Of a stretch of 64,000 bases of DNA, positions 1 through 64,000 are shown piece after piece. Position 1 is the first letter of the stretch. Every line of letters starts with the position of its first letter. Origin of the DNA: Mesocentrotus franciscanus (taxonomy: Eukaryota > Echinodermata > Echinoidea > Camarodonta > Strongylocentrotidae); assembly GCA_037976565.1 (NCBI GenBank), contig CP137667.1, positions 31,052,459 through 31,116,458 on the forward strand, in the 5' to 3' direction. Both the position numbers and the translations under genes were made by a program. The notes below the pieces were generated by a model. The model searched no databases, was not told the origin of the DNA, and worked only from the letters and a program-made list of their open reading frames with translations.

Positions 1-399
1 CTTGCGTGCTTAAAAGAAATAAGCATTTTTTACATAAAAGGGAATTTTTCTAAAAGGTGCGTTTCTTTCCAGCATCAGGGTGCCCGGATTTACCTGGGTA
101 ACCTTTTTAAACGAATAATATTACAAAATGTGGCACTTTCTCTGTACTTTTGTCGGAAAAACATAGTAATCCAACACAATGTCGTCACTTTTTGCTTTGG
201 AGAAGAGCAAAATAGTGAGTTTCAATTGCAATTCGGTCGCTCTCGCAAGCCCTCACTCGTTACATCGTGGTCAGGCAGCTATTGGGTGACCAGCTAATGA
301 ATAAACTAATCTTTAGCTTTGCTCTGGTATTAAACTTGATTTGCTTGGTTGAATATTGTTGTTGGAATCTACCCATTCATATTAAATGGAACTACCTGC

Positions 400-1150
400 C
401 CGATGAAGACAGTGGCCCGTGACTCCTGTACTCAACACTGGGTGGGGGTTAGTTTGTGGTCAACTTCATTTATGAGACAAATCCAAGCAAACGTTTCCAT
501 ATGAAGATGGATTTTGGTGAAGACAGTTTCCACATCGAGGTCCGGCCTGCCCGTCAGATCTTCAAATACAAGATATTTCTTTATGACGATGCATACTCCT
601 CCGTATACGTCGTAGCCTGAAGGAAACAGTTAAGAGCTGCAGATGGTACTGTCCAGCCACGATTCAGTACCCAAGATTATATCAGGGTCTGTGGAGTCTA
701 TCAGCGAACCAAGTTCTTCCTTTTTGTTTGGCACTATGGCAGTTGATGTTTGATTTCCTTTCTTCAAAGTCCTACGGCAGGGTGGAGATTAAGAAGCTAG
801 TGGTTGATCCGGGCTAGGTGGTGCTGTGGAGCTACCAGTGAGAGTAAACTGTGAAGTAGAAGTCAAGCTGTCATCAAGGTTACTTGTTTCCATTTGAAAA
901 TAATCAAAGATAATGGAGGAGAACTGCGGCATGCCACAAGAGATGCAGTGCCACGAATCATTAGAATGTGCCAGGGCTTCGTAGATTGGAGATGACATTT
1001 GCATGCACTCGACATGACACGATTGGTAACACTGTCGTCACACGCTACACCCCATTGCTTCCATGTAACAGGGCGGTTGCAAATCTGGCAGAGTTACTTG
1101 GTGGTAGGGCCAGGATTCAATTCAAGATAGTGTCTTGCTGTGGCAGGAAA
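400..1150 (-). mobile_element. Degraded LINE, 5' coding part (ELNPGP motif, PHD finger, endonuclease)
   Basis: Reading the minus strand from 1150 downward, the first recognisable motif is ELNPGP at about 1109-1130. It is the core of the 2A-like peptides known from some APE-type non-LTR retrotransposons. A PHD-type zinc finger follows (CISCGMPQFSS at 900-950), then an endonuclease segment with PDIILGTESWL-like residues near 650-690. The frame is broken at least three times, including a stop after ELNPGP and a frameshift in the PHD finger. The reverse transcriptase is not in the window. Family knowledge places this layout in the CR1/L2-like group; the exact clade is uncertain. Confidence 0.72.
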
Positions 1151-2033
1151 TGTATGCGTTGTTTACATCAGGTCTCTCTTGAACTTGCAGAATGTTCAGG
1201 GTTTTCTTGACCATATTTCCGTTGGAGAAAAAGCTTGAAAATTGTCTATGTTTTTACCCTGGGTTAATAAACATTCCATGTGAACTTTGAAGAGGGCGGA
1301 GCATGCGTGTACAAGAAGAATTGTTCTCGTGTTAGGATGATGTTCACTGCAATAGACACGAGGATGATGAAGCACATTTGACGAACATAAATAGTGCTAC
1401 ATTACAATCCTGACAGTGAAAGAAAAAGTCTTGCAAGGCACGATAAAATATGGGTTGATCCTATATATGCTAGTTAACACCATAAAGTCAAGCTACATGT
1501 ACATATGCAAAACATAGTGAGTACATGTACATATCATTCAGTGACAACAATATGGCAAGCTCTACCTTTTAAGTCTAATACTAGAGTTAGAGGTAACAAC
1601 AAATGTCATAGAGAATGGTGATGAAGAGCAGATCATCGAAAAAGAAGCAGACAAAAGATCAATACAGTATTATTCCACACTTGGAGGTGTAGGTATCAGG
1701 TATTTGGAGCTGGGATGCCATCAATATTTTCCACCAAAAAAGTCAATGTGTGTCCACTTCTCAAAAATGCATCACAGAAAGGTGCATATGGGACTGAGAT
1801 GAAGAGAGGTCTGATGCAACAGATGGAGGTTGGTAAATCTTTCCTTTAAACAAAAAATCACTTAACAAAAAAGAAGGTCAGAACCTAACAATGGCTCAAA
1901 TAGCTGCAGAAATACCAGAAAGCCTGACTATTAACCAAAATATAAATGGTAATGCTAGATTTGCAGCAGTTGTATTGCTCTAAATGATAGCTAAAAACAG
2001 GCAATGTACAAATAACGGCACGCCGTAATATCA
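1151..2033. other. No recognisable gene
   Basis: I searched here for the third exon (second Death domain) of gene I, expected 0.7-1.7 kb downstream of its linker exon, and did not find it. There is no long ORF and no repeat that I recognise. Confidence 0.5.
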
Positions 2034-2093
2034 ACTACTACTACTATAACGGATATTACTACACTACTACTACTACTACTACCACTACTACTG

Positions 2094-2127
<34 letters not shown>

Positions 2128-2152
2128 CAAAACTACTAAGACTTCAACAACT
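2034..2152. repeat. (ACT)n microsatellite
   Basis: Imperfect ACT/CTA trinucleotide run, interrupted by GGATATT and ACC variants. Confidence 0.9.
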
Positions 2153-2478
2153 ACTACTATATATTTACTATATATTTTACCTACTGACCATATTTTCCCT
2201 CAGCGCTGCGCGCTTCGGGAAAATATAACTCCAGCGGTCCGAAGAATGTTATATTACACCCCCTGCCAGTCAATATCTGTATAATATATAATGTATATAT
2301 AAAAATATGTCTGTGTGTGTGAATGTGTGTAAGTGTGTGGTGGTGGTGTGTGTGTGGTAGGGCCTACATTGCATTTTGTGTAAAAATATAATCTTGGATT
2401 TTATCAAAAATATACACTTGAAGGAAAAAGGCGTACAATGCATTTTTGTCTATTTTGCAGTATATGAAAACACTGTAC

Positions 2479-2536
2479 CTGTTCAAGCTCGCCCCCTGTG
2501 TCACGGTAGATGATGGCAGCAAGGTTGAGTTATCAA
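2479..2536 (-). CDS. Gene I exon 2: linker
   Basis: Bounded by ctttccacag| and AACAG|GTACAG. Encodes DNSTLLPSSTVTQGASLNR after a split codon, closely matching the linkers of genes II and III (DKSTMLPSSAVTEGTHFNR in II). Confidence 0.65.
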
Positions 2537-4943
2537 CTGTGGAAAGAGGGAGGGTTTGATGTCAAATTAACCGAAATGTGGACGCTGATTATAAAGTGTT
2601 TTATCAAGTGTTACAAAGTTACAATTACTGTTATAAGCTACTGATATCGGTGCATTTAATTTGCAAATTAGTTATAGAAATGTGACACTTGTAATTGACA
2701 AAAAGTATCATGAAACAGGGCAGGTTTGTGTAAAACGAACATGGTCAAACGATAACGAATAATCATTCTTAGAAATGAATGCTGAGTGACGTTTATGCAT
2801 TAATTATTCTTTGACCTTCCATATTCTAGTAGACTTAATATTGTTAAATGTGACTAAATTAAGCAAGTTTTAACAAAGAAAAGAAATAAATGCAAACAGA
2901 GCAATGTGCCATTTATTGTTCATGATGTATATATTAGAGTCTAGGTTTAGAGACGTAGTTTATTTCGAATTACCATTCCACGTTTCCCTTTTTTCCTCTT
3001 AAAGACAATGGCTACCATAAACATAGAGGAATGTTCTTTGTTGAAAATTGAAAATGAATAGTTCGACATACATTTATTTCACTAACTCATATTTGAAGAT
3101 ACATATTAATTTTGGACAAAGCAAAAATGAAAAAGGTACCCTGAAGGGGTCATTAAAAAAAATAAGGGCCCTAAGGGCCGAATTTGAGGTGTCTCAACAA
3201 CGAGTTTTGCTTAGGTAATGTTCGACTACCTGTGTGCCAAAATTGGTGCTTTTATCATAAGGGATACAATTGGGTTAAAAATATGACGTTATGTCTTTCC
3301 ACTATCACGTCCATGATCTGCTTTGACACTTTTGAGCAGTGCATACATATTTTTTTTGTTTAATGTAAATCGAGTTCTTTTTATTTTTCTGTACACACTA
3401 AGAAAAAAATGGTGCAAGGTTGCACCTTTAGGGGTGCAAACCGATGCATGCAACAATAGCAGCACCTTTAGGGGTTAAATCCTGCACCCTTTTTAAAGGT
3501 GCAATCCTGCACCCTTTAAAAGGGTGCTTGATTGAACCTTTTAGGGGACATGTTAGTACCTTTAATGGTTCAATCCTGCACCTTTAGGGGTGCAAACCGA
3601 TGCAACAATAGCAGCACCTTTAGGGGTTAAATCCTGCACCATTTAAAAGGGTGCCAGATTGCACCTTTTAGGGGACATGTTAGTACCCTTAGTGGTTCAA
3701 TCCTGCTCCTTTAGGGATGCAAACCGATGCAATAGCAGAACCTTTAGGGGTTCAATCCTGCACCCTTTTCAAAATTAGGTGCAATCCTGCAACCATACCT
3801 GAGGTGCTGCTATTGTTGCATCGGTTTGCTCACCTCCTGGACAACATGATGATCTTTAAAGTAGCTCCAGCAGCTAGCAGTCCAGTGGAAAGCAAAGTTG
3901 ATCGTTTTCTGCAGACCAACTATTTCCCCACACATGAGTGGATGTGTGGGACTACTGAGTGACAGTATTGACACTGTCTGAGCTGAGCTAAATGTACTAT
4001 TAGACTTGGTAAATCTGCTTCGCTCCTTCCTCGATCTTTTTGTTTAATTCTTGCTCTGGAATACTCTCCTGGTTTAAATCTAACTCTTATCACCCATACT
4101 CTGGGTCTTAAAGGAAGACAAATCTAGCGAATGAATGAAATATATTGTCCGTTAAGATGCCGCCGCTTGAATTTGAAAATAATATTTTCGCTCTAGATGG
4201 CAGCAAACACACCCCTTTTTGCACCCTTTTTTGCACCTTTTTTCCTCAAAAGGGTTCATTTTTATGGGAAGGTTGCACCCTTTTATTTTGCACCCTTTCT
4301 TGCACCCTTTTTTCTTCAATAGGGTTCATTGTTGTGGGAAGGGTGCAAACTCTTATGTTGCACCCTTTTTGAACCCTTTTTCCTTCAATGGGGTTAATTT
4401 TTTATGGGAAGGGTGCACACTTTTATTTTGCACCCTTTTTTGCACCTTTTTTCGTCAATAGGGTTCATTTTTATGGGACGGGTGCAAACTTTTATTTTGC
4501 ACCCTTTTTTGCACCTTTTTTTCGTCAATAGGGTTCCTTTTTATGTAAAAGGTGCAAACTCTTATTTTGCACCCTTTTTTGCACCCTTTTTTCTTAGAGT
4601 GTATGAAACGTATCATAGAACCATTGTATACAAATAATCTCTTACCGGGTTCGGAAGGGCTTAGAACTAGGACTGCCAGGTGAGCAAATTCAGCTTTTGA
4701 TAGTGCCGACCTCAATGCCGCATTTTCCGTCGTAGGGGTTTGCTTATTTCGCCACGTCCTCAGCAAATCCAATGTTCCCATATAATTTCCTCCTTGTTTG
4801 GCGTTTTCGTCAATTTTGCGACCAATATCGGCGGGCCCAAATCCCAAGGCTTTTCCGAGATCATTGATGTCTTCGTTTTTGTGTAGGGCCTTGGCTATTT
4901 TCTTCAAGGTTTCGTCAAAATCGATGTTGTCCACTGAGCTCAT
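2479..4943 (-). CDS. Gene I: Death-domain protein, partial model (two exons seen)
   Basis: Exon 1 (4943-4646) encodes a Death domain and ends at a phase-1 donor (CCCG|GTAAGA). Exon 2 (2536-2479) is a 58-bp linker with a phase-1 acceptor and phase-2 donor. Both exon lengths equal those of genes II and III exactly, although the protein has diverged, which supports the gene model. The third exon is either left of the window or lost. A 1.2-kb TIR element sits in the intron only about 40 bp past the exon 1 donor. The likely role is adaptor-like signalling through Death-domain contacts, inferred from the family. Status is uncertain: intact partial gene or pseudogene lacking its last exon. Confidence 0.6.
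2537..3391. other. Intron 1 of gene I, distal part
   Basis: Positions 2480-2830 are similar to 43060-43400, covering the linker exon and its flanks. No other feature recognised. Confidence 0.5.
3410..3800. repeat. Minisatellite, about 140-150 bp unit
   Basis: The block GATGCAACAATAGCAGCACC recurs near 3445, 3600 and (shortened) 3727, separated by AAAGGGTGC / GCACCCTTT inverted motifs. Confidence 0.75.
4200..4590. repeat. Minisatellite, about 75 bp unit, five copies
   Basis: Five degenerate units, each with TTTTGCACCC, TTTTTTGCACC, CAATAGGGTTCATTT and TTATGGGA blocks. Confidence 0.85.
4646..4943 (-). CDS. Gene I exon 1: Death domain
   Basis: Encodes 99 codons plus one base. The Death-domain pattern is visible: a start at MSSVDNIDFDE, the helix region NDLGKALGF, the conserved tryptophan in LLRTWRNKQ, and a C-terminal ALRSALSKAEFAHLA helix. 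An AG just before the ATG (aatacag|AATG) may be a 5'-UTR acceptor. The coding length of 298 bp equals the paralogous exons of genes II and III. Confidence 0.75.
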
Positions 4944-5713
4944 TCTGTATTTAGTTATTCAAATAGTCAACATTTACAATAAATGAGAATACTCCGTAAA
5001 AGGTCAAAATGCACGAATTTTCGCCAATAGGGCTTTCTCAATGACAACTTAATTATGACATGATAAACAATTTTCGTCAACATCAAAATACGTCAAAAGA
5101 GAAGAATTAACAACTTTAGCTACACAAGGCTAACGACACCAAAATATCAGGTGGTGATAACTACAAAACATACTACGTCAACAACAGTAACAAACAAAAA
5201 CAATTTGATTTTCAAAAGGAGATCACAAAAGATGAGAAGCAAAACGTGTTTTGATGAATATATATTCAGTAATCTCGGGCTTTGATCTATATTAAAGTTG
5301 TGGTACACCAAGAAGAAATAAAGCCAAACCCCAGTGAAAAAAATACTTTTAAAATAAAACATTTTACAAGTTACATAAGGGAACTTTACACTCAATACTA
5401 AGGAGGTTACAATTGCCTGTTTAGACACTCACAATACAATTATTTCCCGTGTGTTTCCTGGCTCAATTTGGTATAGTGCAGTTTTGGCGCTAGTTCAGAA
5501 GTGTGCCCATACTTTGGACCCGTGACTCCCGCGTGGAGAGTACCTGAATATAACATACCCAAAATCAACTAAATCTTCAACAATTGATCAAATAATGGTC
5601 ATGATTTCAAAGTCATTATCTTTTTATACTTGTTTCGTGTCGATTTTCTTATCCTTTCTGGAGTATTTTTGTCTAAAAAAGAAGACATTATAATATACAC
5701 TTTCTCACATGTT
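4944..5713. other. Upstream region of gene I
   Basis: AT-rich, no gene recognised. It may hold a 5'-UTR intron. Confidence 0.4.
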
Positions 5714-5943
5714 TCACTGCAAACCGCTGCACCTGATACAAGTGCATCCTGACGGTGGGGTGCGGGCGGGCGCGCTCGCGGGTGTGAAGTTAGCGATCGT
5801 GATCTCAGATCCTCATTAAATTCATGTAAGTAATTCACATTATGGTGATGATCATGATCATTACTGTCGCTTACTTCAAGCACGCGCGCGTGCCCGCACC
5901 CAACCGTCGGTATGCACTTGTATTGTGCAGCGGTTTGCATTGA
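5714..5943. mobile_element. Palindromic MITE, about 230 bp
   Basis: Two inverted arms of about 85 bp start with TGCAAACCGCTGCAC and contain GC-rich GGTGCGGGC blocks, separated by a short AT-rich centre. It can fold into one long hairpin. The ORF here is a by-product of the palindrome. Confidence 0.8.
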
Positions 5944-7109
5944 AGACTGTGAGAAACTACATTAACTATAATTATACATGAACCTCAGTATAGTTTGTGC
6001 GGTTGTCGATCAGCGGTGGGTTGATGTGTTAAATATGTTTATCAGTGGCAAAGCAAGTCCGTTCCTAATATCTTGTTATGACCACTTGCATTGCTTACTT
6101 TAGGAACCGAAATCACAGAACATAAGTATATACACACTCACCTCACTTATGCCTTGTCCTTATGAATTGAATAACGAAATCGATGTGCTAATATATAACG
6201 CGTAGGCTTCTGCAGTCAACCTTACACATGCATAGAAGTCTGTATTTGATCCCTAACGGGGATTTTGTCTTCTTCATATCACAGTCTAACATACACTGGG
6301 TGTTGTAGGCGTAAGCGAGAAGCGAACAGTAGAGGGTAGTAGACGATCTGGTTGTAGACCAAACGGCGAATCACTGTCGTGGCTCTGCCGCCTCACATTG
6401 TTATCACATGAAGAGGGGTGCTGTTACTTTTAAAAGCCGGTCCGATTGCAACGTGTTAAATATGGCTAATATAAATGATTTTGAATGAGAGCGCATTTTG
6501 AACATAAAACAAAATATATATAAGTTAAGAAGTTATCAGAAAGTATTTTAAATGTTTTAACAGATCTGGAGTGATTATTTTGACTGGGGTTTTAGCAAAC
6601 ACCTCACCTACTATAATCAGGATTGCTCTTCTTGAACCATTGTAAGAGTTTTCAATAAATATAGTTCATTCTTTTTAGAATACGATACATCTGATTTTTT
6701 TAAAAGTCTCTTTCTTTATAAAAATTAATAATATGCACGTAGGCATTCAGTGTTTGTTAATCATGAAGTGGCAAAATGTATTGAGACCTGAATGCTTTTG
6801 GGACGGGCTTAGGGTCCTAAGCGCCCCCTCCTCCCCCTCAAGAACTGCCACTGCTTCTAAGGTGCAATTTTCATATTAAGGATGGTGTATATAACCTATA
6901 TAATATTTCATTTGAATTCATGTCAATAAAATAAATGACTCAAACGGATTACCACTACTGAAGGAGACCTGCTAAAATATTACATGAGAAATCACCACTA
7001 TCGTAATCATACTAGGTCAATCGCTTTATTTACTGTTTGCTTTATATTTGCTTTTAAACAACGTGAATATACCTATGTATTTTATATTTTTACAAGTTAT
7101 CATATACAG
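5944..7109. other. Start of upstream duplicated block, no gene
   Basis: From about 6340, the sequence (TGTAGACCAAACGGC onward) is paralogous to 15975 onward and 24955 onward. No coding signal. Confidence 0.6.
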
Positions 7110-7266
7110 TCAAACCTGCTTTAGTGACCACCTGTCTATAAAGATCTCATTATTTGTATTTATTGAAAAGTGTTTTCATTGAAACATGTATTAAAGAAAC
7201 GTGTATATAAAGACCACCTGGTTTTTTTTGTCCCCTCTTGAGCGGCCTTTATATACAGGTTTCGTT
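7110..7266. mobile_element. Short TIR element (copy 1)
   Basis: Begins CAAACCTGCTTTAGTGACCA and ends with the inverted form TATATACAGGTTTCG. Internal CACCTG and TATAAAG motifs are repeated. Copies at 16780-16965 and 27477-27662 sit at the same place in the other segments. Confidence 0.7.
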
Positions 7267-7607
7267 AAAGAAATCCAATGATTAAATCGGAGTAAGTGGA
7301 TTTTTTAATGGGAATCTTTAACATGTTAGACATTGCTTATTTGCATTAAAACCAAAACAAAAGTTGCGGCCAAATAATGTATGTATGATATTTGCTCAAT
7401 CTCTATAACAGATATTTATTGATGCTTTAAATAAACCAAGCTTTAACACACACAAATCTTAAGGTACTGCAGTAAGCTTTTCCATCACCTATTGAGAGTT
7501 AACATGACTATAGGAAGTAAAAAATAGTATTTAAATTACCCTTAATTTGACTTCTTGAAAATTCTTTGAGACCCTGTTCCTCAAATCTTCAGAGTATCGT
7601 ATCATAG

Positions 7608-7790
7608 TCTTTCATTCACTTGACTCTCAATCCAAGGGTTGAAGGTTCAAATCCCAGCCCTGCACTAACGTCTCTCCACCCAGATGTAAACGGGTACCTG
7701 GCAATTGATGGGGTAACAATTAAATAATTGCTGGGCCTGCAGGAAAAGCAGTACTGATACTAATCTGACTACGATTGGTAAATAAGACCA
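7608..7790 (+). mobile_element. tRNA-derived SINE (copy 1)
   Basis: An internal Pol III B-box-like GGTTCAAATCC lies at 7644-7654 after CACTTGACTCTCAATCCAAG, as in tRNA-headed SINEs. The downstream body is ACCCAGATGTAAACGGGTAC. Relatives at 17310, 28010 and 63740. Confidence 0.65.
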
Positions 7791-8009
7791 AAATATTACT
7801 TGCAGAGGATTCTTTAAAAAAAGTCCCGATGCCCTTAGAAACCTAACATGAGATATTTAACCTGACGTAAATGGTCGATGAGATTACTCGGGCATACTAT
7901 TAACAATAAACTGAATTGAAATAATCCCTTATTAATAGCAAATTACCATTCACAAAGTTTACTTACATTTTTCTGGTATCTTGATCCTGTCCTGGGCTAT
8001 CATGTGACA

Positions 8010-8520
8010 TTTGGCAATTTACACACAGTCTAAACACCATTTTGAAAAATTGTCGGTTTTTGGACAGCCATTTACACTACTGGAAAAAAGATAACAAATC
8101 ATCGGTGTTTGCTCATTCCGATTTTGGGTGGGTAGTGCGCATGCTCGAATTATCGCTCCTCTGCATGCAATCACACAGAATCGAGGAGAGTCACGTGACC
8201 TAAAACTGGAAACATTGGCCGATGTGTCAAAAGCGGGCATTTACACTGCGAAATCGGTGAAATTTCTGCCGGCGTTCCATAAAACCAAACTCCAGAGGTG
8301 GATTTTTCGATTTCGGTTTATCGTTGTGTTTGCCGAACTACCGAAGAAACACCGGATTGTGAGGAAAAATTGATAATTTTTGCTTGCAGCGTAAATGCAA
8401 ATGAACAAGCAAATCTTTCCCTCCTTCCCCACACTTGCACTTTCCCCCAAATGAATAAATAAAACCAAGGTTTCACAGAGATAATAACCGCCCCTTGTCT
8501 TAACCATTTTCAATTATATT
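8010..8520. other. Conserved 0.5-kb block (copy 1), possible promoter or repeat
   Basis: Better conserved and less AT-rich than its flanks, with copies at 17745-18240 and 29115-29640. It contains TCACGTGACC and GTGCGCATGC. It lies 3-6 kb upstream of each minus-strand Death-domain gene. Overlapping ORFs on both strands are not conserved as proteins across copies. Promoter function is inference; an unrecognised transposon is the alternative. Confidence 0.4.
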
Positions 8521-9008
8521 TAAGGACATCTCTTCAGCTGACCTAAATTCATAGAATATCGAGTTAAATCAAAAGCAATACGCAGTAAAACCTTTCTCAG
8601 TCTCTTCTCTAATCTTTCTCTCTCCAACACAGACACTCACGCACACGCACACATACCTATTCTCTCGCATTCACGTTTCATTATGCTGATCCGAGAGATT
8701 AGGAGGAAAAACAAATAGGACATTTCCGAAATGCGTTTTTCAAACTTTATAATCTCGTTTACAGCATCAACTGCACACACAGAATCATCATTATACACGA
8801 AGTTGAACATGATATGAAAATATTTGAGAAAGGGAATATTTGCATATGAAAAATAATGTTTGACATTTTGCGCTCTAAAAGATATAAGTGAAATGTGTTG
8901 TATTATTTTGATGGCATTATAAAGCTAATAATACCATTGAGAAGCAGGCAAAACACACTTCAAAGTTGTATACTCAGGGCTTTCATTAAAAAAATTACTC
9001 GAGTTACC

Positions 9009-9970
9009 ATGCATAATAATAATAATAATAATAATTGTGATTTATATAGCGCATAATAATCATCGATGACAATCCTTTATGCGCTTTTATATTGTTACAT
9101 TCATACAATTTACATTATCACATACATATTACATATTAGGCCTAAATTATTACATACATATTATAGATAATAACATTATTACATACAAATTACAAATTAA
9201 ATTACATCAAATGGAATTCCACTACAACAAACAATAATTACTTTGAAAATAGATAAGTTTTGACAGCAGTCTTAAACATTGCAAGTGAGTTAATTTGTCT
9301 TATTACTAAAGGTAGAGAATTCCAGAGTACAGGAGCGGAGACAAAAAAGGCTCTGTTGCCATACGTCTGTGTGTTAGTAGGCGTAACAGAAAGAAGATAT
9401 TGTGAGGATGATCTGATGTTGTGTTTTGGTGTGTACTGATGAATAAGTTCTGACATGTAGTGTGGAGAGAGGTAATTCTGAGCTTTAAAACATAAAATTA
9501 ATATCTTAAAAAGTACACGTTTTTCAACTGGTAACCAATGGAGATCAAACAATGTAGGTGTAATTGGGTCTCTAGAGCGAGCGCCTGTTATGAGCCTTGC
9601 TGCTGTATTCTAGATTCTCTGAACACGATTCAATTGCTTTTTGGGTAGACCATAGAATAGGGCATTACAGTTATTAACATGAGACATGATTAAGGAGTGA
9701 ACAAGGATTACAATAGATTTACGATTAGGATAATGCCTAATCTGTCCAATTTTGCGAATGGCCGAGACAGCCGATTGACAAGTCTTGGTGATGTGATCTG
9801 ACATTGACAGATGCCTGTTCATGATAACACCAAGGTTGTGGGCTTTTTGGACTGCAGGGATGTTAACTCCATCTACATTGACAATTAGAGAATGTAGTGT
9901 ACTAGGAACAAATCTAGACGTAAAATGTATTACCTCAGTCTTAGAAGCATTGACAAGTAACATGATGCAT
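9009..9970 (-). mobile_element. 5'-truncated CR1/L2-like LINE (copy 1)
   Basis: The 3' end is the ATT microsatellite tail near 9015 with an adjoining GCGCTATATAAATC-like motif. The coding part reads the C-terminal end of a reverse transcriptase: KTEVIHF, NLGVIMNRHLSMSDHI, FDLHWLPVEKR and NRAFFVSAPVLWNSLP. A frame break near 9600 splits the two ORFs (9963-9610 and 9552-9238). ATGCAT at 9009-9014 and 9965-9970 is a short possible target duplication. The corresponding site at about 30123 in segment III is empty. Confidence 0.82.
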
Positions 9971-10825
9971 GATTACATGTAGGCCTACGTCATCAAAAGG
10001 CGCACTGTCAGAACGATGACATCCGATTTGGCTTATGCACCAGTACATAAGTAGAAAACGGTAAGAAATAATTGGCGATATACATGTATAAACGATTACA
10101 TAAAAATTTACCACAAAGATGAAAATGAAATACAATTATACATTTGCATATTTATACCTTATTGTTTGCTTTATTTTCTTGTGGAGCTTTCAGGTACAAT
10201 GTAAACCTTTAATAAGATCTGGATTTCTTTAGCGACACTCAGCAATGTTTTAAAATAATTACAGTATCGTATGGATGTAAAACCTAATTTTATCACGTCC
10301 ATATCACTTGTTGTTTGTTGCATTGCAGTGCATTCAAGAACATTACGTCAAAGCCTGATAACGAAAAGTTATTGTGAACAAAGAGTGTGCTGAATTTTAT
10401 AATTTCTTGTTTTCATAAAGTAGAGGTAATACGCTTTCAAATGATACATACGTTAATTTAATCCATACACGCTTCACCGATCAAACTTGCTCTAAAATTT
10501 GCAGTTGTGATAGATTTTGGTAAAACTGGTGACAACGTAAGAATTACATGCAAACGTGACCTGAAGGAAAAACAAACTTAAAAAACAATAATGAGGGGAC
10601 TAGTTTCATTTTCCTCTTTCAATAATGAGGAAATGAGTAATGCCATCATTATAAAATAAAGGATAAGGAGAATATTTGTTGATTTACCTCTACTTTAGGT
10701 TTTAAAAAGGGCATATCTAGTTCTTAAATGGGTTTGAAATTGTCATTAACTTTATAATATCATTATCAATATTATGTTTTGTTATATGAACCTTAAGAGA
10801 TGTTGTACAATATGACGCTGTTAGT
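9971..10825. other. Intergenic between segment I and gene II
   Basis: Paralogous to 20062-20853. An extra stretch of about 80 bp (10267-10345) is missing in the second copy. No gene seen. Confidence 0.55.
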
Positions 10826-11093
10826 TTACATCTTGTACGCATATCTTAGTCCTCCGATTTCTGCTTTTGCGAGAGCGTCATCAAGATCTTGTGTAAAACC
10901 ACCTGTCTTAGTACTCCAATTTTTCAATATATCCTCAAACGCAGCAGAATAATTTAATTGATGTTTAGCTTTAATGTTATTAGAGTGGTTGATATCAAAT
11001 CCTAGAGCGACGCACAAATCGGTGTAGTTGTCATAGGGCATGAGTTTTGACAGTTTTATGATTTCTCCATCACTAACTCTTCTTTCGTCAGAC
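10826..11093 (-). CDS. Gene II exon 3: Death domain 2 and stop
   Basis: Acceptor caatattgcag| leaves one base before SDERRVSDGE. The domain reads through DLCVALGFDINHSNN, the tryptophan in ILKNWSTKTGG and the last helix LDDALAKAEIGGLRYAYKM, then stops. Confidence 0.75.
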
Positions 11094-14015
11094 CTGCAAT
11101 ATTGAAAAGAAAGGCAATTAAGTTCAGCATCAATAGAAGCATGTTGTATGTCTCCAGGAGCACTTCTTTCTTGCATAAATATGCACTGGTCGAATAGATT
11201 TCAAACCTCTCTGTTATTAATGTTTCCTTTTATTTATACTTGATAGCTGGAGAGGTTATATTACAGCAATTGTATATATACTGAAATTAATTATTCCCTT
11301 TCTTTGACACGTTCTATCCTTCTAATGTTTAAGTTATGTAAATAGTGCTTTCTTATGATTTTATATTTGAGTACATAGTTCATTATGAACATTTTAAGTG
11401 GATTTGGCGCCTTAAAGGTATTACAAAATTTTGATATGGGGTCATGAATTTGGCTCAAATGAACATATTTGAAGCATATGCGATTTTACAATATATTCAA
11501 TGATCGTTGTCGCGGTTGAAATCGAGTCTAAAGAGATGAAATTGTAAGTAATAAACCCTTTATCTTGTATAGCGCCCTCTCAAGGCTGATATTACTTTAG
11601 CTTTAAAACAATGTTTCTTGACTATAATCGACCGATTTGCTATTTCCGTTTGGAAATTTTATATCTGAACTGCATATTCTGAGATTGTCATGGTCGCAGC
11701 TACCATGGAATAGCCTAAGTCGTTATTTGAAATATTTGAAATTTACCGGGAGCACCGGTAAATTTGTATTATTCAGTTCGCTCGAAAGCAGAAGTGTTTT
11801 AGGGGCTAATTTTTTTGTGTGCTTCAAATACATCCACATGGGCATCCAAATATATCAACAATTTAAAGAATAACTATCCATCCAATTTCAAAATGTCCAA
11901 AAACTTTGCATTACCTTTAAGAAAAATTAAATTACTATTAACTCTTTGCCCGCTACGTTCGGCTAGCGGAACATACAGCGGGCTGCCAACTTCGACTCAA
12001 GTCACATTTCATTCACAATACACACGGAACGCATTTAATTCTATTGTACGCACACACACACGATAGTAACGCGTGCTTCGCATTGTATACACATCACACT
12101 TCATTGCACCGCTTTCGCAGACATTGTTTACATTGACATTTTCCGAGAATGAACTAACTCAGGACATAAACCTCCATAACAAAGTATTAGATATAAGAGG
12201 TATAGAATACCCTTCTAAACGAAAACTTGGATACAAAATGTATAGTTGATAATCTCAAAATTTATGATAATATACATTACAAAAATGATACCATTGGCAA
12301 GACTATTAATTTCTATACAATATTGCTACACAAAGTTTTTCATTACAGTACACCAATCAAAAGTTATTGCGAGTTGAATAAGCATAGTCCATGCAGAACC
12401 CCTCCTAAGGTGGCACCCTAAAAACAATGTGGCACAGGGGGGATTGTGTACGTGGCGGGCAAAGAGTTAATGTTATTATCTTTACTATTAGTATCAGTAT
12501 AGTTGCATTAGAAGTAGTAGCGGTATTAGTAGTATTATCATCATCACCATCAGTTCAGCTAATCAGTAAACCGAAATATCCTTTTCTTAATTGCAGGCCA
12601 AATTTAACATATGCCTCATTGTTTATCCACTTGAATTGTTAAAATAACATTTCATATTTATCAGTTCTTATGATTAACAAAATAAAGACGAAAAATATAT
12701 GTAATATTTAATATGCTCAAAGTTCTTATGTAGTAGCACCTATGTTATATTTTGGGTGATAAATGATATTTTTAATTTATAAGTAAAAATCCTCTAAAAT
12801 GAAGAAGGCAAGGTTGACTATTTGCCAGTATATGAAAATACTATACCTGTTAAAGTGTGTTCCCTCTGTCACGGCAGACGATGGTAGCATTGTTGATTTG
12901 TCACCTGTTACACCTGTTGAATGCGAAATGTATGTCATTGCATATTAACACAAATCGAGCATGTAAAATGGACATGGTCAAGGTGTTCACACAATAATGA
13001 ATAATCACTATTAATAATAAAAGGAAAATTATCTTCATGTACCTACATGATTTATATACCGAGTTAAAAAAAATATGGCTCTCTAATAGATATACTGTTC
13101 AACATTTTGTTGTTGTTGTGGGTTGTTTATTTGATTTATTTAAGTCTTAATTTACCAGGCTGGCTCCATCATTGATTTCGAAACTGTTTTACAAAAAGGC
13201 CCTGTTAATTTACAAATATAATAAGAAGAGTATAAAATAAGAAACGAATAAAACATGATCAAACAAACATCAAGTAGCAAACTAATATACGAAACAATAA
13301 ATGTTCACTTAGCGAAGAGTAAATCATCCGTTTACAACTTTGAGATCGAACTCAGTTCCATTCGCCCTGTACACATATACCCTATACACGATCGTGTAAT
13401 ATCTGTCTCACGGAATATATAAATATCTTTGACATTGCTTTGGAATAATAAAACCGTGAATAATATTAGAGCATTCTGTCATTGAACCATAACGTTTTTT
13501 TGTATCGTTGTTCTTATTGTTCTTGTTGTTCTTGTCTCGTTCCCATACGACTTTAGGATGTTTTTGTGAAATAGCTTCCCCCCACCCCCTTTTTATTCGG
13601 GGGTGGGATTTGACACGATACGTAATAATCAAATATACAATCATCTGAGGATAAAACTAGGAAAGGAACCATTTAGCCAAAGGCAATAACTTAAATAATA
13701 CATTTAGCAACATTTACCCCTGCCACCGATGGAGACAAATTCGTCAGCAAGACGAACTAATCCAGCATTCATCAATGCTTTCTTGAGGGCTGCTTGTTCT
13801 GTTGCCTTGGTTTGCTTTTGGTCCCAGTCCCGAAGCATTGCCAATGTGCCTTTGCATGTAACGTTTTGGTATCGCGAGTTTGTGGCGACGTATCTTTCTA
13901 TTTCGACGGCATCAAAACCAAGCTCCTTTCCCAACTCATTCATGGTGTCATCTGGAATCTTCTTAGCTAGTGCTATCAGAACTTCATCGAAGTCAAATGC
14001 TTCATTGGCAGTCAT
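10826..14015 (-). CDS. Gene II: tandem Death-domain protein, 207 aa, three exons
   Basis: Exons 14015-13718, 12904-12847 and 11093-10826 (298, 58 and 268 bp) join in phases 1 and 2 to give 207 codons and a TAA stop. Residues about 6-92 form Death domain 1, about 100-119 a Ser/Thr-rich linker, and about 120-207 Death domain 2. I see no signal peptide or membrane segment, so it should be cytosolic. The start is the ATG at 14015: an in-frame TGA precedes it after a likely 5'-UTR acceptor (ttatttcag), and A lies at -3. The role is inferred: Death domains recruit other Death domains, and two in tandem suggest an adaptor or scaffold. Gene III differs by about a dozen residues. Confidence 0.75.
11412..11920. 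mobile_element. MITE with TTAA target duplication, 501 bp
   Basis: TTAA at 11412-11415 and 11917-11920 flank inverted ends AGGTATTACAAAATTTTG / AGGTAATGCAAAGTTTTTGG. Segment III has a single TTAA and no insert at the matching place (about 21443), so the junction is confirmed by a paralogous empty site. TTAA suggests piggyBac-like mobilisation. Confidence 0.82.
11938..12470. mobile_element. MITE with TTAA target duplication, 525 bp
   Basis: TTAA at 11938-11941 and 12467-12470, with inverted ends CTCTTTGCCCGCYACGT. Segment III reads TTACTATTAATGTTA at the matching empty site (about 21464). No transposase coding. Fits a non-autonomous piggyBac-type element. Confidence 0.88.
12847..12904 (-). 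CDS. Gene II exon 2: linker
   Basis: Donor AACAG|GTATAG is phase 2 and fits exon 3. Encodes DKSTMLPSSAVTEGTHFNR. A second in-frame AG 9 bases upstream (caacag|GTGTAACAG) could add three residues. I chose the inner site by homology with gene I. Confidence 0.68.
13718..14015 (-). CDS. Gene II exon 1: Death domain 1
   Basis: Starts MTANEAFDFDEVLIALAKK. Core residues include ELGKELGFDAVEIERY, the tryptophan in AMLRDWDQKQT, and ALKKALMNAGLVRLADEF. Donor GGCAGGG|GTAAAT is phase 1. If unspliced, the ORF would end four residues later (GKCC), giving a single-domain form. Confidence 0.8.
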
Positions 14016-15226
14016 GTTTATTCAGTATAATATCTGAAATAATGTACACAAAAGCTGTTTAGTACTACCGGTACTGTTTTGTGTCAGGTTTTAGATTTAA
14101 TTTTGTTTTTCATATTTCCTAACTGTATTCATCACACTCATACATTCATTTACGTTTGTTTGCTTTCTAGCCGAGTGATCAACATGACGGTATTTGCACA
14201 ATTTTTAAAAAATCAAAGTCCAAATTTCAATACCTGAAACCATGCATATATGAAATACATGGCTTTAAAACAATGACAAAGATGTAGGCACAAAAACAAA
14301 TATGTAGGCTTACCGTACCTGGCCGCAAAATCCGACCGGTTAGGAAAATTCGGCAGATATGATAAATAACACATTTTGTTCAAATTTTGTTACGCATTGA
14401 TATAACTGTTTTAAAAAAATATATATACTTACTTTACCAAAACTGGAATCGCTGCGCACTAGATACAAAAATTCAACGCTTGTGACTGGTTTATGAAGAT
14501 GGCGCTATTTACAATTCGGCGCCCCTAGTTTAAATAAATGAATCAACATCGTAAACTATACAATATATATATAATTTGTTTTCATCTAAAGCCAATTTTT
14601 AACTTTGATTTGATGTTTCCCAATGTGAAATAAAGATTTCGGTGTAACTACTTGACACCAAGCGGTTTTAATTTCTTCATACTGAAGTCATGTATACGAT
14701 GAGCGCTGTTGTGCATCAGTACCATTGTAAGCGAGAAGCGATTATCAGCCCTTGATTCAACAGCGTCGAATCACTTGTAACAGTTAAAGTTCATGTTATT
14801 CAAAACCAGACAAAACATGATAAAATCTTTTACAATAAAAAAGAGACTGGTAATAGTACATTAATCAACATATATTAACTTGATTACATCATAAAAACCA
14901 ATGGTTTTAGGACCCCCTTAGAAGCCTAAGCTGTGAAGGGGGCTTTTTAGTCAACAAAGACATACATTAACAATATGGCAAGGTGAATAAAAAGAATGTT
15001 ACGTATATACAAGGGATGGAATTACTAAGCTACAAAATACAGAACACACAAATACTCACACGCACACACGCGAGCACACACGCAGACACACACGCGCACA
15101 CATACACAGCAAACACACTGATGAGTAGGTCCTTAGTGGTCAAAAAGCATTTGAGAATGCTAATTAAGTCTAATAACCATTTAGTCTAATTCTCAATATG
15201 TTTCATTTTCAATTCCTTTACCATCC
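14016..15226. other. Upstream of gene II
   Basis: Paralogous to 23011-24203. Contains a (CA)n run at about 15043-15110. No coding exon seen, but a 5'-UTR exon is likely somewhere upstream. Confidence 0.5.
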
Positions 15227-15710
15227 TTAAAGGCACTATGTCCCATTTGCAGGTCAAAAAATGAAAAAGTTAAATTCCAACAGCATTTGAAATACAATAC
15301 TTATTTAGAACTTCCCTCAAAACGAAAGGGTTTGAAACTTGATTTTGTCGGAAAATAACGACCATTAATTGTCAAATCGACATAAGTGATTGGTATAACC
15401 TGAATAATAGTCTGATTTTCAGACCATTGTAACGAATGGTCGTACGTTTTGTGCTGCACAACGACTCAATCAGTTTAATTTTCGCCATTACAAGTAGTGG
15501 GTTATTGATGTAGACAAAGTGTGTTATTACCAAAGAAAAAAGTGTCTGACAGGGAAGTCTAGAAAGTAAACGGATTTCCTTGCACAATTTGAATACTAGG
15601 ACACTGCTAACGTTTAAATTTCACGGATAGCACATACATGACATATTTATCATGCCTGCAAAGTTCTACAGAATTTGATGTTGGCTGCAAAAGGGGCATA
15701 GTATATTTAA
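15227..15710. mobile_element. MITE family M1 (TTAA, AGGYACTATGTCCC ends), segment II copy
   Basis: TTAA on both sides, inverted ends AGGCACTATGTCCC / ATATACTATGCCCC, and TTTGCAG subterminal on both arms. Same family as the copies at 24204, 39107 and seven in the receptor array. Confidence 0.85.
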
Positions 15711-16779
15711 GGTCTAAACATTATTTGATTAGTATTATCATTTATGAGTAAATGATTTTTAGACCATGTGGTAAGTAGACCAGATGGGCATTAGACAAAC
15801 TGGGAATTCGACCGACTGGAAAAAAAACACTAATTGAGCAATGAACCACATGGGTGATAGACTTGAATATTTGCCTAAATGGTCATTACAACAAATGATA
15901 AATATACAAAATGAGTATTAAACCATGTGGAAAGTGGAAGGGCTGGGCGTAGATAAAATGGGAATAGACTAATTAGGTTGTAGACAAAATTGTGGTAGAC
16001 CAAACGGCAATTCACGGTCCTGGCTCTGCCGTCTCACATTGTGATAGTAGGAAGAGGTAGTTTTGTTACTTTTAAAAGCCGGTTCGATCGTAACGTGTTA
16101 AATACTGCTCTATAAAGGATTTTGAATGAGAGCACATTTTAAACATAAAAGGAAATATATTTACTTAAAAGTAAGCACATTTAAATTTTTAACAGTACTG
16201 GGGTTGTTTTTTTAGAATGAAGATTACTCTTCTCGGACTAGCGTTTGAGGTTTCAAAATAGTTCATTCTAATTAGAATACAATACATCTAATTTGTAAAG
16301 AGTCTCTTTCTTTAAAATTTTCAATATAATGCACGTAGGCATTCCAGGTTTGTTGATGATAAAATGTCAACATTTCTCGTCGCCTGGTCTTGCCTCCTCG
16401 ACATGGTTTCAAAGAATATTGGGACGTGCTTCAGCCCCAAAGCGCCCCTCTCTCCCTCCAGAACAGCTACTGCTTATAAGGTACAATTCGATTATTGAGG
16501 ATGGTGTATATCACCACTCCATTTAAATTTATGTCAATAAAATAAAAACGGATTGTCACAGTGGAAGAAAAATATGCTAAACAAATATTCTGAGAAATCT
16601 TCATTATTTTTATCTTAATATGCCTACTGCAAATATACTTTGTTTATGATTACTACGCAAGGTCCGAAAGCTATTTGTATATATTATTTGCATTATATTT
16701 GCATTTATGATATAAAGCCACGTATCAAAGTCCTTCGAACCCGTTTGTTCATTTCTATTCATACAAATGATCATAAACA
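15711..16779. other. Duplicated upstream block, no gene
   Basis: Includes degenerate short repeats built on AGACCAAATGG / TAGACTAATTGG (15750-16000). From 15975, paralogous to 6340 and 24955. At 16433 it holds the uninterrupted version of the site carrying a Harbinger element at 25376. Confidence 0.6.
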
Positions 16780-16965
16780 ATGAAACCTGCTTTAGCGAAC
16801 ACCTTTACAGAAACCCCCTGTTTATCAAGACGTCATTATTATTTTTTAATGAATATTTTTTTCTTTGAAACATGTATTAAAGAAACGTGTATATAAATAC
16901 CACCTGGTTATAAAGGCCGCTTTTCTTATCCCCCTTGAGCGGTTTTTATATACAGGTTTCACTGA
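16780..16965. mobile_element. Short TIR element (copy 2)
   Basis: Ends TGAAACCTGCTTTAG and inverted TATACAGGTTTCACTG. In the same position as 7110 in segment I. Confidence 0.7.
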
Positions 16966-17309
16966 AAAAATCCATTAATAAAATCGGAGTAAGTGGATTT
17001 TGTATGAATATCTTAGGCATGTTAGACATCGCTGATTTGCGTTATAATAAGAGATTGATTTTGTGGGTAAATAATGTTTATATGATTTTTGCTCAATATC
17101 TTAAACATATATGTATTGGTGCTTTATATAATCGAGCCTAAACATATCTTAATACATCTTTAGGTATTGCAGTTAGCTTTTCTATCACCTATTGAGATTG
17201 AAAATGACTAGAAAAAGTTTTTTTTTTAATCGTTTTGAAATTACCCGTAAGTTTATTTCTTGAAAAATCTTTGCAAACGAGTTCCTCGCATCCTCACAGT
17301 ATCGCATTA

Positions 17310-17530
17310 TAGTGGTTCATTCACTTGACTCTCAATCCAAGGGTTGAAGGTTCAAATCCAAGCCCTGCACCAACGTCTTTCGGCAAGGCTTTAATCCACA
17401 TATGCCACTCGCCACCCAGATGTAAACGGGTATCTTGCATTTGGTGGGGTAACATTTATTTAATTGCAGGGCCCGCGGGAAAAGCAGTATTGATACTGAT
17501 CTGACTACGATTGGTAAATAAGACCAAAAT
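17310..17530 (+). mobile_element. tRNA-derived SINE (copy 2)
   Basis: GGTTCAAATCC follows CACTTGACTCTCAATCC. Longer than copy 1 by a piece with CCACATATGCCACTCG, which copy 3 also has, so copy 1 carries a deletion. Confidence 0.68.
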
Positions 17531-17744
17531 ATTACGTGCAGAAGATTCTTTAAAAAAAGTCCCGATGCCCTTAGAAACCTAACATGAGATATTTTACCTG
17601 ACGTAAATGGTCGATGAGATTACTCGGGCGTACTATTAACAATAAACTGAATTGGAAATCCCTTATTAATAGCAAATTACCATTCACAAAGTTTACTTAC
17701 ATTTTTCTGGTATCTTGATCCTGTCCTGGGATATATTGTGACAT

Positions 17745-18240
17745 TTAGCAATTTACACACAGCCTAAACACCATCTTGAAAAATTGTCGGTTTTTGGACA
17801 GCCATTTACACTACTGGAAAAAAAGAAAACAAATCATCGGTGTTTGCTCATTCCGATTTTGGGTGGGTAGTGCGCATGCTCAAATTGTCGCTACTCTGCA
17901 TGCAATCACACGGAATCGAGGAGAGTCACGTGACCTAAAACTGGAAACATTGGCCGATGTGTCAAAAGCGGGCATTTACACTGCGAAATCGGTGAAATTT
18001 CTGCCGGCGTTCCATAAGACCACACTCCAGAGGTGGATATTTCGATTTCGGTTTATCGTTGTGTTTGCCGAACTACCGACACCGGAATGTGAGGAAAAAT
18101 CGATAATTTTTGCTTGCAGCGTAAATGCAAATGAACATGAAAATATTTTCCTCCTTCCCCTCACTTGCACTATCCCCCTAAATGAATAAATTAAACCAGG
18201 GTTCACAGACATAATAACCGCCCCTTGTCTTAATCATTTT
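17745..18240. other. Conserved 0.5-kb block (copy 2)
   Basis: Near-identical to 8010-8520, about 3.7 kb upstream of gene II. Keeps TCACGTGACC and the AAATCGGTGAAATTTC stretch. Confidence 0.4.
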
Positions 18241-18695
18241 AAATGATATTTAAGGACATCTCTTCAGCTGACCTAAAATCATAGAATATCGAGTTAAATC
18301 AAAAGCAATACGCAGTAAAACCTCTCTCAGTCTCTCCTCTGATCTTTCTCTCTCCAACAAACACACTCACGCACACGCACACATATATATATTCTCTCGC
18401 ATTCACGTCTCATTATGATGATCCGAGGGATTAGGAGGAAAAACAAATAGGACATTTCCAAAATGCTTTTTTCAAACTTTTTATTCTCGTTTACAGCATC
18501 AAGTGCACACACAGAATCATCATTATACACGAAGTTCAACATGGTATGAAAAATATTTGAGAAAGGGAATATTTGTATATGAAAAATAATTGTTGACATT
18601 TTGCGCTCTAAAAGATGAAAGTGAAATGTGTTGTATTAGTTTGATGGCATTATGAAGCTAATAATACCATCGAGAAGCAGGCAAAACACACTTCA

Positions 18696-20066
18696 AAGTT
18701 GTATACTCAGGGCTTTTATTACAAAAATTACTCGAGTTACCATACATAATAATAATTGTGATTTATATAGCGTATAATAATCATCGATGACAATCCTTTA
18801 TGCGCTTTACATTGTAACATTCATACAATTTACATTATCACATACATATTACATATTAGGCCTAAATTATTACATACATATTATAGATAATTACATTATT
18901 ACATACAAATTACAAATTAAATTACATCGAATGATATTCCACTACAACAAACAATAATAATTTTGAAAATAGATAAGTTTTGACAGCAGTCTTAAACATT
19001 GCAAGTGAAAAAAAATGTCAACAATTATTTTTCATATACAGATATTCCCTTTCACACTTCAAAGTTGTATACTCAGGGCATTCATTACAAAAATTACTCG
19101 AGTTACCATACATAATAATAATAATAATAATTGTGATTTATATAGCGCATAATAATCATCGATGACAATCCTTTATGCGCTTTACATTGTAACATTCATA
19201 CAATTTACATTATCACATACATATTACAAATTAGGCCTAAATTATTACATACATATTATAGATAATTACATTATTACATACAAATTACAAATTAAATTAC
19301 ATCGAATGATATTCCACTACAACAAACAATAACTACTTTGAAAATAGATAAGTTTTGACAGCAGTCTTAAACATTGCAAGTGAGTTAATTTGTCTTATTA
19401 CTAAAGGTAGAGAATTCCAGAGTACAGGAGCGGAGACAGAAAAGTCTATTTTGCCACACGTCTCTGTGTTAGTAGGCGTAACAGAAAGAAGCTATTGTGA
19501 GGATGATCTGAGGTTGTGTTTTGGTGTGTACTGATGAACGAATTCCGACATGTAGTGTGGAGAGAGGTAATTCCGAGCTTTAAAACATAAAATTAATATC
19601 TTAAAAAGTACACGTTTTTCAACTGGTAACCAATAGAGATCAAACAATATAGGTGTAATTGGGTTCTCTAGAGCGAGCGCCTGTTATGAGCCTTGCTGCT
19701 GTATTCTAGATTCTCTGAACACGATTCAATTGCCTTTTGGGTAGACCATAGAATAGGGCATTACAGTTATCAACATGAGACATGATTAAGGAGTGAACAA
19801 GGATTACAATAGATTTACGATTAGGATAATGCCCAATCTGTCCAATTTTGCGAATGTCCGAGACAGCCGATTGACAAGTCTTGGTGATGTGATCTGACAT
19901 TGACAGATGCCTGTCCATGATGACACCAAGGTTGCAGGCTTTTTGGACTGCAGGGATGTTAACTCCATCAACATTGACAATTAGAGAATGTAGTGTACTA
20001 GGAACAAATCTAGACGTTAAATGTATTACCTCAGTCTTAGAAGCATTGACAAGTAACAAGATGCAT
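18696..20066 (-). mobile_element. CR1/L2-like LINE (copy 2) with internal duplication
   Basis: Same insertion as at 9015, inherited through the segmental duplication: same 3' tail, same RT motifs (NLGVIMDRHLSMSDHI), same right flank ATGCATGATTACATG. The 3' end and its flank occur twice (18696-19011 and 19057 on). Between them is an inverted 42-bp copy of 18560-18604. Confidence 0.82.
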
Positions 20067-20853
20067 GATTACATGTAGGCCTACGTCATCAAAAGGCGCA
20101 CTGTCAGAACGATGACATCCGATTTGGCTTATGCACCAGTACATAAGTAGAAAACGGTAAGAAATAATTGGCGATATACATGTATAAACGATTACATAAA
20201 AAGTTACCACAAAGACAAAATAAAATGAAATACAATTATACATTTGCATATTTATACCTTATTGTTTGCTATGTTTTCTTGTGGAGCTTTCAGGTACAAT
20301 GTGAAACTTTTAATAAGATCTGGATTTCTTTAGCGACACTCAGCAATGTTTTAAAATAATTACAGTATCGTCAAAGCCTGATAACGAACAGTTATTGTGA
20401 ACAAAGAGTATGCTGAATTTTATAATTTCTTGTTTTCATAAAGTAGAGGTAATACGCTTTCAAATGATACATAAGTTAATTTAATCCATACACGCTTCAC
20501 CGATCAAAATTGCTCTAAAATTTGCAGTTGTGATAGATTTTGGTAAAACTGGTGACAACGTAAGAATTACATGCAAACGTGACCTGAAGGAAAAACAAAC
20601 TTAAAAAAACAATAATGAGGGGACTAGTTTCATTTTCCTCTTTCAATAATGAGGAAATGAGTAATGCCATCATTATAAAAATAATAAAGGATAAGGGAAA
20701 TATTTGTTGATTTACCTCTACTTTAGGTTTTTAAAAGGGCATATCTAGTTCTCAAATGGGTTTGAAATTGTCATTAACTTTATAATATCATTATCAATAT
20801 TATGTTTTGTTATATGAACCTTAAGATATGGTGTACAAGATGACGCTGTTAGT

Positions 20854-21121
20854 TTACATCTTGTACGCATATCTTAGTCCTCCGATTTCTGCTTTTGCGA
20901 GAGCGTCATCAAGTTCTTGTGTAAAACCACCTGTCTTTGTATTCCAATTTTTCAATATATCCTCAAACGCAGCAGAATAATTTAATTGATGTTTAGCTTT
21001 AATGTTATTAGAGTGGTTGATATCAAATCCTAGAGCGACGCAAAAATAGGTGTAGTTGTCATAGGGCATGAGTTTTGACAGTTTTATGATTTCTCCATCA
21101 CTAACTCTTCTTTCGTCAGAC
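20854..21121 (-). CDS. Gene III exon 3: Death domain 2 and stop
   Basis: Acceptor atattgcag|; same frame as gene II. Key tryptophan in ILKNWNTKTGG retained. Confidence 0.75.
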
Positions 21122-23010
21122 CTGCAATATTGAAAAGAAAGGCAATTACGTTCAGCACCAATATAAACATGTTGTATGTCTCCAGGAGCACTTGATTTTT
21201 GTATAAATATGTACTGGTCAAATAGATTTCAAACCCCTCTGTTATTAATGTTTCTCTTTACTTATATTTTATATATGTAGAGGCTATATTACAGCAACTT
21301 TAGATACTAAAATTAATCATTCCCTTTCTTTTACATTTTCTATCCTACTCATGTTTAAGTTATTTAAATAGTGCTTTCTTGTGATTTTATCTTTGAGTAA
21401 CAAGTTCACCATGAACATTTTATTTCAAGTGGATTTGGCGCCTTAAAAAATCTTACATTACTATTAATGTTAGTATCTTTATTATTAGTATCAGTATAGT
21501 TGCCTTAGAAGTAGTAGTAGTATTAGTTGTATTATCATCATCACCATCAGTTCAGCTAATCAGTAAACCGAAATATCCTTTTCTTAATTGCAGGCCAAAT
21601 TTAACATATGCCTCATTGTTTATCCACTTGAATTTTTAAATAAAATTTCATATTTATCGGTGCTTATGATTAACAAATAAAGACGAAAAATATATGTAAT
21701 ATTTAATATGCTTAAAGTTATTATATAGTAGCACGTATGTTTTATTTTGGGTGATAAATGATATTTTAAATTTATAAGTAAAAATCCTCTAAAATGAAGA
21801 AGGCAAGGTTGACTATTTGCCAGTATATGAAAATACTATACCTGTTAAAGTGTGTTCCCTGTGTCACGGTAGACGCTGGCAGCATTGTTGAGTTGTCACC
21901 TGTTACACCTGTTGAATGTGAAATGTATGTCATTGCATATTAACACAAATCGAGCATGTAAAATGGACATGGTCAAGGTGTTCACAGAATAACGAATAAT
22001 CACTATTAATAATAAAAGGAAAATTATCTTCATGTACCTACATGATTTAAATACCGAGTTGAAAAAATACGGCTCTTAAATAGATATACTGTTCAAAATG
22101 TTGTTGCTGTGGGTGGTTTATTTGATTTATTTAAGTTTTAATTTACCAGGCTGGCTCCATCGGTGATTTCGACACTGTTTGACAAGAAGGCCCTGTTTAT
22201 TTACAAATATAATAAGAAGAGTATAAAATAAGAAACGAACAAAACATGATCAAACAAACGGCAAGTAGCAAACTAATATACGAAACAATAAATGTTCACT
22301 TAGCGAAGAGTAAATCATCCGTTTACAACTTCGAGATCGAACTTGATCAGTTCCATTCGCCCTGTACACATATACCCTATTCACGAGCGTGTAATATCTG
22401 TCTCACGGAATATATAAATATCTTTTGACATTGCTTTGGAATAATAAAACCGTGAATAATATTAGAGCATTCTGTCATTGAACCATAACGTTTTTTTGTA
22501 TCGTTGTTCTTATTGTTCTTGTTGTTCTTGTCTCGTTCCCATACGACTTTAGGATATTTTTGTGAAATAGCTTCCCCTACCCCCCTTTTTATTCGGGGGG
22601 GGATTTGACACAATACGTAATAATCAAAGATACAATCATCTGAGGATAAAACTAGAAAATGAACCATTTAGCCAAAGGCAATAACTTAAATAATACATTT
22701 AGCAACATTTACCCCTGCCACCGATGGAGACAAATTCGTCAGAAAGACGAACTAATCCAGCATTCATCAATGCTTTCTTGAGGGCTGCTTGTTCTGTTGC
22801 CTTGGTTTGCTTTTGGTCCCAGTCCCGAAGCATTGCCAATGTGCCTTTGCATGTAACGTTTTGGTATCGCGAGTTTGTGGCGACGTATCTTTCTATTTCG
22901 ACGGCATCAAAACCAAGCTCCTTTCCCAACTCATGCATGGTGTCATCTGGAATCTTCTTAGCTAGTGCTATCAGAACGTCATCGAAGTCAAATGCTTCAT
23001 TGGCAGTCAT
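20854..23010 (-). CDS. Gene III: tandem Death-domain protein, 207 aa, three exons
   Basis: Exons 23010-22713, 21899-21842 and 21121-20854 have the same lengths, phases and splice sites as gene II, and the reading frame is open throughout. Differences from gene II are scattered: DEV to DDV, TMNEL to TMHEL and RLADEF to RLSDEF in domain 1, four in the linker, and YTDLC to YTYFC, NWS to NWN and TQD to TQE in domain 2. The linker changes fastest. Structure and inferred role are as for gene II. The intron between linker and domain 2 is short (0.72 kb) and lacks the MITEs of gene II, which represents the earlier state. Confidence 0.75.
21842..21899 (-). CDS. Gene III exon 2: linker
   Basis: Encodes DNSTMLPASTVTQGTHFNR. 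Donor AACAG|GTATAG. The same optional upstream acceptor, 9 bases away, is present. Confidence 0.68.
22713..23010 (-). CDS. Gene III exon 1: Death domain 1
   Basis: ATG at 23010 with an in-frame TGA shortly upstream. Donor GGCAGGG|GTAAAT. Domain core ELGFDAVEIERY and LRDWDQKQ unchanged from gene II. Confidence 0.8.
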
Positions 23011-24203
23011 GTGTATTCAGTATCATATCTGAAATAATGGACACAAAAGCTGTTTAGTAATACCGGTACTGTTTTGTGTCAGATTTTAGATTTAATTTTG
23101 TTCTTCATATTTCCTAACTGTATTCATCATACTCATTTATTAATTTACGTTTGTTTGCTTTCTAGCCGAGTGATCAACATGACGGTATTTGCACAATTTA
23201 AAAAAAAATCAAAGTCCAAATTGCAATACCTGAAACCATGCATATATGAAATACATGGCTTTAAAACAATGACAAAGATGTAGGCACAAACACAACCATG
23301 TAGGCTTACCGTACATGGCCGCAAAATCCGACCGGTTAGGACAATTCGGCAGATACGATAAATAACACATTTTGTTCAAATTTTGTTACGCCTTGATACA
23401 TAACTGTTTAAAAAATAATATATATACTTACTTTTCCAAAACTGGAATTGCTGTGCACTAGATACAAAAAATCAAGCTTGTGACTGGTTCATGAAGATGG
23501 CGCTATTTACAATTCGGCGCCCCTAAGTTTAAATAAATGATTGAAGGAATCATCATCGTAAACTATGCAATATATTTATAATTTGTTTATATCTAAAGCC
23601 AATTTTTAACATTGATTTGATGTTTCCCAGTGTGAAATAAAGATTTCGGTGTAACTACTTGACACCGAGTGGTTTTAATTTCTTCATACCGAAGTCATGT
23701 ATACGACGAGCGCTGTTGTGCGTCAGTACCATTGTAAGCGAGAAGCGATTATCTGCCCTTGATTCAAGGGCGACGAATCACTTGTAACAGTTCAAGTTCA
23801 TTTTATTCAAAACCAGACAAAACATGATGAAATCTTTTACATAAAAAAGAGACTGGTAATAGTACATTAATCAACATATATTAACTTGATTACATCATAA
23901 CATTAATGGTTTTAGGACCACTTTAGAAGCTAAGCTGTGGAGGGGGCCCTTTAGTAAAAAAGAAAGGCATACATTATGGCAAGGTGAATGAAAAGAATGT
24001 AACGTATATACAAGGGATGGAATTACTAAGCTACAAAATACAGAACACACAAATACTCATACACACGCGTGCACACACACACACAGCAAAGAGACTGATG
24101 AGTAGGTCCTTAGTGGTCAAAAAACATTTGAGAATGCTAATAAAGTCTAATATCCATTTAGTCTAATTCTCAATATGTCTAATTCTCAATTCCTTTACTA
24201 TCC
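23011..24203. other. Upstream of gene III
   Basis: Paralogous to 14016-15226, with a shorter (CA)n run near 24045-24085. No coding exon found. Confidence 0.5.
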
Positions 24204-24688
24204 TTAAAGGCACTATGTCCCATTTGCAGGTAAAAACAGTGAAAAGGTTAAATTCCAACAGCATTTGAAAGACAATACTTATTTAGAACTTCCCTCAAAA
24301 CGAAAGGGTTTGAAACTTGATTTTGTCGGAAAATAACGACCATTAATTGTCAAATCGACATAAGTGATTGGTATAATCTAAATAATAGTCTGATTTTTAG
24401 ACCATTGTACCGAATGGTCGTACGTTTTGTGCTACACAACGACTCAATCAGTTTAATTTTCGCCATATCAAGTAGTGGGTTATTGATGTAGACAATGTGT
24501 GTTATTACCAAAGAAAAAAGTGTCTGACAGGGAAGTCTAGAAAGTAAACGGATTTCATTGCATAATTTAATTACTAGGACACTGCTAACATTTAAATTTC
24601 ACGGATAGGACATACATGACATATTCATCATGCCTGCAAAGTTCTACAGAATTTGATGTTGGCCGCAAAAGGGCCATAGTATCTTTAA
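24204..24688. mobile_element. MITE family M1, segment III copy
   Basis: TTAA at 24204-24207 and 24685-24688. Same site as the 15227 copy, so the insertion predates the segment duplication. Confidence 0.85.
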
Positions 24689-25372
24689 GGTCTAAACATT
24701 ATTTGGTTATTATTATCATTTATGAGTAAATGATTGTTAGACTAAATCGGTATTATACAAACTGGAAATTAGACCGACTGGAAATAAGACTAAGTAAGCA
24801 ATATACCACATGGATGATAGACTTATTTGTGATTAGACCATATGGAAATAAGACCCAGTGAATATTAGCCTAAATTGTCATTAGAACAAATGATAAATAT
24901 ACAAAATGAGTATTAAACCACGGGCTGGTCGTAGACCAAATGGGAATAGACTAATTGGGTTGTAGAAAAAAATTGTGGTAGACCAAACGGCAATTCACCA
25001 TCCTGGCTCTGCCGTCTCACATTGTGATGGCGGGAAGAGGTAGTTTTGTTACTTTTAACAGCCGGTTCGATCGCAACGTGTTAAATACTGCTCTATAAAG
25101 GATTTTGAATGAGAGCACATTTAAATTTTGAACAGTACTGGGGTGGTTTTTCAGAATAAACACTTTACAGATTATAATGAAGATTACTCTTCTCGGCCTA
25201 GCGTTTGAGGTTTCAAAATAGTTCATCTAATTAGAATACAATACATCTAATTTTTAAAGAGTCTCTTTCTTCAAACGTAGGCATTCCAGGTTTGTTGATG
25301 ATAAAATGTCAACATTTCTCGTCGCCTGGTCTTGCCTCCTCGACATGGTTTCAAAGAATATTGGGACGTGCT

Positions 25373-27118
25373 TGAAGGCCCGGTCACACATAGGGGACGC
25401 ATGGGGGACGCACGGCCCGCGCATTGAAAATTTGCAATTTTCGCCAGTGCGTTGTCGTGCGCCGAACTTTTGTCGAAGCTACAGCGAGCTGACACCAAAT
25501 GCATAGCGTGTTGCTAGCGCGCTGAGCGCATACACGGCGCATACAGTGCGCATACAGACCGTATACAGAGCGCACATGTTAAAAACTTCAACGAATGCAC
25601 AGCGTATTGCTAGCGCGCTGGACGAATGGTCCACGCATGCACCGCGTTCTCAACGCACAGCCAACGCGCGAACGACAGAGGTTGGTTTGGTTTTATTTTC
25701 CGTATACAAATTCAAATACATACAAGAATACAATTTACAAATGTTATTATTAGTAGTACTAGTATTATCTATTTGACCAATCGGATAACATACAATGAAC
25801 ATAACAATCAGATAATACATAGAAATTTCATAAAACATTCAAACAGCTTTGAGGAGAGACAGAAGGATACAATCTGCTGGTCAGGGGTGACAAAAGCAAT
25901 TGAAATTGCTATAATATAGTTGTAGTATAGGGAACCACTGTTTGAAGGACACTTGCAGTTGATGTGCTTTCCATCAAGTGCACCACAGTTATGGGGGAAG
26001 TTCCACTTCTCCATGAACTTGTCAGATATGGCACGCCATTCCTCAGGGAGTGGTGGGACACTTCATCATCTCATCCCTGTACTCTTTGATGATGGCTTGG
26101 CACACTTCTGGGATGAGAAGGGATATGATGCTGTGAGGCACCCTCCACCCATAGGACATATTGAACGAAACTTGGCTACAGAGGCAAGATGCCGAAGAGT
26201 GAGGGCAAGCTTCAGGCCCGGATCAAGGGCATCTCTGTAGGTTGTATTCTGCTTGATGATTCTCGGCCCACCCTGGTTAGCAGGTCGTCGAACATCTCTG
26301 GGGGCACCCGCATGATATTCTTGAAGGCTGCCTGGTCTTCGTTACGGAATTCCACAATAAGTTGATCATACAGGCCAGAATCTCCGTTGACTAGTCTTCT
26401 TCTCTTTATCCTTCTCCCGATGACATGGACTTGGTGAATTGCCAGTTCCATGAGGTTCTGCTGATGTTGGAGAACCGCGATTTCGTATTGTAGGCGCAGC
26501 CTGTCGGGACCATCCATCTTCTGAGGTGGTTCTTCTATATATAGACAAGATCAGTAGGAACCTCTGTCATCACACATGAGGGTTGGATGAGAAGTGATGA
26601 GGTGGGGCGGAACCCGTTTATATACCCTTTGGTTACACGCTACGTACACGCCAGGTATACGCTAGGAACACGCAGGAAGAACGTTGGGTGCGCTAGAGAC
26701 ACGTTCAGCACTCGTTCAGCACGCTCATATTCGCTGCATGTTCGCTGGACATTCGTTTGAGACGCGCTAAGTAAGCGCTAGGCGTTCGTTAGACCTCAGC
26801 CGCCGAACATACAACGAATAAACAGCGTGTGCTCCGCGCATGTCCGGCGTTGGTCTAGCGCGCTCTGCGCGTGTTTGGCGTCCTTCTGGCGAGTACAGTC
26901 ATGCGTCGAGCTCCGCGCACAATTTTGAGCATGCTCAAAAAATCTCGACGCACACAGCTAATGACGGCGAACGCATAGCGTTGGTCCAGCGCGCTCGACG
27001 AACGAGTAAGAAGGATGACGCACACCTAACGCACGACAACGCACTGGCAAAAATTGCAAATTTGTAATGCGCGGGCCGTGCGTCCCCCGTGCGTCGTCTC
27101 TGTGTGACCAGGCCTTGA
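25373..27118 (-). mobile_element. PIF/Harbinger transposon, internally deleted
   Basis: The 1740-bp element (25376-27115) has inverted ends of roughly 85 bp (AGGCCCGGTCACACA / AGGCCTGGTCACACA) and a 3-bp duplication TGA at 25373-25375 and 27116-27118. The orthologous-looking site at 16433 is uninterrupted. Between 26640 and 26900 are many short CGCT/ACGCGC-type subterminal repeats, plausible transposase binding sites. It carries broken minus-strand transposase sequence. The unusually high GC compared with its flanks marks the insert. Confidence 0.9.
25808..26517 (-). pseudogene. HARBI1-like transposase remnant
   Basis: From 26517 down, a Harbinger-type N-terminal region includes FKNIMRVPPEMFDDLLTRVG. 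After a frame shift near 26212 and in-frame stops, WNFPHNCGALDGKHINCKCP (26012-25950) matches the region around the first catalytic aspartate (GALDGKH) of DDE transposases. The rest of the catalytic core, with the second Asp and Glu, is missing. It cannot encode an active enzyme. Confidence 0.8.
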
Positions 27119-27476
27119 GTCCAAAAGCGCCTCTCTCCCCCTCCAGAACAGCTACTGCTTATAAGGTACATCTTTAATATTGAGGATGGTGTATGTCACC
27201 ACTCCATTTGAATTTATGTCAATAAAATAAAAACGGATTGTCACTATGGAAGAAAAACCTGCTAAACAAATATTCTGAGAAATCTTCATTATTTGTATCT
27301 TAATATGCCTTCTGCAAATTTACTTTGTTTATGATTACTACGCAAGGTCCAAAAGCTATTTGTATATATTATTTGCATTGTATTTGCATTTATTATATAC
27401 AGTGTAAATAAAGCCACGTATCAAAGTCCTATGAACCCGTTTGTTCATTTATATTCATACAAATTATAATAAAGAA

Positions 27477-27662
27477 TGAAACCTGCTTTAGTGAACACCT
27501 TTAAAGAAACCACCTGTTTATCAAGACCTCGTTATTATTTTTGATTAATTTTTTCTTCTTCTTTGAAACATTTATTAACGACACGTGTATATAAAGACCA
27601 CCTGGTTATAAAGGCCGCTTTTCTTGTCCCCCTTGAGCAGTCTTTTTAATACAGGTTTCACT
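27477..27662. mobile_element. Short TIR element (copy 3)
   Basis: Third copy of the 7110 element, same segmental position. Confidence 0.68.
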
Positions 27663-28009
27663 GAAGAAATCCATTAATAACATCAGAGTAAGTGGATTTT
27701 GCATGAATATCTTAGGCATGTTAGACATCGCTGATTTGCGTTATAATAAGAGATTGATTTCGCGGGTAAATAATGCATATAGGATCTTTGCTCAATATCT
27801 ATGACATATATTTATTGGTGCTTTATATAAATCAAGCCTACACGTATCTTAATACATCTATAGGTATTGCAGTAAGCTTTTTTTTATCACCTATCGAGTT
27901 TGAAAATGACTAGAGGAAGTAAAAAAATCGTATTGAAATTACCCTTAAGTTTATTTCTTGAAAAATCTTTGCAAACGTGTTCCTCGAATCCTCAGAGTAT
28001 CTCATTATA

Positions 28010-28215
28010 GTGGTTCATTTACTTGACTCTCAATCAAGAGGATTGAAGGTTCAAATCCCAGCCCTGCACCAACGCCTTTCGGCAAGACATTAATCCACAT
28101 ATGCCACTCGCCACCCAGATGTAAACGGGTACCTGGCAATTGGAGGGGTAACATTTATTTAATTGAAGGGCCAGAGGGAAAAGCAGTGTGATACTGATGT
28201 GACTACACTTGGTAA
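28010..28215 (+). mobile_element. tRNA-derived SINE (copy 3)
   Basis: GGTTCAAATCC and ACCCAGATGTAAACGGGTAC retained. Flanks match copies 1 and 2. Confidence 0.68.
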
Positions 28216-28219
28216 ATAA

Positions 28220-29114
28220 AACCAAATTATGACTTGCAGAAGATTCTTTTTTCTCTTCAAGTCCCAATGCCCTTAGAAACCTAAAAGGAGATATTTTACC
28301 TGACGTAAATATGTTTTATGAGATTACTTTGGCTAACTAATAACAATAAACCGAATTGAAAATCCTATAATTAATAACACCTTAGCCTAACCATGACAAA
28401 TTTACTTCGCAATTAAATGTTTTCACATGACTTATTTTAATTACGATATTATTGTCATATGTAAGTCCAGGATGTCTTTTTGATACGCTACATCTTCCTG
28501 TAATTGTATATTGTACTGGGCTATTATGTAACATTTGTTGGGATAGTTAGATAGGCTAATTAACACAGCCTTAAGGGGATAGTTGAGTTTTGTTGCAGAG
28601 GGCGCTACACAAAATATGTTTTGTGAGATAATGAAAAACTGAGTGTAATTTGAAAGGACATACAATCTTAATGACAAAATTATTTTTGTTTCATCAAAAT
28701 TGGTTCAGAGACGGCTGAAACACCATTTCTAATATTTGTGAGGCACCACAAATATTTGATAATTTTGAACCAGTCGTTAAAAAAACGAAACAGCGCTTTC
28801 TACCTTTTATTCCAGCCAATGCCAATTTTGGCTTATTGTTAGCTTTTTCGTGTTGATTATAATACGCACAACCAGCCGGCCCGTGTATTGTTATTATTAT
28901 TTCATTCATTAATTAACGGTCACCGTATTTTTTTTGTTAGTGGAGCTGAATTGGTAAGATCGTATTTAATCTAAATTTTAAGCATTTTGGGGTCTAAAAT
29001 TACTTTCATAGCAATTTTAGGTCCTAAAAGGCACTATATATGTCATAAATAAGAATGAGAGCAATAACCATGCACTTTGAAGGCATTTGCGGTCTTTAAC
29101 AAGAACTCAACTAT
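28220..29114. other. Segment III specific stretch, no gene
   Basis: About 0.6 kb (28520-29115) has no counterpart in segments I and II. The boundary sequences AGGGGATAGTTGAGTT and the inverted AACTCAACTATCCCTT suggest a TIR insertion at about 28574-29120. Confidence 0.5.
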
Positions 29115-29640
29115 CCCTTTAACACCATTTTGAAAAATCGTCGGTTTTTGGATCGCCATTTACACTACTGGAAAAAACCCAAAACAAATCATCGGTGGTT
29201 GCTCATTCCGATTTTTGGGTGAGTAGTGCGTCTGCACGACATGTCGCTCCTGTGTATGCGATCGCAGGGAAGCAAGGAGAATCAGGTGACCAAAAACCGG
29301 AAACATTGAACTATGTGTCGAAAGCTTGCATTTACACAGCAAAAATCGGTGAAATTTCTTTCGACGTTTCATAAACCACACTCCAGACTGAGGTGGATTT
29401 TTCGATTTCGGTTAATCGTCATGCTTGCCTAGCACCTACCGATGAAACACCGGAATGTGAGGAAAATCGACGATTTTGGTTTACAGTATTAATGCAAATG
29501 AAAGAGCAAATCTCCTCCTTTCCAACACTATCCCCCAAATACATAAATAAAAACAGGGCTCTCTCTCTCTCTCTTAGGACCCAAGTGACAGTACAGACAT
29601 GATAATCGCCCGATGTCTTGACCATTTTAAGAGTATATTT
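29115..29640. other. Conserved 0.5-kb block (copy 3)
   Basis: More diverged than copies 1 and 2 but collinear. Lies about 6.2 kb upstream of gene III because of the Harbinger insert. Confidence 0.4.
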
Positions 29641-30408
29641 AAAGTTATCTCTTCAGCTTACCTAAAATCATATGCTATACGCAGTAAAATCTCTCTGTCT
29701 CTCCTTTGATCTCTCTCCCAAACACACACATACACACACATACTGAAATTATTCTCTCGCCTTCACGTCTTATTACGCTGATACGTAAGATGAAGAACAA
29801 AAGGAAATTTTCCAAACTATTTTTTCAAATGTTATATTCTCATTAAACAGCATCAAGTGCACAATAGATTTATCGTTATACATGAACATGGAATTGAAAT
29901 GTTTAAGATTATGAATCTTTGTATATATAAAAACCAAATCTGACAAATGGTTTCTGAAAATGTATTATCTAGGTCAGGAGATTTTGTGCTCTTAAACATA
30001 AAAGTGATTTCAGTTGTATTGTTTTAATGACATTTTGAAACTACTTATATAATCGAGGTACGGGCAAAACACACTCAAAGTTGTATACTCAGTCATTTCG
30101 TTACAAAAAATTACGTAATCTACCATGATTACATGTAATTCATCACAAGACGCACATTAAGACAATCGGACAATCCATCTTGGATCATAATCAATTGATC
30201 ATAATCAATATCTTGAAAAAGTTGTAATAACTTATTATCATGTATATGATGTAATAATTATTTTGTATCACTGCTGCCTGAAAACAATTCAATCAAACTT
30301 TCACAGGACTCCTATCTCAGTATTGTTAAATATATGACAACCTTTTTTATCATGATGCTTAGTAAAACAGTGCATTCATTCAATGTCCATTACGTATGAG
30401 CTGAATCG

Positions 30409-31266
30409 TTATTGTAAGTCTTAATTAATAATAATAAACTGTCACGCTTATATAGTGCATAATCAATTAAAACTGCTCTATACGCTTTACATGCAGCCCT
30501 CCAAGATTTCTAAACTACAATACAAACAAATGTGTCTTTAGATTCCGCTTAAATTATTATGTAGATGTACACGACCGTAGGTGTGCTGGCAAACTTTTCC
30601 ACAGTTTTGGACCACAAAAATCAAAGCCAGCTTCACACTTCTTCGAATTAACTATAGGAACGTGTAAAATTGAAGTATCTTCATTAGAGCAGAGTCTGTA
30701 ATTTGACCGATGAGGTGAGGACAGTAAAGTAAAAAGGTACTCGGGTGCCAATTTATGTATGCACTTATAGACAACCAAAGCAACCTTGTTAGGAATTTTC
30801 TTCTCCACAGGCAACCAATGTAACTGCTTAAACAAAAGAGTTGCCCTATCATGCTTCCTTGCTTTCAAGAGAATATTGACGGTTTTGGATGCGCTGCAAC
30901 CTCTCAATATCTGTTTTTATTAACATTAATTAATAGACAGTTTGAGTACTCTAACCTACTAAGCACAAGCGATCGAATAGCATGGCTACAACCTTCTTTT
31001 GTGAAAATCTGTCTTACCCTACATATATTATACAGATACAAGTTGAGAGATTTACAAAGTGAAGTTACTTGGCTAGACATGGATAATGAAGCATCAATAT
31101 AGACACCAAGATTCTTAACAGAATCAGAAGAGACAATGGAAGAATTACCGACAGACACCAACACTCTTTCTGGAAGGTGATGACTAAGTTTAGGTGAAAA
31201 AAGTAGCAATGCCTCTGTTTTTGCATCATTTAACTGCACCTGCAGCTTGATCATTATTGTAAGTCT
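30409..31266 (-). mobile_element. 5'-truncated CR1/L2-like LINE, second family
   Basis: A 13-bp duplication TTATTGTAAGTCT flanks it at 30409-30421 and 31254-31266. The 3' tail is the AATAATAAT run at 30427. Minus-strand coding gives the end of a reverse transcriptase: LNDAKTEALLLFSPK, VKNLGVYIDASLSMSSQV, QLHWLPVEKK and CGPKLWKSLPAHLRS. One frame break lies near 30905. Confidence 0.87.
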
Positions 31267-31973
31267 AAAATGAATACAGACTATCATGGACTTGATTTCT
31301 GTTCTTCTTTTCTCTTGTTAGACAGGTTGATTTTTTAAGACAGGGGTACCCGTTTAAATAAATGCATGTGCTATCAAACGTAGTGCTCGTATTTTGACCC
31401 CCTTCCCCTAAATAACAGTTTAAGCTATCAACGATGAGCAAATTATAACATAACCCCAAGGAACATGATCAATAATATGGAACCATACTTTATTTTATCT
31501 AGTGTATAAAGTTACCTATGGTCAACCTTCAAAGTGGTTTTTATTTAATAATGGAAATGCGTTTTATACAATTACTTTCAAAATCATATTTCATACATGA
31601 GACGGTAACCAAGGTTCTAGATCGTATGTCAATATTTTGATTAAACGGCTTGAGGAAAAGCCTATATTTATTTATTGTTATGGTACGCTAATATCTAAAT
31701 CCTATTACTAAGCTAAGGAATGAAGAATAATTTTTATGGTAAAATAAGGAATGGAAACATTCAACAATTTTGAAGATGAATGGAGACTTCTCGTGCTGGT
31801 ATATCCGAATAGCCAAGCACTGCTTTCACGTCTACTTTATTTTGTAAGCAAAGCTTTTAATTTCTTGATTACATTAAAGTGTTTAAAAAAAAATTGTTCC
31901 AATCTATCGATTTTATTTTTTAAATTGATATTTAGTATCTTATTATCTTTAGTGAATCTTACCGAAGCCTTCT

Positions 31974-32266
31974 TCATGATAGACATTCGTCAGCAAGACG
32001 AACTAATCCAGCAGCAATCAATGCCTTCTTGAGGGATGCACGTTCTGTTTCCTTGGTTTGCTTTTTGTCCCAGTCCCGAAGCATTGCCAATGTGCCTTTG
32101 CATGTAACGTTTTGGTATCGTGAGTTTGTGGCGACGTATCTTTCTATTTCGACGGCATCAAAACCGAGCTTCTTTCCCAACTCATTTATGATGTCATCTG
32201 AAATCTTCTTGGCTAGTGCTATAAGAAGTGTATCGAAATCTGGTACCTCAGTGGGGCCTTTCCTCA
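31974..32266 (-). CDS. Gene IV terminal exon: Death domain
   Basis: Acceptor tatattgcag| in phase 1 gives VRKGPTEVPDFDTLLIALAK, then the Death-domain core GFDAVEIERYVATNSRYQ and the tryptophan in MLRDWDKKQ, ending DECLS and a TGA. Unlike the paralogous exons in genes II and III it lacks the donor after the domain, so the protein ends here. Central 115 bp are almost identical in DNA to gene II exon 1. Confidence 0.78.
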
Positions 32267-35200
32267 CTGCAATATAAATATAACAGTCGATAGGTAAAAA
32301 GTTTCAAATTGAGAAGGAATACGGAAACTGGATAACGGAGACAATTGAATCCGATGTTATTTCCAATATTTTTCATTTAAGTCGTATTATTTGTGTTGTT
32401 TTATGGTCATTACACTTACAGGAATGGAATGACACGAAACAAAAAATAAACTATTTGAATTCTTGTAACCGGTTCACGATTACTTTATTTCTGATTCGAC
32501 GACATGAGAGAGCGCAAGAATGTGTTTATTGGCCGACTATGTATTCAGACATTCGCGATTACATTTGACATTGTGGCAGTTGCCAAGCGTTCTCTCCAGA
32601 GCAGAGGGACGGGGCATTTAATAATAAATCATGAGATTCCGGAACGGTCTTGGCAAAAACTCAGCATTTACCTTTTCGAGTTTGAGGGGAGGGATTTTCT
32701 TAGCGTTGTTGATTTCAACTCAGATTATTTTGAAGAGGAACCCCTCCCTCAGAGTAAGAATGCAGATGCTGCCATTGTAAGACTGAAGCAAATGTTCGCA
32801 GGACATTGCATCGCTGATTTGATCATGTCAGATAATGGCCCTCCGTTCAACTTTTAGGACTTTGCACATTTCATGAAGAACTATGATATTACGCACAAGA
32901 CTAGCTCTCCTCATTACGCAAAAGGCAATGGCAACGCCGAGAGTGCTGTCAAAATAGCAAAGAGTTTGTTGCGCAAAACAAGTGAAGCGACAGGAGACTT
33001 TCAGCTAGCGCTTCTCAACTGACACAATACACCAACAGTGGGAATGAACAGCTTACCAGCTCAACGGTTTTTTGGTCAACGCACACGCACGGCCCTAGTT
33101 CCAACATCAACAAAAGTGCTAAAACCACGGACAGTTGGGGTGTGTTCGCGGACAAAGCACGGAAGCAGCAAAAACAAAAGCGCTTGTTTGACCATAGGAC
33201 CGCGAAAAATTACCTCCATCGACAAAACGAAATGTAGTGTGCATGAAGCCAAACCCGAACGCACCGAATAAACGCTGGATGACAGCACAAGTGTTGGGTC
33301 AAGTTTCCGGTCATACCGCGTCAGAACAGAATGTGGACGACTGTGTGGCAGAAATCGCTTACACTTGCGCAAGAATGATGAAGTCTTCCATTCTGAGATA
33401 TATTTGTTTCCAGATATTCATGTTAATCGCGATCAGCATCATGCAAGCAGGATTTCTTGAATGCAGCCTCTGAATCGCGAAACAGGAATAGCGAATCGCG
33501 AAAGAATAGCGAGAATCCCAAATTGCAAAGCAGCTACAAGTCGCGAAGTGAGAGGTAAAAATAAATGTGCAAGAACACATCAGCAACTAGTTCGACGTAG
33601 TTCTCGACATCGTTGATCTCCTTCATATATGCCAGAGTTTGTTATCTTTAAGTGAACCAACATATGATGTGCTCGCAGATGCTGTCAGTGCAACAGTAAC
33701 TAATTTGCTTGGTTTAGGTGTTAACCTGGTTTAAGCTAATACGGTTTATGGTATAGTTGCATTACTCGTTATGTATGAAAGTGATACCTTGCAACAGATC
33801 CCAGAATTATAATTAGCATATTGGCTAAAGAAAATGATTTAGGCAATAAGCTTACATGTGTACGTGTATATATATTACCACTCAATTTCCTATGGTTTTA
33901 TTCACACGCATACCACAATCTTTGATTGTCATGCCATACGTGGGAGCTCATTTTCAAAACAATGCTATACGTTTTATTCATGATGAGGCATAATGTTATG
34001 AGAATATTGGTTGTTCTAAACAAAACAATTGGCTTAATATAGACGCATGCAGCTATGGGACAGGATATATTACTAAGGGCAAGAAATCATGGTTGTTATT
34101 TAGATTTTTTGTTTGTATTTAAAGTTTAAAACGAAAAAGTTTGTTCACAAGGATTATGTGTGAAGATGAAGGTTACTCACAGATTGAGGTAGTATGCAAT
34201 TCTATGCTGGCACACATACTAATTTTATAAATGGAGATTTAGAGTTAATGGTTGGTTTTAGTTGACCACTTCATTAAAGAAGAAAGAGTGTTGTATATGT
34301 TTATTGATATTGCGCCATCTAGCGTCCACAGTCTTAAATATGTATACATATGAGATTGTGCTCACGCTCTTTCAAGTTGTCAAATCATGGATAAACTTAG
34401 CATGAACAAGGATTCAAGTAATTTATTATTTTGTTTCGCGTCTTTGCCATGCTGGTGTGTGTAATGGACATGAAACAACAGTTTCAGTATTTATTTATTA
34501 ATTTATTTATTTGATACTGGGAGGTGGGAGGGGTAAACATATTAAATTTAAGGATTTACGGATTTAATATACATGCATGGTTGCGGACAATGCTCCTTTT
34601 TTGTATACACCATTATCATTATTTCATTTATATTTCTTGTTTGTTTTTTCAATCCTGACCGAATGAAGAAATGAATGATTATACAATATGCATGAATAAA
34701 AAAGCTTCTGCTGCCTTTTTGTATTTCATCTAGTGAATTATGTGGCCTATGACTTTTTATTTCCTTTCTTGGAATTTTTTTTCTGAAGGTTCAGCGAGTT
34801 CTGCAGATTATACTGACGTTTTTTTTGTTAAGGCAGCTTTTAAAAGGATAACAGTGATTTTCTGAACGATTCCGAACAAAGTTCTTTTGAAAATTTTCGA
34901 ATATCTTATTATTTTGTATCATCGGTGTTTTCCCCTTATAATATTCATTTTCTATGGAACAAAATAGATTGTCTCACCTGCTTCATTTTGAGAACAGTTT
35001 CCTGCTGCTCGTTCAGCGCGTTTTGAAGATTCTGCTGATGTTATTTAGAAACCAAAAGAAAGTAACCTTGAATGCGTACATTACATATATCGTGTACAGT
35101 TATAATCCCGTACCTAATGTACGAATTATTTGGTATCACTGCTGCATGGAAATAAATTCTTCAACCTTTAACCTGAATCACATTTCAATATTGTGTAGTA

Positions 35201-38200
35201 CATATTTGACAACCGTTTTTCTTATGATGCTCAGGAAAACAGTACAGTCATTCAATTTTCATTACGCATTATTCCAAGTCGAAATTGAATACAGCCTGTC
35301 ATGGACCCGATTTTTCTTTTCTGTTTGTTACACAGGTTGATTTTTTAAAGCCAGGAGGGGCATTCTTCTTTGTACTCTTTTGAATAAATTCACGTGCTAT
35401 CAAACGTAGTGCCCGTCTCTGGACCGCCCTGATAACATTCTGAGCTTTAAAGAAGCTCTCAGATGGAAATAGAAACTAACATAAAGTGTTTCCTCCTTTT
35501 TAATATTCAGTTTTTATGAAACGATAGATTTCTCACCTTCTTCATTTTTTGAACGTTTTTCTGTTGGTCGTTCAGAGGGTTTAGAAGGTTCTGCTGATGC
35601 TATTTAAAAAAGGAAGTAAATTTAAAAGAGTACACAATATATTTCCTGAACAACGAAATGCAAACAGAGCAATTAGCTTTTTATTTTTCATAAAGTTTGA
35701 AGTAAAACCTAGTTTCGATTTTTTCTTTTTTCTTTTTTCTTTTTTCTTTTTTTAATTTTTTTTATATTGACTTGCATATCCCTTTTCTCTTTTTAGTAGA
35801 AGGAATGATCCTCATAAACGTGGTGGAAATATTTGTTAAATTTTTTTTTTATTTATTTACCCTTCTAGTAAGGACAATTGGCTATACAACGTAGTGCTCG
35901 CCTTTGGACCACCCTGACAACATTTTGAGTCTAAATAAGACAGACATAGACTAGACACATGAAGGAGAATGTGTATCCCCATTTCGTTTTCAATTGTTAA
36001 CGATCTGAAAGCAATATGGAAATATTAGGTATATCAATTCAATAACAACAGTGTAACATGTGCGACTTTGAAATTATCAACCTTTATGTATGGGACAGCA
36101 AACATGTGGAATTTGAGTTTGGTCCCAACATTTCACATCAATCTTCTCATATTCCGAATATAGTCAGGTGGCTTAGCGTCAAATTTAGCGATTATCGTTA
36201 CTTGCCGGATAAAAGCACCATTTTTGGTACAGGGCTTCCTTAGGAATTACTTAACGATATTAGGCTAGGAGCCCCCGGCAAAAAATTCAATTTAAGAGTG
36301 TGGGGGGGGGCGTCTTTTGGAGCCCCAAATAATTTTATAACATTGATTTGTTGTTGTACAAATGCCATTTTTGGTACAGGGCTTCCTTAGGACCTACTGA
36401 ACGATATTAGGGTGGGAGCCCCCGGCAAAAATATCATATAAGGGTTTGGGGCGGGGGCATCGCTTCGTAGCCCCCCAAAAATTTAGAAGGTAATATAACA
36501 CTTATTTGTTGTTGTACAAATGCCATTTTTGGTACAGTTCTTCCTTAGGATCTACTGAACGATACTAGGGTAGAAGCCCCCGGCAAGAATATCATATAAG
36601 GGTGTGGGACAGGGGCGTCGCCTCGTAGTCCACAAATAATTTGTAAGGTAATATAACATTGATTTGTTGTTGTACAAACGCCATGGGCCCCAATCACACA
36701 TATATGAATATGTATGCCGGGGGCGCCTACACTACCATCATTTAGCAGGTCCTAATGAAGCCCTGTACCAAAAATGGCGTTTGTACAACAACAAATCAAT
36801 GTTTTATTACCTTACAAATTATTTGTGGACTACGAGGCGACGCCCTACCCTTATGATATCTTGCCGGGGGCTCCTACCATAATATCGTTCAGTAGGTCCT
36901 GAGGAAGCCCTGTACCAAAAAATGGCATTTGTACAACAACAAATAAATGTTATATTACCTTCTTAATTATTTGGGGGCTATGAAGCGACGCCCCCACCCC
37001 ACACCCTTATATGATATTCTAGCTGGGGGCTCCTACCCTAATATCGTTTAGTAGGTCCTAAGGAAGCCCTGTACCAAAAATGGCATTTGTACAACAACAT
37101 ATAAATGTTATATTACCTTCTAAATTATTTAGGGGCTACGAGGCCACGCCCCCGAACCACGCCCTTATATGATATTTTTGTCGAGGGCTCCTACCCTAAT
37201 ATCGTTCAGTAGGTCCTAAGGAAGCCCTGTACCAAAAATGGCATTTGTACAACAACAAACCAATGTTATAAATTATTTGGGGGCTCCAAAAACCGCCCCC
37301 GCCCCCACACCCTTAAATTGCATTTTTTGCCGGGGGCTCCAAGCCTAATATCATTTAGTAGGTCCTAAGGGAGCCCTGTACCAAAAATGGTGCTTTTATC
37401 CGGCAAGTAACGATAATTTCACTAAGCCACCTGACTAATAAGGGAATATTTGAAAAGCTATATTTTTTCAGCGGTCATCCTTTCTTTACTTTACTTAATA
37501 TTCTTCACTTTGAACAAAACGGCTCCATTTAGATTCTTGGCATTGTGCAGCGGTTCTAAAACGGAATTCTAGAAAGAACGCTCCTTTTAAGAACTTTTTA
37601 AGATTCTCCAAGATTCAATTAAAGGTGAAAACCAAGGTGAGGACCAAGGTGAAAACCATTATTCGAGGAACGGGGTTCTCCGTGTGCTTTGTGCAAATCT
37701 TAAATTGACATCCACGTGCAAAGAACAAAGGGCCGAAATACTTATATTTCTTGATATTTCGGACAGGGGCAACTTGTCTTTCAAAATTCTCCCGTTCTTT
37801 TTTCCTTCTTCGTTCTATCACAATAACACAATTATAAATTTATATTCGTATTCCCTTTCTGTGGAGAATTACTCGTATAAGTGGGAGCAGCGGTAGTAGC
37901 AGTAGTAGTAGTATGAGTAGTAGTAGTAGTAGTAATAGTAGAAGTGGCAGGAGTAGTAGTTGCAGGAGAAGTGCTATGAATGTTTTTAGGCGATGAAATC
38001 GATGATGTGGTTACATCTGTCACATGATTAAAGGTTAGGGAATCGTGATTAATATAATAACATAATTGTGCATGATCAACCAGAATAGACATCACAATAG
38101 AAAAATGTTTTAGGGGGTAGATCTTCATTTGGTACAAGATCATACGCTTTCAAAGGACGTTGGATATTATTACTCAGGTTAACCGTAGCGCTTATTGCAT

Positions 38201-41200
38201 TCAAGGAATAAGTCCCACCAGATTCCCGGTAGACCTGAGCCGAGTGTGGGAAATATTGATTTATGTCTTGCTTATAATCCAGAGACTTATGCAATATACC
38301 AGAATACTTCTACATACCTTGATCTTGTTGTGATTTAGCGCTGCTGTTCTGAGGAGTTGGACGATCTCCTTCACCTGCTGTAGGAGAAATTTAAATAGAA
38401 TGGGCTTATGAATATCCATCAGTTTCCGCAATTAAGCATTTGATTTAAACGGGGGACGAGGGTGGCATTGGTATTTGTTATTATCTCGAACAAATGCAAA
38501 ATCTTTGAGGAAAGTCACGTGAAATGACAATAATTAACAATTAATAATAAATGATTTGGAAAGGGGGTGGGGTCTTGGTCGTGGAGAGTCAACAGGGCAA
38601 CTGACACGGAGTCGTCTAATTTTAGTCCTTCATTAGCATGGGTATTTACACTTCAAGGAAAATCCTGTTATTTGTCTCACATGTTGAGGTTTGTTGGAAG
38701 TTTTAGGGCAACCACCCATACACGCAACAATAACCAGGAATCTGAGTAAGGCGTTCTTTATGAAATCTTAAGGAATCTAAATACCATTGAAAAAAAATAC
38801 ACTTTGAAAGGACAACCAATATAAAGCTTCAAATTAACTGAAAGGTTACCTAATTAATTACATCATCATTTCTTAAGAGATAGTTTATAGAAATTGTACC
38901 ACTTTGAGAAAGTGAAATTTCTGAAAGCATATGATATAGTGAATCAGAAACACATTGTTCTTACCTGATTTATGTGTGGCAGAAGAGTCCTTATTGGATT
39001 TGATTCCTTGAAAAGAAATAGTTTACATAAGGGTTACTTCATTATACCACTGTATGTGTGGGCGTTAGTACGTGTGTGCGCGTGCGCGAAAGGTGTGTGT
39101 GCACACTTAAAGGTACTATGTTCCATTTGCAGGCCAAAAAATGAAAAGGTTAAATTCCAACGGCATTTGAAAGACAATACTAATTTAGAACTTCCCTAAA
39201 AAAAGGGGGGCTTGAAAATGTCTTTAAGTGGGAAAATAACGACTATTAGTTGTCGAATCGACTTAGGAGCTATAGAGCCAGTAAGTAATAGTCTGATTTT
39301 TCAGACCATTGTACCGAATGGTCGTACGTTCTATGCTGCGCAAAGATTCATTTAATTTTGGCCATTACAAGAATTGGTTATTGATGTAGACAAATGCTCA
39401 TGTACCCTTTACAGCTCATTTTATGTATGTTATTATCAAAGATGAAAAAAGCCAGTCAGTCACTCAATAGTGTCTGACAGTGAAGTCTAGCAAGTAAACG
39501 GGTTTCCTTGCATAATTTGAATATTAGGACACTGCTAACGTTTAAATTTCACAGATAGGACATACATGACATATTCATAATTCCTGCAAAGTTCTACAGA
39601 ATTTGATGTTGGCTGCAAAAGGGACATAGTATCTTTAAGTATTGGGGTAATAATAATAATAATAATAATAATAACATTTATAATGCGCACATATCCACCC
39701 CAAGAGATGCTCAAGGCGCCTAGCAAGGTAAATACATTCAACATAAGAAAGTACATTGGGTATGTGTATGTGTGTGAAATCAAACCTCAAATCAATCAAT
39801 TGTGTGTCAAATCAAACTTTTTTAATAGCTGTTAACTTTTGAATCAATGTTCCAAACCAATGCGATGAATATTGACAATCACTTATGTGTTGTTTCTATA
39901 AAACATTGACAAAAATATTAATGACATTGTAAGCACATCACCACTCTTAATGAACATTTTATTTGCAGGTGACACTGATGTATTTTATTCACAAACAAAG
40001 TTAAAATACTCTCATTGAAACTTCGAATAATGAATTAGACAAATTATCTACTTTGTTTAGATGTAATAAACTAACTTTAAATATAAGCAAAACCAACTTT
40101 ATATATTTAAGAGTTTGCACTCTACACACGCACTTGCTGAAAATATATGTATTGATAGGATCCGTATTGTACAAACAGATTAATTTAAATTTCTAAATAA
40201 TAGATTCTAATTTGACATGGCATCCCCGAATAATATTTGTACTCTTGTCTCTAGCGCTAAAGGTATATTATATAAATTGTAATATTTTCTTTCACAAGGA
40301 ACACTTTTTAAGGTATATAATAATTCATACCCCCTTATATATCATACTGTAACATAGCATGGGGAAAAGCAGTGTAACGAAAATTAATGTAATATTTCTT
40401 CTTCAAAAGAAAGCATAACGTATATGGGCACGTACGTGTATACATGAACTTAAAACCCTGACAATAAATGATTTTCAGGTCTTCCAATCAGCTATATTTA
40501 TGTATAAATCTTCAATCAATATCTTTGCAAAACCATTCCATACCTTATTCACATACAATACCGATTTTCATTCGTACCCCACCCGTCATTCATCTGACTT
40601 TCACCTTAATAATCCCAAAGTCTTAATAGCCCATAGATCTATAAGACATCATTGACCCGACATTTGGAATGATTTACCCTAAAACATAGAAAAATGCGCA
40701 TCCCTTTCATCTTTTAAAGCCTATTTGAAAATAAATTGTATATTTAGATATTCTAGATGGAAACCCGACAATTTTATTCATGTAATTGTTTGAACTGTTT
40801 ATTTATGGTTTATCCCATATTTGCATATTAGTCGTCACTGGTTGATTATTAATATTATCCATTTTAATGGCGCGCAACTGTTCAGAAGTCAAATACCTGT
40901 GTTTGCACCCGCACCCGCACGTACATACACGCTACAGTGTACCCTTTGATCTTATACACTACGAAACAATTATATGTTAGCACTAGCACTATTGACCCAC
41001 ACATCACGCTTTCAATTATTTTTATTTTTTGTTTTAACAATTAAAATTACACATCTAGGTGACGATCTGAATAATTGTCACACATCGCTTTTTGGCACCC
41101 TGTAGCTTCCCCTCTCCTTCCCAGGCTGCCATCCTCTCAAGCTCCCTGCTTATGATGGTTGGTCTACTGCATTTATTTATTGTTCTAATAATATAGTTAA

Positions 41201-44200
41201 ATTATTGTCACATTTATATGTTATGATTGTATAACTGTTCAAATTTCATTGTTTTCTAATTCTTATTTTATTGAACAGATTGTTTTTTTTAGATTTCATT
41301 TTTGTTGGTTAATGAACGAAGAAATTAATCTGCCCCCCAAAAAGGAATAATCTGGAAGTGCTCGGTCCAACTAATGCGGCTTTAATTGGGGAGCGGTTTG
41401 TACAGCGCTTTGTAAACGCAAGGAAAAGGCGCTATATCAAATATCTTTTGGATTGGATTGGATTGGATTAATACTTTTAGAAAATAAAGCTCGATTGGAT
41501 CAAAGACGTTTTATATATAAAGGCTATTATTATTACCTCACAGAATCATTCTTGTAACACACTTTAACTGAAATATTGTATCAGACTGAATATTGTATGT
41601 ATAATGAAAGTAGGTTATTATTTTGTCTTTGATGTTCAGTAAAAAAAAAAAAAAAAAACATGTTAACATAGCAATGTGACATTTATATTTCATTGATTAG
41701 AAGTAGAGGCCAATTTCGAAGTTTACTTTATAAAGTTGTCATTAACTTTCATATTTCTTTCCTCCTGTTTTTAGAATGAGTGATCCTCATAAGCGTGGAT
41801 CAACGCTTTTTCGTACACGTAGCCTTAATAATAAATACAAGTGCTAACAAACGTAGTGCTTGTTTGTGGACATCCCTAAAAGTGGGGGCAGCATAGCGAT
41901 TTAGTTGTTTGTTTTGTGATTAAAGCACCAAATGTGACATACAGGTAGATCAACATATTCTAAGCAAAATGGATTTCAAGTCATCTCAAATACGACTACT
42001 GGAGTTCGTTGTGCCCGTTTTTTTTTTTAATGGCACCTTATAATTCCCTGTATAACTTGTCTAAAATTAACATATTTTAGCATTTCTCAGTTCATGAAAT
42101 ATGTCGTAATTCTTTCAATTTTCATGCCTTAAGATAATCCGATTAACTTTTAGATGCCCATATTAAGTACTTTATTATGATCAGGTTAAGTAATTTGATA
42201 ATGTGTATACAATTTGTCTTAAAGTAATCGTGGAAATATTACTTAATTTGAAATTAACAAATCGTGTAACACAAGGGCCTATAAAGAAAATGGCTCAAAA
42301 TACACTCCTATTGAATAAGATTTTAAAATCTTACCATCTCTTTGATTTTGCATTTTATATACACGAACAAAAATGAGATTACAAATTGATTTTGATTTTG
42401 TATTATGACTCTCTGTCGTCATATAACAAAGGGGAATTAGTTGACAAATTGGGTAGACTTAATCATATAAAACAAAGTAATATATTTTCCTACAGGAAAT
42501 AACATCGTTATGCAAATCATTCAAACTTGTTTACATTAAACTATATACCGTTTTATTATTATAAAAGACAATACTATAGCTATTTCATATACTACTATAT
42601 TGATGAACCTCATGAATTACAGCTCAAAGAAAGATTCCACGCCATATGGAAAGAACCGAGAGAAATGTAGTTTGCCTTTTGTTTTGTACACAAACATTAT
42701 AAATTGTCCATTTTGGGGCTGACATAACGTCACACAAGATAAAAGATAAAGGATGAGCATGACTTTAAAAGAAAAGTCAGAGAGTGGCTGGGTTTGAAAT
42801 GCCAATATATTTGAATGACAATCCTTGTACAGCTTCATGTAAAACTAATTTCATCATCTCCCGTACACTACACAACGTGAGTGGGTCTGTAACCATGTAT
42901 TAATGGTCATATCCCGTGCGGCCGACAGCCCCCACGACCGACAATATCTGTCTAGCGAACCTTCTGAAAATTTGTCAGAAGACCCACACGACCAATGACC
43001 CATGGACTGACAACTATTTCGAGGGTTCACCAGACCGACAGTATCAGTCTCGATGGCTCTTTGTCACTTTGGACGGTTGCAGCGAGGCTGAGTTATCAGC
43101 TGTGGAGAGGGAAAGGTTTTGGTGTCATATTAACCGAAATCTGGACGCTGTTTCATAAAGTGTTTTATCACGTGTACAAGTTACAATAACTGTTATAAGC
43201 TACTGATATCGTTGCATTTAATTGACTGTAAGCAACTTTTTTTATATAGAAATGTGACTCTTGTTACTGATAAAAGTATATTAAAACAGGCTGTTAAACG
43301 AACACGGTCAAAGGACAACGAATAATCACCACTAAAAATGAATGCTAAATGACGTTTATGCATATACATACCGAGTGTAAAACGTGCCTGGATTAAGAAA
43401 CTACTTTTTTTCTTGTTCATACTAAAGTTTCATATATGCTCAAAAATGCTGTGTCGTTTGTTAATGTATTTTAGTTTTTGTTTACATTCTTTCTTTACGA
43501 ATGACTGTATGAATCAAAAGATGATGGGAATGAGGAAAGAGATTTATATTGCTGTTTTATATTCCATTTATTAAACATGGTGGATGGTCTTTACGATTAA
43601 CATTTTGGGGGAACGGTGTTATGTTGGTCGTTCAGTGGATTCTGAAAAATTATGCTAATTTATTGTGAGAAGATGTAACTTTGTATGAGTATAGGAGGAC
43701 AAATTCAGAACAAGATCCAATAATAACATTGACCTCTTATAATTATTCTCCTGTATTTAAAGTCTATGAAGAAAATTAAATAATACTTTGACTCGAAGTC
43801 TTCTAGCAGACTGAATATTGTTAAATGTGATTAAAAAAATAAATGTTTTGCTCATTTAAAAAATGCAAAAATATAACATATGAGTATACATAATGAGAAA
43901 TTAGAAGAAAAACCCATTTTATATAATGTATATAATGGGTATGAAGAATTAGGTTTTCCTTTCATGACATTATTATTAAAAAAATGTTGAATGGTCTTAC
44001 CCTTTTCATCTTTGGAACAGTTTTCCGCTGATTTACCCGGCAGTTTTGAAGCTTCTGTTGATGTTATTAAAGATATAAAAGCATTTCTGAGCCTGTTAGA
44101 ATATCTTATCATATTATGTGCATAACTGAATAATCATTTAGTTCCTTTGATTTCAAACCCTAACCTAAACCTTCCCTTAATAGTAAATACTAAAAATACA

Positions 44201-47200
44201 GTGAAAAGATGACATTGTATATTATGGAAAATGAAAGAAGAGCGATAAGGTAATATGATTGAAGCCCGGACATGATCTCATGGATTTTAGCCCAATTATG
44301 CAAGAGCATATTGGGAATCATCGTTCCTGTTCTAAGGAGTTGGAGTATCTCCATCTCCTGCTGGGAGAAATTTAATTGCGATCATTTACATAGAATAATA
44401 ATTGGTGTTTTCAAGCTTTTGTTTCGGTTGGGGGAACAGGGCTGAGTTGGCTTTTGTTATTATCAAAAAAAAATTTAAATTCTGTCAGGAAAATAACGTA
44501 TGAATGGATAGAACAGGTAGTATTCCAAAAAACAAAACAATATTATTTAATTCATTTTGTCAAATTATCACGACCTGCGTTTTTCTTGTTGTTCGACAGC
44601 TTGATTTTCTTAAGCCAAGAATGGTGCTCTTCTTGTAGTGGTTTAAATAAATACATGTGCCAACAATGTAATGTTTGTCTTTTGACATCTGTAAAAACAT
44701 TATTAGGTTAATAAAATAAATTAATTTAAAAAGGGGCGCACGAAGAAAGTGTTTCTCGTTCCTTTCTTGACTTTTACTTTTGAAAAACCTTTAAACGGTC
44801 TTAAAACCTACGTCACATATCCAACGATCTCCGGCCGAATTTGTGGATCACCAGAAAGTCGCCGAATTTCATACCCGCCAGGGAGTCGATCGTATTTTCG
44901 CTTAAAATCTACCCTGTCACATATTGTACAGGGCTCGGGAGGTTCCCTTTTAACACCCGTCAGTAAACAAACGGGAGTCGGGCGACATAAGGGCGGGCGC
45001 CGTTCGAGTTTTGGTCGACGATCAATAGGTTTGTCGGTGCCCGCTTAACACTCGGGCGATCCCCGGCCGGGCTCCGCCCGACATCCTGTCTGGCGTCTCC
45101 CGACGCGTCCGCGCCTCGAATATATTATATAGGACGCTTAAAAAGTTGTACACATCATATTTGTGAGGTCTGAGAGAGCGAACAGCGCAGCATAGCCACT
45201 TAGTACTCTGAAGATTTTGAGAGAGTGAGCACATGAGTTGTTGCAGAATTTGCAGAATTTGAGAACGACAGCAAACCGAACTAAGATGCCGCCAAATAAG
45301 ACCATGGGAGGGGGCAAAACGACGTAGTTGCTGCATACTGTGTACAAGACAGCGATGTAGCTCGGACAAGCCGGCTTCTCCAGCAACGAGGAACAATTGA
45401 AAGTATCTTAGAATGTAGGGGATATATGAAGCGCTTGGTTCCAAAAGGTACTACATCCATAAATCCAAGTTCTGAGAAAAACACGATTTTTGATTACCAT
45501 AGTTAGCAGTGTCAGTTTAGAATCTAAGTCTGCACAAATATTTTTCATGAATTTATGTTTATAGAATATGTGTGTGGATGTAGTACTTTTTGGAACAGAA
45601 ATTGGATGTAGTACTTTTTAGAACCGAAATCTTGCATACTGTATGCAAGCTACAATGCATCACTTGAACTGTTAAGTACCAAGAGGTTTGGTAAATCTTC
45701 ACATTACCATGACAAGACATGCAATGTATATACATGGATATAGTACCTTTTAGAATCGAACTGATTTTAAAATGCCATTTTTGTTTTACTTTCCAATTGG
45801 AAATTCAGATTTTTTGAAAATGTCAGTGTATGAGGCTACTGGAAATGTGTATATTAATGCAACTAAAAAAAAAATAGAAAAATTGTGTAGTACCATTTGG
45901 AACCGAGCTCTTCATATATACCCCAGGGGTCAAATTCCCTGACTTGACAGGAGGAGCCGGGCGGGGCCCGTCGAAGCGGCCCGACACCAGCACGGGGCGC
46001 ACTCGAAGCACGTCCGACTTTGCAAAAGTCGCGGGGCAAAAGTCGCGGGCGGGATACGGCAGGGGAACGTTCGGGTATCGTATGGAGCCCGTGTAGCGGT
46101 CGCACAGCTTTGCTGACCTCCGTCCGAATTGTTCAAGCCCAAAATAGTCTAAAATCGTCGGGTTGCCACCCGAATATCAATCGAATGTTTGCCGATGACC
46201 GAGCGATTTACGGGCGACCTGTTTACGAGCTCTGCGACCTCAAAATCGCCATTGGAAAATTGCTGTATTGGGAACAGGTTTCGATGCACTGCGATCGTCG
46301 GCCGTACTCCTGGCGAAAATGCCGTCTTGAGCTCGCAGAGAAGTCGGGCGGGCTCCGTTTTGGATATGTGACGGCTCCTTTACCTTTCCATTTTTGAAAC
46401 CGTTTTCTGGTGATTTACCTAGGATTTTTAAGATTCTGTTGCAGTTACTAAAGATATATTTGGATAAGTACAATAATATTTTCAGACCGTATTAGAATAA
46501 CTTATCACATTCAATTCAATTCATTTTTATTCCATTCGTCATATAAAAACATACGTAATCAAACATTGATATTTACAGATAAGTAAAGAACAAACAAACA
46601 ACATAGCGAAAGATAAATACAAAATACAATTATATATACGAATGAGGAAACCGGCAAGAAAGAACATTGAAGTCTTATGTGGTGCTAATCCCTTACGACA
46701 TAATACAAGCATTTTACCTAACACTAACACTTAAAACCTTACACCTAACAACTAATGCCTGGATTACATTTGCCCCGGGCGCCGTACGATAAATTAGTCT
46801 ACGATTTTTCGAGCGATTTTAGGGGCATCGTAGGAGGCTACGGGCTACGATGTTTGGGTTTACATTATCTACGAGCATCGTGCCATTTTTTGTATTGGCC
46901 CTCGGGGTCAGGCCGGAGCAAATCCGACAGAGGCTGATCGGAGATTGTACGGAAATCGTGCAATTTCAATGCAGTAGCCGTGCAGTCTCCGCAGCCTCCG
47001 CACGGAAATCGTACGGAACCCGTGCAGCTTCCGTGCAAAGGTTGCGCGGAGAAGGCGCGGTGACCGTGCAGTCGCCGTGCCGTTTTTGCTGCACGATTTT
47101 GCTGCACGATCAGCGCGAGTCATCGGCGCGATGCCCGTGCGGGGATTGTGCAATAACAACTACGACATGTTTACGGACTACGGGCTTACGATTTTTCAAA

Positions 47201-50200
47201 TTTGTTTAACTTCTCATGATACAAAATCGTAGAGGCCGTGGAGATCGTGAATTCGTACGAAAATCTCACGGCCGCCTCCTGCTTCCGTACGGAGGCCGCA
47301 CGGAAAAGGGGATACGGGCAGGATACGGGCTCCGTAGACTAATCGCAAGCCAAATGTAATCCAGTCATCACACATAACATATAACACCTGATTGCATATA
47401 TATATACAACTAATGACATGCTATTCACATAAAACGTTTTTGCTATCTTTGTTTAAATGTATTTAAAGTTGGGCTTGCTTTAACATTAGGAGGTAATTAA
47501 TTCCATAAAATTGGTCCTTTAAAGAAAATTGAATTTTTAGAGACAAGTTTTTATGAGCATGACAGAATAATCATCTAGTTCCTTTGATTTAACACCGTAG
47601 TCTGTAGTCACAGGGCAGGGTCACACCGTAGTCTGACGCCTTATCTCAATAACGTGAATACTGGAAATGCAATGAAAAGATTGCATTTTATGATGCTTAT
47701 GGAAAATGTAAGGAGAGAAATCAGGTAATATGATTGAAGACTAAACATGATGTGATGGGTTTTAGCTTATTATACAAGAAAATATCATTGAAAATGTTAT
47801 ACGATGTTGTTAATATGACAGTCGATATGACTGTCGAATGAAAACAATTAAACAAAATAATTATATATAGGACTTCCAAGACGTCGATTTACTTTTACCA
47901 TAACAATGAATTTATTATAAACGGGGAGGTATACCTGGAGGAAGTGATGGAGCACGGTTGGGAACACTTTTGCTGGAATCGTTGATGAGAGCTGGGAATA
48001 GGTGGTGCACCCGGGTTACTTAAAATTTTCCCCGTTTGATCGGGCGGTATTCCTGATGGCTAAACGCTTGGATATCAGGTTATGTATGGGGTGCAAATTT
48101 CCTCATTTTCCAGCATTGATTCCATCACTAGTTCTGTAATCGGGTTGGATACTCAAATTTGTGTGTAATGCACTTTTGCTGGAATCGTTGATGAGAGCTG
48201 GGAATGGGTGGTGCAATAGGGTTACATACAAATCTTCCCCGTCTGATCGGGCATTCCTGACGGCTAGCAAGGGGTGCTCGTGGCAATGCAGAGGGGACAT
48301 TCGTTTACGAGAAGGGGTTTCTAGCCGTGTTTTAACCCTTCTCTGGCAACACGATTGGATTTCACATATTTGATTTTAAGGTTTATGTATGGGGTGCAGA
48401 TTACAGCTTAGATTCCAGCACTAGTTCTGTAATTGGGTTGGATACTCAAATATGTGAGTAATGCAATTATAATAATTGGCGTGAATTCATGTACCGCCAT
48501 GGTAAAATGATACATGTACAAATGACAGAATCCAATGTTAAATAAAAGCCACGAAAAATGCAGAATTCGAACGGTTTGTCGTTTCCTCATTTATCAGCCG
48601 TGTATAACATAATGATAAATTTATTCTAAGCAAAGTCTGAACTACGTCCTCATTCCAATTATACGGCCTACACGTATGGCTTCACGACCTAAATTTCGGG
48701 CTTCCAAAGAATTTTGGATAATTTTTTCCCGGCTTTTAGCTCCGGTTAATCGCAGCGCTCGTTGCATTCAAGGGATTAATCCTACCAGGGTCGAGGGTGG
48801 CAAATGTACATTGGCGTCTTTCCAATGGACGATAATGCTCAGTTGCAGGGATTCGAACATTGTGGATAAAGTTCAGAGGCTTATGCAATACCACAATACT
48901 TCTACATACCTTGATCTTGTTGGGAATCATCGTTGCTCTTCTGAGAAGCTCGATTATCTCCATCTCCTGCTGGGAGAAAATTAAATGCAATCCTTTAATC
49001 ATATTGTGCATTCTTTCTTGTTGTTAGGCGGCTTGAATTTCTTTGTAGTTGTTTAAATAAACATATGTAACAACCAATGAACTGTTCGTCTTTGTACATC
49101 CCGAATAACAGTATAATGTATAACAAAATAAATGAAAGGGGGGCGGGCGAAAAAAAGTGGTTCTTGTTCATTTCTTAATTTCTATTTTGTTTTTACTTTT
49201 AAATTGTCTTACCCTTTTCCTCTTTGGAACTGTTTTCTGCAGATGTCCCGAGTAGTTTTGAAGCTTCTGTTCATGATATTAAAGATATATATTGGAAAAA
49301 AAAGAAGAGCATCTCTGAGCCAGTTAGAATATATTGTCATATTATGTGCCTACCAGAATAATTATTTAGTTCCTGTGAATTAAAACCGCAACCTGACGCC
49401 TTCTCTTAAAGGTACTATGTCCAATTTGCAGGCCAAAAAATGAAAAGGTTAAATTCCAACAGCATTTGAAAGACAATACTGATTTAGAACTTCCCTAAAA
49501 AAGGGGGCTTGAAAATGTCTTTCAGTGGGAAAATAACGACTATTAGTTGTCGAATCGACTTAGGAGCTATAGAACTAGTAAGTAATAGTCTGATTTTTCA
49601 GACCATTGTACCGAATGGTCGTACGTTTTATGCTGCGCAAAGATTCAATCACTTTAATTTTGGCCATTACAAGAAGTGGGTTATTAATGTAGACAAATGC
49701 TCATGTACCCATTACAGCTCATTTTATGTATGTTATTACCAAAGATGAAAAAGCCAGTCAGTTACTCAATAGTGTCTGACAGTGAAGTCTAGCAAGTAAA
49801 CGGGTTTCCTTGCATAATTTGAATATTAGGACACTGCTAACGTTTAAATTTCACAGATAGGACATAGGGCCTACATGGCATAGTCTATTCATAATTTCTG
49901 CAAAGTTCTACAGAATTTGATGTTGGCTGCAAAGGGACATAATAGTTTTAATAGTGAATACTGAAAATACATGAAAAGAAGACATTTAATATTCGTATAA
50001 TGCTTATGAAATATGCAAAAAGAGTGATCAGTTAATATGGTTTAAGACAGAACATGATCTAATGGGTATTAGCCTTATTATGCGAGAGAATATCATTTGA
50101 AACTTAATATGTTAATGTTGCTATGACGGTAGATATACCAGTCGGATTAAAAAAAAAATACTACCAAGACGACGATTTACTTTCACCATATTGATAAATT

Positions 50201-53200
50201 TATTGGGAGCAAAGTCTGAACTACGTCCTCATGCCGATTATACGGCCTACACGTATGGCTTCACGACCTAAATTTCGGGCTTCCAAAGAATTTGGGATAT
50301 TATTTTCCCGGCTTTTAGCTCCGGTTAATCGCAGCGCTCGTTGCATTCAAGGGATTTATCCTACCAGGGTCGAGGGTGGCAAATGTACATTGGCGTCTTT
50401 CCAATGGACGATAATGCTCAGTTGCAGGGATTCGAACATTGTGGATAAAGTTCAGAGGCTTATGCAATACCACAATACTTCTACATACCTTGATCTTGTT
50501 GGGAATCATCGTTGCTCTTCTGAGAAGCTCGATTATCTCCATCTCCTGCTGGGAGAAAATTAAATGCAATCCTTTAATCGTATTGTGCATTCTTTCTTGT
50601 TGTTAGGCGGCTTGAATTTCGTTGTAGTTGTTTGAATAAACATATGTAACAACCAATGAACTGTTCGTCTTTGTACATCCCGAATAACAGTATAATGTAT
50701 AACAAAATAAATGAAAGGGGGGCGGGCGAAAAAAGTGGTTCTTGTTCATTTCTTAATTTCTATTTTGTTTTTACTTTTAAATTGTCTTACCCTTTTCCTC
50801 TTTGGAACTGTTTTCTGCAGATGTCCCGAGTAGTTTTGAAGCTTCTGTTCATGATATTAAAGATATATATTGGAAAAATAGAAGAGCATCTCTGAGCCAG
50901 TTAGAATATATTGTCATATTATGTGCCTACCAGAATAATTATTTAGTTCCTGTGAATTAAAACCGCAACCTGACGCCTTCTCTTAAAGGTACTATGTCCA
51001 ATTTGCAGGCCAAAAAATGAAAAGGTTAAATTCCAACAGCATTTGAAAGACAATACTGATTTAGAACTTCCCTAAAAAAAAGGGGGGGCTTGAAAATGTC
51101 TTTCAGTGGGAAAATAACGACTATTAGTTGTCGAATCGACTTAGGAGCTATAGAACTAGTAAGTAATAGTCTGATTTTTCAGACCATTGTACCGAATGGT
51201 CGTACGTTTTATGCTGCGCAAAGATTCAATCACTTTAATTTTGGCCATTACAAGAAGTGGGTTATTAATGTAGACAAATGCTCATGTACCCATTACAGCT
51301 CATTTTATGTATGTTATTACCAAAGATGAAAAAGCCAGTCAGTTACTCAATAGTGTCTGACAGTGAAGTCTAGCAAGTAAACGGGTTTCCTTGCATAATT
51401 TGAATATTAGGACACTGCTAACGTTTAAATTTCACAGATAGGACATAGGGCCTACATGGCATAGTCTATTCATAATTTCTGCAAAGTTCTACAGAATTTG
51501 ATGTTGGCTGCAAAAGGGACATAATAGTTTTAATAGTGAATACTGAAAATACATGAAAAGAAGACATTTAATATTCGTATAATGCTTATGAAATATGCAA
51601 AAAGAGTGATCAGTTAATATGGTTGAAGACAGAACATGATCTAATGGGTATTAGCCTTATTATGCGAGATAATATCATTTGAAACTTAATATGTTAATGT
51701 TGCTATGACGGTAGATATACCAGTCGGATTTAAAAAAAAATACTACCAAGACGACGATTTACTTTCACCATATTGATAAATTTATTGGGAGCAAAGTCTG
51801 AACTACGTCCTCATGCCGATTATACGGCCTACACGTATGGCTTCACGACCTAAATTTCGGGCTTCCAAAGAATTTGGGATATTATTTTCCCGGCTTTTAG
51901 CTCCGGTTAATCGCAGCGCTCGTTGCATTCAAGGGATTATCCTACCAGGGTCGAGGGTGGCAAATGTACATTGGCGTCTTTCCAATGGACGATAATGCTC
52001 AGTTGCAGGGATTCGAACATTGTGGATAAAGTTCAGAGGCTTATGCAATACCACAATACTTCTACATACCTTGATCTTGTTGGGAATCATCGTTGCTCTT
52101 CTGAGAAGCTCGATTATCTCCATCTCCTGCTGGGAGAAAATTAAATGCAATCCTTTAATCGTATTGTGCATTCTTTCTTGTTGTTAGGCGGCTTGAATTT
52201 CGTTGTAGTTGTTTGAATAAACATATGTAACAACCAATGAACTGTTCGTCTTTGTACATCCCGAATAACAGTATAATGTATAACAAAATAAATGAAAGGG
52301 GGGCGGGCGAAAAAGTGGTTCTTGTTCATTTCTTAATTTCTATTTTGTTTTTACTTTTAAATTGTCTTACCCTTTTCCTCTTTGGAACTGTTTTCTGCAG
52401 ATGTCCCGAGTAGTTTTGAAGCTTCTGTTCATGATATTAAAGATATATATTGGAAAAATAGAAGAGCATCTCTGAGCCAGTTAGAATATATTGTCATATT
52501 ATGTGCCTACCAGAATAATTATTTAGTTCCTGTGAATTAAAACCGCAACCTGACGCCTTCTCTTAAAGGTACTATGTCCAATTTGCAGGCCAAAAAATGA
52601 AAAGGTTAAATTCCAACAGCATTTGAAAGACAATACTGATTTAGAACTTCCCTAAAAAAAGGGGCTTGAAAATGTCTTTCAGTGGGAAAATAACGACTAT
52701 TAGTTGTCGAATCGACTTAGGAGCTATAGAACTAGTAAGTAATAGTCTGATTTTTCAGACCATTGTACCGAATGGTCGTACGTTTTATGCTGCGCAAAGA
52801 TTCAATCACTTTAATTTTGGCCATTACAAGAAGTGGGTTATTAATGTAGACAAATGCTCATGTACCCATTACAGCTCATTTTATGTATGTTATTACCAAA
52901 GATGAAAAAGCCAGTCAGTTACTCAATAGTGTCTGACAGTGAAGTCTAGCAAGTAAACGGGTTTCCTTGCATAATTTGAATATTAGGACACTGCTAACGT
53001 TTAAATTTCACAGATAGGACATAGGGCCTACATGGCATAGTCTATTCATAATTTCTGCAAAGTTCTACAGAATTTGATGTTGGCTGCAAAAGGGACATAA
53101 TAGTTTTAATAGTGAATACTGAAAATACATGAAAAGAAGACATTTAATATTCGTATAATGCTTATGAAATATGCAAAAAGAGTGATCAGTTAATATGGTT

Positions 53201-56200
53201 GAAGACAGAACATGATCTAATGGGTATTAGCCTTATTATGCGAGAGAATATCATTTGAAACTTAATATGTTAATGTTGCTATGACGGTAGATATACCAGT
53301 CGGATTTAAAAAAAAATACTACCAAGACGACGATTTACTTTCACCATATTGATAAATTTATTGGGAGCAAAGTCTGAACTACGTCCTCATGCCGATTATA
53401 CGGCCTACACGTATGGCTTCACGACCTAAATTTCGGGCTTCCAAAGAATTTGGGATATTATTTTCCCGGCTTTTAGCTCCGGTTAATCGCAGCGCTCGTT
53501 GCATTCAAGGGATTAATCCTACCAGGGTCGAGGGTGGCAAATGTACATTGGCGTCTTTCCAATGGACGATAATGCTCAGTTGCAGGGATTCGAACATTGT
53601 GGATAAAGTTCAGAGGCTTATGCAATACCACAATACTTCTACATACCTTGATCTTGTTGGGAATCATCGTTGCTCTTCTGAGAAGCTCGATTATCTCCAT
53701 CTCCTGCTGGGAGAAAATTAAATGCAATCCTTTAATCGTATTGTGCATTCTTTCTTGTTGTTAGGCGGCTTGAATTTCGTTGTAGTTGTTTGAATAAACA
53801 TATGTAACAACCAATGAACTGTTCGTCTTTGTACATCCCGAATAACAGTATAATGTATAACAAAATAAATGAAAGGGGGGGGGCGAAAAAGTGGTTCTTG
53901 TTCATTTCTTAATTTCTATTTTGTTTTTACTTTTAAATTGTCTTACCCTTTTCCTCTTTGGAACTGTTTTCTGCAGATGTCCCGAGTAGTTTTGAAGCTT
54001 CTGTTCATGATATTAAAGATATATATTGGAAAAATAGAAGAGCATCTCTGAGCCAGTTAGAATATATTGTCATATTATGTGCCTACCAGAATAATTATTT
54101 AGTTCCTGTGAATTAAAACCGCAACCTGACGCCTTCTCTTAAAGGTACTATGTCCAATTTGCAGGCCAAAAAATGAAAAGGTTAAATTCCAACGGCATTT
54201 GAAAGACAATACTGATTTAGAACTTCCCTAAAAAAAGGGGGGGCTTGAAAATGTCTTTCAGTGGGAAAATAACGACTATTAGTTGTCGAATCGACTTAGG
54301 AGCTATAGAACTAGTAAGTAATAGTCTGATTTTTCAGACCATTGTACCGAATGGTCGTACGTTTTATGCTGCGCAAAGATTCAATCACTTTAATTTTGGC
54401 CATTACAAGAAGTGGGTTATTAATGTAGACAAATGCTCATGTACCCATTACAGCTCATTTTATGTATGTTATTACCAAAGATGAAAAAGCCAGTCAGTTA
54501 CTCAATAGTGTCTGACAGTGAAGTCTAGCAAGTAAACGGGTTTCCTTGCATAATTTGAATATTAGGACACTGCTAACGTTTAAATTTCACAGATAGGACA
54601 TAGGGCCTACATGGCATAGTCTATTCATAATTTCTGCAAAGTTCTACAGAATTTGATGTTGGCTGCAAAAGGGACATAATAGTTTTAATAGTGAATACTG
54701 AAAATACATGAAAAGAAGACATTTAATATTCGTATAATGCTTATGAAATATGCAAAAAGAGTGATCAGTTAATATGGTTGAAGACAGAACATGATCTAAT
54801 GGGTATTAGCCTTATTATGCGAGAGAATATCATTTGAAACTTAATATGTTAATGTTGCTATGACGGTAGATATACCAGTCGGATTAAACAAAAAATACTA
54901 CCAAGACGACGATTTACTTTCACCATATTGATAAATTTATTGGGAGCAAAGTCTGAACTACGTCCTCATGCCGATTATACGGCCTACACGTATGGCTTCA
55001 CGACCTAAATTTCGGGCTTCCAAAGAATTTGGGATATTATTTTCCCGGCTTTTAGCTCCGGTTAATCGCAGCGCTCGTTGCATTCAAGGGATTTATCCTA
55101 CCAGGGTCGAGGGTGGCAAATGTACATTGGCGTCTTTCCAATGGACGATAATGCTCAGTTGCAGGGATTCGAACATTGTGGATAAAGTTCAGAGGCTTAT
55201 GCAATACCACAATACTTCTACATACCTTGATCTTGTTGGGAATCATCGTTGCTCTTCTGAGAAGCTCGATTATCTCCATCTCCTGCTGGGAGAAAATTAA
55301 ATGCAATCCTTTAATCGTATTGTGCATTCTTTCTTGTTGTTAGGCGGCTTGAATTTCGTTGTAGTTGTTTGAATAAACATATGTAACAACCAATGAACTG
55401 TTCGTCTTTGTACATCCCGAATAACAGTATAATGTATAACAAAATAAATGAAAGGGGGCGGGCGAAAAAGTGGTTCTTGTTCATTTCTTAATTTCTATTT
55501 TGTTTTTACTTTTAAATTGTCTTACCCTTTTCCTCTTTGGAACTGTTTTCTGCAGATGTCCCGAGTAGTTTTGAAGCTTCTGTTCATGATATTAAAGATA
55601 TATATTGGAAAAATAGAAGAGCATCTCTGAGCCAGTTAGAATATATTGTCATATTATGTGCCTACCAGAATAATTATTTAGTTCCTGTGAATTAAAACCG
55701 CAACCTGACGCCTTCTCTTAAAGGTACTATGTCCAATTTGCAGACCAAAAATGAAAAGGTTAAATTCCAACATTTGAAAGACAATACTGATTTAGAACTT
55801 CCCTAAAAAGGGGGGCTTGAAAATGTCTTTCAGTGGGAAAATAACGACTATTAGTTGTCGAATCGACTTAGGAGCTATAGAACTAGTAAGTAATAGTCTG
55901 ATTTTTCAGACCATTGTACCGAATGGTCGTACGTTTTATGCTGCGCAAAGATTCAATCACTTTAATTTTGGCCATTACAAGAAGTGGGTTATTAATGTAG
56001 ACAAATGCTCATGTACCCATTACAGCTCATTTTATGTATGTTATTACCAAAGATGAAAAAGCCAGTCAGTTACTCAATAGTGTCTGACAGTGAAGTCTAG
56101 CAAGTAAACGGGTTTCCTTGCATAATTTGAATATTAGGACACTGCTAACGTTTAAATTTCACAGATAGGACATAGGGCCTACATGGCATAGTCTATTCAT

Positions 56201-59200
56201 AATTTCTGCAAAGTTCTACAGAATTTGATGTTGGCTGCAAAAGGGACATAATAGTTTTAATAGTGAATACTGAAAATACATGAAAAGAAGACATTTAATA
56301 TTCGTATAATGCTTATGAAATATGCAAAAGAGTGATCAGTTAATATGGTTGAAGACAGAACATGATCTAATGGGTATTAGCCTTATTATGCGAGAGAATA
56401 TCATTTGAAACTTAATATGTTAATGTTGCTATGACGGTAGATATACCAGTCGGATTAAACAAAAATACTACCAAGACGACGATTTACTTTCACCATATTG
56501 ATAAATTTATTGGGAGCAAAGTCTGAACTACGTCCTCATGCCGATTATACGGCCTACACGTATGGCTTCACGACCTAAATTTCGGGCTTCCAAAGAATTT
56601 GGGATATTATTTTCCCGGCTTTTAGCTCCGGTTAATCGCAGCGCTCGTTGCATTCAAGGGATTAATCCTACCAGGGTCGAGGGTGGCAAATGTACATTGG
56701 CGTCTTTCCAATGGACGATAATGCTCAGTTGCAGGGATTCGAACATTGTGGATAAAGTTCAGAGGCTTATGCAATACCACAATACTTCTACATACCTTGA
56801 TCTTGTTGGGAATCATCGTTGCTCTTCTGAGAAGCTCGATTATCTCCATCTCCTGCTGGGAGAAAATTAAATGCAATCCTTTAATCGTATTGTGCATTCT
56901 TTCTTGTTGTTAGGCGGCTTGAATTTCGTTGTAGTTGTTTGAATAAACATATGTAACAACCAATGAACTGTTCGTCTTTGTACATCCCGAATAACAGTAT
57001 AATGTATAACAAAATAAATGAAAGGGGGCGGGCGAAAAAGTGGTTCTTGTTCATTTCTTAATTTCTATTTTGTTTTTACTTTTAAATTGTCTTACCCTTT
57101 TCCTCTTTGGAACTGTTTTCTGCAGATGTCCCGAGTAGTTTTGAAGCTTCTGTTCATGATATTAAAGATATATATTGGAAAAATAGAAGAGCATCTCTGA
57201 GCCAGTTAGAATATATTGTCATATTATGTGCCTACCAGAATAATTATTTAGTTCCTGTGAATTAAAACCGCAACCTGACGCCTTCTCTTAAAGGTACTAT
57301 GTCCAATTTGCAGGCCAAAAAATGAAAAGGTTAAATTCCAACGGCATTTGAAAGACAATACTGATTTAGAACTTCCCTAAAAAAAGGGGGGGCTTGAAAA
57401 TGTCTTTCAGTGGGAAAATAACGACTATTAGTTGTCGAATCGACTTAGGAGCTATAGAACTAGTAAGTAATAGTCTGATTTTTCAGACCATTGTACCGAA
57501 TGGTCGTACGTTTTATGCTGCGCAAAGATTCAATCACTTTAATTTTGGCCATTACAAGAAGTGGGTTATTAATGTAGACAAATGCTCATGTACCCATTAC
57601 AGCTCATTTTATGTATGTTATTACCAAAGATGAAAAAGCCAGTCAGTTACTCAATAGTGTCTGACAGTGAAGTCTAGCAAGTAAACGGGTTTCCTTGCAT
57701 AATTTGAATATTAGGACACTGCTAACGTTTAAATTTCACAGATAGGACATAGGGCCTACATGGCATAGTCTATTCATAATTTCTGCAAAGTTCTACAGAA
57801 TTTGATGTTGGCTGCAAAAGGGACATAATAGTTTTAATAGTGAATACTGAAAATACATGAAAAGAAGACATTTAATATTCGTATAATGCTTATGAAATAT
57901 GCAAAAGAGTGATCAGTTAATATGGTTTAAGACAGAACATGATCTAATGGGTATAAGCCTTATTATGCGAGAGAATATCATTTGAAACTTAATATGTTAA
58001 TGTTGCTATGACGGTAGATATACCAGTCGGATTAAACAAAAAATACTACCAAGACGACGATTTACTTTCACCATATTGATAAATTTATTGGGAGCAAAGT
58101 CTGAACTACGTCCTCATGCCGATTATACGGCCTACACGTATGGCTTCACGACCTAAATTTCGGGCTTCCAAAGAATTTGGGATATTATTTTCCCGGCTTT
58201 TAGCTCCGGTTAATCGCAGCGCTCGTTGCATTCAAGGGATTAATCCTACCAGGGTCGAGGGTGGCAAATGTACATTGGCGTCTTTCCAATGGACGATAAT
58301 GCTCAGTTGCAGGGATTCGAACATTGTGGATAAAGTTCAGAGGCTTATGCAATACCACAATACTTCTACATACCTTGATCTTGTTGGGAATCATCGTTGC
58401 TCTTCTGAGAAGCTCGATTATCTCCATCTCCTGCTGGGAGAAAATTAAATGCAATCCTTTAATCGTATTGTGCATTCTTTCTTGTTGTTAGGCGGCTTGA
58501 ATTTCGTTGCAGTTGTTTGAATAAACATATGTAACAACCAATGAACTGTTCGTCTTTGTACATCCCGAATAACAGTATAATGTATAACAAAATAAATGAA
58601 AGGGGGGCGGGCGAAAAAGTGGTTCTTGTTCATTTCTTAATTTCTATTTTGTTTTTACTTTTAAATTGTCTTACCCTTTTCCTCTTTGGAACTGTTTTCT
58701 GCAGATGTCCCGAGTAGTTTTGAAGCTTCTGTTCATGATATTAAAGATATATATTGGAAAAATAGAAGAGCATCTCTGAGCCAGTTAGAATATATTGTCA
58801 TATTATGTGCCTACCAGAATAATTATTTAGTTCCTGTGAATTAAAACCGCAACCTGACGCCTTCTCTTAAAGGTACTATGTCCAATTTGCAGGCCAAAAA
58901 ATAAAAAGGTTAAATTCCAACGGCATTTGAAAGACAATACTGATTTAGAACTTCCCTAAAAAAAAAGGGGGGGGCTTGAAAATGTCTTTCAGTGGGAAAA
59001 TAACGACTATTAGTTGTCGAATCGACTTAGGAGCTATAGAACTAGTAAGTAATAGTCTGATTTTTCAGACCATTGTACCGAATGGTCGTACGTTTTATGC
59101 TGCGCAAAGATTCAATCACTTTAATTTTGGCCATTACAAGAAGTGGGTTATTAATGTAGACAAATGCTCATGTACCCATTACAGCTCATTTTATGTATGT

Positions 59201-62200
59201 TATTACCAAAGATGGAAAAAGCCAGTCAGTTACTCAATAGTGTCTGACAGTGAAGTCTAGCAAGTAAACGGGTTTCCTTGCATAATTTGAATATTAGGAC
59301 ACTGCTTACGTTTAAACTTCACAGATAGGACATAGGGCCTACATGGCATAGTCTATTCATAATTTCTGCAAAGTTCTACAGAATTTGATGTTGGCTGCAA
59401 AAGGGACATAATAGTTTTAATAGTGAATACTGAAAATACATGAAAAGAAGACATTTAATATTCGTACAATGCTTATGAAATATGCAAAAAGAGTGATCAG
59501 TTAATATGGTTGAAGACAGAACATGATCTAATGGGTATTAGCCTTATTATGCGAGATAATATCATTTGAAACTTAATATGTTAATGTTGCTATGACGGTA
59601 GATATACCAGTCGGATTAAACAAAAAATACTACCAAGACGACGATTTACTTTCACCATATTGATAAATTTATTGGGAGCAAAGTCTGAACTACGTCCTCA
59701 TGCCGATTATACGGCCTACACGTATGGCTTCACGACCTAAATTTCGGGGATCCAAAGAATTTGGGATATTATTTTCCCGGCTTTTACCTCCGGTTAATCG
59801 CAGCGCTCTTTGCATTCAAGGAATTAATCCTACCAGGGTGGAGGGTGGCAAATATACATTGGCGTCTTTCCAATGGACGATAATGCTCAGTTGCAGGGAT
59901 TCGAACATTGTGGATGAAAGTCCAGAGGCTTATGCAATACCACAATACTTCTACATACCTTGATCTTGTTGGGAAACATCGTTGCTCTTCTGAGAAGCTC
60001 GATTATCTCCATCTCCTGCCGGGAGAAATTTAAAGGCAATCCTTTAAATCGACTAATAAGTGGTGTTTCCCAGCTTTTATTTCGTTTGGAGTTGTAGAGA
60101 TAAATAGGCTTTTGTTATTATCACACAAATATAAGATCAGTAAGTAAAGTCAGGTGTAAGAAAAAAAATGAGTCGATTGAAAACGAAGTATTCCAAATAA
60201 ATATTTAATATAATTTAATTCAATTTGTTAAATTATCATAATGTGCATTTTATTGTTGTTAGGCGGCTTTAATTTATTTCTATTGGTTTGAATAAACATA
60301 TGTACTGTTCGTCTTTGGACATCCCGAATAACAGTATGGGGTATAACCAAATAAATGAAAGGGGGGCGGACGAAGAAAGTGGTTCTTGTTCCTTTCTTCA
60401 TTTTTTTTTTTTAAATCTGTTAAATGGTCTTACCCTTTTCAGCTTTGGAACCGTTTTCTGCAGATGCCCCAAGTAGTTTTGAAGCTTCTGTTGATAATAT
60501 ATATAGGCTGTTAGAATATATTGTCATATTATGTGCCTAACAGAATAATCATGTATTTCCTTTGAATAAAAACCCTAACCTGACGCCTTCTCTCAATAGT
60601 GAATATTGAAAAGACAATGAAAAGATGACATTTTATATTATCATGCCGATTATACGACATACATGTAATATCATATTGTGAGGTCAATATCAAACCATAC
60701 CCTTTACTTAACCAAAACCCTAAATATCAGAAAAAACAATCCATCTGAAAACTAATGAAAGCCAAGTCCAAATTCTCTTTCTGATGAAATAAATTCCGGA
60801 TCAAACGTGGTGCCATATGTAGAGTAATGTATAACACGTACCTAGTTCGAGTTTGGTCTCCTTTTCCTTTTTCTTTTCATCCTTTCTAGAGGAGCGTTGA
60901 CCTTGAAAACAAATGTAAACCTTGGCATTATTGCTTATATTTGTATTGCACTTACAAATTCAGGTTAGTCTATTTATTGAAAACAAAAGAAAAATACGTG
61001 TAGGCACACTTTTATTCTAATTCCACAAATGAAGACCTCGGTTCCAAAAGGTACTACATCCATAAATCCAAGTTCTGAGAAAAACACGATTTTTTTTGTA
61101 TTATCAGATTAAGCAATGTCAGTTAAGAATGATACTTTGGGTGGTTATACTATTGTATGATACAAGTATAAAACCACTCTTTAAAAAAAATCTAAGTCTG
61201 CACAAATATTTTGTATGCATTTATGTTTTGTTTAATTTGTGTGGATGTTGTACCTTTAGGAAACGAAATTGATATAGTACTTTTTTTAACCGAAAATATT
61301 GCAAATTGTATGCAAGTTACAATGCATAACTTTGAATGGATATAGTACCTTTTGGAACAGAACTGATTTTTAAATGCAATTTTTAACTTTTGGGGGGAAA
61401 TTCAGCTTTTTGGAAGTGTCTGTATAAGAGGCTACTAGAAATGTGTTCAATAATGCAATACAATCAATTTTGATAAAAATGGATGTAGTATCTTTTGGAA
61501 CTGAGCTCTTCAAATGACTGTTTCCCGTCTTTATATATCAAAATAGCAGACGGAAAATATCCTTAAACATTGAGAAAAGTAATGTACAAAGATCAAGATA
61601 TAGACATTTACCCCAAAAAGGTTTGTTCAGATATAAAGGGGTAAACCGTCGCAAAAAAGGAGAAAACCGCTGCGTCCTCTGTTTTAAATGTAAATAAATA
61701 GCGACTGCGCACAACATATGTCCGAACGAGACCTAATGGGTAAGAAATTGGAACACGTATATTTTTTGGTGAAATCCAACATAATAGAGAGTAAAATATA
61801 CCCAATATCAGGTTGGATTTTACCGTCGAAAAGCATGTACCCTTTTTAACCAATTTAATTTATTTTAAATTTCAATGCTTCGTTCTTTTTAATATTTTCT
61901 TAAATCATGATTTTGTTTTAGAGTAGGAAAATAATGTTTGTCATGTTTCGGAGACATACTTACCTCGTTTTGTCGAACGATGATAGATGCAAAGGGTGAT
62001 GATCGCCAGGGAGATGCCTACAAGCAGCACAATGCCTATTGTTATCCCAGTGATTTCACCACCCGTCAAATTATTTCCCGGTGTGTTTGGTACATCTAAA
62101 GAAGTGTGACAATTTGAAAGAATAAATAATTAATTAGAATAACCTTAGGGAGTGTTATCTTCCAAAAAGTCTGTTCAACATCTTCCTGTGTTAATAATAA

Positions 62201-63194
62201 TGATAATCATATTAACAATAATAATGATAATACTACTACTACTAATAATAATAATAATAATAAAAATAATAATAATAATAACAATAATAATATTGATAGT
62301 AATTATAATGATAATATGGATATTTATAATAATAGTGACAATAATATTAATCATAATATCAAAAGTATGATAATGAAGTTGGACTGAAGCGCATAATATA
62401 ACGGGACATCATGCTCAGCAATACAGTTATTATTTTTAAAAAAAATTTCATGCTTACAGATTTCTACATATTAATCCCAATATAAAAGATAATGTAATAT
62501 GGTATGATATTAATAACATGAAGTCAAACATTAACATCCACTTAAAATATATTTCATTAAAAAAAAGTGTATCCTTGTATTAATTGTATTAATCGTGAGA
62601 TAGATATACCAAAGGCTTTATGATTGTTTCCAGTGCTAGATTAATATATTCGGGTGTTAGGAAGTTGCCATAGGGCTAATCAAGACGAGAAATGAGTAAT
62701 TTTGCAAGGCCTTTTGTGTTGCACAAAACAATCGTGACATAAATTGGTGTCTGTTGTTTTGTGCAAAATTCCATGTGCGGCAAACGAACAACCGTAAAGA
62801 GGGGCGCAGATAGCAAAACAAAGTATTAGGTACCTATTTTCACACTGTAATAAATACATACCTGCGGATGGTATGATACATGCTTCAACTGATACGGCAG
62901 TGTTCTCTCTCCCATTAGTCGAAAGATATGTGGCGTTACAGGTAAAGTTTCCTGTTTCAAGCACCTGAATCTGTCGACTGATATCAGTGGTCCCGTCATC
63001 ATTCTGCGTAACGCCATCAGTAGATGATACACGTTTTCCATCCTGATACCAAATGAGTTCGGTATCTTGAATAGGATAAACGTTGGGGAGTGTGCAGGTA
63101 AGGGTGAAGGACTGGTTGGCGTGAATGCTGCAGGATGAAGACTTGTCGGCCCCGGTGCACGGTGAAATTACCGGAAGCGTATCAGGGCGAAGAC
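31974..63194 (-). CDS. Gene IV: Ig-domain transmembrane receptor with cassette-repeat tail and Death domain (3' part)
   Basis: Minus-strand exons join in phase 1 throughout: Ig (63194-62862), transmembrane (62095-61964), juxtamembrane (60901-60842), eight B/A cassette pairs (60487-48910), B (44054-44001), a 14-aa exon (39006-38965), A (38374-38318), B (35590-35537), B (35031-34978), Death domain and stop (32266-31974). Using every open exon gives about 655 aa in this window: extracellular Ig fold, one membrane helix, a polar Ser/Lys/Glu/Asp/Gln-rich tail with a 37-residue repeat, then a Death domain. The start, signal peptide and any further ectodomain lie to the right. AATAAA at 31917-31912 (minus strand) could serve polyadenylation. 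The role as a Death-domain signalling receptor is inferred. Whether all cassette exons are used is unknown. Confidence 0.65.
32504..33590 (+). pseudogene. Ty3/Gypsy-like integrase remnant
   Basis: A plus-strand fragment in a gene IV intron reads a retroelement integrase core. The first catalytic Asp lies in SVVDFNSDYF (about 32698), the second in MSDNGPPF (about 32830) and the Glu in NGNAESAVKIAK (about 32935). Downstream GMNSLPAQRFFG and an Arg-rich tail continue in other frames. At least two stop codons (TAG after NGPPFNF, TGA after ALLN) and several frame shifts make it dead. No LTRs found nearby. Confidence 0.82.
33600..34977. other. Gene IV intron
   Basis: AT-rich. I see no exon or transposon signature here. 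Confidence 0.4.
34978..35031 (-). CDS. Gene IV cassette exon B (oldest type)
   Basis: 54 bp, acceptor aacatcagcag|, donor GCAG|GTGAG. Encodes SSKRAERAAGNCSQNEA between split codons. Clearly diverged from the array B exons, but same length and phase. Confidence 0.58.
35537..35590 (-). CDS. Gene IV cassette exon B
   Basis: Encodes PSKPSERPTEKRSKNEE, acceptor gcatcagcag|, donor GAAG|GTGAG. It and the exon at 34978 share GTGAG donors, while the array exons use GGGTAAG. Confidence 0.58.
35600..36160. other. Intron sequence from older units
   Basis: Contains CAACGTAGTGCTCGCCTTTGG near 35888, a marker found in each old and new unit (31379, 35399, 41852). Includes a TTTTTTC-rich pyrimidine tract at 35718-35765. 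Confidence 0.5.
36161..37437. mobile_element. Large palindrome of inverted tandem repeats
   Basis: Outer inverted ends of about 70 bp begin TAGTCAGGTGGCTTAG. Inside, about 158-bp monomers (GGTACAGGGCTTCC ... TTGTTGTTGTACAAATGCC) run in one orientation at roughly 36217, 36363 and 36521, and in the opposite orientation at 36759, 36907, 37066, 37225 and 37374. The switch point is near 36690. No transposase. Best read as a foldback-type element in a gene IV intron. Confidence 0.85.
37882..37975. repeat. (AGT)n microsatellite
   Basis: GTAGTAGCAGTAGTAG with interruptions. On the minus strand it gives a Thr-rich ORF that is not a gene. Confidence 0.9.
38318..38374 (-). CDS. Gene IV cassette exon A (older copy)
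   Basis: 57 bp, acceptor acagcag|, donor CAAG|GTATGTAG. Encodes EGDRPTPQNSSAKSQQDQ; the SQQDQ end is shared with the array A exons. Confidence 0.62.
38965..39006 (-). CDS. Gene IV small exon, 14 codons
   Basis: Acceptor tcttttcaag|, donor TCAG|GTAAGAA, phase 1 on both sides. Encodes IKSNKDSSATHKS after a split Gly codon. Acceptor context resembles the juxtamembrane exon at 60901. Confidence 0.5.
39107..39638. mobile_element. MITE family M1, intronic copy
   Basis: TTAA at both ends, with inverted AGGTACTATGTTCC / AGATACTATGTCCC termini. Independent insertion 100 bp upstream of the exon at 38965. Confidence 0.85.
39645..39790 (-). mobile_element. LINE or SINE 3'-end fragment
   Basis: An AAT run then CATTTATAATGCGCAC and GATGCTCAAGGCGCC; reversed, this is a typical microsatellite-tailed LINE 3' end. 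Confidence 0.6.
39905..41472 (+). mobile_element. Degraded LINE, reverse transcriptase C-terminal part and 3' end
   Basis: The plus strand reads NINDIVSTSPLLMNILF followed by AGDTDVFYS, the RT catalytic FADDT motif with its first Asp changed to Gly. CNKLTLNISKTNFIYL follows at about 40053, and a C-terminal ASLSSFKAYLK-like end near 40700. Several frame shifts and stops. The 3' end has TTTGTAAACGCAAGG, GGCGCTATATCAAATATC and GATTG tandem units at 41447-41468. Different from the two minus-strand LINEs. Confidence 0.8.
41473..43060. other. Gene IV intron between old units
   Basis: Contains a poly(A) run at 41641-41658 and one AAACGTAGTGCTTG unit marker at 41851. No exon found. Confidence 0.45.
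43035..43102 (-). pseudogene. Dead copy of the tandem-Death-domain linker exon
   Basis: Acceptor ctctccacag| followed by DNSASLQPSKVTKSH-like sequence in the linker frame, then a stop and no donor. Flanks 43060-43400 match 2480-2830 at gene I. A fossil of a small Death-domain gene inside the receptor locus. Confidence 0.6.
43600..43655 (-). pseudogene. Decayed B cassette exon
   Basis: Reversed, reads atttttcag|AATCCACTGAACGACCAACA, like the exon at 35590, but then loses the frame and donor. Confidence 0.55.
44001..44054 (-). CDS. Gene IV cassette exon B
   Basis: Open, 54 bp, acceptor catcaacag|, donor AAAAGG|GTAAG. Encodes ASKLPGKSAENCSKDEK, intermediate between old B exons and the array type. 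The nearby CCCTTAATAG (44174-44183) is the unoccupied version of the M1 insertion site found in each array unit. Confidence 0.65.
44308..44357 (-). pseudogene. Decayed A cassette exon
   Basis: Acceptor ttctcccagcag| is intact, but a TAG replaces the CAG codon after DGDTPTP and the 3' end with its donor is lost. Confidence 0.65.
44801..46382. mobile_element. GC-rich Harbinger-type MITE, TTA duplication
   Basis: Inverted ends share CGTCACATATCCAA. The 3-bp TTA at 44801-44803 and 46380-46382 is typical of PIF/Harbinger insertion. It sits in the donor region of a B-type exon: the flanks rejoin to match 60430-60460. Interior is GC-rich with many CGGGC motifs at both sides of a nested element. Confidence 0.78.
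45424..45919. mobile_element. MITE family M2 nested in the GC-rich MITE
   Basis: Inverted ends GGTTCCAAAAGGTACTACAT / GGTTCCAAATGGTACTACA, extended outward by ATATATGAAG. Internal GTAGTACCTTTTAGAA motifs repeat. A relative is at 61027-61517. Confidence 0.8.
46384..46435 (-). pseudogene. Decayed B cassette exon
   Basis: 52 bp instead of 54, with TAA and TAG in the expected frame. Acceptor ctgcaacag| still visible. The donor abuts the right end of the GC-rich MITE. Confidence 0.65.
46756..47367. mobile_element. GC-rich MITE, 612 bp
   Basis: Inverted ends TGMCTGGATTACATTTG, then ATTAGTCTACG on both arms. Interior dense in CGTACGGA / GTGCAG motifs. Flanking triplets TAA and TCA do not match, so the target duplication is unclear. 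Confidence 0.75.
47368..48600. other. Old unit remnants and a local direct repeat
   Basis: CTTTTGCTGGAATCGTTGAT recurs at 47969 and 48171, and CTAGTTCTGTAATYGGGTTG at 48128 and 48420, so a piece of 200-300 bp is partly duplicated. No open cassette exon seen. Confidence 0.6.
48910..48966 (-). CDS. Gene IV cassette exon A, unit 1
   Basis: Acceptor ttctcccagcag|, donor CAAG|GTATGTAG. Encodes DGDNRASQKSNDDSQQDQ, then a split Gly. Confidence 0.68.
49213..49266 (-). CDS. Gene IV cassette exon B, unit 1
   Basis: Acceptor atcatgaacag|, donor AAAAGG|GTAAG. Encodes ASKLLGTSAENSSKEEK. Confidence 0.68.
49406..49951. mobile_element. MITE M1, array unit 1
   Basis: TTAA at both ends. The right terminus is changed (ATAATAGTTTTAA) relative to non-array copies, a mark shared by every array copy. 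One base is missing from the AAAAGGGACAT run. Confidence 0.85.
50489..50545 (-). CDS. Gene IV cassette exon A, unit 2
   Basis: Same peptide and splice sites as unit 1. Confidence 0.68.
50791..50844 (-). CDS. Gene IV cassette exon B, unit 2
   Basis: Same peptide and splice sites as unit 1. Confidence 0.68.
50983..51533. mobile_element. MITE M1, array unit 2
   Basis: Differs from unit 1 mainly in a longer AAAAAAAAGGGGGGG run. Confidence 0.85.
52070..52126 (-). CDS. Gene IV cassette exon A, unit 3
   Basis: Exon unchanged. The adjacent intron has a one-base deletion (GGGATTATCC). Confidence 0.68.
52371..52424 (-). CDS. Gene IV cassette exon B, unit 3
   Basis: Exon unchanged. Confidence 0.68.
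52563..53109. mobile_element. MITE M1, array unit 3
   Basis: TTAA ends retained; shorter G run. Confidence 0.85.
53647..53703 (-). CDS. Gene IV cassette exon A, unit 4
   Basis: Exon unchanged. Confidence 0.68.
53947..54000 (-). CDS. Gene IV cassette exon B, unit 4
   Basis: Exon unchanged. Confidence 0.68.
54139..54688. mobile_element. MITE M1, array unit 4
   Basis: Carries CCAACGGCATTTG, as in units 6 and 7, where units 1-3 have CCAACAGCATTTG. Confidence 0.85.
55226..55282 (-). CDS. Gene IV cassette exon A, unit 5
   Basis: Exon unchanged. Confidence 0.68.
55526..55579 (-). CDS. Gene IV cassette exon B, unit 5
   Basis: Exon unchanged. Confidence 0.68.
55718..56260. mobile_element. MITE M1, array unit 5
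   Basis: Has a small private deletion in the left arm (CCAACATTTG) and GCAGACC for GCAGGCC. Confidence 0.85.
56796..56852 (-). CDS. Gene IV cassette exon A, unit 6
   Basis: Exon unchanged. Confidence 0.68.
57096..57149 (-). CDS. Gene IV cassette exon B, unit 6
   Basis: Exon unchanged. Confidence 0.68.
57288..57837. mobile_element. MITE M1, array unit 6
   Basis: TTAA ends retained. Confidence 0.85.
58374..58430 (-). CDS. Gene IV cassette exon A, unit 7
   Basis: Exon unchanged. Confidence 0.68.
58675..58728 (-). CDS. Gene IV cassette exon B, unit 7
   Basis: Exon unchanged. Confidence 0.68.
58867..59420. mobile_element. MITE M1, array unit 7
   Basis: Has extra private changes (AAAGATGGAAAAAG; CTTACGTTTAAACTT), fitting a position at the array edge. 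Confidence 0.85.
59959..60015 (-). CDS. Gene IV cassette exon A, edge unit 8
   Basis: Encodes DGDNRASQKSNDVSQQDQ, with Val where the array has Asp. Acceptor ttctcccggcag|. Surrounding intron shows more substitutions than inside the array. Confidence 0.68.
60434..60487 (-). CDS. Gene IV cassette exon B, edge unit 8
   Basis: Encodes ASKLLGASAENGSKAEK, the most diverged of the eight. Acceptor tatcaacag|, donor AAAAGG|GTAAG. The intron lacks the M1 MITE: 60588 reads CTCTCAATAG where array units carry the insert. Confidence 0.68.
60842..60901 (-). CDS. Gene IV juxtamembrane exon
   Basis: 60 bp, acceptor tgttttcaag|, donor CTAG|GTACGT, phase 1 on both sides. Encodes QRSSRKDEKKKEKETKLEL, highly charged, as expected just inside the membrane. 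Confidence 0.65.
   Translation of the reverse strand, partial: VNAPLERMKRKRKRRPNSN
61027..61517. mobile_element. MITE family M2, second copy
   Basis: Ends CTCGGTTCCAAAAGGTACTA / CTCAGTTCCAAAAGATACTA in inverted orientation, and ATGAAGA beyond them. Shares TAAATCCAAGTTCTGAGAAA with the 45424 copy. Confidence 0.8.
61964..62095 (-). CDS. Gene IV transmembrane exon
   Basis: 132 bp, acceptor acttctttag|, donor CGAG|GTAAGTA, phase 1-1. A short stalk (VPNTPGNNLTGGE, with a possible N-glycosylation site NLT) leads to the hydrophobic stretch ITGITIGIVLLVGISLAII, then TLCIYHRSTKR with basic residues on the cytoplasmic side. The positive-inside pattern agrees with an extracellular Ig domain upstream. 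Confidence 0.8.
62190..62370. repeat. (AAT)n microsatellite
   Basis: AATAATAATGATAAT runs in a gene IV intron. The Ile-rich ORF here is a by-product. Confidence 0.9.
62862..63194 (-). CDS. Gene IV Ig-domain exon
   Basis: 333 bp (111 codons), acceptor ttcaattaag|, donor GCAG|GTATGT, phase 1-1 as is usual for Ig exons. Canonical Ig residues by exon position: Cys34 (FTLTCTLP), Trp49 (ELIWYQDGK) and Cys86 (TGNFTCNATY). Cys13, Cys22 and Cys102 could form extra bridges. NFT and NAT are possible N-glycosylation sites. It lies directly before the stalk, so this is the membrane-proximal Ig domain. More may lie to the right. Confidence 0.85.
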
Positions 63195-63229
63195 CTTAAT
63201 TGAAAGATGATAATTATAGTAACAGTATT

Positions 63230-63400
63230 ATCAATCAATGATAATAAGAATGACAACAACAGCACCAATGATCATGATAATATCACTAATGATATCATAA
63301 TTATATTAATAATCATTATAATTATACTTGTTATTATTACTACTATTATCATTATCATTATTATTTATTAATATTGTTGTTGTTGTTATCATAATTTTGG
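63230..63400. repeat. AT-rich trinucleotide microsatellite
   Basis: ATAATGATAAT / TTATTATTAC runs upstream of the Ig exon. Confidence 0.85.
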
Positions 63401-63739
63401 ATTATTTACCCGGGGTAGCCACATCAGTGATACTACTGCTCTTCCTGCAGGCCATGCAATTATTACCACAGAGTTGCCCAGTAACATTTAAATACATCTT
63501 AGTCCAAAGGGACAGATGTGGGCAAAAACCCTTGTCCAAGGATGTAAGCAAGAATGTAACCCGGGAACCCTTTGATGAATGAATAGCAATTTATAAGCAG
63601 AGTACAATGGGGCAAGTGATTGGGGATCTCGGGGCTATATATCAGGTTTGTTACTTATGTAAGGTGTTATCGGCGACATTATTAAAACAAACTAACAAAC
63701 AAACAGAAAACATCAAACCAATACAAAAATCAACATTAA

Positions 63740-63867
63740 GCAAACAAGCTGGAGGTGTCGTGGTAAAGTGGTTTATTCACTTGAATGAATCTTAATCCAA
63801 GGCTTGCGGGTCCGAATCCCAGGCCGACGCGAAGGTATTTGGGTAATTCATTAATCAACATTTACCG
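63740..63867 (+). mobile_element. tRNA-derived SINE, fragment before the gap
   Basis: TCGTGGTAAAGTGGTTTATT (A-box region) and GGGTCCGAATCCCAGG (B-box region) resemble a tRNA head, but the cloverleaf is poor. Related to the SINE at 17310. Confidence 0.6.
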
Positions 63868-63890
63868 NNNNNNNNNNNNNNNNNNNNNNN
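63868..63890. other. Assembly gap (23 N)
   Basis: Unresolved bases just before a CT microsatellite (63891-63916). Confidence 1.
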
Positions 63891-64000
63891 CCCTCCTCTC
63901 TCTCTCTCTCTCTCTCTTCAGTACTCTCTATCTTCTCTTTTCAATTTGTACGAAATGAATAGTCAATAACCTAATGCGAAAAAGCCCCTTTCAAGGTCAC

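Follow-up and report, generated by a model that had tools for sequence, protein, structure and literature searches.

TNFR1, Fas and p75NTR are single-pass receptors with a Death domain. In CLEC4M the repeat of the neck lies within one exon, and for the UNC5 netrin receptors no tandem exon tail is known to us.

UNC5 has the nearest known layout to the locus of the sea urchin Mesocentrotus franciscanus described here. According to the available part of the source, UNC5 has an extracellular Ig part, one transmembrane (TM) helix and a C-terminal Death domain (DD), as predicted here, and a short isoform of C. elegans lacks the DD (PMC10464613). The same part of the source gives TSP1 repeats, ZU5 and UPA for UNC5 (PMC10464613), whereas none was seen at this locus. 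Pfam found no TSP1, ZU5 or UPA at E <= 1 in the spliced 655-aa model, which lacks whatever lies upstream of the Ig exon.

The Death-domain TNF receptors (TNFR1, Fas, p75NTR) resemble the predicted receptor in their Death domains, which rank among the solved folds nearest to the DD modeled here. They differ by their cysteine-rich TNFR repeats, in place of which an Ig ectodomain and a long cassette tail were predicted for this locus. Neither these repeats nor a cytoplasmic TIR domain of the IL-1R/Toll-like receptors was detected by Pfam in the 655-aa model (5' part missing). In CLEC4M, as far as the available part of the source goes, the in-frame repeat number varies in a receptor spacer, as it does here. 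However, that spacer is a tandem repeat in a lectin neck, whereas at this locus the repeat comprises whole exons with their introns and belongs to a predicted cytoplasmic tail. The available portion of the literature contained no such receptor; an earlier mention in the 2006 sea urchin immune-gene papers is possible. The Ig-Death layout itself is known, and what would be new is the exon tail of this predicted receptor, which is modular and amplified in tandem. We consider it probable, on the basis of the genomic sequence, that the phase-1 exons described below belong to a predicted sea urchin Ig membrane receptor with a 21-cassette tail ending in a DD, a member of a new modular Ig-Death receptor family.

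Exon chain of the predicted receptor locus

The locus lies on the minus strand of the window (C2:31052459-31116458), that is, of the whole stretch of 64,000 nucleotides that was analysed. The genome searches covered 21 contigs (773 Mb). The chain was found to comprise 25 minus-strand exons (Table 1), and each of the 24 non-terminal exons had a length that was a multiple of 3, phase 1-1, an AG acceptor and a GT donor. The Ig exon was followed by the TM exon, a basic juxtamembrane exon J, 21 intact polar cassettes and the DD exon with its TGA. The cassettes fell into an A family (A0-A8, A9, A10), a B family (B0-B7, B9) and a single C, for which no relatives were found in the paralogous loci read. 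Four more cassette copies (~46431, 44362, 43640 and 34805; weak matches) look dead by sequence reading, showing stops or lost splice sites. The possibility that the cassettes were chance open frames was ruled out, since their splice sites and frames recur in other loci.

A minus-strand chain of phase-1 GT/AG exons running from Ig through TM and cassettes to a DD had been described in the sequence-only reading. It was confirmed by our exon reading and by the same order in three paralogous loci. The observation is real and larger than had been described, as the earlier figure of about 13 cassettes was an undercount. The interpretation given in that reading was, as a whole, partly supported.

Two further elements were noted within predicted introns. 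A 158-bp tandem repeat at 36336-37390, present in both orientations, forms a large inverted array in the predicted B9-A9 intron. Inside a predicted receptor intron, at 43099, the DD-linker exon known from the neighbouring DD-DD genes was recognized by eye in degenerate form; it is taken as a trace of segmental exchange between the DD-DD and receptor gene types.

Table 1. Features of the receptor locus, numbered by position in the window
Feature	Position	Strand	Length	Remarks
Assembly gap, 23 N	63868..63890			homology to the sister-gene V-Ig intron stops here
Ig exon, C-type Ig domain	62862..63194	-	333 nt	phase 1-1; Pfam Ig_2 E 1.5e-6, C1-set 6.9e-5
Transmembrane exon, DVPNTPG...IGIVLLVGISLAIITLCIYHRSTKR	61964..62095	-	132 nt	homologous TM exons downstream of other Ig copies
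Juxtamembrane basic exon J, GQRSSRKDEKKKEKETKLEL	60842..60901	-	60 nt	identical in sister gene L062
Cassette A0	60434..60487	-
Cassette B0	59959..60015	-
Tandem array	48910..58728	-		seven ~1579-bp units, each cassette A + cassette B
Array cassette A, EASKLLGTSAENSSKEEK			54 nt
Array cassette B, GDGDNRASQKSNDDSQQDQ			57 nt
Unit 1	A1 58728-58675, B1 58430-58374	-
Unit 2	A2 57149-57096, B2 56852-56796	-
Unit 3	A3 55579-55526, B3 55282-55226	-
Unit 4	A4 54000-53947, B4 53703-53647	-
Unit 5	A5 52424-52371, B5 52126-52070	-
Unit 6	A6 50844-50791, B6 50545-50489	-
Unit 7	A7 49266-49213, B7 48966-48910	-
Cassette A8, EASKLPGKSAENCSKDEK	44001..44054	-
Cassette C, GIKSNKDSSATHKS	38965..39006	-	42 nt
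Cassette B9, GEGDRPTPQNSSAKSQQDQ	38318..38374	-
Possible extra Thr-rich exon	37873..38016	-	144 nt	open, phase-1 acceptor and donor; excluded from the exon model
Cassette A9, EPSKPSERPTEKRSKNEE	35537..35590	-		homologues in L040 and the next gene
Cassette A10, ESSKRAERAAGNCSQNEA	34978..35031	-
Death-domain exon	31974..32266	-		no ATG ahead of the domain; TGA 31976-31974; donor equivalent at 31962

Tandem array and sister array

Fourteen of the 21 cassettes (A1-B1 to A7-B7) were located in seven head-to-tail units of ~1.58 kb. Over the full unit, introns included, U1-U6 were 99.5-99.8% identical; the homology of U7 was lost ~300 bp beyond its B exon. The seven A exons were identical to each other, and likewise the seven B exons. 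No signal of exon-versus-intron conservation was obtained, with 0 variable columns in the A/B exons of the 7 units and ~1 expected by estimate. Because the introns too carry so few differences, the exon identity is uninformative on selection.

The sister gene (L062) was found ~92 kb away. Its Ig is 90% identical to the Ig of this locus, and it has a signal-peptide core, a V-Ig exon, the identical J exon and A0/B0 equivalents. Its array, ~80 kb from the one described here, gave five matches each to A and B, arranged in tandem at ~1578-bp spacing. Hence, the variable tail length that had been supposed from the sequence alone is borne out at the DNA level, with 7 tandem units here against 5 in the sister.

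It was considered whether the array or its copy number could be an assembly artefact. Long near-identical repeats misassemble easily, and the 23-N gap lies nearby. However, U1-U6 can be told apart by their own substitutions and indels (any two differ at 3-8 substituted positions), diverged copies border the array, A0/B0 on one side and A8 on the other, and a separate array of five units exists. An artefact is therefore very improbable, and the exact number of units is uncertain.

It is also possible, if doubtful, that the array arose recently as a neutral tandem duplication of intronic DNA carrying two small exons, most copies of which would be skipped, leaving a short tail. Such a duplication would fit the near-identity of whole units, the exons of which have no testable extra conservation, and the dead look of older cassette copies at four places; owing to the symmetric phase, skipping would be harmless. 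On the other hand, all 14 array cassettes retain intact frames and splice sites, which does not prove their use, as the units are too young, and the sister locus has its own array, the A and B exons of which were open in the three units read.

The genome search with A-cassette DNA gave 19 matches, all on C2, 18 of them on the minus strand. All 18 lay within 60 kb downstream of an Ig copy, nine belonging to this gene and six to the sister; this count omits the plus-strand match C2:29708907, and the 19 do not include the diverged A exons of L040 and the next gene. The B-cassette search gave 22 matches, all on the C2 minus strand; one B-like match, at C2:31167734, lies downstream of the sister array. 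Each unit also contains an interspersed element, to which matches of 300-550 bp were recorded in the window at 39106-39640, 24203-24495 and 15226-15518. This element may have ridden along in the tandem duplication of the units or helped to start it.

Death-domain exon

The open frame of the DD exon continues for 13 codons upstream without an ATG (L001), whereas the neighbouring stand-alone DD genes L002 and L004 have an in-frame ATG. In L005 and L007 an ATG is present upstream of the acceptor, with none between the acceptor and the domain. Because no ATG precedes the domain and the acceptor is of phase 1, the DD exon needs an upstream coding exon. The distance from its start to the matching donor is 304 nt, compared with 303, 303 and 294 nt in three relatives. 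The exon thus exceeds a multiple of three by one base, and with the TGA just before the donor the DD is complete but terminal in this copy.

Structure prediction gave a six-helix Death fold for the DD, with a good model. Pfam Death was matched at E <= 0.1 by all 28 members of the DD alignment, this copy scoring below the curated cut-off. A PDB sequence search with the DD gave 0 matches. The dN/dS values of this DD were 0.94-1.35 against L005, L006, L007 and L060, and 0.63-0.75 against L003 and two DD-DD genes of the window; as the values are often near 1, they do not demonstrate constraint on the DD. For the Ig exon the values were 0.28-0.33 in comparison with two relatives and 0.57 in comparison with the sister. 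The DD search of the genome scored 150 matches of 334 candidates, so that the genome holds at least 150 related DD matches.

Relatives in S. purpuratus

In a protein search, all nine matches at E <= 0.01 were S. purpuratus Ig proteins (P0001-P0009), at 64-83% identity over 20-42% of the query. Four are named 'T-lymphocyte activation antigen CD80-like', the others 'otk-like', 'hemicentin-2-like' or uncharacterized. Compared with the Ig-family loci found here, the nine reached at most 84.5% identity. They share the same Ig exon and, in 5 of the 9, the TM segment, at 60-80% identity in the alignment; a homologous Ig exon followed by a TM exon, as in the sea urchin CD80-like Ig-TM family, was found at the locus. 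The structure model of the P0001 Ig (pLDDT 59) was too poor for a structure search.

The S. purpuratus proteins differ from the predicted receptor in their tails, which are short or absent; none of the nine has a tandem A-B array or a complete DD. P0001, P0002 and P0005 end shortly after the membrane helix, and P0006-P0009 stop before it. P0003 ends with GLLPSTDDFDDTLVAVAKK and nine unrelated residues, and this tail resembles the start of the terminal DD exon of the next gene: 0 of 5000 shuffles were as good against that DD and 1 of 5000 against the DD of this gene. The tail of P0004 resembles the B cassettes, with as good a score in 11 of 5000 shuffles against B, 51/5000 against B9, 67/5000 against the L040 B, 379/5000 against the B-like copy at -12277 and 0/5000 against the dead B copy at 44358. 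P0003 hints that Ig-TM proteins joined to GLLPST-type DD exons occur. Both P0003 and P0004 are database gene models, however, and the splicing they show could be a prediction too. When proteins were searched with the tail plus DD, 0 of 2559 candidates reached E <= 0.01 (lengths about 218-693 residues) and, in the second search, 0 of 5741 reached E <= 1 (about 360-1146 residues).

Paralogous Ig loci

The genome search with the Ig exon gave 19 rows, which corresponded to 14 copies on C2 (this one included, one split in two), one on C20 and three weaker matches. The stretch between Ig and DD was read in three paralogous loci. One is the adjacent gene upstream, called the next gene here (C2:31.13 Mb); the other two, L040 (C2:31.54 Mb) and L060 (C2:29.50 Mb), were picked for a DD within 6 kb of the Ig. 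All three contained Ig, TM, J, A and DD on one strand, open and in multiples of 3, with AG acceptors and GT donors except for one GC donor (L060 TM).

In each of the three, the DD exon is a symmetric phase-1 cassette with a phase-1 donor; in the next gene an A9 cassette comes after it, and then another DD exon, which is terminal and contains a stop. Both features had escaped the sequence-only reading, as had the fact that the family is a cluster of Ig genes, some with a DD nearby and some without. L060 contains a signal-peptide core, V-Ig, Ig, TM, J, A and DD within 7 kb and alone of the relatives read looks whole, its initiator-ATG exon not having been located. The V exon of the next gene is frameshifted, and L040 showed no V exon in the 2 kb read upstream of its Ig exon. 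The tail end of L040 was not found; C2:31.53-31.54 Mb (L061) gave three weak matches, which were judged to be chance.

Among the 14 C2 Ig copies and the 150 scored DD matches, six copies had a same-strand DD downstream within 31 kb and before the next Ig copy; the DDs of two of these six (29717437 and 29802077) may be stand-alone genes. No copy (0/14) had a DD on the opposite strand. The sister-array gene had only one scored DD downstream, 50.5 kb from its Ig exon, so it may be that an array does not always go together with a DD.

The locus could also be read as two transcription units, the first a short-tailed Ig-TM receptor, whether it includes cassettes or not, and the second an independent Death-domain gene lying downstream of it. 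For seven of the 14 C2 Ig copies, no scored DD was present in the 60 kb downstream or in the stretch up to the next Ig copy, and the nearest DD of the sister array is remote. At this locus the Ig and DD are 31 kb apart, and three S. purpuratus models end soon after the membrane helix and four before it. Against this account, the DD exon lacks an initiator ATG after its phase-1 acceptor, the DD lies 3.5-5.9 kb from the Ig in the same order in the three paralogues, and P0003, a database gene model, joins an Ig-TM protein to the start of a DD. We regard two units as unlikely and retain the single receptor gene as the preferred reading.

Two other observations concern the Ig copies. A plus-strand cluster of four Ig copies at C2:27.97-28.09 Mb had no scored DD nearby on either strand and no A-cassette match, and it is possibly a DD-less branch of the family. 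A GC donor (AG|GCAAGT) was observed after the TM exon in L060, L053, L054, L055 and L044, whereas this gene has GT; the GC donor might weaken splicing into the tail and thus favour short-tail forms.

The 5' part of the gene

A signal peptide and a V-type Ig exon are present in the sister and several other copies. No V/signal exon was found within 9.8 kb upstream of this copy, and a search of 63.2-73.0 kb for a signal-peptide-like first exon with a strong phase-1 donor gave 0 candidates. Homology to the V-Ig intron of the sister is at 76% identity and ends at 63866, with ~250 bp still to go to the V/signal-peptide exon of the sister. As this point is next to the gap at 63868-63890, the assembly gap is the likeliest cause of the missing V exon.

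The missing exon could also mean that this copy is a decaying gene and that the compact relatives are the working ones. The extra base that brings an early stop to the DD exon, unlike in all three relatives, the dead cassettes and the DD dN/dS often near 1 point the same way. However, the missing exon coincides with the gap, the stop leaves the DD complete and this domain gives a good model, and the Ig exon keeps low dN/dS values against two relatives, though a higher one against the sister. Decay was therefore judged to be a tentative alternative to a working receptor gene.

Composition of the tail and proposed mechanism

The tail of 403 residues contains no F, W, Y or M and is rich in charged residues and Ser. 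The disordered tail that had been postulated earlier agrees with the charge-hydropathy rule, by which the tail is compositionally disordered. With 0 tyrosines in the 403 residues, tyrosine-based ITIM/ITAM signalling motifs were not found. Scans with patterns that we take to represent TRAF6-like, ITIM and SH3 motifs gave 0, 0 and 1 occurrences in the tail, and these repertoires were rejected.

A TRAF2-like SKEE occurred once per array A cassette, giving 7 in the tail against a shuffled mean of 3.0 (41 of 2000 shuffles as high), and was absent from all 14 other cassettes tested. Each unit contained 5 acidophilic-kinase-like [ST]xx[DE] sites, whereas shuffling gave a mean of 1.85 and reached that number in 22 of 2000 shuffles. 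The 44 such sites of the whole tail are mostly one unit repeated. As the cassettes outside the array hold 0-2, these putative sites are a weak lead.

The following mechanism was proposed. All exons would be joined in one mRNA, and ligand binding by the Ig part would cluster the receptor. The tail, given its composition, may serve as a flexible tether, and its length, altered through exon copy number or splicing, might set how far the Death domain reaches or how it clusters. The DD would recruit cytosolic Death-domain partners, leading to an output of the caspase or NF-kB type, probably an immune or cell-death signal. Candidate partners are the adjoining genes, predicted to be DD-linker-DD with an in-frame ATG, and the products of the at least 150 related DD matches in the genome.

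Because all cassettes, the DD exon of the relatives included, are of phase 1-1, unequal crossing-over or exon skipping would keep the frame while changing the tail length or the presence of the DD. We tentatively suggest that the output could be encoded by exon copy number: unequal exchange of the 1.58-kb unit and skipping might yield a graded tail length or valency and a switch between Death-domain (signalling) and Death-less (decoy) forms, with the frame kept.

In S. purpuratus reportedly only three Death-domain TNFRs occur, as far as the available part of the source goes (PMC6394757), and with at least 150 DD matches in the present genome the extracellular input to the DD machinery becomes a question. 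The clustered Ig receptor family, with members that have a DD nearby and members that do not, is a candidate for such an input. Further, the 7 units here, the 5 of the sister and the single A of the compact relatives would provide a natural tether-length series for Death-domain assembly.

Neighbouring genes and elements in the window

Several ORFs, at 9238-9972, 19706-20068 and 30557-31317 and at 26066-26550, resemble by eye pieces of retrotransposon reverse transcriptases and a transposase piece; for three of the suspected transposon ORFs Pfam gave no match at E <= 0.01.

Near-identical segmental copies of ~9 kb, at 20857-23016 and 10829-14021 (minus strand), each carry a gene predicted to encode a DD-linker-DD protein, with an in-frame ATG. 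In these two genes the first Death domain is followed by a linker exon (GDNSTMLP...) and then by a Death-like domain that has diverged and gave no Pfam Death match of its own. Their products are possible cytosolic partners of the receptor. The gene at 4638-4943 (minus strand), which starts from an ATG of its own, represents a third type of Death-domain gene. It has a duplicate ~100 kb away (C2:31156534-31156788), and the open frame of the copy in the window continues into a 70-bp tandem repeat.
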